Position numbers and translations under genes: made by a program
NCBI GenBank assembly: GCA_032622095.1
Contig: CP136061.1
Span: forward strand, 23,128,991 to 23,192,990
Length of the DNA stretch: 64,000 nt
From: Siphonodentalium dalli
Lineage: Eukaryota > Mollusca > Scaphopoda > Gadilida > Siphonodentaliidae
Reading direction: 5' to 3'
Shown: positions 1 to 64,000 of the stretch, in pieces
Numbering within the stretch: the first letter of the stretch is position 1
How the letters are laid out: each line of letters begins with the position of its first letter
Notes under the pieces: model-generated
Databases searched by the model: none
Told to the model about the DNA's origin: nothing
What the model saw: only the letters and a program-made list of their open reading frames with translations

Positions 1-62
1 GATTTATGGTTCTAACCCAGAGATTCATGAATACAACTCAGGGATTTATGACTTTTTCGAAG
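1..62 (+). repeat. Representative monomer (class a)
   Basis: First complete unit, close to the array consensus, with 22 G/C of 62. Class-defining positions are as follows. Bases 6-12 read ATGGTTC in a, f and g, GTGGCTC in b and c, ATGGCTT in h, and ATGGCTC in d, e and i. The text after CCCAGAGATTCATGA reads ATACAACTC in a, TTACAACTC in b, ATAGAACTC in g and ATACAACGC in c and d; f has CACGAATAG. Classes h, e and i carry CCCCGAG, CCCCGAG and CCCCAAG, followed by GACTACAAC. Class d' ends GACCTTTTCG or GACATTTTCG, and e ends TTTTTTGAAG. Class m is b/c-like at its left end but has ACTCAG and one T fewer (61 bp). Confidence 0.95.
1..62 (+). repeat. Three ~21-bp sub-repeats inside the monomer
   Basis: The monomer splits into thirds at 1-21, 22-42 and 43-62. 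They begin GATTTATGG, GATTCATGA and GATTTATGA. Thirds 1 and 2 also share the pattern YAACYCAG near their ends; third 3 is 20 bp and has diverged to a T-run followed by TTCGAAG. The likely origin is a ~21-bp element amplified to a trimer that then became the 62-bp unit. Independent support comes from the 83-bp monomer at 11,704-11,786, which has gained exactly 21 bp across the boundary of thirds 1 and 2. Confidence 0.8.
23..43. other. Dyad-symmetric core of the monomer
   Basis: Bases 23-32 are the perfect 10-bp palindrome ATTCATGAAT. It is flanked by CCCAGAG at 16-22 and CTCAGGG at 37-43, which would pair as an inverted repeat with one mismatch in seven. A second palindrome, TTCGAA, lies at 56-61. 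The 10-bp palindrome is intact in classes a, c, d, d', g and m. It is broken in b (ATTCATGATT), f (ATTCACGAAT), and h, i and e (ATTCATGACT). It therefore occurs in a fixed pattern along each module. Whether a protein reads it is unknown. Confidence 0.7.
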
Positions 63-681
63 GATTTGTGGCTCTAACCCAGAGATTCATGATTACAACT
101 CAGGGATTTATGACTTTTTCGAAGGATTTGTGGCTCTAACCCAGAGATTCATGAATACAACTCAGGGATTTATGACTTTTCGAAGGATTTATGGCTCAAA
201 CCTCGAGATTCATGAATACAACTCAGGGATTTATGACTTTTTCGAAGGATTTATGGTTCTAACCCAGAGATTCACGAATAGAACTCAGGGATTTATGACT
301 TTTTCGAAGGATTTATGGTTCTAACCTAGAGATTCATGAATAGAACTCAGGGATTTATGACTTTTTCGAAGGATTTATGGTTCTAACCCAGAGATTCATG
401 AATAGAACTCAGGGATTTATGACTTTTTCGAAGGATTTATGGCTTTAACCCCGAGATTCATGACTACAACTCAGGGATTTATGACTTTTTCGAAGGATTT
501 ATGGTTCTAACCCAGAAATTCATGAATACAACTCAGGGATTTATGACTTTTTCGAAGGATTTATGGTTCTAACCCAGAGATTCATGAATACAACTCAGGG
601 ATTTATGACTTTTTCGAAGGATTTGTGGCTCTAACCCAGAGATTCATGATTACAACTCAGGGATTTATGACTTTTTCGAAG

Positions 682-743
682 GATTTGTGGCTCTAACCCA
701 GAGATTCATGAATACAACTCAGGGATTTATGACTTTTTTGAAG
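682..743 (+). repeat. Chimeric m/e monomer
   Basis: The left part matches class m (GATTTGTGGCTC, ATTCATGAAT, ACAACTCAG) and the right end matches class e (TTTTTTGAAG). It sits where module type 1 would have m followed by e', and the module is one monomer shorter than usual. This reads as the junction of a misaligned exchange between m and the neighbouring e-type unit. Confidence 0.65.
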
Positions 744-1487
744 GATTTATGGTTCTAACCCAGAGATTCACGAATAGAACTCAGGGATTTATGACTTTTT
801 CGAAGGATTTATGGTTCTAACCCAGAGATTCATGAATAGAACTCAGGGATTTATGACTTTTTCGAAGGATTTATGGTTCTAACCCAGAGATTCATGAATA
901 GAACTCAGGGATTTATGACTTTTTCGAAGGATTTATGGCTTTAACCCCGAGATTCATGACTACAACTCAGGGATTTATGACTTTTTCGAAGGATTTATGG
1001 TTCTAACCCAGAGATTCATGAATACAACTCAGGGATTTATGACTTTTTCGAAGGATTTATGGTTCTAACCCAGAGATTCATGAATAGAACTCAGGGATTT
1101 ATGACTTTTTCGAAGGATTTATGGTTCTAACCCAGAGATTCATGAATAGAACTCAGGGATTTATGACTTTTTCGATTGATTTATGGTTCTAACCCAGAGA
1201 TTCATGAATACAACTCAGGGATTTATGACTTTTTCGATTGATTTATGGTTCTAACCCAGAGATTCATGAATACAACTCAGGGATTTATGACTTTTTCGAA
1301 GGATTTGTGGCTCTAACCCAGAGATTCATGATTACAACTCAGGGATTTATGACTTTTTCGAAGGATTTGTGACTCTAACCCAGAGATTCATGAATACAAC
1401 TCAGGGATTTATGACTTTTTCGAAGGATTTGTGGCTCTAACCCAGAGATTCATGATTACAACTCAGGGATTTATGACTTTTTCGAAG

Positions 1488-2355
1488 GATTTGTGGCTCT
1501 AACCCAGAGATTCATGATTACAACTCAGGGATTTATGACTTTTTCGAAGGATTTGTGACTCTAACCCAGAGATTCATGAATACAACTCAGGGATTTATGA
1601 CTTTTTCGAAGGATTTGTGGCTCTAACCCAGAGATTCATGATTACAACTCAGGGATTTATGACTTTTTCGAAGGATTTGTGGCTCTAACCCAGAGATTCA
1701 TGAATACAACGCAGGGATTTATGACTTTTTCGAAGGATTTGTGGCTCTAACCCAGAGATTCATGAATAGAACTCAGGGATTTATGACTTTTTCGAAGGAT
1801 TTATGGTTCTAACCCAGAGATTCATGAATAGAACTCAGGGATTTATGACTTTTTCGAAGGATTTATGGCTTTAACCCCGAGATTCATGACTACAACTCAG
1901 GGATTTATGACTTTTTCGAAGGATTTATGGTTCTAACCCAGAGATTCGTGAATACAACTCAGGGATTTATGACTTTTTCGAAGGATTTATGGTTCTAACC
2001 CAGAGATTCATGAATAGAACTCAGGGATTTATGACTTTTTCGAAGGATTTATGGTTCTAACCCAGAGATTCATGAATAGAACTCAGGGATTTATGACTTT
2101 TTCGAAGGATTTATGGTTCTAACCCAGAGATTCATGAATAGAACTCAGGGATTTATGACTTTTTCGAAGGATTTATGGTTCTAACCCAGAGATTCATGAA
2201 TAGAACTCAGGGATTTATGACTTTTTCGAAGGATTTATGGCTTTAACCCCGAGATTCATGACTACAACTCAGGGATTTATGACTTTTTCGAAGGATTTAT
2301 GGTTCTAACCCAGAGATTCATGAATACAACTCAGGGATTTATGACTTTTTCGAAG
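1488..2355 (+). repeat. Expanded b-rich and g-rich stretch between block A copies
   Basis: Fourteen monomers. Two b units and a second GTGACTC unit repeat part of module type 4. Near 1,736 a monomer pairs a b/c-type left end (GATTTGTGGCTC) with a g-type right end (ATAGAACTC), which is another apparent junction. A run g-h-a-g-g-g-g-h follows. No gene or non-satellite sequence is present. Confidence 0.75.
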
Positions 2356-2850
2356 GATTTATGGTTCTAACCCAGAGATTCATGAATACAACTCAGGGAT
2401 TTATGACTTTTTCGAAGGATTTGTGGCTCTAACCCAGAGATTCATGATTACAACTCAGGGATTTATGACTTTTTCGAAGGATTTGTGGCTCTAACCCAGA
2501 GATTCATGAATACAACTCAGGGATTTATGACTTTTCGAAGGATTTATGGCTCAAACCTCGAGATTCATGAATACAACTCAGGGATTTATGACTTTTTCGA
2601 AGGATTTATGGTTCTAACCCAGAGATTCACGAATAGAACTCAGGGATTTATGACTTTTTCGAAGGATTTATGGTTCTAACCCAGAGATTCATGAATAGAA
2701 CTCAGGGATTTATGACTTTTTCGAAGGATTTATGGTTCTAACCCAGAGATTCATGAATAGAACTCAGGGATTTATGACTTTTTCGAAGGATTTATGGCTT
2801 TAACCCCGAGATTCATGACTACAACTCAGGGATTTATGACTTTTTCGAAG
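2294..2850 (+). repeat. Module type 1 (9-mer with 61-bp monomer): a-a-b-m-e'-f-g-g-h
   Basis: Nine monomers, 557 bp (8 x 62 + 61). The 61-bp m unit starts at 2,480 and is followed by an e' unit reading CTCAAACCTCGAG. Other m units start at about 125, 5,331, 6,318, 7,929, 8,916, 11,395, 13,461, 14,700, 16,311, 19,286, 22,508, 24,924, 27,341, 29,510, 30,129, 31,984, 35,394, 38,245, 41,344, 43,575, 49,278, 52,439, 55,166, 59,939 and 61,177. Each marks one module of this family. In later copies e' carries CCCCGAG, CCCAGAG or GTCGAG instead, which makes it a useful dating marker. Confidence 0.85.
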
Positions 2851-3842
2851 GATTTATGGTTCTAACCCAGAGATTCATGAATACAACTCAGGGATTTATG
2901 ACTTTTTCGAAGGATTTGTGGCTCTAACCCAGAGATTCATGAATACAACGCAGGGATTTATGACTTTTTCGAAGGATTTATGGCTCTAACCCAGAGATTC
3001 ATGAATACAACGCAAGGATTTATAACTTTTTCCAAGGATTTATGGCTCAAACCCCGAGATTCATGACTACAACTCAGGGATTTATGACTTTTTTGAAGGA
3101 TTTATGGTTCTAACCCAGAGATTCACGAATAGAACTCAGGGATTTATGACTTTTTCGAAGGATTTATGGTTCTAACCCAGAGATTCATGAATAGAACTCA
3201 GGGATTTATGACTTTTTCGAAGGATTTATGGTTCTAACCCAGAGATTCATGAATAGAACTCAGGGATTTATGACTTTTTCGAAGGATTTATGGCTTTAAC
3301 CCCGAGATTCATGACTACAACTCAGGGATTTATGACTTTTTCGAAGGATTTATGGTTCTAACCCAGAGATTCATGAATACAACTCAGGGATTTATGACTT
3401 TTTCGAAGGATTTATGGTTCTAACCCAGAGATTCATGAATAGAACTCAGGGATTTATGACTTTTTCGAAGGATTTATGGTTCTAACCCAGAGATTCATGA
3501 ATAGAACTCAGGGATTTATGACTTTTTCGATTGATTTATGGTTCTAACCCAGAGATTCATGAATACAACTCAGGGATTTATGACTTTTTCGATTGATTTA
3601 TGGTTCTAACCCAGAGATTCATGAATACAACTCAGGGATTTATGACTTTTTCGAAGGATTTGTGGCTCTAACCCAGAGATTCATGATTACAACTCAGGGA
3701 TTTATGACTTTTTCGAAGGATTTGTGACTCTAACCCAGAGATTCATGAATACAACTCAGGGATTTATGACTTTTTCGGAGGATTTGTGGCTCTAACCCAG
3801 AGATTCATGATTACAACTCAGGGATTTATGACTTTTTCGAAG
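2356..3842 (+). repeat. Block A, copy 2
   Basis: Second copy of 1-1,487. It contains a complete module type 1 followed by module type 2 where copy 1 has a recombinant module. The d unit at 2,975 carries TATAAC and TTTCCAAG, variants recurring in part near 6,813 and 9,473. Confidence 0.8.
2851..3346 (+). repeat. Module type 2 (octamer): a-c-d-e-f-g-g-h
   Basis: Eight monomers, 496 bp. The signature is two successive ACAACGCAGG and ACAACGCAAGG monomers (c and d), then e with CTCAAACCCCGAG and a TTTTTTGAAG end, then f with ATTCACGAATAG. Other copies begin near 4,277, 6,689, 17,490, 20,710, 23,188, 25,605, 28,456, 36,571, 46,670 and 58,260. It shares the f-g-g-h tail with module type 1, so the two differ only in their left halves. 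Confidence 0.85.
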
Positions 3843-4958
3843 GATTTGTGGCTCTAACCCAGAGATTCATGAATACAACGCAGGGATTTATGACTTTTTC
3901 GAAGGATTTGTGGCTCTAACCCAGAGATTCGTGAATACAACGCAAGGATTTATGACCTTTTCGAAGGATTTATGGCTCTAACCCCGAGATTCATGACTAC
4001 AACTCAGGGATTTATGACTTTTTCCAAGGATTTATGGTTCTAACCCAGAGATTCATGAATAGAACTCAGGGATTTATGACTTTTTCGAAGGATTTATGGT
4101 TCTAACCCAGAGATTCATGAATAGAACTCAGGGATTTATGACTTTTTCGAAGGATTTATGGTTCTAACCCAGAGATTCATGAATAGAACTCAGGGATTTA
4201 TGACTTTTTCGAAGGATTTATGGCTTTAACCCCGAGATTCATGACTACAACTCAGGGATTTATGACTTTTTCGAAGGATTTATGGTTCTAACCCAGAGAT
4301 TCATGAATACAACTCAGGGATTTATGACTTTTTCGAAGGATTTGTGGCTCTAACCCAGAGATTCATGAATACAACGCAGGGATTTATGACTTTTTCGAAG
4401 GATTTATGGCTCTAACCCAGAGATTCATGAATACAACGCAAGGATTTATGACTTTTTCGAAGGATTTATAGCTCAAACCCCGAGATTCATGACTACAACT
4501 CAGGGATTTATGACTTTTTTGAAGGATTTATGGTTCTAACCCAGAGATTCACGAATAGAACTCAGGGATTTATGACTTTTTCGATGGATTTATGGTTCTA
4601 ACCCAGAGATTCATGAATAGAACTCAGGGATTTATGACTTTTTCGAAGGATTTATGGTTCTAACCCAGAGATTCATGAATAGAACTCAGGGATTTATGAC
4701 TTTTTCGAAGGATTTATGGCTTTAACCCCGAGATTCATGACTACAACTCAGGGATTTATGACTTTTTCGAAGGATTTATGGTTCTAACCCAGAGATTCAT
4801 GAATACAACTCAGGGATTTATGACTTTTTCGAAGGATTTATGGTTCTAACCCAGAGATTCATGAATAGAACTCAGGGATTTATGACTTTTTCGAAGGATT
4901 TATGGTTCTAACCCAGAGATTCATGAATAGAACTCAGGGATTTATGACTTTTTCGAAG
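3843..4958 (+). repeat. Modules linking block A to block B
   Basis: Eighteen monomers in the order c-d'-i'-g-g-g-h-a-c-d-e-f-g-g-h-a-g-g: the end of a module type 4, one full module type 2 and the start of a g-rich module. Private variants are TTTCCAAG near 4,021, GATTTATAGCTC in e near 4,463 and TCGATGG near 4,583. There are no genes. Confidence 0.75.
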
Positions 4959-6135
4959 GATTTATGGTTCTAACCCAGAGATTCATGAATAGAACTCAGG
5001 GATTTATGACTTTTTCGAAGGATTTATGGTTCTAACCCAGAGATTCATGAATAGAACTCAGGGATTTATGACTTTTTCGAAGGATTTATGGCTTTAACCC
5101 CGAGATTCATGACTACAACTCAGGGATTTATGACTTTTTCGAAGGATTTATGGTTCTAACCCAGAAATTCATGAATACAACTCAGGGATTTATGACTTTT
5201 TCGAAGGATTTATGGTTCTAACCCAGAGATTCATGAATACAACTCAGGGATTTATGACTTTTTCGAAGGATTTGTGGCTCTAACCCAGAGATTCATGATT
5301 ACAACTCAGGGATTTATGACTTTTTCGAAGGATTTGTGGCTCTAACCCAGAGATTCATGAATACAACTCAGGGATTTATGACTTTTCGAAGGATTTATGG
5401 CTCAAACCTCGAGATTCATGAATACAACTCAGGGATTTATGACTTTTTCGAAGGATTTATGGTTCTAACCCAGAGATTCATGAATACAACTCAGGGATTT
5501 ATGACTTTTTCGAAGGATTTATGGTTCTAACCCAGAGATTCATGAATAGAACTCATGGATTTATGACTTTTTCGAAGGATTTATGGATTTAACCCCGAGA
5601 TTCATGACTACAACTCAGGGATTTATGACTTTTTCGAAGGATTTATGGTTCTAACCCAGAGATTCAAGAATACAACTCAGGGATTTATGACTTTTTCGAA
5701 GGATTTGTGGCTCTAACCCAGAGATTCATGATTACAACTCAGGGATTTATGACTTTTTCGAAGGATTTGTGGCTCTAACCCAGAGATTCATGAATACAAC
5801 GCAAGGATTTATGACCTTTTCGAAGGATTTATGGCTCTAACCCCAAGATTCATGACTACAACTCAGGGATTTATGACTTTTTCGAAGGATTTATGGTTCT
5901 AACCCAGAGATTCATGAATAGAACTCAGGGATTTATGACTTTTTCGAAGGATTTATGGTTCTAACCCAGAGATTCATGAATAGAACTCAGGGATTTATGA
6001 CTTTTTCGAAGGATTTATGGTTCTAACCCAGAGATTCATGAATAGAACTCAGGGATTTATGACTTTTTCGAAGGATTTATGGCTTTAACCCCGAGATTCA
6101 TGACTACAACTCAGGGATTTATGACTTTTTCGAAG

Positions 6136-6193
6136 GATTTATGGTTCTAACCCAGAGATTCAAGAATACAACTGATTTATGACTTTTTCGAAG
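6136..6193 (+). repeat. 58-bp monomer (4-bp deletion)
   Basis: A class-a monomer with ATTCAAGAAT that reads ACTGATTTATG where ACTCAGGGATTTATG is usual, so CAGG is lost. The same 58-bp unit recurs at 8,734-8,791, showing that the deletion preceded the 2,598-bp duplication. Confidence 0.88.
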
Positions 6194-7122
6194 GATTTAT
6201 GGTTCTAACCCAGAGATTCATGAATACAACTCAGGGATTTATGACTTTTTCGAAGGATTTGTGGCTCTAACCCAGAGATTCATGATTACAACTCAGGGAT
6301 TTATGACTTTTTCGAAGGATTTGTGGCTCTAACCCAGAGATTCATGAATACAACTCAGGGATTTATGACTTTTCGAAGGATTTATGGCTCAAACCTCGAG
6401 ATTCATGAATACAACTCAGGGATTTATGACTTTTTCGAAGGATTTATGGTTCTAACCCAGAGATTCACGAATAGAACTCAGGGATTTATGACTTTTTCGA
6501 AGGATTTATGGTTCTAACCCAGAGATTCATGAATAGAACTCAGGGATTTATGACTTTTTCGAAGGATTTATGGTTCTAACCCAGAGATTCATGAATAGAA
6601 CTCAGGGATTTATGACTTTTTCGAAGGATTTATGGCTTTAACCCCGAGATTCATGACTACAACTCAGGGATTTATGACTTTTTCGAAGGATTTATGGTTC
6701 TAACCCAGAGATTCATGAATACAACTCAGGGATTTATGACTTTTTCGAAGGATTTGTGGCTCTAACCCAGAGATTCATGAATACAACGCAGGGATTTATG
6801 ACTTTTTCGAAGGATTTATGGCTCTAACCCAGAGATTCATGAATACAACGCAAAGATTTATAACTTTTTCGAAGGATTTATGGCTCAAACCCCGAGATTC
6901 ATGACTACAACTCAGGGATTTATGACTTTTTTGAAGGATTTATGGTTCTAACCCAGAGATTCACGAATAGAACTCAGGGATTTATGACTTTTTCGAAGGA
7001 TTTATGGTTCTAACCCAGAGATTCATGAATAGAACTCAGGGATTTATGACTTTTTCGAAGGATTTATGGTTCTAACCCAGAGATTCATGAATAGAACTCA
7101 GGGATTTATGACTTTTTCGAAG

Positions 7123-7184
7123 GATTTATGGCTTTAACCCCGAGATTCATGAATAGAACTCAGGGATTTATGACTTTTTCGAAG
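7123..7184 (+). repeat. Chimeric h/g monomer
   Basis: Starts as class h (CTTTAACCCCGAG) but continues as class g (ATTCATGAATAGAACTC). The corresponding unit in the other block B copy, at 9,783, is an ordinary h. This suggests a short conversion tract or exchange after the duplication. Confidence 0.65.
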
Positions 7185-7556
7185 GATTTATGGTTCTAAC
7201 CCAGAGATTCATGAATACAACTCAGGGATTTATGACTTTTTCGATTGATTTATGGTTCTAACCCAGAGATTCATGAATACAACTCAGGGATTTATGACTT
7301 TTTCGAAGGATTTGTGGCTCTAACCCAGAGATTCATGATTACAACTCAGGGATTTATGACTTTTTCGAAGGATTTGTGACTCTAACCCAGAGATTCATGA
7401 ATACAACTCAGGGATTTATGACTTTTTCGAAGGATTTGTGGCTCTAACCCAGAGATTCATGATTACAACTCAGGGATTTATGACTTTTTCGAAGGATTTG
7501 TGGCTCTAACCCAGAGATTCATGAATACAACGCAGGGATTTATGACTTTTTCGAAG

Positions 7557-10216
7557 GATTTATGGTTCTAACCCAGAGATTCATGAATAGAACTCAGGGA
7601 TTTATGACTTTTTCGAAGGATTTATGGTTCTAACCCAGAGATTCATGAATAGAACTCAGGGATTTATGACTTTTTCGAAGGATTTATGGCTTTAACCCCG
7701 AGATTCATGACTACAACTCAGGGATTTATGACTTTTTCGAAGGATTTATGGTTCTAACCCAGAAATTCATGAATACAACTCAGGGATTTATGACTTTTTC
7801 GAAGGATTTATGGTTCTAACCCAGAGATTCATGAATACAACTCAGGGATTTATGACTTTTTCGAAGGATTTGTGGCTCTAACCCAGAGATTCATGATTAC
7901 AACTCAGGGATTTATGACTTTTTCGAAGGATTTGTGGCTCTAACCCAGAGATTCATGAATACAACTCAGGGATTTATGACTTTTCGAAGGATTTATGGCT
8001 CAAACCTCGAGATTCATGAATACAACTCAGGGATTTATGACTTTTTCGAAGGATTTATGGTTCTAACCCAGAGATTCATGAATACAACTCAGGGATTTAT
8101 GACTTTTTCGAAGGATTTATGGTTCTAACCCAGAGATTCATGAATAGAACTCATGGATTTATGACTTTTTCGAAGGATTTATGGCTTTAACCCCGAGATT
8201 CATGACTACAACTCAGGGATTTATGACTTTTTCGAAGGATTTATGGTTCTAACCCAGAGATTCAAGAATACAACTCAGGGATTTATGACTTTTTCGAAGG
8301 ATTTGTGGCTCTAACCCAGAGATTCATGATTACAACTCAGGGATTTATGACTTTTTCGAAGGATTTGTGGCTCTAACCCAGAGATTCATGAATACAACGC
8401 AAGGATTTATGACCTTTTCGAAGGATTTATGGCTCTAACCCCAAGATTCATGACTACAACTCAGGGATTTATGACTTTTTCGAAGGATTTATGGTTCTAA
8501 CCCAGAGATTCATGAATAGAACTCAGGGATTTATGACTTTTTCGAAGGATTTATGGTTCTAACCCAGAGATTCATGAATAGAACTCAGGGATTTATGACT
8601 TTTTCGAAGGATTTATGGTTCTAACCCAGAGATTCATGAATAGAACTCAGGGATTTATGACTTTTTCGAAGGATTTATGGCTTTAACCCCGAGATTCATG
8701 ACTACAACTCAGGGATTTATGACTTTTTCGAAGGATTTATGGTTCTAACCCAGAGATTCAAGAATACAACTGATTTATGACTTTTTCGAAGGATTTATGG
8801 TTCTAACCCAGAGATTCATGAATACAACTCAGGGATTTATGACTTTTTCGAAGGATTTGTGGCTCTAACCCAGAGATTCATGATTACAACTCAGGGATTT
8901 ATGACTTTTTCGAAGGATTTGTGGCTCTAACCCAGAGATTCATGAATACAACTCAGGGATTTATGACTTTTCGAAGGATTTATGGCTCAAACCTCGAGAT
9001 TCATGAATACAACTCAGGGATTTATGACTTTTTCGAAGGATTTATGGTTCTAACCCAGAGATTCACGAATAGAACTCAGGGATTTATGACTTTTTCGAAG
9101 GATTTATGGTTCTAACCCAGAGATTCATGAATAGAACTCAGGGATTTATGACTTTTTCGAAGGATTTATGGTTCTAACCCAGAGATTCATGAATAGAACT
9201 CAGGGATTTATGACTTTTTCGAAGGATTTATGGCTTTAACCCCGAGATTCATGACTACAACTCAGGGATTTATGACTTTTTCGAAGGATTTATGGTTCTA
9301 ACCCAGAGATTCATGAATACAACTCAGGGATTTATGACTTTTTCGAAGGATTTGTGGCTCTAACCCAGAGATTCATGAATACAACTCAGGGATTTATGAC
9401 TTTTTCGAAGGATTTGTGGCTCTAACCCAGAGATTCATGAATACAACGCAGGGATTTATGACTTTTTCGAAGGATTTATGGCTCTAACCCAGAGATTCAT
9501 GAATACAACGCAAGGATTTATAACTTTTTCGAAGGATTTATGGCTCAAACCCCGAGATTCATGACTACAACTCAGGGATTTATGACTTTTTTGAAGGATT
9601 TATGGTTCTAACCCAGAGATTCACGAATAGAACTCAGGGATTTATGACTTTTTCGAAGGATTTATGGTTCTAACCCAGAGATTCATGAATAGAACTCAGG
9701 GATTTATGACTTTTTCGAAGGATTTATGGTTCTAACCCAGAGATTCATGAATAGAACTCAGGGATTTATGACTTTTTCGAAGGATTTATGGCTTTAACCC
9801 CGAGATTCATGACTACAACTCAGGGATTTATGACTTTTTCGAAGGATTTATGGTTCTAACCCAGAGATTCATGAATACAACTCAGGGATTTATGACTTTT
9901 TCGATTGATTTATGGTTCTAACCCAGAGATTCATGAATACAACTCAGGGATTTATGACTTTTTCGAAGGATTTGTGGCTCTAACCCAGAGATTCATGATT
10001 ACAACTCAGGGATTTATGACTTTTTCGAAGGATTTGTGACTCTAACCCAGAGATTCATGAATACAACTCAGGGATTTATGACTTTTTCGAAGGATTTGTG
10101 GCTCTAACCCAGAGATTCATGATTACAACTCAGGGATTTATGACTTTTTCGAAGGATTTGTGGCTCTAACCCAGAGATTCATGAATACAACGCAGGGATT
10201 TATGACTTTTTCGAAG
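7557..10216 (+). repeat. Block B, copy 2 (2,660 bp)
   Basis: Second copy of 4,959-7,556, longer by exactly one monomer. The extra unit lies near 9,349-9,410 and reads GATTTGTGGCTC with ACAACTCAGG. Downstream of it, markers are offset by 2,660 instead of 2,598, for example TCGATTG at 7,241 and 9,901. Confidence 0.86.
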
Positions 10217-11703
10217 GATTTGTGGCTCTAACCCAGAGATTCGTGAATACAACGCAAGGATTTATGACCTTTTCGAAGGATTTATGGCTCTAACCCCGAG
10301 ATTCATGACTACAACTCAGGGATTTATGACTTTTTCGAAGGATTTATGGTTCTAACCCAGAGATTCATGAATAGAACTCAGGGATTTATGACTTTTTCGA
10401 AGGATTTATGGTTCTAACCCAGAGATTCATGAATAGAACTCAGGGATTTATGACTTTTTCGAAGGATTTATGGTTCTAACCCAGAGATTCATGAATAGAA
10501 CTCAGGGATTTATGACTTTTTCGAAGGATTTATGGCTTTAACCCCGAGATTCATGACTACAACTCAGGGATTTATGACTTTTTCGAAGGATTTATGGTTC
10601 TAACCCAGAGTTTCATGAATACAACTCAGGGATTTATGACTTTTTCGAAGGATTTGTGGCTCTAACCCAGAGATTCATGAATACAACGCAGGGATTTATG
10701 ACTTTTTCGAAGGATTTATGGCTCTAACCCAGAGATTCATGAATACAACGCAAGGATTTATGACTTTTTCGAAGGATTTATGGCTCAAACCCCGAGATTC
10801 ATGACTACAACTCAGGGATTTATGACTTTTTCGAAGGATTTATGGTTCTAACCCAGAGATTCATGAATACAACTCAGGGATTTATGACTTTTTCGAAGGA
10901 TTTATGGTTCTAACCCAGAGATTCATGAATAGAACTCAGGGATTTATGACTTTTTCGAAGGATTTATGGTTCTAACCCAGAGATTCATGAATAGAACTCA
11001 GGGATTTATGACTTTTTCGAAGGATTTATGGTTCTAACCCAGAGATTCATGAATAGAACTCAGGGATTTATGACTTTTTCGAAGGATTTATGGTTCTAAC
11101 CCAGAGATTCATGAATAGAACTCAGGGATTTATGACTTTTTCGAAGGATTTATGGCTTTAACCCCGAGATTCATGACTACAACTCAGGGATTTATGACTT
11201 TTTCGATGGATTTATGGTTCTAACCCAAAGATTCATGAATACAACTCAGGGATTTATGACTTTTTCGAAGGATTTATGGTTCTAACCCAGAGATTCATGA
11301 ATACAACTCAGGGATTTATGACTTTTTCGAAGGATTTGTGGCTCTAACCCAGAGATTCATGATTACAACTCAGGGATTTATGACTTTTTCGAAGGATTTG
11401 TGGCTCTAACCCAGAGATTCATGAATACAACTCAGGGATTTATGACTTTTCGAAGGATTTATGGCTCAAACCTCGAGATTCATGAATACAACTCAGGGAT
11501 TTATGACTTTTTCGAAGGATTTATGGTTCTAACCCAGAGATTCACGAATAGAACTCAGGGATTTATGACTTTTTCGAAGGATTTATGGTTCTAACCCAGA
11601 GATTCATGAATAGAACTCAGGGATTTATGACTTTTTCGAAGGATTTATGGTTCTAACCCAGAGATTCATGAATAGAACTCAGGGATTTATGACTTTTTCG
11701 AAG

Positions 11704-11786
11704 GATTTATGGCTTTAACCCCGAGATTCATGACTTTAACCCCGAGATTCATGACTACAACTCAGGGATTTATGACTTTTTCGAAG
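11704..11786 (+). repeat. 83-bp monomer with a 21-bp internal duplication
   Basis: Class-h monomer in which the segment from CTTTAACCCC to ATTCATGA is present twice, adding 21 bp. The duplicated piece spans the boundary of sub-repeats 1 and 2, so the event is a one-sub-repeat slip. The spacing of neighbouring 61-bp units confirms the gain: 11,395 to 13,461 is 33 x 62 + 20, i.e. +21 and -1. Confidence 0.9.
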
Positions 11787-12282
11787 GATTTATGGTTCTA
11801 ACCCAGAGATTCATGAATACATCTCAGGGATTTATGACTTTTTCGAAGGATTTGTGGCTCTAACCCAGAGATTCATGAATACAACGCAGGGATTTATGAC
11901 TTTTTCGAAGGATTTATGGCTCTAACCCAGAGATTCATGAATACAACGCAAGGATTTATAACTTTTTCGAAGGATTTATGGCTCAAACCCCGAGATTCAT
12001 GACTACAACTCAGGGATTTATGACTTTTTTGAAGGATTTATGGTTCTAACCCAGAGATTCACGAATAGAACTCAGGGATTTATGACTTTTTCGAAGGATT
12101 TATGGTTCTAACCCAGAGATTCATGAATAGAACTCAGGGATTTATGACTTTTTCGAAGGATTTATGGTTCTAACCCAGAGATTCATGAATAGAACTCAGG
12201 GATTTATGACTTTTTCGAAGGATTTATGGCTTTAACCCCGAGATTCATGACTACAACTCAGGGATTTATGACTTTTTCGAAG

Positions 12283-12778
12283 GATTTATGGTTCTAACCC
12301 AGAGATTCATGAATACAACTCAGGGATTTATGACTTTTTCGAAGGATTTGTGGCTCTAACCCAGAGATTCATGATTACAACTCAGGGATTTATGACTTTT
12401 TCGAAGGATTTGTGGCTCTAACCCAGAGATTCATAAATACAACGCAAGGATTTATGACCTTTTCGAAGGATTTATGGCTCTAACCCCAAGATTCATGACT
12501 ACAACTCAGGGATTTATGACTTTTTCGAAGGATTTATGGTTCTAACCCAGAGATTCATGAATAGAACTCAGGGATTTATGACTTTTTCGAAGGATTTATG
12601 GTTCTAACCCAGAGATTCATGAATAGAACTCAGGGATTTATGACTTTTTCGAAGGATTTATGGTTCTAACCCAGAGATTCATGAATAGAACTCAGGGATT
12701 TATGACTTTTTCGAAGGATTTATGGCTTTAACCCCGAGATTAATGACTACAACTCAGGGATTTATGACTTTTTCGAAG
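12283..12778 (+). repeat. Module type 3 (octamer): a-b-d'-i-g-g-g-h
   Basis: Eight monomers, 496 bp. d' ends GACCTTTTCG and is followed by i, reading CTCTAACCCCAAG. Three g monomers and h close it. A 9-mer form with a second a monomer is also common, for example just downstream from 12,779. This copy has private changes: ATTCATAAAT in d' and GATTAATGAC in h. Confidence 0.83.
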
Positions 12779-14141
12779 GATTTATGGTTCTAACCCAGAG
12801 ATTCATGAATACAACTCAGGGATTTATGACTTTTTCGAAGGATTTATGGTTCTAACCCAGAGATTCATGAATACAACTCAGGGATTTATGACTTTTTCGA
12901 AGGATTTGTGGCTCTAACCCAGAGATTCATGATTACAACTCAGGGATTTATGACTTTTTCGAAGGATTTGTGGCTCTAACCCAAAGATTCATGAATACAA
13001 CGCAAGGATTTATGACCTTTTCGAAGGATTTATGGCTCTAACCCCAAGATTCATGACTACAACTCAGGGATTTATGACTTTTTCGAAGGATTTATGGTTC
13101 TAACCCAGAGATTCATGAATAGAACTCAGGGATTTATGACTTTTTCGAAGGATTTATGGTTCTAACCCAGAGATTCATGAATAGAACTCAGGGATTTATG
13201 ACTTTTTCGAAGGATTTATGGTTCTAACCCAGAGATTCATGAATAGAACTCAGGGATTTATGACTTTTTCGAAGGATTTATGGCTTTAACCCCGAGATTC
13301 ATGACTACAACTCAGGGATTTATGACTTTTTCGAAGGATTTATGGTTCTAACCCAGAGATTCATGAATACAACTCAGGGATTTATGACTTTTTCGAAGGA
13401 TTTGTGGCTCTAACCCAGAGATTCATGATTACAACTCAGGGATTTATGACTTTTTCGAAGGATTTGTGGCTCTAACCGAGAGATTCATGAATACAACTCA
13501 GGGATTTATGACTTTTCGAAGGATTTATGGCTCAAACCCCGAGATTCATGACTACAACTCAGGGATTTATGACTTTTTTGAAGGATTTATGGTTCTAACC
13601 CAGAGATTCACGAATAGAACTCAGGGATTTATGACTTTTTCGAAGGATTAATGGTTCTAACCCAGAGATTCATGAATAGAACTCAGGGATTTATGACTTT
13701 TTCGAAGGATTTATGGTTCTAACCCAGAGATTCATGAATAGAACTCAGGGATTTATGACTTTTTCGAAGGATTTATGGCTTTAACCCCGAGATTCATGAC
13801 TACAACTCAGGGATTTATGACTTTTTCGAAGGATTTATGGTTCTAACCCAGAGATTCATGAATACAACTCAGGGATTTATGACTTTTTCGAAGGATTTAT
13901 GGTTCTAACCCAGAGATTCATGAATAGAACTCATGGATTTATGACTTTTTCGAAGGATTTATGGCTTTAACCCCGAGATTCATGACTACAACTCAGGGAT
14001 TTATGACTTTTTCGAAGGATTTATGGTTCTAACCCAGAGATTCAAGAATACAACTCAGGGATTTATGACTTTTTCGAAGGATTTGTGGCTCTAACCCAGA
14101 GATTCATTATTACAACTCAGGGATTTATGACTTTTTCGAAG

Positions 14142-15504
14142 GATTTGTGGCTCTAACCCAGAGATTCATGAATACAACGCAAGGATTTATGACCTTTTCG
14201 AAGGATTTATGGCTCTAACCCCAAGATTCATGACTACAACTCAGGGATTTATGACTTTTTCGAAGGATTTATGGTTCTAACCCAGAGATTCATGAATAGA
14301 ACTCAGGGATTTATGACTTTTTCGAAGGATTTATGGTTCTAACCCAGAGATTCATGAATAGAACTCAGGGATTTATGACTTTTTCGAAGGATTTATGGTT
14401 CTAACCCAGAGATTCATGAATAGAACTCAGGGATTTATGACTTTTTCGAAGGATTTATGGCTTTAACCCCGAGATTCATGACTACAACTCAGGGATTTAT
14501 GACTTTTTCGAAGGATTTATGGTTCTAACCCAGAGATTCAAGAATACAACTCAGGGATTTATGACTTTTTCGAAGGATTTATGGTTCTAACCCAGAGATT
14601 CATGAATACAACTCAGGGATTTATGACTTTTTCGAAGGATTTGTGGCTCTAACCCAGAGATTCATGATTACAACTCAGGGATTTATGACTTTTTCGAAGG
14701 ATTTGTGGCTCTAACCCAGAGATTCATGAATACAACTCAGGAATTTATGACTTTTCGAAGGATTTATGGCTCAAACCTCGAGATTCATGAATACAACTCA
14801 GGGATTTATGACTTTTTCGAAGGATTTATGGTTCTAACCCAGAGATTCACGAATAGAACTCAGGGATTTATGACTTTTTCGAAGGATTTATGGTTCTAAC
14901 CCAGAGATTCATGAATAGAACTCAGGGATTTATGACTTTTTCGAAGGATTTATGGTTCTAACCCAGAGATTCATGAATAGAACTCAGGGATTTATGACTT
15001 TTTCGAAGGATTTATGGCTTTAACCCCGAGATTCATGACTACAACTCAGGGATTTATGACTTTTTCGAAGGATTTATGGTTCTAACCCAGAGATTCATGA
15101 ATACAACTCAGGGATTTATGACTTTTTCGAAGGATTTGTGGCTCTAACCCAGAGATTCATTATTACAACTCAGGGATTTATGACTTTTTCGAAGGATTTG
15201 TGGCTCTAACCCAGAGATTCATGAATACAACGCAGGGATTTATGACTTTTTCGAAGGATTTGTGGCTCTAACCCAGAGATTCATGAATACAACGCAAGGA
15301 TTTATGACATTTTCGAAGGATTTATGGCTCTAACCCCGAGATTCATGACTACAACTCAGGGATTTATGACTTTTTCGAAGGATTTATGGTTCTAACGCAG
15401 AGATTCATGAATAGAACTCAGGGATTTATGACTTTTTCGAAGGATTTATGGTTCTAACCCAGAGATTAATGAATAGAACTCAGGGATTTATGACTTTTTC
15501 GAAG
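14142..15504 (+). repeat. Block C, copy 1 (offset 1,611 bp)
   Basis: Matches 15,753-17,115 with an offset of 26 x 62 - 1. Shared private variants are ATTCAAGAAT near 14,538, CAGGAATTTATG near 14,739, ATTCATTATT near 15,156, GACATTTTCG near 15,305, TCTAACGCAG at 15,391 and GATTAATGAA near 15,465. Confidence 0.85.
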
Positions 15505-15752
15505 GATTTATGGTTCTAACCCAGAGATTCATGAATAGAACTCAGGGATTTATGACTTTTTCGAAGGATTTATGGTTCTAACCCAGAGATTCATGAATAC
15601 AACTCAGGGATTTATGACTTTTTCGAAGGATTTGTGGCTCTAACCCAGAGATTCATTATTACAACTCAGGGATTTATGACTTTTTCGAAGGATTTGTGGC
15701 TCTAACCCAGAGATTCATGAATACAACGCAGGGATTTATGACTTTTTCGAAG
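15505..15752 (+). repeat. Four-monomer linker between block C copies
   Basis: Monomers g, a, b (with ATTCATTATT) and c. The a-b-c order resembles 15,071-15,256, so this short stretch probably is the remnant of a further copy. Nothing else is present. Confidence 0.65.
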
Positions 15753-17115
15753 GATTTGTGGCTCTAACCCAGAGATTCATGAATACAACGCAAGGATTTA
15801 TGACCTTTTCGAAGGATTTATGGCTCTAACCCCAAGATTCATGACTACAACTCAGGGATTTATGACTTTTTCGAAGGATTTATGGTTCTAACCCAGAGAT
15901 TCATGAATAGAACTCAGGGATTTATGACTTTTTCGAAGGATTTATGGTTCTAACCCAGAGATTCATGAATAGAACTCAGGGATTTATGACTTTTTCGAAG
16001 GATTTATGGTTCTAACCCAGAGATTCATGAATAGAACTCAGGGATTTATGACTTTTTCGAAGGATTTATGGCTTTAACCCCGAGATTCATGACTACAACT
16101 CAGGGATTTATGACTTTTTCGAAGGATTTATGGTTCTAACCCAGAGATTCAAGAATACAACTCAGGGATTTATGACTTTTTCGAAGGATTTATGGTTCTA
16201 ACCCAGAGATTCATGAATACAACTCAGGGATTTATGACTTTTTCGAAGGATTTGTGGCTCTAACCCAGAGATTCATGATTACAACTCAGGGATTTATGAC
16301 TTTTTCGAAGGATTTGTGGCTCTAACCCAGAGATTCATGAATACAACTCAGGAATTTATGACTTTTCGAAGGATTTATGGCTCAAACCTCGAGATTCATG
16401 AATACAACTCAGGGATTTATGACTTTTTCGAAGGATTTATGGTTCTAACCCAGAGATTCACGAATAGAACTCAGGGATTTATGACTTTTTCGAAGGATTT
16501 ATGGTTCTAACCCAGAGATTCATGAATAGAACTCAGGGATTTATGACTTTTTCGAAGGATTTATGGTTCTAACCCAGAGATTCATGAATAGAACTCAGGG
16601 ATTTATGACTTTTTCGAAGGATTTATGGCTTTAACCCCGAGATTCATGACTACAACTCAGGGATTTATGACTTTTTCGAAGGATTTATGGTTCTAACCCA
16701 GAGATTCATGAATACAACTCAGGGATTTATGACTTTTTCGAAGGATTTGTGGCTCTAACCCAGAGATTCATTATTACAACTCAGGGATTTATGACTTTTT
16801 CGAAGGATTTGTGGCTCTAACCCAGAGATTCATGAATACAACGCAGGGATTTATGACTTTTTCGAAGGATTTGTGGCTCTAACCCAGAGATTCATGAATA
16901 CAACGCAAGGATTTATGACATTTTCGAAGGATTTATGGCTCTAACCCCGAGATTCATGACTACAACTCAGGGATTTATGACTTTTTCGAAGGATTTATGG
17001 TTCTAACGCAGAGATTCATGAATAGAACTCAGGGATTTATGACTTTTTCGAAGGATTTATGGTTCTAACCCAGAGATTAATGAATAGAACTCAGGGATTT
17101 ATGACTTTTTCGAAG
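15753..17115 (+). repeat. Block C, copy 2
   Basis: Second copy of 14,142-15,504, with m at 16,311. Its last monomers (c, d' with GACATTTTCG, i', g with TCTAACGCAG, g with GATTAATG) are also the first monomers of the 3,222-bp cassette that follows, so the two repeat units overlap at 16,806-17,115. Confidence 0.83.
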
Positions 17116-20027
17116 GATTTATGGTTCTAACCCAGAGATTCATGAATACAACGCAGGGATTTGTGACTTTTTCGAAGGATTTGTGGCTCTAACCCAGAGA
17201 TTCGTGAATACAACGCAAGGATTTATGACCTTTTCGAAGGATTTATGGCTCTAACCCCGAGATTCATGACTACAACTCAGGGATTTATGACTTTTTCGAA
17301 GGATTTATGGTTCTAACCCAGAGATTCATGAATAGAACTCAGGGATTTATGACTTTTTCGAAGGATTTATGGTTCTAACCCAGAGATTCATGAATAGAAC
17401 TCAGGGATTTATGACTTTTTCGAAGGATTTATGGCTTTAACCCCGAGATTCATGACTACAACTCAGGGATTTATGACTTTTTCGAAGGATTTATGGTTCT
17501 AACCCAGAGATTCATGAATACAACTCAGGGATTTATGACTTTTTCGAAGGATTTGTGGCTCTAACCCAGAGATTCATGAATACAACGCAGGGATTTATGA
17601 CTTTTTCGAAGGATTTATGGCTCTAACCCAGAGATTCATGAATACAACGCAAGGATTTATGACTTTTTCGAAGGATTTATGGCTCAAACCCCGAGATTCA
17701 TGTCTACAACTCAGGGATTTATGACTTTTTTGAAGGATTTATGGTTCTAACCCAGAGATTCACGAATAGAACTCAGGGATTTATGACTTTTTCGAAGGAT
17801 TTATGGTTCTAACCCAGAGATTCATGAATAGAACTCAGGGATTTATGACTTTTTCGAAGGATTTATGGTTCTAACCCAGAGATTCATGAATAGAACTCAG
17901 GGATTTATGACTTTTTCGAAGGATTTATGGCTTTTACCCCGAGATTCATGACTACAACTCAGGGATTTATGACTTTTTCGAAGGATTTATGGTTCTAACC
18001 CAGAGATTCATTAATACAACTCAGGGATTTATGACTTTTTCGAAGGATTTGTGGCTCTAACCCAGAGATTCATGATTACAACTCAGGGATTTATGACTTT
18101 TTCGAAGGATTTGTGGCTCTAACCCAGAGATTCATGAATACAACGCAAGGATTTATGACCTTTTCGAAGGATTTATGGCTCTAACCCCAAGATTCATGAC
18201 TACAACTCAGGGATTTATGACTTTTTCGAAGGATTTATGGTTCTAACCCAGAGATTCATGAATAGAACTCAGGGATTTATGACTTTTTCGAAGGATTTAT
18301 GGTTCTAACCCAGAGATTCATGAATAGAACTCAGGGATTTATGACTTTTTCGAAGGATTTATGGTTCTAACCCAGAGATTCATGAATAGAACTCAGGGAT
18401 TTATGACTTTTTCGAAGGATTTATGGCTTTAACCCCGAGATTCATGACTACAACTCAGGGATTTATGACTTTTTCGAAGGATTTATGGTTCTAACCCAGA
18501 GATTCATGAATACAACTCAGGGATTTATGACTTTTTCGAAGGATTTATGGTTCTAACCCAGAGATTCATGAATACAACTCAGGGATTTATGACTTTTTCG
18601 AAGGATTTGTGGCTCTAACCCAGAGATTCATGATTACAACTCAGGGATTTATGACTTTTTCGAAGGATTTGTTGCTCTAACCCAGAGATTCATGAATACA
18701 ACGCAAGGATTTATGACCTTTTCGAAGGATTTATGGCTCTAACCCCAAGATTCATGACTACAACTCAGGGATTTATGACTTTTTCGAAGGATTTATGGTT
18801 CTAACCCAGAGATTCATGAATAGAACTCAGGGATTTATGACTTTTTCGAAGGATTTATGGTTCTAACCCAGAGATTCATGAATAGAACTCATGGATTTAT
18901 GACTTTTTCGAAGGATTTATGGTTCTAACCCAGAGATTCATGAATAGAACTCAGGGATTTATGACTTTTTCGATGGATTTATGGCTTTAACCCCGAGATT
19001 CATGACTACAACTCAGGGATTTATGACTTTTTCGAAGGATTTATGGTTCTAACCCAGAGATTCATGAATACAACTCAGGGATTTATGACTTTTTCGAAGG
19101 ATTTATGGTTCTAACCCAGAGATTCATGAATACAACTCAGGGATTTATGACTTTTTCGAAGGATTTGTGGCTCTAACCCAGAGATTCATGATTACAACTC
19201 AGGGATTTATGACTTTTTCGAAGGATTTGTGGCTCTAACCCAGAGATTCATGATTACAACTCAGGGATTTATGACTTTTTCGAAGGATTTGTGGCTCTAA
19301 CCCAGAGATTCATGAATACAACTCATGGATTTATGACTTTTCGAAGGATTTATGGCTCAAACCCCGAGATTCATGACTACAACTAGGGATTTATGACTTT
19401 TTCGAAGGATTTAAGGTTCTAACCCAGAGATTCACGAATAGAACTCAGGGATTTATGACTTTTTCGAAGGATTTATGGTTCTAACCCAGAGATTCATGAA
19501 TAGAACTCAGGGATTTATGACTTTTTCGAAGGATTTATGGTTCTAACCCAGAGATTCATGAATAGAACTCAGGGATTTATGACTTTTTCGAAGGATTTAT
19601 GGCTTTAACCCCGAGATTCATGACTACAACTCAGGGATTTATGACTTTTTCGAAGGATTTATGGTTCTAACCCAGAGATTCATGAATACAACTCAGGGAT
19701 TTATGACTTTTTCGAAGGATTTATGGTTCTAACCCAGAGATTCATGAATACAACTCAGGGATTTATGACTTTTTCGAAGGATTTGTGGCTCTAACCAAGA
19801 GATTCATGACTACAACTCAGGGATTTATGACTTTTTCGAAGGATTTATGGTTCTAACCCAGAGATTCATGAATAGAACTCAGGGATTTATGACTTTTTCG
19901 AAGGATTTATGGCTTTAACCCCGAGATTCATGACTACAACTCAGGGATTTATGACTTTTTCGAAGGATTTATGGTTCTAACCCAGAGATTCATGAATACA
20001 ACTCAGGGATTTATGACTTTTTCGAAG
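16806..20027 (+). repeat. Block D cassette, copy 1 of 4 (3,222 bp)
   Basis: 52 monomers minus 2 bp. Markers recurring at +3,222 are GATTTGTGACTTTTTCG (17,157 and 20,379), ATTCATGTCTAC near 17,697, CTTTTACCCCGAG near 17,931, GTTGCTC at 18,671, ACTCATGG near 18,888, TCGATGG at 18,970, AACTAGGG at 19,381 (1-bp deletion) and CTAACCAAGAG at 19,791. The 61-bp m unit at 19,286 yields no long open frame because the AACTAGGG deletion follows it. Confidence 0.9.
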
Positions 20028-23000
20028 GATTTGTGGCTCTAACCCAGAGATTCATGAATACAACGCAGGGATTTATGACTTTTTCGAAGGATTTATGGCT
20101 CTAACCCAGAGATTCATGAATACAACGCAAGGATTTATGACATTTTCGAAGGATTTATGGCTCTAACCCCGAGATTCATGACTACAACTCAGGGATTTAT
20201 GACTTTTTCGAAGGATTTATGGTTCTAACGCAGAGATTCATGAATAGAACTCAGGGATTTATGACTTTTTCGAAGGATTTATGGTTCTAACCCAGAGATT
20301 AATGAATAGAACTCAGGGATTTATGACTTTTTCGAAGGATTTATGGTTCTAACCCAGAGATTCATGAATACAACGCAGGGATTTGTGACTTTTTCGAAGG
20401 ATTTGTGGCTCTAACCCAGAGATTCGTGAATACAACGCAAGGATTTATGACCTTTTCGAAGGATTTATGGCTCTAACCCCGAGATTCATGACTACAACTC
20501 AGGGATTTATGACTTTTTCGAAGGATTTATGGTTCTAACCCAGAGATTCATGAATAGAACTCAGGGATTTATGACTTTTTCGAAGGATTTATGGTTCTAA
20601 CCCAGAGATTCATGAATAGAACTCAGGGATTTATGACTTTTTCGAAGGATTTATGGCTTTAACCCCGAGATTCATGACTACAACTCAGGGATTTATGACT
20701 TTTTCGAAGGATTTATGGTTCTAACCCAGAGATTCATGAATACAACTCAGGGATTTATGACTTTTTCGAAGGATTTGTGGCTCTAACCCAGAGATTCATG
20801 AATACAACGCAGGGATTTATGACTTTTTCGAAGGATTTATGGCTCTAACCCAGAGATTCATGAATACAACGCAAGGATTTATGACTTTTTCGAAGGATTT
20901 ATGGCTCAAACCCCGAGATTCATGTCTACAACTCAGGGATTTATGACTTTTTTGAAGGATTTATGGTTCTAACCCAGAGATTCACGAATAGAACTCAGGG
21001 ATTTATGACTTTTTCGAAGGATTTATGGTTCTAACCCAGAGATTCATGAATAGAACTCAGGGATTTATGACTTTTTCGAAGGATTTATGGTTCTAACCCA
21101 GAGATTCATGAATAGAACTCAGGGATTTATGACTTTTTCGAAGGATTTATGGCTTTTACCCCGAGATTCATGACTACAACTCAGGGATTTATGACTTTTT
21201 CGAAGGATTTATGGTTCTAACCCAGAGATTCATTAATACAACTCAGGGATTTATGACTTTTTCGAAGGATTTGTGGCTCTAACCCAGAGATTCATGATTA
21301 CAACTCAGGGATTTATGACTTTTTCGAAGGATTTGTGGCTCTAACCCAGAGATTCATGAATACAACGCAAGGATTTATGACCTTTTCGAAGGATTTATGG
21401 CTCTAACCCCAAGATTCATGACTACAACTCAGGGATTTATGACTTTTTCGAAGGATTTATGGTTCTAACCCAGAGATTCATGAATAGAACTCAGGGATTT
21501 ATGACTTTTTCGAAGGATTTATGGTTCTAACCCAGAGATTCATGAATAGAACTCAGGGATTTATGACTTTTTCGAAGGATTTATGGTTCTAACCCAGAGA
21601 TTCATGAATAGAACTCAGGGATTTATGACTTTTTCGAAGGATTTATGGCTTTAACCCCGAGATTCATGACTACAACTCAGGGATTTATGACTTTTTCGAA
21701 GGATTTATGGTTCTAACCCAGAGATTCATGAATACAACTCAGGGATTTATGACTTTTTCGAAGGATTTATGGTTCTAACCCAGAGATTCATGAATACAAC
21801 TCAGGGATTTATGACTTTTTCGAAGGATTTGTGGCTCTAACCCAGAGATTCATGATTACAACTCAGGGATTTATGACTTTTTCGAAGGATTTGTTGCTCT
21901 AACCCAGAGATTCATGAATACAACGCAAGGATTTATGACCTTTTCGAAGGATTTATGGCTCTAACCCCAAGATTCATGACTACAACTCAGGGATTTATGA
22001 CTTTTTCGAAGGATTTATGGTTCTAACCCAGAGATTCATGAATAGAACTCAGGGATTTATGACTTTTTCGAAGGATTTATGGTTCTAACCCAGAGATTCA
22101 TGAATAGAACTCATGGATTTATGACTTTTTCGAAGGATTTATGGTTCTAACCCAGAGATTCATGAATAGAACTCAGGGATTTATGACTTTTTCGATGGAT
22201 TTATGGCTTTAACCCCGAGATTCATGACTACAACTCAGGGATTTATGACTTTTTCGAAGGATTTATGGTTCTAACCCAGAGATTCATGAATACAACTCAG
22301 GGATTTATGACTTTTTCGAAGGATTTATGGTTCTAACCCAGAGATTCATGAATACAACTCAGGGATTTATGACTTTTTCGAAGGATTTGTGGCTCTAACC
22401 CAGAGATTCATGATTACAACTCAGGGATTTATGACTTTTTCGAAGGATTTGTGGCTCTAACCCAGAGATTCATGATTACAACTCAGGGATTTATGACTTT
22501 TTCGAAGGATTTGTGGCTCTAACCCAGAGATTCATGAATACAACTCATGGATTTATGACTTTTCGAAGGATTTATGGCTCAAACCCCGAGATTCATGACT
22601 ACAACTAGGGATTTATGACTTTTTCGAAGGATTTAAGGTTCTAACCCAGAGATTCACGAATAGAACTCAGGGATTTATGACTTTTTCGAAGGATTTATGG
22701 TTCTAACCCAGAGATTCATGAATAGAACTCAGGGATTTATGACTTTTTCGAAGGATTTATGGTTCTAACCCAGAGATTCATGAATAGAACTCAGGGATTT
22801 ATGACTTTTTCGAAGGATTTATGGCTTTAACCCCGAGATTCATGACTACAACTCAGGGATTTATGACTTTTTCGAAGGATTTATGGTTCTAACCCAGAGA
22901 TTCATGAATACAACTCAGGGATTTATGACTTTTTCGAAGGATTTATGGTTCTAACCCAGAGATTCATGAATACAACTCAGGGATTTATGACTTTTTCGAA

Positions 23001-23249
23001 GGATTTGTGGCTCTAACCAAGAGATTCATGACTACAACTCAGGGATTTATGACTTTTTCGAAGGATTTATGGTTCTAACCCAGAGATTCATGAATAGAAC
23101 TCAGGGATTTATGACTTTTTCGAAGGATTTATGGCTTTAACCCCGAGATTCATGACTACAACTCAGGGATTTATGACTTTTTCGAAGGATTTATGGTTCT
23201 AACCCAGAGATTCATGAATACAACTCAGGGATTTATGACTTTTTCGAAG
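20028..23249 (+). repeat. Block D cassette, copy 2 (3,222 bp)
   Basis: Abuts copy 1 exactly and shares all its private variants. A visible difference is near 20,090, where GATTTATGG replaces GATTTGTGG. Confidence 0.9.
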
Positions 23250-25666
23250 GATTTGTGGCTCTAACCCAGAGATTCATGAATACAACGCAGGGATTTATGA
23301 CTTTTTCGAAGGATTTATGGCTCTAACCCAGAGATTCATGAATACAACGCAAGGATTTATGACTTTTTCGAAGGATTTATGGCTCAAACCCCGAGATTCA
23401 TGACTACAACTCAGGGATTTATGACTTTTTTGAAGGATTTATGGTTCTAACCCAGAGATTCACGAATAGAACTCAGGGATTTATGACTTTTTCGAAGGAT
23501 TTATGGTTCTAACCCAGAGATTCATGAATAGAACTCAGGGATTTATGACTTTTTCGAAGGATTTATGGTTCTAACCCAGAGATTCATGAATAGAACTCAG
23601 GGATTTATGACTTTTTCGAAGGATTTATGGCTTTTACCCCGAGATTCATGACTACAACTCAGGGATTTATGACTTTTTCGAAGGATTTATGGTTCTAACC
23701 CAGAGATTCATTAATACAACTCAGGGATTTATGACTTTTTCGAAGGATTTGTGGCTCTAACCCAGAGATTCATGATTACAACTCAGGGATTTATGACTTT
23801 TTCGAAGGATTTGTGGCTCTAACCCAGAGATTCATGAATACAACGCAAGGATTTATGACCTTTTCGAAGGATTTATGGCTCTAACCCCAAGATTCATGAC
23901 TACAACTCAGGGATTTATGACTTTTTCGAAGGATTTATGGTTCTAACCCAGAGATTCATGAATAGAACTCAGGGATTTATGACTTTTTCGATGGATTTAT
24001 GGTTCTAACCCAGAGATTCATGAATAGAACTCAGGGATTTATGACTTTTTCGAAGGATTTATGGTTCTAACCCAGAGATTCATGAATAGAACTCAGGGAT
24101 TTATGACTTTTTCGAAGGATTTATGGCTTTAACCCCGAGATTCATGACTACAACTCAGGGATTTATGACTTTTTCGAAGGATTTATGGTTCTAACCCAGA
24201 GATTCATGAATACAACTCAGGGATTTATGACTTTTTCGAAGGATTTATGGTTCTAACCCAGAGATTCATGAATACAACTCAGGGATTTATGACTTTTTCG
24301 AAGGATTTGTGGCTCTAACCCAGAGATTCATGATTACAACTCAGGTATTTATGACTTTTTCGAAGGATTTGTTGCTCTAACCCAGAGATTCATGAATACA
24401 ACGCAAGGATTTATGACCTTTTCGAAGGATTTATGGCTCTAACCCCAAGATTCATGACTACAACTCAGGGATTTATGACTTTTTCGAAGGATTTATGGTT
24501 CTAACCCAGAGATTCATGAATAGAACTCAGGGATTTATGACTTTTTCGAAGGATTTATGGTTCTAACCCAGAGATTCATGAATAGAACTCAGGGATTTAT
24601 GACTTTTTCGAAGGATTTATGGTTCTAACCCAGAGATTCATGAATAGAACTCAGGGATTTATGACTTTTTCGAAGGATTTATGGCTTTAACCCCGAGATT
24701 CATGACTACAACTCAGGGATTTATGACTTTTTCGAAGGATTTATGGTTCTAACCCAGAGATTCATGAATACAACTCAGGGATTTATGACTTTTTCGAAGG
24801 ATTTATGGTTCTAACCCAGAGATTCATGAATACAACTCAGGGATTTATGACTTTTTCGAAGGATTTGTGGCTCTAACCCAGAGATTCATGATTACAACTC
24901 AGGGATTTATGACTTTTTCGAAGGATTTGTGGCTCTAACCCAGAGATTCATGAATACAACTCATGGATTTATGACTTTTCGAAGGATTTATGGCTCAAAC
25001 CCCGAGATTCATGACTACAACTCAGGGATTTATGACTTTTTCGAAGGATTTAAGGTTCTAACCCAGAGATTCACGAATAGAACTCAGGGATTTATGACTT
25101 TTTCGAAGGATTTATGGTTCTAACCCAGAGATTCATGAATAGAACTCAGGGATTTATGACTTTTTCGAAGGATTTATGGTTCTAACCCAGAGATTCATGA
25201 ATAGAACTCAGGGATTTATGACTTTTTCGAAGGATTTATGGCTTTAACCCCGAGATTCATGACTACAACTCAGGGATTTATGACTTTTTCGAAGGATTTA
25301 TGGTTCTAACCCAGAGATTCATGAATACAACTCAGGGATTTATGACTTTTTCGAAGGATTTATGGTTCTAACCCAGAGATTCATGAATACAACTCAGGGA
25401 TTTATGACTTTTTCGAAGGATTTGTGGCTCTAACCCAGAGATTCATGACTACAACTCAGGGATTTATGACTTTTTCGAAGGATTTATGGTTCTAACCCAG
25501 AGATTCATGAATAGAACTCAGGGATTTATGACTTTTTCGAAGGATTTATGGCTTTAACCCCGAGATTCATGACTACAACTCAGGGATTTATGACTTTTTC
25601 GAAGGATTTATGGTTCTAACCCAGAGATTCATGAATACAACTCAGGGATTTATGACTTTTTCGAAG
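23250..25666 (+). repeat. Block D cassette, copy 3 (shortened, 2,417 bp)
   Basis: Begins at the same c monomer but lacks the segment with d' GACATTTTCG to d present in copies 1 and 2, passing directly c-d-e. It has one b monomer where copies 1 and 2 have two before m, and lacks the AACTAGGG deletion. It keeps CTTTTACCCC (23,629), ATTCATTAAT, GTTGCTC (24,371) and ACTCATGG at 24,961. New changes are CAGGTATTTATG near 24,344 and TCGATGG near 23,988. Confidence 0.85.
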
Positions 25667-27835
25667 GATTTGTGGCTCTAACCCAGAGATTCATGAATAC
25701 AACGCAGGGATTTATGACTTTTTCGAAGGATTTATGGCTCTAACCCAGAGATTCATGAATACAACGCAAGGATTTATGACTTTTTCGAAGGATTTATGGC
25801 TCAAACCCCGAGATTCATGACTACAACTCAGGGATTTATGACTTTTTTGAAGGATTTATGGTTCTAACCCAGAGATTCACGAATAGAACTCAGGGATTTA
25901 TGACTTTTTCGAAGGATTTATGGTTCTAACCCAGAGATTCATGAATAGAACTCAGGGATTTATGACTTTTTCGAAGGATTTATGGTTCTAACCCAGAGAT
26001 TCATGAACAGAACTCAGGGATTTATGACTTTTTCGAAGGATTTATGGCTTTTACCCCGAGATTCATGACTACAACTCAGGGATTTATGACTTTTTCGAAG
26101 GATTTATGGTTCTAACCCAGAGATTCATTAATACAACTCAGGGATTTATGACTTTTTCGAAGGATTTGTGGCTCTAACCCAGAGATTCATGATTACAACT
26201 CAGGGATTTATGACTTTTTCGAAGGATTTGTGGCTCTAACCCAGAGATTCATGAATACAACGCAAGGATTTATGACCTTTTCGAAGGATTTATGGCTCTA
26301 ACCCCAAGATTCATGACTACAACTCAGGGATTTATGACTTTTTCGAAGGATTTATGGTTCTAACCCAGAGATTCATGAATAGAACTCAGGGATTTATGAC
26401 TTTTTCGATGGATTTATGGTTCTAACCCAGAGATTCATGAATAGAACTCAGGGATTTATGACTTTTTCGAAGGATTTATGGTTCTAACCCAGAGATTCAT
26501 GAATAGAACTCAGGGATTTATGACTTTTTCGAAGGATTTATGGCTTTAACCCCGAGATTCATGACTACAACTCAGGGATTTATGACTTTTTCGAAGGATT
26601 TATGGTTCTAACCCAGAGATTCATGAATACAACTCAGGGATTTATGACTTTTTCGAAGGATTTATGGTTCTAACCCAGAGATTCATGAATACAACTCAGG
26701 GATTTATGACTTTTTCGAAGGATTTGTGGCTCTAACCCAGAGATTCATGATTACAACTCAGGTATTTATGACTTTTTCGAAGGATTTGTTGCTCTAACCC
26801 AGAGATTCATGAATACAACGCAAGGATTTATGACCTTTTCGAAGGATTTATGGCTCTAACCCCAAGATTCATGACTACAACTCAGGGATTTATGACTTTT
26901 TCGAAGGATTTATGGTTCTAACCCAGAGATTCATGAATAGAACTCAGGGATTTATGACTTTTTCGAAGGATTTATGGTTCTAACCCAGAGATTCATGAAT
27001 AGAACTCAGGGATTTATGACTTTTTCGAAGGATTTATGGTTCTAACCCAGAGATTCATGAATAGAACTCAGGGATTTATGACTTTTTCGAAGGATTTATG
27101 GCTTTAACCCCGAGATTCATGACTACAACTCAGGGATTTATGACTTTTTCGAAGGATTTATGGTTCTAACCCAGAGATTCATGAATACAACTCAGGGATT
27201 TATGACTTTTTCGAAGGATTTATGGTTCTAACCCAGAGATTCATGAATACAACTCAGGGATTTATGACTTTTTCGAAGGATTTGTGGCTCTAACCCAGAG
27301 ATTCATGATTACAACTCAGGGATTTATGACTTTTTCGAAGGATTTGTGGCTCTAACCCAGAGATTCATGAATACAACTCAGGGATTTATGACTTTTCGAA
27401 GGATTTATGGCTCAAACCCCGAGATTCATGACTACAACTCAGGGATTTATGACTTTTTCGAAGGATTTAAGGTTCTAACCCAGAGATTCACGAATAGAAC
27501 TCAGGGATTTATGACTTTTTCGAAGGATTTATGGTTCTAACCCAGAGATTCATGAATAGAACTCAGGGATTTATGACTTTTTCGAAGGATTTATGGTTCT
27601 AACCCAGAGATTCATGAATAGAACTCAGGGATTTATGACTTTTTCGAAGGATTTATGGCTTTAACCCCGAGATTCATGACTACAACTCAGGGATTTATGA
27701 CTTTTTCGAAGGATTTATGATTCTAACCCAGAGATTCATGAATACAACTCAGGGATTTATGACTTTTTCGATTGATTTATGGTTCTAACCCAGAGATTCA
27801 TGAATACAACTCAGGGATTTATGACTTTTTCGAAG
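25667..27835 (+). repeat. Block D cassette, copy 4 (partial, ~2.17 kb)
   Basis: Follows copy 3 at an offset of 2,417 bp and shares CAGGTATTTATG (near 26,760) and TCGATGG with it, so copies 3 and 4 are the closest pair. The match ends where a module type 4 starts near 27,836. ATTCATGAACAG near 26,002 is private. Confidence 0.83.
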
Positions 27836-28455
27836 GATTTGTGGCTCTAACCCAGAGATTCATGATTACAACTCAGGGATTTATGACTTTTTCGAAGGAT
27901 TTGTGACTCTAACCCAGAGATTCATGAATACAACTCAGGGATTTATGACTTTTTCGAAGGATTTGTGGCTCTAACCCAGAGATTCATGATTACAACTCAG
28001 GGATTTATGACTTTTTCGAAGGATTTGTGGCTCTAACCCAGAGATTCATGAATACAACGCAGGGATTTATGACTTTTTCGAAGGATTTGTGGCTCTAACC
28101 CAGAGATTCGTGAATACAACGCAAGGATTTATGACCTTTTCGAAGGATTTATGGCTCTAACCCCGAGATTCATGACTACAACTCAGGGATTTATGACTTT
28201 TTCGAAGGATTTATGGTTCTAACCCAGAGATTCATGAATAGAACTCAGGGATTTATGACTTTTTCGAAGGATTTATGGTTCTAACCCAGAGATTCATGAA
28301 TAGAACTCAGGGATTTATGACTTTTTCGAAGGATTTATGGTTCTAACCCAGAGATTCATGAATAGAACTCAGGGATTTATGACTTTTTCGAAGGATTTAT
28401 GGCTTTAACCCCGAGATTCATGACTACAACTCAGGGATTTATGACTTTTTCGAAG
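27712..28455 (+). repeat. Module type 4 (12-mer): a-a-b-(GTGACTC)-b-c-d'-i'-g-g-g-h
   Basis: Twelve monomers, 744 bp, with no length change. Signatures are a first a monomer ending TCGATT instead of TCGAAG, a monomer starting GATTTGTGACTC, and d' with ATTCGTGAAT. i' reads CTCTAACCCCGAG. Related copies sit near 1,178, 3,533, 7,185, 9,845, 32,350, 38,610, 43,940, 45,930 (partial), 55,530 and 57,520 (partial). This is the longest module and appears to be a type 3 module expanded by an internal b/c segment. Confidence 0.8.
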
Positions 28456-28641
28456 GATTTATGGTTCTAACCCAGAGATTCATGAATACAACTCAGGGAT
28501 TTATGACTTTTTCGAAGGATTTGTGGCTCTAACCCAGAGATTCATGAATACAACGCAGGGATTTATGACTTTTTCGAAGGATTTATGGCTCTAACCCAGA
28601 GATTCATGAATACAACGCAAGGATTTATGACTTTTTCGAAG
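27836..28641 (+). repeat. End of a type 4 module and start of type 2
   Basis: Contains b-(GTGACTC)-b-c-d'-i'-g-g-g-h, then a-c-d leading into the E-block. All are standard monomers, with no gene. Confidence 0.75.
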
Positions 28642-30128
28642 GATTTATGGCTCAAACCCCGAGATTCATGACTACAACTCAGGGATTTATGACTTTTTTG
28701 AAGGATTTATGGTTCTAACCCAGAGATTCACGAATAGAACTCAGGGATTTATGACTTTTTCGAAGGATTTATGGTTCTAACCCAGAGATTCATGAATAGA
28801 ACTCAGGGATTTATGACTTTTTCGAAGGATTTATGGTTCTAACCCAGAGATTCATGAATAGAACTCAGGGATTTATGACTTTTTCGAAGGATTTATTGCT
28901 TTAACCCCGAGATTCATGACTACAACTCAGGGATTTATGACTTTTTCGAAGGATTTATGGTTCTAACCCAGAGATTCATGAATACAACTCAGGGATTTAT
29001 GACTTTTTCGAAGGATTTATGGTTCTAACCCAGAGATTCATGAATAGAACTCAGGGATTTATGACTTTTTCGAAGGATTTATGGTTCTAACCCAGAGATT
29101 CATGAATAGAACTCAGGGATTTATGACTTTTTCGAAGGATTTATGGTTCTAATCCTGAGATTCATGAATAGAACTCAGGGATTTATGAATTTTTCGAAGG
29201 ATTTATGGTTCTAACCCAGAGATTCATGAATAGAACTCAGGGATTTATGACTTTTTCGAAGGATTTATGGCTTTAACCCCGAGATTCATGATTACAACTC
29301 AGGGATTTATGACTTTTTCGAAGGATTTATGGTTCTAACCCAGAGATTCATGAATACAACTCAGGGATTTATGACTTTTTCGAAGGATTTATGGTTCTAA
29401 CCCAGAGATTCATGAATACAACTCAGGGATTTATGACTTTTTCGAAGGATTTGTGGCTCTAACCCAGAGATTCATGATTACAACTCAGGGATTTATGACT
29501 TTTTCGAAGGATTTGTGGCTCTAACCCAGAGATTCATGAATACAACTCAGGGATTTATGACTTTTCGAAGGATTTATGGCTCAAACCTCGAGATTCATGA
29601 ATACAACTCAGGGATTTATGACTTTTTCGAAGGATTTATGGTTCTAACCCAGAGATTCACGAATAGAACTCAGGGATTTATGACTTTTTCGAAGGATTTA
29701 TGGTTCTAACCCAGAGATTCATGAATAGAACTCAGGGATTTATGACTTTTTCGAAGGATTTATGGTTCTAACCCAGAGATTCATGAATAGAACTCAGGGA
29801 TTTATGACTTTTTCGAAGGATTTATGGCTTTAACCCCGAGATTCATGACTACAACTCAGGGATTTATGACTTTTTCGAAGGATTTATGGTTCTAACCCAG
29901 AGATTCATGAATACAACTCAGGGATTTATGACTTTTTCGAAGGATTTGTGGCTCTAACCCAGAGATTCATTATTACAACTCAGGGATTTATGACTTTTTC
30001 GAAGGATTTGTGGCTCTAACCCAGAGATTCATGAATACAACGCAGGGATTTATGACTTTTTCGAAGGATTTGTGGCTCTAACCCAGAGATTCATGAATAC
30101 AACGCAAGGATTTATGACATTTTCGAAG
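28642..30128 (+). repeat. E-block, copy 1 of 5 (1,487 bp)
   Basis: 24 monomers: e-f-g-g-h-a-g-g-g*-g-h-a-a-b-m-e'-f-g-g-h-a-b-c-d'. The diagnostic g* monomer has CCTGAG and TATGAATTTTTCG; its GAATTTTT lies exactly 546 bp after the block start in all five copies (29,188, 35,071, 41,022, 48,956 and 52,117). The h unit reads TTATTGCTTTAAC, and the second h is followed by GATTACAAC. This copy keeps CCTCGAG in e', CTAATCCTGAG in g*, and GATTTGTGG in m, so it looks like the outgroup. Confidence 0.88.
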
Positions 30129-32788
30129 GATTTATGGCTCTAACCCAGAGATTCATGAATACAACTCAGGGATTTATGACTTTTCGAAGGATTTATGGCT
30201 CAAACCCCGAGATTCATGACTACAACTCAGGGATTTATAACTTTTTCGAAGGATTTAAGGTTCTAACCCAGAGATTCACGAATAGAACTCAGGGATTTAT
30301 GACTTTTTCGAAGGATTTATGGTTCTAACCCAGAGATTCATGAATAGAACTCAGGGATTTATGACTTTTTCGAAGGATTTATGGTTCTATCCCAGAGATT
30401 CATGAATAGAACTCAGGGATTTATGACTTTTTCGAAGGATTTATGGCTTTAACCCCGAGATTCATGACTACAACTCAGGGATTTATGACTTTTTCGAAGG
30501 ATTTATGGTTCTAACCCAGAGATTCATGAATACAACTCAGGGATTTATGACTTTTTCGAAGGATTTATGGTTCTAACCCAGAGATTCATGAATACAACTC
30601 AGGGATTTATGACTTTTTCGAAGGATTTGTGGCTCTAACCCAGAGATTCATGACTACAACTCAGGGATTTATGACTTTTTCGAAGGATTTATGGTTCTAA
30701 CCCAGAGATTCATGAATAGAACTCAGGGATTTATGACTTTTTCGAAGGATTTATGGCTTTAACCCCGAGATTCATGACTACAACTCAGGGATTTATGACT
30801 TTTTCGAAGGATTTATGGTTCTAACCCAGAGATTCATGAATACAACTCAGGGATTTATGACTTTTTCGAAGGATTTGTGGCTCTAACCCAGAGATTCATG
30901 AATACAACGCAGGGATTTATGACTTTTTCGAAGGATTTATGGCTCTAACCCAGAGATTCATGAATACAACGCAAGGATTTATGACTTTTTCGAAGGATTT
31001 ATGGCTCAAACCCCGAGATTCATGACTACAACTCAGGGATTTATGACTTTTTTTAAGGATTTATGGTTCTAACCCAGAGATTCTCGAATAGAACTCAGGG
31101 ATTTATGACTTTTTCGAAGGATTTATGGTTCTAACCCAGAGATTCATAGAACTCAGGGATTTATGACTTTTTCGAAGGATTTATGGTTCTAACCCAGAGA
31201 TTCATGAATAGAACTCAGGGATTTATGACTTTTTCGAAGGATTTATGGCTTTTACCCCGAGATTCATGACTACAACTCAGGGATTTATGACTTTTTCGAA
31301 GGATTTATGGTTCTAACCCAGAGATTCATTAATACAACTCAGGGATTTATGACTTTTTCGAAGGATTTGTGGCTCTAACCCAGAGATTCATGATTACAAC
31401 TCAGGGATTTATGACTTTTTCGAAGGATTTGTGGCTCTAACCCAGAGATTCATGAATACAACGCAAGGATTTATGACCTTTTCGAAGGATTTATGGCTCT
31501 AACCCCAAGATTCATGACTACAACTCAGGGATTTATGACTTTTTCGAAGGATTTATGGTTCTAACCCAGAGATTCATGAATAGAACTCAGGGATTTATGA
31601 CTTTTTCGAAGGGTTTATGGTTCTAACCCAGAGATTCATGAATAGAACTCAGGGATTTATGACTTTTTCGAAGGATTTATGGTTCTAACCCAGAGATTCA
31701 TGAATAGAACTCAGGGATTTATGACTTTTTCGAAGGATTTATGGCTTTAACCCCGAGATTCATGACTACAACTCAGGGATTTATGACTTTTTCGAAGGAT
31801 TTATGGTTCTAACCCAGAGATTCATGAATACAACTCAGGGATTTATGACTTTTTCGAAGGATTTATGGTTCTAACCCAGAGATTCATGAATACAACTCAG
31901 GGATTTATGACTTTTTCGAAGGATTTGTGGCTCTAACCCAGAGATTCATGATTACAACTCAGGGATTTATGACTTTTTCGAAGGATTTGTGGCTCTAACC
32001 CAGAGATTCATGAATACAACTCAGGGATTTATGACTTTTCGAAGGATTTATGGCTCAAACCCCGAGATTCATGACTACAACTCAGGGATTTATGACTTTT
32101 TCGAAGGATTTAAGGTTCTAACCCAGAGATTCACGAATAGAACTCAGGGATTTATGACTTTTTCGAAGGATTTATGGTTCTAACCCAGAGATTCATGAAT
32201 AGAACTCAGGGATTTATGACTTTTTCGAAGGATTTATGGTTCTAACCCAGAGATTCATGAATAGAACTCAGGGATTTATGACTTTTTCGAAGGATTTATG
32301 GCTTTAACCCCGAGATTCATGACTACAACTCAGGGATTTATGACTTTTTCGAAGGATTTATGGTTCTAACCCAGAGATTCATGAATACAACTCAGGGATT
32401 TATGACTTTTTCGATTGATTTATGGTTGTAACCCAGAGATTCATGAATACAACTCAGGGATTTATGACTTTTTCGAAGGATTTGTGGCTCTAACCCAGAG
32501 ATTCATGATTACAACTCAGGGATTTATGACTTTTTCGAAGGATTTGTGACTCTAACCCAGAGATTCATGAATACAACTCAGGGATTTATGACTTTTTCGA
32601 AGGATTTGTGGCTCTAACCCAGAGATTCATGATTACAACTCAGGGATTTATGACTTTTTCGAAGGATTTGTGGCTCTAACCCAGAGATTCATGAATACAA
32701 CGCAAGGATTTATGACCTTTTCGAAGGATTTATGGCTCTAACCCAGAGATTCATGACTACAACTCAGGGATTTATGACTTTTTCGAAG
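30129..32788 (+). repeat. Shortened relative of the block D cassette, then type 4-like modules
   Basis: From the m unit at 30,129 the order follows 24,924-27,340 but lacks one nine-monomer type 3 module. CTTTTACCCC (near 31,245), ATTCATTAAT and AAGGTTCTAAC in f are shared with block D. Here m directly follows a d' with GACATTTTCG, which elsewhere is followed by i'. That is a junction, and m itself begins GATTTATGGCTC. Private changes include TTTATAACTTTTTCG near 30,235, CTATCCC near 30,388, ATTCTCGAAT near 31,081 and GGGTTTATGG near 31,611. Confidence 0.75.
31120..31177 (+). repeat. 58-bp monomer, second type of 4-bp deletion
   Basis: A class-g unit reading ATTCATAGAAC instead of ATTCATGAATAGAAC. 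The loss removes half of the 10-bp palindrome. I saw it only once, so it probably arose after the local duplications. Confidence 0.85.
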
Positions 32789-33222
32789 GATTTGTGGCTC
32801 TAACCCAGAGATTCGTGAATACAACGCAAGGATTTATGACATTTTCGAAGGATTTATGGCTCTAACCCCGAGATTCATGACTACAACTCAGGGATTTATG
32901 ACTTTTTCGAAGGATTTATGGTTCTAACCCAGAGATTCATGAATAGAACTCAGGGATTTATGACTTTTTCGAAGGATTTATGGTTCTAACCCAGAGATTA
33001 ATGAATAGAACTCAGGGATTTATGACTTTTTCGAAGGATTTATGGTTCTAACCCAGAGATTCATGAATACAACGCAGGGATTTATGACTTTTTCGAAGGA
33101 TTTGTGGCTCTAACCCAGAGATTCGTGAATACAACGCAAGGATTTATGACCTTTTCGAAGGATTTATGGCTCTAACCCCGAGATTCATGACTACAACTCA
33201 GGGATTTATGACTTTTTCGAAG

Positions 33223-36200
33223 GATTTATGGTTCTAACCCAGAGATTCATGAATAGAACTCAGGGATTTATGACTTTTTCGAAGGATTTATGGTTCTAAC
33301 CCAGAGATTCATGAATAGAACTCAGGGATTTATGACTTTTTCGAAGGATTTATGGCTTTAACCCCGAGATTCATGACTACAACTCAGGGATTTATGACTT
33401 TTTCGAAGGATTTATGGTTCTAACCCAGAGATTCATGAATACAACTCAGGGATTTATGACTTTTTCGAAGGATTTGTGGCTCTAACCCAGAGATTCATGA
33501 ATACAACGCAGGGATTTATGACTTTTTCGAAGGATTTATGGCTCTAACCCAGAGATTCATGAATACAACGCAAGGATTTATGACTTTTTCGAAGGATTTA
33601 TGGCTCAAACCCCGAGATTCATGACTACAACTCAGGGATTTATGACTTTTTTGAAGGATTTATGGTTCTAACCCAGAGATTCACGAATAGAACTCAGGGA
33701 TTTATGACTTTTTCGAAGGATTTATGGTTCTAACCCAGAGATTCATGAATAGAACTCAGGGATTTATGACTTTTTCGAAGGATTTATGGTTCTAACCCAG
33801 AGATTCATGAATAGAACTCAGGGATTTATGACTTTTTCGAAGGATTTATGGCTTTAACTCCGAGATTCATGACTACAACTCAGGGATTTATGACTTTTTC
33901 GAAGGATTTATGGTTCTAACCCAGAGATTCATGAATACAACTCAGGGATTTATGACTTTTTCGAAGGATTTGTGGCTCTAACCCAGAGATTCATGATTAC
34001 AACTCAGGGATTTATGACTTTTTCGAAGGATTTGTGGCTCTAACCCAGAGATTCATGAATACAACGCAAGGATTTATGACCTTTTCGAAGGATTTATGGC
34101 TCTAACCCCAAGATTCATGACTACAACTCAGGTATTTATGACTTTTTCGAAGGATTTATGGTTCTAACCCAGAGATTCATGAATAGAACTCAGGGATTTA
34201 TGACTTTTTCGAAGGATTTATGGTTCTAACCCAGAGATTCATGAATAGAACTCAGGGATTTATGACTTTTTCGAAGGATTTATGGTTCTAACCCAGAGAT
34301 TCATGAATAGAACTCAGGGATTTATGACTTTTTCGAAGGATTTATGGCTTTAACCCCGAGATTCATGACTACAACTCAGGGATTTATGACTTTTTCGAAG
34401 GATTTATGGTTCTAACCCAGAGATTCATGAATACAACTTAGGGATTTATGACTTTTTCGAAGGATTTATGGTTCTAACCCAGAGATTCATGAATACAACT
34501 CAGGGATTTATGACTTTTTCGAAGGATTTATGGCTCAAACCCCGAGATTCATGACTACAACTCAGGGATTTATGACTTTTTTGAAGGATTTATGGTTCTA
34601 ACCCAGAGATTCACGAATAGAACTCAGGGATTTATGACTTTTTCGAAGGATTTATGGTTCTAACCCAGAGATTCATGAATAGAACTCAGGGATTTATGAC
34701 TTTTTCGAAGGATTTATGGTTCTAACCCAGAGATTCATGAATAGAACTCAGGGATTTATGACTTTTTCGAAGGATTTATTGCTTTAACCCCGAGATTCAT
34801 GACTACAACTCAGGGATTTATGACTTTTTCGAAGGATTTATGGTTCTAACCCAGAGATTCATGAATACAACTCAGGGATTTATGACTTTTTCGAAGGATT
34901 TATGGTTCTAACCCAGAGATTCATGAATAGAACTCAGGGATTTATGACTTTTTCGAAGGATTTATGGTTCTAACCCAGAGATTCATGAATAGAACTCAGG
35001 GATTTATGACTTTTTCGAAGGATTTATGGTTCTAACCCTGAGATTCATGAATAGAACTCAGGGATTTATGAATTTTTCGAAGGATTTATGGTTCTAACCC
35101 AGAGATTCATGAATAGAACTCAGGGATTTATGACTTTTTCGAAGGATTTATGGCTTTAAACCCCGAGATTCATGATTACAACTCAGGGATTTATGACTTT
35201 TTCTAAGGATTTATGGTTCTAACCCAGAGATTCATGAATACAACTCAGGGATTTATGACTTTTTCGAAGGATTTATGGTTCTAACCCAGAGATTCATGAA
35301 TACAACTCAGGGATTTATGACTTTTTCGAAGGATTTGTGGCTCTAACCCAGAGATTCATGATTACAACTCAGGGATTTATGACTTTTTCGAAGGATTTGG
35401 GGCTCTAACCCAGAGATTCATGAATACAACTCAGGGATTTATGACTTTTCGAAGGATTTATGGCTCAAACGTCGAGATTCATGAATACAACTCAGGGATT
35501 TATGACTTTTTCGAAGGATTTATGGTTCTAACCCAGAGATTCACGAATAGAACTCAGGGATTTATGACTTTTTCGAAGGATTTATGGTTCTAACCCAGAG
35601 ATTCATGAATAGAACTCAGGGATTTATGACTTTTTCGAAGGATTTATGGTTCTAACCCAGAGATTCATGAATAGAACTCAGGGATTTATGACTTTTTCGA
35701 AGGATTTATGGCTTTAACCCCGAGATTCATGACTACAACTCAGGGATTTATGACTTTTTCGAAGGATTTATGGTTCTAACCCAGAGATTCATGAATACAA
35801 CTCAGGGATTTATGACTTTTTCGAAGGATTTGTGGCTCTAACCCAGAGATTCATTATTACAACTCAGGGATTTATGACTTTTTCGAAGGATTTGTGGCTC
35901 TAACCCAGAGATTCATGAATACAACGCAGGGATTTATGACTTTTTCGAAGGATTTGTGGCTCTAACCCAGAGATTCATGAATACAACGCAAGGATTTATG
36001 ACATTTTCGAAGGATTTATGGCTCTAACCCCGAGATTCATGACTACAACTCAGGGATTTATGACTTTTTCGAAGGATTTATGGTTCTAACCCAGAGATTC
36101 ATGAATAGAACTCAGGGATTTATGACTTTTTCGAAGGATTTATGGTTCTAACCCAGAGATTAATGAATAGAACTCAGGGATTTATGACTTTTTCGAAGGA

Positions 36201-36446
36201 TTTATGGTTCTAACCCAGAGATTCATGAATACAACGCAGGGATTTATGACTTTTTCGAAGGATTTGTGGCTCTAACCCAGAGATTCGTGAATACAACGCA
36301 AGGATTTATGACCTTTTCGAAGGATTTATGGCTCTAACCCCGAGATTCATGACTACAACTCAGGGATTTATGACTTTTTCGAAGGATTTATGGTTCTAAC
36401 CCAGAGATTCATGAATAGAACTCAGGGATTTATGACTTTTTCGAAG
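33223..36446 (+). repeat. 3.22-kb unit, copy 1 of 3
   Basis: The same ordered stretch recurs at 39,174-42,396 and 50,269-53,491. Offsets are 5,951 bp (5,950 after the +1 A) and 17,046 bp. It includes E-block copy 2. One difference in the second copy is GGATAAATGG at 39,608, where this copy and the third read GGATTTATGG. Confidence 0.84.
34525..36012 (+). repeat. E-block, copy 2 of 5 (1,488 bp)
   Basis: Lies inside block F copy 1. It has the derived variants GATTTGGGGCTC in m (35,394), GTCGAG in e' (35,471) and TTTCTAAGG near 35,200. Its single extra base is an A in CTTTAAACCCC near 35,157, which accounts for the 1,488-bp length. Confidence 0.86.
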
Positions 36447-38058
36447 GATTTATGGTTCTAACCCAGAGATTCATGAATAGAACTCAGGGATTTATAACTT
36501 TTTCGAAGGATTTATGGCTTTAACCCCGAGATTCATGACTACAACTCAGGGATTTATGACTTTTTCGAAGGATTTATGGTTCTAACCCAGAGATTCATGA
36601 ATACAACTCAGGGATTTATGACTTTTTCGAAGGATTTGTGGCTCTAACCCAGAGATTCATGAATACAACGCAGGGATTTATGACTTTTTCGAAGGATTTA
36701 TGGCTCTAACCCAGAGATTCATGAATACAACGCAAGGATTTATGACTTTTTCGAAGGATTTATGGCTCAAACCCCGAGATTCATGACTACAACTCAGGGA
36801 TTTATGACTTTTTTGAAGGATTTATGGTTCTAACCCAGAGATTCACGAATAGAACTCAGGGATTTATGACTTTTTCGAAGGATTTATGGTTCTAACCCAG
36901 AGATTCATGAATAGAACTCAGGGATTTATGACTTTTTCGAAGGATTTATGGTTCTAATCCAGAGATTCATTAATAGAACTCAGGGATTTATGACTTTTTC
37001 GAAGGATTTATGGCTTTTACCCCGAGATTCATGACTACAACTCAGGGATTTATGACTTTTTCGAAGGATTTATGGTTCTAACCCAGAGATTCATTAATAC
37101 AACTCAGGGATTTATGACTTTTTCGAAGGATTTGTGGCTCTAACCCAGAGATTCATGAATACAACGCAAGGATTTTTGACCTTTTCGAAGGATTTATGGC
37201 TCTAACCCCAAGATTCATGACTACAACTCAGGGATTTATGACTTTTTCGAAGGATTTATGGTTCTAACCCAGAGATTCATGAATAGAACTCAGGGATTTA
37301 TGACTTTTTCGAAGGATTTATGGTTCTAACCCAGAGATTCATGAATAGAACTCAGGGATTTATGACTTTTTCGAAGGATTTATGGTTCTAACCCAGAGAT
37401 TCATGAATAGAACTCAGGGATTTATGACTTTTTCGAAGGATTTATGGCTTTAACCCCGAGATTCATGACTACAACTCAGGGATTTATGACTTTTTCGAAG
37501 GATTTATGGTTCTAACCCAGAGATTCATGAATACAACTCAGGGATTTATGACTTTTTCGAAGGATTTATGGTTCTAACCCAGAGATTCATGAATACAACT
37601 CAGGGATTTATGACTTTTTCGAAGGATTTGTGGCTCTAACCCAGAGATTCATGATTACAACTCAGGGATTTATGACTTTTTCGAAGGATTTGTTGCTCTA
37701 ACACAGAGATTCATGAATACAACGCAATGAATTATGACCTTTTCGAAGGATTTATGGCTCTAACCCCAAGATTCATGACTACAACTCAGGGATTTATGAC
37801 TTTTTCGAAGGATTTATGGTTCTAACCCAGAGATTCATGAATAGAACTCAGGGATTTATGACTTTTTCGAAGGATTTATGGTTTTAACCCAGAGATTCAT
37901 GAATAGAACTCAGGGATTTATGACTTTTTCGAAGGATTTATGGTTCTAACCCAGAGATTCATGAATAGAACTCAGGGATTTATGACTTTTTCGAAGGATT
38001 TATGGCTTTAACCCCGAGATTCATGACCACAACTCAGGGATTTATGACTTTTTCGAAG

Positions 38059-40475
38059 GATTTATGGTTCTAACCCAGAGATTCATGAATACAACTCAGG
38101 GATTTATGACTTTTTCGAAGGATTTATGGTTCTAACCCAGAGATTCATGAATACAACTCAGGGATTTATAACTTTTTCGAAGGATTTGTGGCTCTAACCC
38201 AGAGATTCATGATTACAACTCAGGGATTTATGACTTTTTCGAAGGATTTGTGGCTCTAACCCAGAGATTCATGAATACAACTCAGGGATTTATGACTTTT
38301 CGAAGGATTTATGGCTCAAACCCAGAGATTCATGACTACAACTCAGGGATTTATGACTTTTTCGAAGGATTTAAGGTTCTAACCCAGAGATTCACGAATA
38401 GAACTCAGGGATTTATGACTTTTTTGAAGGATTTATGGTTCTAACCCAGAGATTCATGAATAGAACTCAGGGATTTATGACTTTTTCGAAGGATTTATGG
38501 TTCTAACCCAGAGATTCATGAATAGAACTCAGGGATTTATGACTTTTTCGAAGGATTTATGGCTTTAACCCCGAGATTCATGACTACAACTCAGGGATTT
38601 ATGACTTTTTCGAAGGATTTATGGTTCTAACCCAGAGATTCATGAATACAACTCAGGGATTTATGACTTTTTCGATTGATTTATGGTTCTAACCCAGAGA
38701 TTCATGAATACAACTCAGGGATTTATGACTTTTTCGAAGGATTTGTGGCTCTAACCCAGAGATTCATGATTACAACTCAGGGATTTATGACTTTTTCGAA
38801 GGATTTGTGACTCTAACCCAGAGATTCATGAATACAACTCAGGGATTTATGACTTTTTCGAAGGATTTGTGGCTCTAACCCAGAGATTCATGATTACAAC
38901 TCAGGGATTTATGACTTTTTCGAAGGATTTGTGGCTCTAACCCAGAGATTCATGAATACAACGCAGGGATTTATGACTTTTTCGAAGGATTTGTGGCTCT
39001 AACCCAGAGATTCGTGAATACAACGCAAGGATTTATGACCTTTTCGAAGGATTTATGGCTCTAACCCCGAGATTCATGACTACAACTCAGGGATTTATGA
39101 CTTTTTCGAAGGATTTATGGTTCTAACCCAGAGATTCATGAATAGAACTCAGGGATTTATGACTTTTTCGAAGGATTTATGGTTCTAACCCAGAGATTCA
39201 TGAATAGAACTCAGGGATTTATGACTTTTTCGAAGGATTTATGGTTCTAACCCAGAGATTCATGAATAGAACTCAGGGATTTATGACTTTTTCGAAGGAT
39301 TTATGGCTTTAACCCCGAGATTCTTGACTACAACTCAGGGATTTATGACTTTTTCGAAGGATTTATGGTTCTAACCCAGAGATTCATGAATACAACTCAG
39401 GGATTTATGACTTTTTCGAAGGATTTGTGGCTCTAACCCAGAGATTCATGAATACAACGCAGGGATTTATGACTTTTTCGAAGGATTTATGGCTCTAACC
39501 CAGAGATTCATGAATACAACGCAAGGATTTATGACTTTTTCGAAGGATTTATGGCTCAAACCCCGAGATTCATGACTACAACTCAGGGATTTATGACTTT
39601 TTTGAAGGATAAATGGTTCTAACCCAGAGATTCACGAATAGAACTCAGGGATTTATGACTTTTTCGAAGGATTTATGGTTCTAACCCAGAGATTCATGAA
39701 TAGAACTCAGGGATTTATGACTTTTTCGAAGGATTTATGGTTCTAACCCAGAGATTCATGAATAGAACTCAGGGATTTATGACTTTTTCGAAGGATTTAT
39801 GGCTTTAACTCCGAGATTCATGACTACAACTCAGGGATTTATGACTTTTTCGAAGGATTTATGGTTCTAACCCAGAGATTCATGAATACAACTCAGGGAT
39901 TTATGACTTTTTCGAAGGATTTGTGGCTCTAACCCAGAGATTCATGATTACAACTCAGGGATTTATGACTTTTTCGAAGGATTTGTGGCTCTAACCCAGA
40001 GATTCATGAATACAACGCAAGGATTTATGACCTTTTCGAAGGATTTATGGCTCTAACCCCAAGATTCATGACTACAACTCAGGTATTTATGACTTTTTCG
40101 AAGGATTTATGGTTCTAACCCAGAGATTCATGAATAGAACTCAGGGATTTATGACTTTTTCGAAGGATTTATGGTTCTAACCCAGAGATTCATGAATAGA
40201 ACTCAGGGATTTATGACTTTTTCGAAGGATTTATGGTTCTAACCCAGAGATTCATGAATAGAACTCAGGGATTTATGACTTTTTCGAAGGATTTATGGCT
40301 TTAACCCCGAGATTCATGACTACAACTCAGGGATTTATGACTTTTTCGAAGGATTTATGGTTCTAACCCAGAGATTCATGAATACAACTTAGGGATTTAT
40401 GACTTTTTCGAAGGATTTATGGTTCTAACCCAGAGATTCATGAATACAACTCAGGGATTTATGACTTTTTCGAAG
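38059..40475 (+). repeat. 2.4-kb unit, copy 1 of 3
   Basis: Recurs at 43,389-45,805 (+5,330) and 54,980-57,396 (+16,921). Rare markers in all three are TTTATAACTTTTTCG just before the b-m pair, CTCAAACCCAGAG in e', TTCTTGAC in h (39,321, 44,651 and near 56,242) and GGATAAATGG (39,608, 44,938 and 56,529). Confidence 0.87.
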
Positions 40476-42396
40476 GATTTATGGCTCAAACCCCGAGATT
40501 CATGACTACAACTCAGGGATTTATGACTTTTTTGAAGGATTTATGGTTCTAACCCAGAGATTCACGAATAGAACTCAGGGATTTATGACTTTTTCGAAGG
40601 ATTTATGGTTCTAACCCAGAGATTCATGAATAGAACTCAGGGATTTATGACTTTTTCGAAGGATTTATGGTTCTAACCCAGAGATTCATGAATAGAACTC
40701 AGGGATTTATGACTTTTTCGAAGGATTTATTGCTTTAACCCCGAGATTCATGACTACAACTCAGGGATTTATGACTTTTTCGAAGGATTTATGGTTCTAA
40801 CCCAGAGATTCATGAATACAACTCAGGGATTTATGACTTTTTCGAAGGATTTATGGTTCTAACCCAGAGATTCATGAATAGAACTCAGGGATTTATGACT
40901 TTTTCGAAGGATTTATGGTTCTAACCCAGAGATTCATGAATAGAACTCAGGGATTTATGACTTTTTCGAAGGATTTATGGTTCTAACCCTGAGATTCATG
41001 AATAGAACTCAGGGATTTATGAATTTTTCGAAGGATTTATGGTTCTAACCCAGAGATTCATGAATAGAACTCAGGGATTTATGACTTTTTCGAAGGATTT
41101 ATGGCTTTAACCCCGAGATTCATGATTACAACTCAGGGATTTATGACTTTTTCTAAGGATTTATGGTTCTAACCCAGAGATTCATGAATACAACTCAGGG
41201 ATTTATGACTTTTTCGAAGGATTTATGGTTCTAACCCAGAGATTCATGAATACAACTCAGGGATTTATGACTTTTTCGAAGGATTTGTGGCTCTAACCCA
41301 GAGATTCATGATTACAACTCAGGGATTTATGACTTTTTCGAAGGATTTGGGGCTCTAACCCAGAGATTCATGAATACAACTCAGGGATTTATGACTTTTC
41401 GAAGGATTTATGGCTCAAACGTCGAGATTCATGAATACAACTCAGGGATTTATGACTTTTTCGAAGGATTTATGGTTCTAACCCAGAGATTCACGAATAG
41501 AACTCAGGGATTTATGACTTTTTCGAAGGATTTATGGTTCTAACCCAGAGATTCATGAATAGAACTCAGGGATTTATGACTTTTTCGAAGGATTTATGGT
41601 TCTAACCCAGAGATTCATGAATAGAACTCAGGGATTTATGACTTTTTCGAAGGATTTATGGCTTTAACCCCGAGATTCATGACTACAACTCAGGGATTTA
41701 TGACTTTTTCGAAGGATTTATGGTTCTAACCCAGAGATTCATGAATACAACTCAGGGATTTATGACTTTTTCGAAGGATTTGTGGCTCTAACCCAGAGAT
41801 TCATTATTACAACTCAGGGATTTATGACTTTTTCGAAGGATTTGTGGCTCTAACCCAGAGATTCATGAATACAACGCAGGGATTTATGACTTTTTCGAAG
41901 GATTTGTGGCTCTAACCCAGAGATTCATGAATACAACGCAAGGATTTATGACATTTTCGAAGGATTTATGGCTCTAACCCCGAGATTCATGACTACAACT
42001 CAGGGATTTATGACTTTTTCGAAGGATTTATGGTTCTAACCCAGAGATTCATGAATAGAACTCAGGGATTTATGACTTTTTCGAAGGATTTATGGTTCTA
42101 ACCCAGAGATTAATGAATAGAACTCAGGGATTTATGACTTTTTCGAAGGATTTATGGTTCTAACCCAGAGATTCATGAATACAACGCAGGGATTTATGAC
42201 TTTTTCGAAGGATTTGTGGCTCTAACCCAGAGATTCGTGAATACAACGCAAGGATTTATGACCTTTTCGAAGGATTTATGGCTCTAACCCCGAGATTCAT
42301 GACTACAACTCAGGGATTTATGACTTTTTCGAAGGATTTATGGTTCTAACCCAGAGATTCATGAATAGAACTCAGGGATTTATGACTTTTTCGAAG
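39174..42396 (+). repeat. 3.22-kb unit, copy 2 of 3, containing E-block copy 3
   Basis: E-block copy 3 is at 40,476-41,962, with GATTTGGGGCTC, GTCGAG and TTTCTAAGG as in copies 2 and 5. At 42,397 the expected g monomer is replaced by the CTTTTACCCC form of h, so the order departs from the other two copies here. Confidence 0.83.
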
Positions 42397-43388
42397 GATT
42401 TATGGCTTTTACCCCGAGATTCATGACTACAACTCAGGGATTTATGACTTTTTCGAAGGATTTATGGTTCTAACCCAGAGATTCATGAATACAACTCAGG
42501 GATTTATGACTTTTTCGAAGGATTTGTGGCTCTAACCCAGAGATTCATGAATACAACGCAGGGATTTATGACTTTTTCGAAGGATTTATGGCTCTAACCC
42601 AGAGATTCATGAATACAACGCAAGGATTTATGACTTTTTCGAAGGATTTATGGCTCAAACCCCGAGATTCATGACTACAACTCAGGGATTTATGACTTTT
42701 TTGAAGGATTTATGGTTCTAACCCAGAGATTCACGAATAGAACTCAGGGATTTATGACTTTTTCGAAGGATTTATGGTTCTAACCCAGAGATTCATGAAT
42801 AGAACTCAGGGATTTATGACTTTTTCGAAGGATTTATGGTTCTAACCCAGAGATTCATGAATAGAACTCAGGGATTTATGACCTTTTCGAAGGATTTATG
42901 GCTCTAACCCCAAGATTCATGACTACAACTCAGGGATTTATGACTTTTTCGAAGGATTTATGGTTCTAACCCAGAGATTCATGAATAGAACTCAGGGATT
43001 TATGACTTTTTCGATGGATTTATGGTTCTAACCCAGAGATTCATGAATAGAACTCAGGGATTTATGACTTTTTCGAAGGATTTATGGTTCTAACCCAGAG
43101 ATTCATGAATAGAACTCAGGGATTTATGACTTTTTCGAAGGATTTATGGCTTTAACCCCGAGATTCATGACTACAACTCAGGGATTTATGACTTTTTCGA
43201 AGGATTTATGGTTCTAACCCAGAGATTCATGAATACAACTCAGGGATTTATGACTTTTTCGAAGGATTTATGGTTCTAACCCAGAGATTCATGAATACAA
43301 CTCAGGGATTTATGACTTTTTCGAAGGATTTGTGGCTCTAACCCAGAGATTCATGATTACAACTCAGGTATTTATGACTTTTTCGAAG
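42397..43388 (+). repeat. Junction region with shuffled module pieces
   Basis: Sixteen monomers. A type 2 module (a-c-d-e-f-g-g) loses its h: the second g near 42,833 ends GACCTTTTCG, a d' feature, and runs straight into i (CTCTAACCCCAAG). That monomer is a g/d' chimera and marks an exchange. The downstream stretch carries TCGATGG and CAGGTATTT as in block D copies 3 and 4, then switches from b to a at 43,389. Confidence 0.7.
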
Positions 43389-46300
43389 GATTTATGGTTC
43401 TAACCCAGAGATTCATGAATACAACTCAGGGATTTATGACTTTTTCGAAGGATTTATGGTTCTAACCCAGAGATTCATGAATACAACTCAGGGATTTATA
43501 ACTTTTTCGAAGGATTTGTGGCTCTAACCCAGAGATTCATGATTACAACTCAGGGATTTATGACTTTTTCGAAGGATTTGTGGCTCTAACCCAGAGATTC
43601 ATGAATACAACTCAGGGATTTATGACTTTTCGAAGGATTTATGGCTCAAACCCAGAGATTCATGACTACAACTCAGGGATTTATGACTTTTTCGAAGGAT
43701 TTAAGGTTCTAACCCAGAGATTCACGAATAGAACTCAGGGATTTATGACTTTTTTGAAGGATTTATGGTTCTAACCCAGAGATTCATGAATAGAACTCAG
43801 GGATTTATGACTTTTTCGAAGGATTTATGGTTCTAACCCAGAGATTCATGAATAGAACTCAGGGATTTATGACTTTTTCGAAGGATTTATGGCTTTAACC
43901 CCGAGATTCATGACTACAACTCAGGGATTTATGACTTTTTCGAAGGATTTATGGTTCTAACCCAGAGATTCATGAATACAACTCAGGGATTTATGACTTT
44001 TTCGATTGATTTATGGTTCTAACCCAGAGATTCATGAATACAACTCAGGGATTTATGACTTTTTCGAAGGATTTGTGGCTCTAACCCAGAGATTCATGAT
44101 TACAACTCAGGGATTTATGACTTTTTCGAAGGATTTGTGACTCTAACCCAGAGATTCATGAATACAACTCAGGGATTTATGACTTTTTCGAAGGATTTGT
44201 GGCTCTAACCCAGAGATTCATGATTACAACTCAGGGATTTATGACTTTTTCGAAGGATTTGTGGCTCTAACCCAGAGATTCATGAATACAACGCAGGGAT
44301 TTATGACTTTTTCGAAGGATTTGTGGCTCTAACCCAGAGATTCGTGAATACAACGCAAGGATTTATGACCTTTTCGAAGGATTTATGGCTCTAACCCCGA
44401 GATTCATGACTACAACTCAGGGATTTATGACTTTTTCGAAGGATTTATGGTTCTAACCCAGAGATTCATGAATAGAACTCAGGGATTTATGACTTTTTCG
44501 AAGGATTTATGGTTCTAACCCAGAGATTCATGAATAGAACTCAGGGATTTATGACTTTTTCGAAGGATTTATGGTTCTAACCCAGAGATTCATGAATAGA
44601 ACTCAGGGATTTATGACTTTTTCGAAGGATTTATGGCTTTAACCCCGAGATTCTTGACTACAACTCAGGGATTTATGACTTTTTCGAAGGATTTATGGTT
44701 CTAACCCAGAGATTCATGAATACAACTCAGGGATTTATGACTTTTTCGAAGGATTTGTGGCTCTAACCCAGAGATTCATGAATACAACGCAGGGATTTAT
44801 GACTTTTTCGAAGGATTTATGGCTCTAACCCAGAGATTCATGAATACAACGCAAGGATTTATGACTTTTTCGAAGGATTTATGGCTCAAACCCCGAGATT
44901 CATGACTACAACTCAGGGATTTATGACTTTTTTGAAGGATAAATGGTTCTAACCCAGAGATTCACGAATAGAACTCAGGGATTTATGACTTTTTCGAAGG
45001 ATTTATGGTTCTAACCCAGAGATTCATGAATAGAACTCAGGGATTTATGACTTTTTCGAAGGATTTATGGTTCTAACCCAGAGATTCATGAATAGAACTC
45101 AGGGATTTATGACTTTTTCGAAGGATTTATGGCTTTAACTCCGAGATTCATGACTACAACTCAGGGATTTATGACTTTTTCGAAGGATTTATGGTTCTAA
45201 CCCAGAGATTCATGAATACAACTCAGGGATTTATGACTTTTTCGAAGGATTTGTGGCTCTAACCCAGAGATTCATGATTACAACTCAGGGATTTATGACT
45301 TTTTCGAAGGATTTGTGGCTCTAACCCAGAGATTCATGAATACAACGCAAGGATTTATGACCTTTTCGAAGGATTTATGGCTCTAACCCCAAGATTCATG
45401 ACTACAACTCAGGGATTTATGACTTTTTCGAAGGATTTATGGTTCTAACCCAGAGATTCATGAATAGAACTCAGGGATTTATGACTTTTTCGAAGGATTT
45501 ATGGTTCTAACCCAGAGATTCATGAATAGAACTCAGGGATTTATGACTTTTTCGAAGGATTTATGGTTCTAACCCAGAGATTCATGAATAGAACTCAGGG
45601 ATTTATGACTTTTTCGAAGGATTTATGGCTTTAACCCCGAGATTCATGACTACAACTCAGGGATTTATGACTTTTTCGAAGGATTTATGGTTCTAACCCA
45701 GAGATTCATGAATACAACTTAGGGATTTATGACTTTTTCGAAGGATTTATGGTTCTAACCCAGAGATTCATGAATACAACTCAGGGATTTATGACTTTTT
45801 CGAAGGATTTGTTGCTCTAACCCAGAGATTCATGATTACAACTCAGGGATTTATTACTTTTTTGAAGGATTTGTGGCTCTAACCCAGAGATTCATGAATA
45901 CAACGCAAGGATTTATGACCTTTTCGAAGGATTTATGGCTCTAACCCCAAGATTCATGACTACAACTCAGGGATTTATGACTTTTTCGATTGATTTATGG
46001 TTCTAACCCAGAGATTCATGAATAGAACTCAGGGATTTATGACTTTTTCGAAGGATTTGTGGCTCTAACCCAGAGATTCATTATTACAACTCAGGGATTT
46101 ATGACTTTTTCGAAGGATTTGTGACTCTAACCCAGAGATTCATGAATACAACTCAGGGATTTATGACTTTTTCGAAGGATTTGTGGCTCTAACCCAGAGA
46201 TTCATGATTACAACTCAGGGATTTATGACTTTTTCGAAGGATTTGTGGCTCTAACCCAGAGATTCATGAATACAACGCAGGGATTTATGACTTTTTCGAA

Positions 46301-47727
46301 GGATTTGTGGCTCTAACCCAGAGATTCGTGAATACAACGCAAGGATTTATGACCTTTTCGAAGGATTTATGGCTCTAACCCCGAGATTCATGACTACAAC
46401 TCAGGGATTTATGACTTTTTCGAAGGATTTATGGTTCTAACCCAGAGATTCATGAATAGAACTCAGGGATTTATGACTTTTTCGAAGGATTTATGGTTCT
46501 AACCCAGAGATTCATGAATAGAACTCAGGGATTTATGACTTTTTCGAAGGATTTATGGTTCTAACCCAGAGATTCATGAATAGAACTCAGGGATTTATGA
46601 CTTTTTCGAAGGATTTATGGCTTTAACCCCGAGATTCATGACTACAACTCAGGGATTTATGACTTTTTCGAAGGATTTATGGTTCTAACCCAGAGATTCA
46701 TGAATACAACTCAGGGATTTATGACTTTTTCGAAGGATTTGTGGCTCTAACCCAGAGATTCATGAATACAACGCAGGGATTTATGACTTTTTCGAAGGAT
46801 TTATGGCTCTAACCCAGAGATTCATGAATACAACGCAAGGATTTATGACTTTTTCGAAGGATTTATGGCTCAAACCCCGAGATTCATGACTACAACTCAG
46901 GGATTTATGACTTTTTTGAAGGATTTATGGTTCTAACCCAGAGATTCACGAATAGAACTCAGGGATTTATGACTTTTTCGAAGGATTTATGGTTCTAACC
47001 CAGAGATTCATGAATAGAACTCAGGGATTTATGACTTTTTCGAAGGATTTATGGTTCTAACCCAGAGATTCATGAATAGAACTCAGGGATTTATGACTTT
47101 TTCGAAGGATTTATGGCTTTAACTCCGAGATTCATGACTACAACTCAGGGATTTATGACTTTTTCGAAGGATTTATGGTTCTAACCCAGAGATTCATGAA
47201 TACAACTCAGGGATTTATGACTTTTTCGAAGGATTTGTGGCTCTAACCCAGAGATTCATGATTACAACTCAGGGATTTATGACTTTTTCGAAGGATTTGT
47301 GGCTCTAACCCAGAGATTCATGAATACAACGCAAGGATTTATGACCTTTTCGAAGGATTTATGGCTCTAACCCCAAGATTCATGACTACAACTCAGGGAT
47401 TTATGACTTTTTCGAAGGATTTATGGTTCTAACCCAGAGATTCATGAATAGAACTCAGGGATTTATGACTTTTTCGAAGGATTTATGGTTCTAACCCAGA
47501 GATTCATGAATAGAACTCAGGGATTTATGACTTTTTCGAAGGATTTATGGTTCTAACCCAGAGATTCATGAATAGAACTCAGGGATTTATGACTTTTTCG
47601 AAGGATTTATGGCTTTAACTCCGAGATTCATGACTACAACTCAGGGATTTATGACTTTTTCGAAGGATTTATGGTTCTAACCCAGAGATTCATGAATACA
47701 ACTCAGGGATTTATGACTTTTTCGAAG
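43389..47727 (+). repeat. Block G, copy 1 of a 4.34-kb duplication (offset 11,591 bp)
   Basis: Matches 54,980-59,318. Shared markers are m at 43,575 and 55,166, GGATAAATGG at 44,938 and 56,529, TTTATTACTTTTTTG at 45,850 and 57,441, and CTTTAACTCC near 47,116 and 58,707. Differences include AACTTAGGG near 45,718, and GGATTCATGG near 56,406 in the other copy. Confidence 0.86.
47108..47603 (+). repeat. Octamer tandem duplication, unit 1
   Basis: Module h-a-b-d'-i-g-g-g, 496 bp, directly followed by a second unit at 47,604. Both begin with the private h variant CTTTAACTCCGAG. The extra 496 bp explains why the offset to the downstream copy changes from 11,591 to 11,095 bp. Confidence 0.87.
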
Positions 47728-48099
47728 GATTTGTGGCTCTAACCCAGAGATTCATGATTACAACTCAGGGATTTATGACTTTTTCGAAGGATTTGTGGCT
47801 CTAACCCAGAGATTCATGAATACAACGCAAGGATTTATGACCTTTTCGAAGGATTTATGGCTCTAACCCCAAGATTCATGACTACAACTCAGGGATTTAT
47901 GACTTTTTCGAAGGATTTATGGTTCTAACCCAGAGATTCATGAATAGAACTCAGGGATTTATGACTTTTTCGAAGGATTTATGGTTCTAACCCAGAGATT
48001 CATGAATAGAACTCAGGGATTTATGACTTTTTCGAAGGATTTATGGTTCTAACCCAGAGATTCATGAATAGAACTCAGGGATTTATGACTTTTTCGAAG
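47604..48099 (+). repeat. Octamer tandem duplication, unit 2
   Basis: Second 496-bp unit, starting with the same CTTTAACTCCGAG variant. The h unit that follows at 48,100 has the normal CTTTAACCCC, giving the direction of the duplication. Confidence 0.87.
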
Positions 48100-48409
48100 G
48101 ATTTATGGCTTTAACCCCGAGATTCATGACTACAACTCAGGGATTTATGACTTTTTCGAAGGATTTATGGTTCTAACCCAGAGATTCATGAATACAACTT
48201 AGGGATTTATGACTTTTTCGAAGGATTTATGGTTCTAACCCAGAGATTCATGAATACAACTCAGGGATTTATGACTTTTTCGAAGGATTTGTTGCTCTAA
48301 CCCAGAGATTCATGATTACAACTCAGGGATTTATTACTTTTTTGAAGGATTTGTGGCTCTAACCCAGAGATTCATGAATACAACGCAAGGATTTATGACT
48401 TTTTCGAAG
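48100..48409 (+). repeat. Five-monomer linker to E-block copy 4
   Basis: h, a with AACTTAGGG, a, b with GTTGCTC and TTTATTACTTTTTTG (as at 45,850), and a d-type unit that begins GATTTGTGG but ends GACTTTTTCG. The last appears to be a d'/d chimera at the switch into e. Confidence 0.7.
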
Positions 48410-49896
48410 GATTTATGGCTCAAACCCCGAGATTCATGACTACAACTCAGGGATTTATGACTTTTTTGAAGGATTTATGGTTCTAACCCAGAGATTCACG
48501 AATAGAACTCAGGGATTTATGACTTTTTCGAAGGATTTATGGTTCTAACCCAGAGATTCATGAATAGAACTCAGGGATTTATGACTTTTTCGAAGGATTT
48601 ATGGTTCTAACCCAGAGATTCATGAATAGAACTCAGGGATTTATGACTTTTTCGAAGGATTTATTGCTTTAACCCCGAGATTCATGACTACAACTCAGGG
48701 ATTTATGACTTTTTCGAAGGATTTATGGTTCTAACCCAGAGATTCATGAATACAACTCAGGGATTTATGACTTTTTCGAAGGATTTATGGTTCTAACCCA
48801 GAGATTCATGAATAGAACTCAGGGATTTATGACTTTTTCGAAGGATTTATGGTTCTAACCCAGAGATTCATGAATAGAACTCAGGGATTTATGACTTTTT
48901 CGAAGGATTTATGGTTCTAACCCTGAGATTCATGAATAGAACTCAGGGATTTATGAATTTTTCGAAGGATTTATGGTTCTAACCCAGAGATTCATGAATA
49001 GAACTCAGGGATTTATGACTTTTTCGAAGGATTTATGGCTTTAACCCCGAGATTCATGATTACAACTCAGGGATTTATGACTTTTTCGAAGGATTTATGG
49101 TTCTAACCCAGAGATTCATGAATACAACTCAGGGATTTATGACTTTTTCGAAGGATTTATGGTTCTAACCCAGAGATTCATGAATACAACTCAGGGATTT
49201 ATGACTTTTTCGAAGGATTTGTGGCTCTAACCCAGAGATTCATGATTACAACTCAGGGATTTATGACTTTTTCGAAGGATTTGTGGCTCTAACCCAGAGA
49301 TTCATGAATACAACTCAGGGATTTATGACTTTTCGAAGGATTTATGGCTCAAACGTCGAGATTCATGAATACAACTCAGGGATTTATGACTTTTTCGAAG
49401 GATTTATGGTTCTAACCCAGAGATTCACGAATAGAACTCAGGGATTTATGACTTTTTCGAAGGATTTATGGTTCTAACCCAGAGATTCATGAATAGAACT
49501 CAGGGATTTATGACTTTTTCGAAGGATTTATGGTTCTAACCCAGAGATTCATGAATAGAACTCAGGGATTTATGACTTTTTCGAAGGATTTATGGCTTTA
49601 ACCCCGAGATTCATGACTACAACTCAGGGATTTATGACTTTTTCGAAGGATTTATGGTTCTAACCCAGAGATTCATGAATACAACTCAGGGATTTATGAC
49701 TTTTTCGAAGGATTTGTGGCTCTAACCCAGAGATTCATTATTACAACTCAGGGATTTATGACTTTTTCGAAGGATTTGTGGCTCTAACCCAGAGATTCAT
49801 GAATACAACGCAGGGATTTATGACTTTTTCGAAGGATTTGTGGCTCTAACCCAGAGATTCATGAATACAACGCAAGGATTTATGACATTTTCGAAG
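48410..49896 (+). repeat. E-block, copy 4 of 5 (1,487 bp)
   Basis: Has GTCGAG in e' (49,355) but keeps the ancestral GATTTGTGG in m (49,278) and lacks TTTCTAAGG. It therefore sits between copy 1 and copies 2, 3 and 5. The wider match to 51,571-53,615 covers 48,410-50,454 at an offset of 3,161 bp. Confidence 0.86.
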
Positions 49897-52800
49897 GATT
49901 TATGGCTCTAACCCCGAGATTCATGACTACAACTCAGGGATTTATGACTTTTTCGAAGGATTTATGGTTCTAACCCAGAGATTCATGAATAGAACTCAGG
50001 GATTTATGACTTTTTCGAAGGATTTATGGTTCTAACCCAGAGATTAATGAATAGAACTCAGGGATTTTTGACTTTTTCGAAGGATTTATGGTTCTAACCC
50101 AGAGATTCATGAATACAACGCAGGGATTTATGACTTTTTCGAAGGATTTGTGGCTCTAACCCAGAGATTCGTGAATACAACGCAAGGATTTATGACCTTT
50201 TCGAAGGATTTATGGCTCTAACCCCGAGATTCATGACTACAACTCAGGGATTTATGACTTTTTCGAAGGATTTATGGTTCTAACCCAGAGATTCATGAAT
50301 AGAACTCAGGGATTTATGACTTTTTCGAAGGATTTATGGTTCTAACCCAGAGATTCATGAATAGAACTCAGGGATTTATGACTTTTTCGAAGGATTTATG
50401 GCTTTAACCCCGAGATTCATGACTACAACTCAGGGATTTATGACTTTTTCGAAGGATTTATGGTTCTAACCCAGAGATTCATGAATACAACTCAGGGATT
50501 TATGACTTTTTCGAAGGATTTGTGGCTCTAACCCAGAGATTCATGAATACAACGCAGGGATTTATGACTTTTTCGAAGGATTTATGGCTCTAACCCAGAG
50601 ATTCATGAATACAACGCAAGGATTTATGACTTTTTCGAAGGATTTATGGCTCAAACCCCGAGATTCATGACTACAACTCAGGGATTTATGACTTTTTTGA
50701 AGGATTTATGGTTCTAACCCAGAGATTCACGAATAGAACTCAGGGATTTATGACTTTTTCGAAGGATTTATGGTTCTAACCCAGAGATTCATGAATAGAA
50801 CTCAGGGATTTATGACTTTTTCGAAGGATTTATGGTTCTAACCCAGAGATTCATGAATAGAACTCAGGGATTTATGACTTTTTCGAAGGATTTATGGCTT
50901 TAACTCCGAGATTCATGACTACAACTCAGGGATTTATGACTTTTTCGAAGGATTTATGGTTCTAACCCAGAGATTCATGAATACAACTCAGGGATTTATG
51001 ACTTTTTCGAAGGATTTGTGGCTCTAACCCAGAGATTCATGATTACAACTCAGGGATTTATGACTTTTTCGAAGGATTTGTGGCTCTAACCCAGAGATTC
51101 ATGAATACAACGCAAGGATTTATGACCTTTTCGAAGGATTTATGGCTCTAACCCCAAGATTCATGACTACAACTCAGGTATTTATGACTTTTTCGAAGGA
51201 TTTATGGTTCTAACCCAGAGATTCATGAATAGAACTCAGGGATTTATGACTTTTTCGAAGGATTTATGGTTCTAACCCAGAGATTCATGAATAGAACTCA
51301 GGGATTTATGACTTTTTCGAAGGATTTATGGTTCTAACCCAGAGATTCATGAATAGAACTCAGGGATTTATGACTTTTTCGAAGGATTTATGGCTTTAAC
51401 CCCGAGATTCATGACTACAACTCAGGGATTTATGACTTTTTCGAAGGATTTATGGTTCTAACCCAGAGATTCATGAATACAACTTAGGGATTTATGACTT
51501 TTTCGAAGGATTTATGGTTCTAACCCAGAGATTCATGAATACAACTCAGGGATTTATGACTTTTTCGAAGGATTTATGGCTCAAACCCCGAGATTCATGA
51601 CTACAACTCAGGGATTTATGACTTTTTTGAAGGATTTATGGTTCTAACCCAGAGATTCACGAATAGAACTCAGGGATTTATGACTTTTTCGAAGGATTTA
51701 TGGTTCTAACCCAGAGATTCATGAATAGAACTCAGGGATTTATGACTTTTTCGAAGGATTTATGGTTCTAACCCAGAGATTCATGAATAGAACTCAGGGA
51801 TTTATGACTTTTTCGAAGGATTTATTGCTTTAACCCCGAGATTCATGACTACAACTCAGGGATTTATGACTTTTTCGAAGGATTTATGGTTCTAACCCAG
51901 AGATTCATGAATACAACTCAGGGATTTATGACTTTTTCGAAGGATTTATGGTTCTAACCCAGAGATTCATGAATAGAACTCAGGGATTTATGACTTTTTC
52001 GAAGGATTTATGGTTCTAACCCAGAGATTCATGAATAGAACTCAGGGATTTATGACTTTTTCGAAGGATTTATGGTTCTAACCCTGAGATTCATGAATAG
52101 AACTCAGGGATTTATGAATTTTTCGAAGGATTTATGGTTCTAACCCAGAGATTCATGAATAGAACTCAGGGATTTATGACTTTTTCGAAGGATTTATGGC
52201 TTTAACCCCGAGATTCATGATTACAACTCAGGGATTTATGACTTTTTCTAAGGATTTATGGTTCTAACCCAGAGATTCATGAATACAACTCAGGGATTTA
52301 TGACTTTTTCGAAGGATTTATGGTTCTAACCCAGAGATTCATGAATACAACTCAGGGATTTATGACTTTTTCGAAGGATTTGTGGCTCTAACCCAGAGAT
52401 TCATGATTACAACTCAGGGATTTATGACTTTTTCGAAGGATTTGGGGCTCTAACCCAGAGATTCATGAATACAACTCAGGGATTTATGACTTTTCGAAGG
52501 ATTTATGGCTCAAACGTCGAGATTCATGAATACAACTCAGGGATTTATGACTTTTTCGAAGGATTTATGGTTCTAACCCAGAGATTCACGAATAGAACTC
52601 AGGGATTTATGACTTTTTCGAAGGATTTATGGTTCTAACCCAGAGATTCATGAATAGAACTCAGGGATTTATGACTTTTTCGAAGGATTTATGGTTCTAA
52701 CCCAGAGATTCATGAATAGAACTCAGGGATTTATGACTTTTTCGAAGGATTTATGGCTTTAACCCCGAGATTCATGACTACAACTCAGGGATTTATGACT

Positions 52801-55800
52801 TTTTCGAAGGATTTATGGTTCTAACCCAGAGATTCATGAATACAACTCAGGGATTTATGACTTTTTCGAAGGATTTGTGGCTCTAACCCAGAGATTCATT
52901 ATTACAACTCAGGGATTTATGACTTTTTCGAAGGATTTGTGGCTCTAACCCAGAGATTCATGAATACAACGCAGGGATTTATGACTTTTTCGAAGGATTT
53001 GTGGCTCTAACCCAGAGATTCATGAATACAACGCAAGGATTTATGACATTTTCGAAGGATTTATGGCTCTAACCCCGAGATTCATGACTACAACTCAGGG
53101 ATTTATGACTTTTTCGAAGGATTTATGGTTCTAACCCAGAGATTCATGAATAGAACTCAGGGATTTATGACTTTTTTGAAGGATTTATGGTTCTAACCCA
53201 GAGATTAATGAATAGAACTCAGGGATTTATGACTTTTTCGAAGGATTTATGGTTCTAACCCAGAGATTCATGAATACAACGCAGGGATTTATGACTTTTT
53301 CGAAGGATTTGTGGCTCTAACCCAGAGATTCGTGAATACAACGCAAGGATTTATGACCTTTTCGAAGGATTTATGGCTCTAACCCCGAGATTCATGACTA
53401 CAACTCAGGGATTTATGACTTTTTCGAAGGATTTATGGTTCTAACCCAGAGATTCATGAATAGAACTCAGGGATTTATGACTTTTTCGAAGGATTTATGG
53501 TTCTAACCCAGAGATTCATGAATAGAACTCAGGGATTTATGACTTTTTCGAAGGATTTATGGCTTTAACCCCGAGATTCATGACTACAACTCAGGGATTT
53601 ATGACTTTTTCGAAGGATTTATGGCTCTAACCCAGAGATTCATGAATACAACGCAAGGATTTATGACTTTTTCGAAGGATTTATGGCTCAAACCCCGAGA
53701 TTCATGACTACAACTCAGGGATTTATGACTTTTTTGAAGGATTTATGGTTCTAACCCAGAGATTCACGAATAGAACTCAGGGATTTATGACTTTTTCGAA
53801 GGATTTATGGTTCTAACCCAGAGATTCATGAATAGAACTCAGGGATTTATGACTTTTTCGAAGGATTTATGGTTCTAATCCAGAGATTCATTAATAGAAC
53901 TCAGGGATTTATGACTTTTTCGAAGGATTTATGGCTTTTACCCCGAGATTCATGACTACAACTCAGGGATTTATGACTTTTTCGAAGGATTTATGGTTCT
54001 AACCCAGAGATTCATTAATACAACTCAGGGATTTATGACTTTTTCGAAGGATTTGTGGCTCTAACCCAGAGATTCATGAATACAACGCAAGGATTTTTGA
54101 CCTTTTCGAAGGATTTATGGCTCTAACCCCAAGATTCATGACTACAACTCAGGGATTTATGACTTTTTCGAAGGATTTATGGTTCTAACCCAGAGATTCA
54201 TGAATAGAACTCAGGGATTTATGACTTTTTCGAAGGATTTATGGTTCTAACCCAGAGATTCATGAATAGAACTCAGGGATTTATGACTTTTTCGAAGGAT
54301 TTATGGTTCTAACCCAGAGATTCATGAATAGAACTCAGGGATTTATGACTTTTTCGAAGGATTTATGGCTTTAACCCCGAGATTCATGACTACAACTCAG
54401 GGATTTATGACTTTTTCGAAGGATTTATGGTTCTAACCCAGAGATTCATGAATACAACTCAGGGATTTATGACTTTTTCGAAGGATTTATGGTTCTAACC
54501 CAGAGATTCATGAATACAACTCAGGGATTTATGACTTTTTCGAAGGATTTGTGGCTCTAACCCAGAGATTCATGATTACAACTCAGGGATTTATGACTTT
54601 TTCGAAGGATTTGTTGCTCTAACACAGAGATTCATGAATACAACGCAATGAATTATGACCTTTTCGAAGGATTTATGGCTCTAACCCCAAGATTCATGAC
54701 TACAACTCAGGGATTTATGACTTTTTCGAAGGATTTATGGTTCTAACCCAGAGATTCATGAATAGAACTCAGGGATTTATGACTTTTTCGAAGGATTTAT
54801 GGTTTTAACCCAGAGATTCATGAATAGAACTCAGGGATTTATGACTTTTTCGAAGGATTTATGGTTCTAACCCAGAGATTCATGAATAGAACTCAGGGAT
54901 TTATGACTTTTTCGAAGGATTTATGGCTTTAACCCCGAGATTCATGACCACAACTCAGGGATTTATGACTTTTTCGAAGGATTTATGGTTCTAACCCAGA
55001 GATTCATGAATACAACTCAGGGATTTATGACTTTTTCGAAGGATTTATGGTTCTAACCCAGAGATTCATGAATACAACTCAGGGATTTATAACTTTTTCG
55101 AAGGATTTGTGGCTCTAACCCAGAGATTCATGATTACAACTCAGGGATTTATGACTTTTTCGAAGGATTTGTGGCTCTAACCCAGAGATTCATGAATACA
55201 ACTCAGGGATTTATGACTTTTCGAAGGATTTATGGCTCAAACCCAGAGATTCATGACTACAACTCAGGGATTTATGACTTTTTCGAAGGATTTAAGGTTC
55301 TAACCCAGAGATTCACGAATAGAACTCAGGGATTTATGACTTTTTTGAAGGATTTATGGTTCTAACCCAGAGATTCATGAATAGAACTCAGGGATTTATG
55401 ACTTTTTCGAAGGATTTATGGTTCTAACCCAGAGATTCATGAATAGAACTTAGGGATTTATGACTTTTTCGAAGGATTTATGGCTTTAACCCCGAGATTC
55501 ATGACTACAACTCAGGGATTTATGACTTTTTCGAAGGATTTATGGTTCTAACCCAGAGATTCATGAATACAACTCAGGGATTTATGACTTTTTCGATTGA
55601 TTTATGGTTCTAACCCAGAGATTCATGAATACAACTCAGGGATTTATGACTTTTTCGAAGGATTTGTGGCTCTAACCCAGAGATTCATGATTACAACTCA
55701 GGGATTTATGACTTTTTCGAAGGATTTGTGACTCTAACCCAGAGATTCATGAATACAACTCAGGGATTTATGACTTTTTCGAAGGATTTGTGGCTCTAAC

Positions 55801-57396
55801 CCAGAGATTCATGATTACAACTCAGGGATTTATGACTTTTTCGAAGGATTTGTGGCTCTAACCCAGAGATTCATGAATACAACGCAGGGATTTATGACTT
55901 TTTCGAAGGATTTGTGGCTCTAACCCAGAGATTCGTGAATACAACGCAAGGATTTATGACCTTTTCGAAGGATTTATGGCTCTAACCCCGAGATTCATGA
56001 CTACAACTCAGGGATTTATGACTTTTTCGAAGGATTTATGGTTCTAACCCAGAGATTCATGAATAGAACTCAGGGATTTATGACTTTTTCGAAGGATTTA
56101 TGGTTCTAACCCAGAGATTCATGAATAGAACTCAGGGATTTATGACTTTTTCGAAGGATTTATGGTTCTAACCCAGAGATTCATGAATAGAACTCAGGGA
56201 TTTATGACTTTTTCGAAGGATTTATGGCTTTAACCCCGAGATTCTTGACTACAACTCAGGGATTTATGACTTTTTCGAAGGATTTATGGTTCTAACCCAG
56301 AGATTCATGAATACAACTCAGGGATTTATGACTTTTTCGAAGGATTTGTGGCTCTAACCCAGAGATTCATGAATACAACGCAGGGATTTATGACTTTTTC
56401 GAAGGATTCATGGCTCTAACCCAGAGATTCATGAATACAACGCAAGGATTTATGACTTTTTCGAAGGATTTATGGCTCAAACCCCGAGATTCATGACTAC
56501 AACTCAGGGATTTATGACTTTTTTGAAGGATAAATGGTTCTAACCCAGAGATTCACGAATAGAACTCAGGGATTTATGACTTTTTCGAAGGATTTATGGT
56601 TCTAACCCAGAGATTCATGAATAGAACTCAGGGATTTATGACTTTTTCGAAGGATTTATGGTTCTAACCCAGAGATTCATGAATAGAACTCAGGGATTTA
56701 TGACTTTTTCGAAGGATTTATGGCTTTAACTCCGAGATTCATGACTACAACTCAGGGATTTATGACTTTTTCGAAGGATTTATGGTTCTAACCCAGAGAT
56801 TCATGAATACAACTCAGGGATTTATGACTTTTTCGAAGGATTTGTGGCTCTAACCCAGAGATTCATGATTACAACTCAGGGATTTATGACTTTTTCGAAG
56901 GATTTGTGGCTCTAACCCAGAGATTCATGAATACAACGCAAGGATTTATGACCTTTTCGAAGGATTTATGGCTCTAACCCCAAGATTCATGACTACAACT
57001 CAGGGATTTATGACTTTTTCGAAGGATTTATGGTTCTAACCCAGAGATTCATGAATAGAACTCAGGGATTTATGACTTTTTCGAAGGATTTATGGTTCTA
57101 ACCCAGAGATTCATGAATAGAACTCAGGGATTTATGACTTTTTCGAAGGATTTATGGTTCTAACCCAGAGATTCATGAATAGAACTCAGGGATTTATGAC
57201 TTTTTCGAAGGATTTATGGCTTTAACCCCGAGATTCATGACTACAACTCAGGGATTTATGACTTTTTCGAAGGATTTATGGTTCTAACCCAGAGATTCAT
57301 GACTACAACTCAGGGATTTATGACTTTTTCGAAGGATTTATGGTTCTAACCCAGAGATTCATGAATACAACTCAGGGATTTATGACTTTTTCGAAG
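49835..57396 (+). repeat. Block F, copy 2 (7,562 bp)
   Basis: Second copy of 32,789-40,475, shorter by 125 bp, which equals two monomers plus the one-base A insertion of the other copy. The two-monomer gap is at 53,616, where h passes to d without a and c. It overlaps E-block copies 4 and 5 and block G copy 2, so the same DNA belongs to several nested duplications. GGATTTTTGAC near 50,064 is private. Confidence 0.86.
50269..53491 (+). repeat. 3.22-kb unit, copy 3 of 3, containing E-block copy 5
   Basis: E-block copy 5 is at 51,571-53,057, with GATTTGGGG in m (52,439), GTCGAG (52,516) and TTTCTAAGG near 52,246. Other shared markers are CTTTAACTCC (50,896), CAGGTATTT (51,177) and AACTTAGGG (51,481). 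Confidence 0.85.
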
Positions 57397-59318
57397 GATT
57401 TGTTGCTCTAACCCAGAGATTCATGATTACAACTCAGGGATTTATTACTTTTTTGAAGGATTTGTGGCTCTAACCCAGAGATTCATGAATACAACGCAAG
57501 GATTTATGACCTTTTCGAAGGATTTATGGCTCTAACCCCAAGATTCATGACTACAACTCAGGGATTTATGACTTTTTCGATTGATTTATGGTTCTAACCC
57601 AGAGATTCATGAATAGAACTCAGGGATTTATGACTTTTTCGAAGGATTTGTGGCTCTAACCCAGAGATTCATTATTACAACTCAGGGATTTATGACTTTT
57701 TCGAAGGATTTGTGACTCTAACCCAGAGATTCATGAATACAACTCAGGGATTTATGACTTTTTCGAAGGATTTGTGGCTCTAACCCAGAGATTCATGATT
57801 ACAACTCAGGGATTTATGACTTTTTCGAAGGATTTGTGGCTCTAACCCAGAGATTCATGAATACAACGCAGGGATTTATGACTTTTTCGAAGGATTTGTG
57901 GCTCTAACCCAGAGATTCGTGAATACAACGCAAGGATTTATGACCTTTTCGAAGGATTTATGGCTCTAACCCCGAGATTCATGACTACAACTCAGGGATT
58001 TATGACTTTTTCGAAGGATTTATGGTTCTAACCCAGAGATTCATGAATAGAACTCAGGGATTTATGACTTTTTCGAAGGATTTATGGTTCTAACCCAGAG
58101 ATTCATGAATAGAACTCAGGGATTTATGACTTTTTCGAAGGATTTATGGTTCTAACCCAGAGATTCATGAATAGAACTCAGGGATTTATGACTTTTTCGA
58201 AGGATTTATGGCTTTAATCCCGAGATTCATGACTACAACTCAGGGATTTATGACTTTTTCGAAGGATTTATGGTTCTAACCCAGAGATTCATGAATACAA
58301 CTCAGGGATTTATGACTTTTTCGAAGGATTTGTGGCTCTAACCCAGAGATTCATGAATACAACGCAGGGATTTATGACTTTTTCGAAGGATTTATGGCTC
58401 TAACCCAGAGATTCATGAATACAACGCAAGGATTTATGACTTTTTCGAAGGATTTATGGCTCAAACCCCGAGATTCATGACTACAACTCAGGGATTTATG
58501 ACTTTTTTGAAGGATTTATGGTTCTAACCCAGAGATTCACGAATAGAACTCAGGGATTTATGACTTTTTCGAAGGATTTATGGTTCTAACCCAGAGATTC
58601 ATGAATAGAACTCAGGGATTTATGACTTTTTCGAAGGATTTATGGTTCTAACCCAGAGATTCATGAATAGAACTCAGGGATTTATGACTTTTTCGAAGGA
58701 TTTATGGCTTTAACTCCGAGATTCATGACTACAACTCAGGGATTTATGACTTTTTCGAAGGATTTATGGTTCTAACCCAGAGATTCATGAATACAACTCA
58801 GGGATTTATGACTTTTTCGAAGGATTTGTGGCTCTAACCCAGAGATTCATGATTACAACTCAGGGATTTATGACTTTTTCGAAGGATTTGTGGCTCTAAC
58901 CCAGAGATTCATGAATACAACGCAAGGATTTATGACCTTTTCGAAGGATTTATGGCTCTAACCCCAAGATTCATGACTACAACTCAGGGATTTATGACTT
59001 TTTCGAAGGATTTATGGTTCTAACCCAGAGATTCATGAATAGAACTCAGGGATTTATGACTTTTTCGAAGGATTTATGGTTCTAACCCAGAGATTCATGA
59101 ATAGAACTCAGGGATTTATGACTTTTTCGAAGGATTTATGGTTCTAACCCAGAGATTCATGAATAGAACTCAGGGATTTATGACTTTTTCGAAGGATTTA
59201 TGGCTTTAACCCCGAGATTCATGACTACAACTCAGGGATTTATGACTTTTTCGAAGGATTTATGGTTCTAACCCAGAGATTCATGAATACAACTCAGGGA
59301 TTTATGACTTTTTCGAAG
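54980..59318 (+). repeat. Block G, copy 2 (offset 11,591 bp)
   Basis: Second copy of 43,389-47,727. It lacks the doubled octamer found at 47,108-48,099. Private changes are GAACTTAGGG near 55,446, GGATTCATGG near 56,406, an a monomer with GACTACAAC near 57,301, and CTTTAATCCCGAG near 58,213. Confidence 0.85.
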
Positions 59319-62300
59319 GATTTATGGTTCTAACCCAGAGATTCATGAATACAACTCAGGGATTTATGACTTTTTCGAAGGATTTGTTGCTCTAACCCAG
59401 AGATTCATGATTACAACTCAGGGATTTATGACTTTTTTGAAGGATTTGTGGCTCTAACCCAGAGATTCATGAATACAACGCAAGGATTTATGACCTTTTC
59501 GAAGGATTTATGGCTCTAACCCCAAGATTCATGACTACAACTCAGGGATTTATGACTTTTTCGAAGGATTTATGGTTCTAACCCAGAGATTCATGAATAG
59601 AACTCAGGGATTTATGACTTTTTCGAAGGATTTATGGTTCTAACCCAGAGATTCATGAATAGAACTCAGGGATTTATGACTTTTTCGAAGGATTTATGGC
59701 TTTAACCCCGAGATTCATGACTACAACTCAGGGATTTATGACTTTTTCGAAGGATTTATGGTTCTAACCCAGAGATTCATGAATACAACTCAGGGATTTA
59801 TGACTTTTTGGAAGGATTTATGGTTCTAACCCAGAAATTCATGAATACAACTCAGGGATTTATGACTTTTTCGAAGGATTTGTGGCTCTAACCCAGAGAT
59901 TCATGATTACAACTCAGGGATTTATGACTTTTTCGAAGGATTTGTGGCTCTAACCCAGAGATTCATGAATACAACTCAGGGATTTATGACTTTTCGAAGG
60001 ATTTATGGCTCAAACCCCGAGATTCATGACTACAACTCAGGGATTTATGACTTTTTTGAAGGATTTATGGTTCTAACCCAGAGATTCACGAATAGAACTC
60101 AGGGATTTATGACTTTTTCGAAGGATTTATGGTTCTAACCCAGAGATTCATGAATAGAACTCAGGGATTTATGACTTTTTCGAAGGATTTATGGTTCTAA
60201 CCCAGAGATTCATGAATAGAACTCAGGGATTTATGACTTTTCTAAGGATTTATGGCTTTAACCCCGAGATTCATGACTACAACTCAGGGATTTATGACTT
60301 TTTCGAAGGATTTATGGTTCTAACCCAGAGATTCATGAATACAACTCAGGGATTTATGACTTTTTCGAAGGATTTATGGTTCTAACCCAGAGATTCATGA
60401 ATAGAACTCATGGATTTATGACTTTTTCGAAGGATTTATGGCTTTAACCCCGAGATTCATGTCTACAACTCAGGGATTTATGACTTTTTCGAAGGATTTA
60501 TGGTTCTAACCCAGAGATTCATGAATACAACTCAGGGATTTATGACTTTTTCGAAGGATTTGTGGCTCTAACCCAGAGATTCATGATTACAACTCAGGGA
60601 TTTATGACTTTTTCGAAGGATTTGTGGCTCTAACCCAGAGATTCATGAATACAACGCAAGGATTTATGACCTTTTCGAAGGATTTATGGCTCTAACCCCA
60701 AGATTCATGACTACAACTCAGGGATTTATGACTTTTTCGAAGGATTTATGGTTCTAACCCAGAGATTCATGAATAGAACTCAGGGATTTATGACTTTTTC
60801 GAAGGATTTATGGTTCTAACCCAGAGATTCATGAATAGAACTCAGGGATTTATGACTTTTTCGAAGGATTTATGGTTCTAACCCAGAGATTCATGAATAG
60901 AACTCAGGGATTTATGACTTTTTCGAAGGATTTATGGCTTTAACCCCGAGATTCATGACTACAACTCAGGGATTTATGACTTTTTCGAAGGATTTATGGT
61001 TCTAACCCAGAGATTCATGAATACAACTCAGGGATTTATGACTTTTTCGAAGGATTTATGGTTCTAACCCAGAGATTCATGAATACAACTCAGGGATTTA
61101 TGACTTTTTCGAAGGATTTGTGGCTCTAACCCAGAGATTCATGATTACAACTCAGGGATTTATGACTTTTTCGAAGGATTTGTTGCTCTAACCCAGAGAT
61201 TCATGAATACAACTCAGGGATTTATGACTTTTCGAAGGATTTATGGCTCAAACCTCGAGATTCATGACTACAACTCAGGGATTTATGACTTTTTCGAAGG
61301 ATTTATGGTTCTAACCCAGAGATTCACGAATAGAACTCAGGGATTTATGACTTTTTCGAAGGATTTATGGTTCTAACCCAGAGATTCATGAATAGAACTC
61401 AGGGATTTATGACTTTTTCGAAGGATTTATGGTTCTAACCCAGAGATTCATGAATAGAACTCAGGGACTTATGACTTTTTCGAAGGATTTATGGCTTTAA
61501 CCACGAGATTCATGACTACAACTCAGGGATTTATGACTTTTTCGAAGGATTTATGGTTCTAACCCAGAGATTCATGAATACAACTCAGGGATTTATGACT
61601 TTTTCGAAGGATTTGTGGCTCTAACCCAGAGATTCATTATTACAACTCAGGGATTTATGACTTTTTAGAAGGATTTGTGGGTCTAACCCCGAGATTCATG
61701 AATACAACGCAGGGATTTATGACTTTTTCGAAGGATTTGTGGCTCTAACCCAGAGATTCATGAATACAACGCAAGGATTTATGACATTTTCGAAGGATTT
61801 ATGGCTCTAACCCCGAGATTCATGACTACAACTCAGGGATTTATGACTTTTTCGAAGGATTTATCGTTCTAACCCAGAGATTCATGAATAGAACTCAGGG
61901 ATTTATGACTTTTTCGAAGGATTTATGGTTCTAACCCAGAGATTAATGAATAGAACTCAGGGATTTATGACTTTTTCGAAGGATTTATGGTTCTAATCCA
62001 GAGATTCATGAATACAACGCAGGGATTTATGACTTTTTCGAAGGATTTGTGGCTCTAACCCAGAGATTCGTGAATACAACGCAAGGATTTATGACCTTTT
62101 CGAAGGATTTATGGCTCTAACTCCGAGATTCATGACTACAACTCAGGGATTTATGACTTTTTCGAAGGATTTATGGTTCTAACCCAGAGATTCATGAATA
62201 GAACTCAGGGATTTATGACTTTTTCGAAGGATTTATGGTTCTAACCCAGAGATTCATGAATAGAACTCAGGGATTTATGACTTTTTCGAAGGATTTATGG

Positions 62301-63469
62301 TTCTAACCCAGAGATTCATGAATAGAACTCAGGGATTTATGACTTTTTTGAAGGATTTATGGCTTTAACCCCGAGATTCATGACTACAACTCAGGGATTT
62401 ATGACTTTTTCGAAGGATTTATGGTTCTAACCCAGAGATTCATGAATACAACTCAGGGATTTTTGACTTTTTCGAAGGATTTGTGGCTCTAACCCAGAGA
62501 TTCATGAATACAACGCAGGGATTTATGACTTTTTCGAAGGATTTATGGCTCTATCCCAGAGATTCATGAATACAACGCAAGGATTTATGACTTTTTCGAA
62601 GGATTTATGGCTCAAACCCCGAGATTCAAGACTACAACTCAGGGATTTATGACTTTTTTGAAGGATTTATGGTTCTAACCCAGAGATTCACGAATAGAAC
62701 TCAGGGATTTATGACTTTTTCGAAGGATTTATGGTTCTAACCCAGAGATTCATGAATAGAACTCAGGGATTTATGACTTTTTCGAAGGATTTATGGTTCT
62801 AACCCAGAGATTCATGAATAGAACTCAGGGATTTATGACTTTTTCGAAGGATTTATGGCTTTAACCCCGAGATTCATGACTACAACTCAGGGATTTATGA
62901 CTTTTTCGAAGGATTTATGGTTCTAACCCAGAGATTCATTAATACAACTCAGGGATTTATGACTTTTTCGAAGGATTTGTGGCTCTAACCCAGTGATTCA
63001 TGATTACAACTCAGGGATTTATGACTTTTTCGAAGGATTTGTGGCTCTAACCCAGAGATTCATGAATACAACGCAAGGATTTATGACCTTTTCGAAGGAT
63101 TTAAGGTTCTAACCCCAAGATTCATGACTACAACTCAGGGATTTATGACTTTTTCGAAGGATTTATGGTTCTAACCCAGAGATTCATGAATAGAACTCAG
63201 GGATTTATGACTTTTTCGAAGGATTTATGATTCTAACCCAGAGATTCATGAATAGAACTCAGGGATTTATGACTTTTTCGAAGGATTTATGGTTCTAACC
63301 CAGAGATTCATGAATAGAACTCAGGGATTTATGACTTTTTCGAAGGATTTATGGTTCTAACCCAGAGATTCATGAATAGAACTCAGGGATTTATGACTTT
63401 TTCGAAGGATTTATGGTTCTAACCCAGAGATTCATGAATAGAACTCAGGGATTTATGACTTTTTTGAAG
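59319..63469 (+). repeat. Right-hand mixed modules
   Basis: Standard modules with many private point changes: TTTTTGGAAGG near 59,806, CTCATGG at 60,409, ATTCATGTCTAC near 60,457, CAGGGACTTATG near 61,463, CTTTAACCACGAG near 61,495, TTTTTAGAAGG near 61,665, TGGGTCTAAC near 61,678, TTATCGTTC at 61,861, GGATTTTTGAC near 62,460, CTATCCC near 62,552, CCCAGTGATTC near 62,991 and a six-g run near 63,160-63,470. More singletons appear here than in the middle of the window, suggesting less recent homogenisation. No gene is present. Confidence 0.72.
60186..60246 (+). repeat. Independent 61-bp monomer
   Basis: A class-g unit with one T lost and TTTTCTAAGG instead of TTTTTCGAAGG. It differs in class and sequence from the m family, so it is a separate T-run slip. 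It opens a second 64-codon frame (60,191-60,385) beside the one at 59,944-60,138, showing that such frames follow from any 61-bp unit. Confidence 0.85.
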
Positions 63470-63966
63470 GATTTATGGCTTTAAACCCCGAGATTCATGA
63501 CTACAACTCAGGGATTTATGACTTTTTCGAAGGATTTATGGTTCTAACCCAGAGATTCATGAATACAACTCAGGGATTTATGACTTTTTCGAAGGATTTG
63601 TGGCTCTAACCCAGAGATTCATGAATACAACGCAGGGATTTATGACTTTTTCGAAGGATTTATGGCTCTAACCCAGAGATTCATGAATACAACGCAAGGA
63701 TTTATGACTTTTTCGAAGGATTTATGGCTCAAACCCCGAGATTCAAGACTACAACTCAGGGATTTATGACTTTTTTGAAGGATTTATGGTTCTAACCCAG
63801 AGATTCACGAATAGAACTCAGGGATTTATGACTTTTTCGAAGGATTTATGGTTCTAACCCAGAGATTCATGAATAGAACTCAGGGATTTATGACTTTTTC
63901 GAAGGATTTATGGTTCTAACCCAGAGATTCATGAATAGAACTCAGGGATTTATGACTTTTTCGAAG
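63470..63966 (+). repeat. Octamer with +1 A, repeated into the window end
   Basis: Module h-a-c-d-e-f-g-g of 497 bp. The h unit reads CTTTAAACCCC with one extra A, and the next h at 63,967 carries the same insertion, so the octamer was duplicated after the insertion. The e unit has ATTCAAGACTAC, shared with the e near 62,625. The last 34 bases of the window start the next unit. Confidence 0.83.
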
Positions 63967-64000
63967 GATTTATGGCTTTAAACCCCGAGATTCATGACTA

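Follow-up and report, generated by a model that had tools for sequence, protein, structure and literature searches.

A 64-kb satellite array with irregular higher-order repeats nested at several scales above a 62-bp unit

Introduction

Higher-order organization, in which variants of a short tandem repeat recur in a fixed order as longer units, is known from many satellite DNAs; excerpts of a broad survey by Melters et al. describe such structure as clear in 76 of the 171 species that had Sanger data, plants and animals alike (PMC4053949). The locus studied here raises the question of how many such levels a short unit can carry, whether each level has a fixed period, and what kind of process could have produced them. 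A preliminary description of the window, by which we mean the whole analysed stretch of 64,000 nucleotides, had proposed a satellite nested at five levels, namely 21 bp, 62 bp, modules of 8, 9 or 12 monomers, cassettes of 1.5–3.2 kb and a block of 7.6 kb. In what follows, the levels are taken from the smallest to the largest, after which the probable origin of the array, the alternative readings and its relation to known satellites are considered.

The array, its monomer and its subunits

One uninterrupted array fills the window and extends past both of its ends, with all monomers head-to-tail and in a single orientation.

1..64000, plus strand: array of 1033 monomers of 62 bp, from TRF, wrap-around alignment and strand-specific probe words
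1..62, plus strand: first monomer, matching the consensus, with subunits at 1–21, 22–42 and 43–62

TRF reports a period of 62 across 1–11733 and 11737–63997 (94% matches) and a period of 21 across 1–63981 (59% matches), and plus-strand counts of three probe words are 942, 858 and 618, with none on the minus strand. Monomers were called by wrap-around alignment to the 62-bp consensus, which gave 1033 monomers in 130 distinct forms, differing from one another by about 6% (100 minus the 94% TRF matches). GC content stays between 0.366 and 0.375 over 32 windows of 2 kb, and positions 1–64000 contain no ORF of at least 150 aa, no tRNA and no Rfam match at gathering score. The window thus holds what satellite DNA is defined by, a long, gene-free, head-to-tail array of one unit.

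The monomer in turn divides into three subunits that resemble one another, of 21, 21 and 20 bp, which start with GATTTATG, GATTCATG and GATTTATG, respectively. Their pairwise scores are 14, 12 and 11, where shuffles average about 7, and were reached in 1, 14 and 9 of 2000 shuffles. Both of the lowest proposed levels, 21 and 62 bp, are borne out. The same applies to the proposed indels of 1, 4 and 21 bp. Among 1032 measured monomers, 997 have 62 bp, 29 have 61, three have 58, two have 63 and one has 83, so that a length departure by a whole subunit is seen in just one of them.

Ordered monomer classes and modules

Sixteen common haplotypes, each present in at least 10 copies, comprise 790 of the 1033 monomers. 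For counts of order and modules, each of the remaining 243 took the class closest to it, which lay at distance 1 for 183, at distance 2 for 48 and further away for 12, one of these at distance 31. The order of the classes is strict, as had been proposed, with a conditional entropy of 1.16 bits, where the lowest value among 200 shuffles was 3.09. Class C is followed by B in 113 of 114 cases, F by A in 52 of 52, G by A in 33 of 33 and L by J in 17 of 17.

This order gives rise to a level of several monomers. The spacing from one class-C monomer to the next (n = 114) is 8 in 42 cases, 9 in 27 and 12 in 9, which together make up 78, while the other 36 spacings range from 3 to 17. Exact identity of monomer type has short-range peaks at lag 8 (0.175) and lag 9 (0.176), above the highest value of 0.144 found in 200 shuffles over lags 1–399; a 62-bp period with no excess at eight monomers, the outcome that the preliminary description had named as fatal to nesting, is not what the array displays. 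Cutting after each C-B yields 115 modules, the most frequent of which are EKHFAACB (18 copies), DIGAAACB (17) and BDMPFAACB (12).

Two features that characterize higher-order repeats are present, a fixed order of types and multimers more alike than neighbouring monomers, adjacent monomers being 0.941 identical and long copies 99.48–100%. The array is not a classical regular one with a single dominant n-mer, because module lengths run from 3 to 17 monomers and local copies lie at seven offsets of 1.6–3.2 kb.

When monomers are grouped by diagnostic sites into four superclasses, a common order emerges across modules, g-a-a-a-g-a-(d/e)-(d/e). A scaffold motif of 8–10 monomers, consisting of gaaag, one or two a and two or three d/e, is present in 64 copies that take in 554 of the 1033 monomers, whereas none of 200 order-2 Markov runs held more than 18. 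At lag 8, superclass identity reaches 0.49, above the order-2 Markov maximum of 0.398. Since more than half of the monomers fall into copies of this motif, many modules resemble derivatives of a single ancestral 8-mer, a descent suggested by their common order. The interchangeable module types of the preliminary description are therefore real as modules, but many of them look like variants of one scaffold and not like independent types. The signs of a distinct level of 4 monomers (248 bp) are suggestive: g-class monomers are spaced by 4 in 129 of 225 cases, and there are 85 occurrences of gaaag where order-2 Markov runs gave at most 35; superclass identity at lag 4 (0.42) falls within the order-2 range (maximum 0.426).

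Cassettes of 1.6–3.2 kb

Local copies are found at seven offsets, 1611, 1984, 2416, 2478, 2598, 3161 and 3222 bp. Some of them adjoin or overlap; those at 2598 and 3161 have other monomers between them.

4959..9348, plus strand: local cassette pair at an offset of 42 monomers (2598 bp), 4959–6750 and 7557–9348, with 1 mismatch and intervening monomers
14142..17115, plus strand: local cassette pair at an offset of 26 monomers (1611 bp), 14142–15504 and 15753–17115, with 0 mismatches over 1363 bp
16930..23311, plus strand: tandem cassettes at an offset of 52 monomers (3222 bp), 16930–20089 and 20152–23311, with 0 mismatches over 3160 bp
22446..27711, plus strand: tandem cassettes at an offset of 39 monomers (2416 bp), with 4 mismatches over 46 monomers

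Copying on the scale of the proposed 1.5–3.2 kb cassettes is thus real (1611–3222 bp), and it comes in several sizes, not one. One pair also carries an indel in common, as two of the three shortest monomers are identical and mark the two copies at offset 2598.

6136..6193, plus strand: 58-bp monomer with a 4-bp deletion, identical to 8734–8791
8734..8791, plus strand: second copy of this 58-bp monomer, identical to 6136–6193
31120..31177, plus strand: 58-bp monomer with another 4-bp deletion, differing from that of 6136 and 8734

Larger blocks and null models

Taken together, the 26 ungapped segments listed reach up to 4.2 kb with identities of 99.48–100%, and 24 of them carry at least one substitution. 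Examples at longer range are 43389–47603 with 54980–59194 (5 mismatches), 36695–40351 with 53616–57272 (3 mismatches) and 32851–36446 with 49897–53491 (4 mismatches). Gapped alignment by monomer type merges such segments into larger blocks.

32169..39669, plus strand: 7.5-kb block, a gapped copy of 38430–44999, with 96 identical monomers, 10 differing and 15 present in 32169–39669 alone
38988..48037, plus strand: block of about 9 kb, a gapped copy of 50145–59690, with 130 identical and 14 differing monomers
50145..59690, plus strand: second copy of the block of about 9 kb, in gapped alignment with 38988–48037

In the latter pair, 2 monomers are unique to 38988–48037 and 10 to 50145–59690. Large copies of about the proposed 7.6 kb do exist (7.5 kb and about 9 kb), as several overlapping copies instead of a fixed unit of that length.

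Nine diagonals have a segment score of at least 30; no more than 1 did so in any of 200 module-order shuffles, and no more than 8 (mean 0.51) in any of 100 order-3 Markov runs. The best segment score is 60, against 40 and 45 under the same two models, and the longest exact run spans 51 monomers, where 60 order-3 Markov runs gave none longer than 37. Two further statistics stay below the order-3 null: the best lag overall, 187 monomers (0.178), is under the maximum of 0.198 in 60 runs, and exact runs of at least 12 monomers number 23, under a mean of 38.5. There is therefore no array-wide block period. The block level is carried by long near-identical segments beyond the null models, and the lag spectrum by itself fails to reveal it; the upper levels are irregular, and neither cassettes nor blocks follow one period. 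From subunit to block, the proposal of a multi-level nested satellite with modules arranged in kilobase cassettes is upheld by TRF, alignment, lags, modules and copies taken together.

Ungapped segments with a score of at least 18 include 708 of the 1033 monomers. None of them starts before 4959 or ends past 59256, the part from 32.9 to 59.3 kb is largely covered, and one gapped block extends beyond them to 59690. The bare ends (1–4958 and 59257–64000) may reflect uneven recent copying or partners that lie beyond the window.

Out-of-register copying as the probable origin

The array is very probably a nuclear eukaryotic satellite with irregular nested higher-order repeats that grew by repeated, homology-dependent, out-of-register copying. 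Judged by the kind of sequence it is, it would belong to a eukaryotic nuclear genome, and its likely location would be centromeric, pericentromeric or subtelomeric heterochromatin. Directly observed are in-register copies, near identity over long segments and one exact out-of-register product, the only monomer with four subunits.

11704..11786, plus strand: sole 83-bp monomer, with four subunits, corresponding to a class-C monomer self-recombined 21 bp out of register

This monomer exactly matches the class-C product of such an event, with the crossover at monomer position 30, 31 or 32, and an event of this kind could have built the 62-bp unit. In the scheme we favour, an ancestral unit of about 21 bp would have been triplicated to 62 bp, as the similarity of the subunits suggests; 62-bp variants would then have become fixed in an 8-monomer scaffold, to which the common module order points; and variants of this scaffold would have been copied repeatedly by homology-dependent out-of-register events into modules, copies of 1.6–3.2 kb and blocks of 7–9 kb. 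Unequal sister exchange, gene conversion and break-induced replication are the candidate pathways, any of which may have acted.

The copies stay in the 62-bp register, show near identity over long distances, overlap and nest in one another, and in one pair have a 4-bp deletion in common, all of which is expected from out-of-register exchange or break-induced replication. According to excerpts of PMC8122249, out-of-register homologous exchange and break-induced replication may both contribute, and the copies in the window are compatible with either. Exchange inside monomers was also considered on the basis of chimeric haplotypes and is not supported: among the 25 rare haplotypes at distance 2, perfect two-class chimeras number 3, which is no excess over the null (37 of 229), and at distance 1 their raw count is 13 of 81.

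Alternative readings

A different account of the strict order would be selection on a centromere sequence, in which a protein of the kinetochore or of heterochromatin would recognize certain monomer classes and thereby keep the modules in order. CENP-B boxes in alpha satellite provide a parallel for such protein binding. Apart from the order itself, this account can draw on columns 43–52 and 54–57, in each of which at least 1020 of the 1033 monomers agree on the base, on the consensus palindromes ATTCATGAAT and TTCGAA, whose centres lie 31 bp (half a monomer) apart, and on the extra power of A/T dinucleotides at 10.33 bp, a level that 24 of 2000 dinucleotide shuffles attained for WW and 69 of 2000 for AA/TT. 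The order is, however, explicable by copying alone, and palindromes of at least 10 bp also appear in 478 of 5000 shuffles, for which reason they were rejected as a functional site. Distinct rare changes, counted in 106 rare haplotypes no more than two changes from a common haplotype, number 33, 21 and 20 in the three subunits, just mildly uneven by eye. Hairpins were rejected as well, since folding is not clearly beyond that of shuffles for either DNA (z of 0.19 for one monomer and −1.85 for two) or RNA (−1.63 and −1.30). The tests for a sequence-specific role, including a weak helical phasing of A/T dinucleotides, gave weak or negative outcomes, and we consider selection of this kind unlikely. 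Under the copying account, a sequence-specific function is unneeded, and any role would be one of bulk, such as heterochromatin formation or a centromere substrate.

Slightly less probable still is that the block structure is in part an artefact of assembly, through false duplication or collapse of a repeat that reads could not resolve. Perfect copies such as the 3160 bp at offset 3222 would fit this explanation, but an artefact would have to affect the 708 monomers placed in ungapped segments, nearly all of those segments differ by substitutions, the larger blocks differ by whole monomers, and nesting is also present at scales far under read length.

Least credible is a flatworm mitochondrial array, as in the non-coding region of Schistosoma mansoni, for which excerpts of PMC3254664 give repeats of 62 bp and 558 bp (9 × 62): lag 9 (558 bp) is indeed a peak here, but the likeness is one of lengths, the array is 64 kb or longer as compared with a 9-kb non-coding part of an organelle genome, and lag 8 (496 bp), equally strong here, is absent from the excerpted account. 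The match in length is kept as a lead. Pena et al. 1995 is reportedly the source paper for the Schistosoma mansoni repeat.

Comparison with known satellites

Nested organization on a short unit had been called less familiar in the preliminary description, a judgement that needs qualifying, as two mouse satellites described in excerpts of PMC3218096 are of the same style. The first, the major satellite MaSat, has subunits of 28 and 30 bp, units of 58–60 bp, a four-unit repeat of 234 bp, higher-order units of about 2.15 kb that vary between arrays, and a GC content of at most 37%. It resembles the array in its multi-level nesting on a short unit and its low GC; it differs, in a comparison of architecture, in having two subunits per unit where the array has three and modules of mostly 8, 9 or 12 units. 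Variability between 58-bp units of MaSat is about 30% as against about 6% for the 62-bp units, the two values having been measured differently. Identity with MaSat was rejected on unit and subunit length (58–60 bp and 28+30, against 62 bp and 21+21+20).

The second, TRPC-21A-MM, is a pericentromeric satellite with a basic unit of 21 bp, minimal units of 21, 42 or 63 bp depending on the array, higher-order units of about 2 kb, a GC content of 48.2–50.1% and a variability of 27–31% (PMC3218096, excerpts). The likeness lies in the 21-bp basic unit and the multi-level nesting, and its variability is not like for like with the 59% (21 bp) and 94% (62 bp) matches of the array. Identity was rejected on GC, which is 36.6–37.5% in the array.

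Human alpha satellite, as excerpted from PMC11050224, is built of 171-bp monomers with 20–40% divergence between types and includes "cascading" higher-order repeats. It has in common with the array a fixed order of types, the recurrence of a type within a unit, sub-fragments of several monomers and adjacent variant units, whereas the 62-bp types of the array differ at few sites.

Searches for the family itself gave no match within their scope. Exact patterns of 34 and 25 bases had 0 matches in the viral contigs, and patterns of 27 and 25 bases 0 matches in the genome contigs, of a non-eukaryotic collection, and blastn with 4000 of the 64,000 bases found none among plasmids or phages in non-eukaryotic collections; because these collections are non-eukaryotic, the absence of matches says little. 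Sequence strings had no match in full-text literature, in which satellites are seldom printed as unbroken text and whose scope mostly leaves out subscription papers. A literature search on 62-bp satellites led, by length, to a cattle intron repeat unit and the Schistosoma mitochondrion, and "62 bp" in excerpts of the nematode satellite literature denotes a fragment common to satellites. It is conceivable, although we regard it as doubtful, that the array represents a so far undescribed family with a modular grammar of variable head and constant A-A-C-B tail, in which the common tail would guide module exchange, so that the steps of copying, from 21 bp up to about 9 kb, could be placed in order within 64 kb from common substitutions and indels.

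As a kind of DNA, the array is unsurprising: it shows an ordinary type of non-coding repeat in striking form, with clear, irregular higher-order repeats that a short unit makes up at several scales, and nested higher-order repeats are already known outside primates. Its ordered substitutions and its indels of 1, 4 and 21 bp serve as markers from which the order of duplications might be reconstructable, and arrays of this sort can be of use in testing whether unequal exchange or break-induced replication drives the growth of satellites.

Composition and minor observations

Three monomers span 186 bp and one monomer about six helical turns of 10.33 bp. The nucleosome repeat length is near 186 bp. 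Transitions are few among the rare changes, with 30 of 72 distinct substitutions. The CpG at monomer position 58 is retained in 984 of 1033 monomers, several class-diagnostic changes add CpGs (positions 19, 37 and 28), and the observed/expected ratio of CpG is 0.64, a pattern that hints at weak CpG decay or fast turnover.
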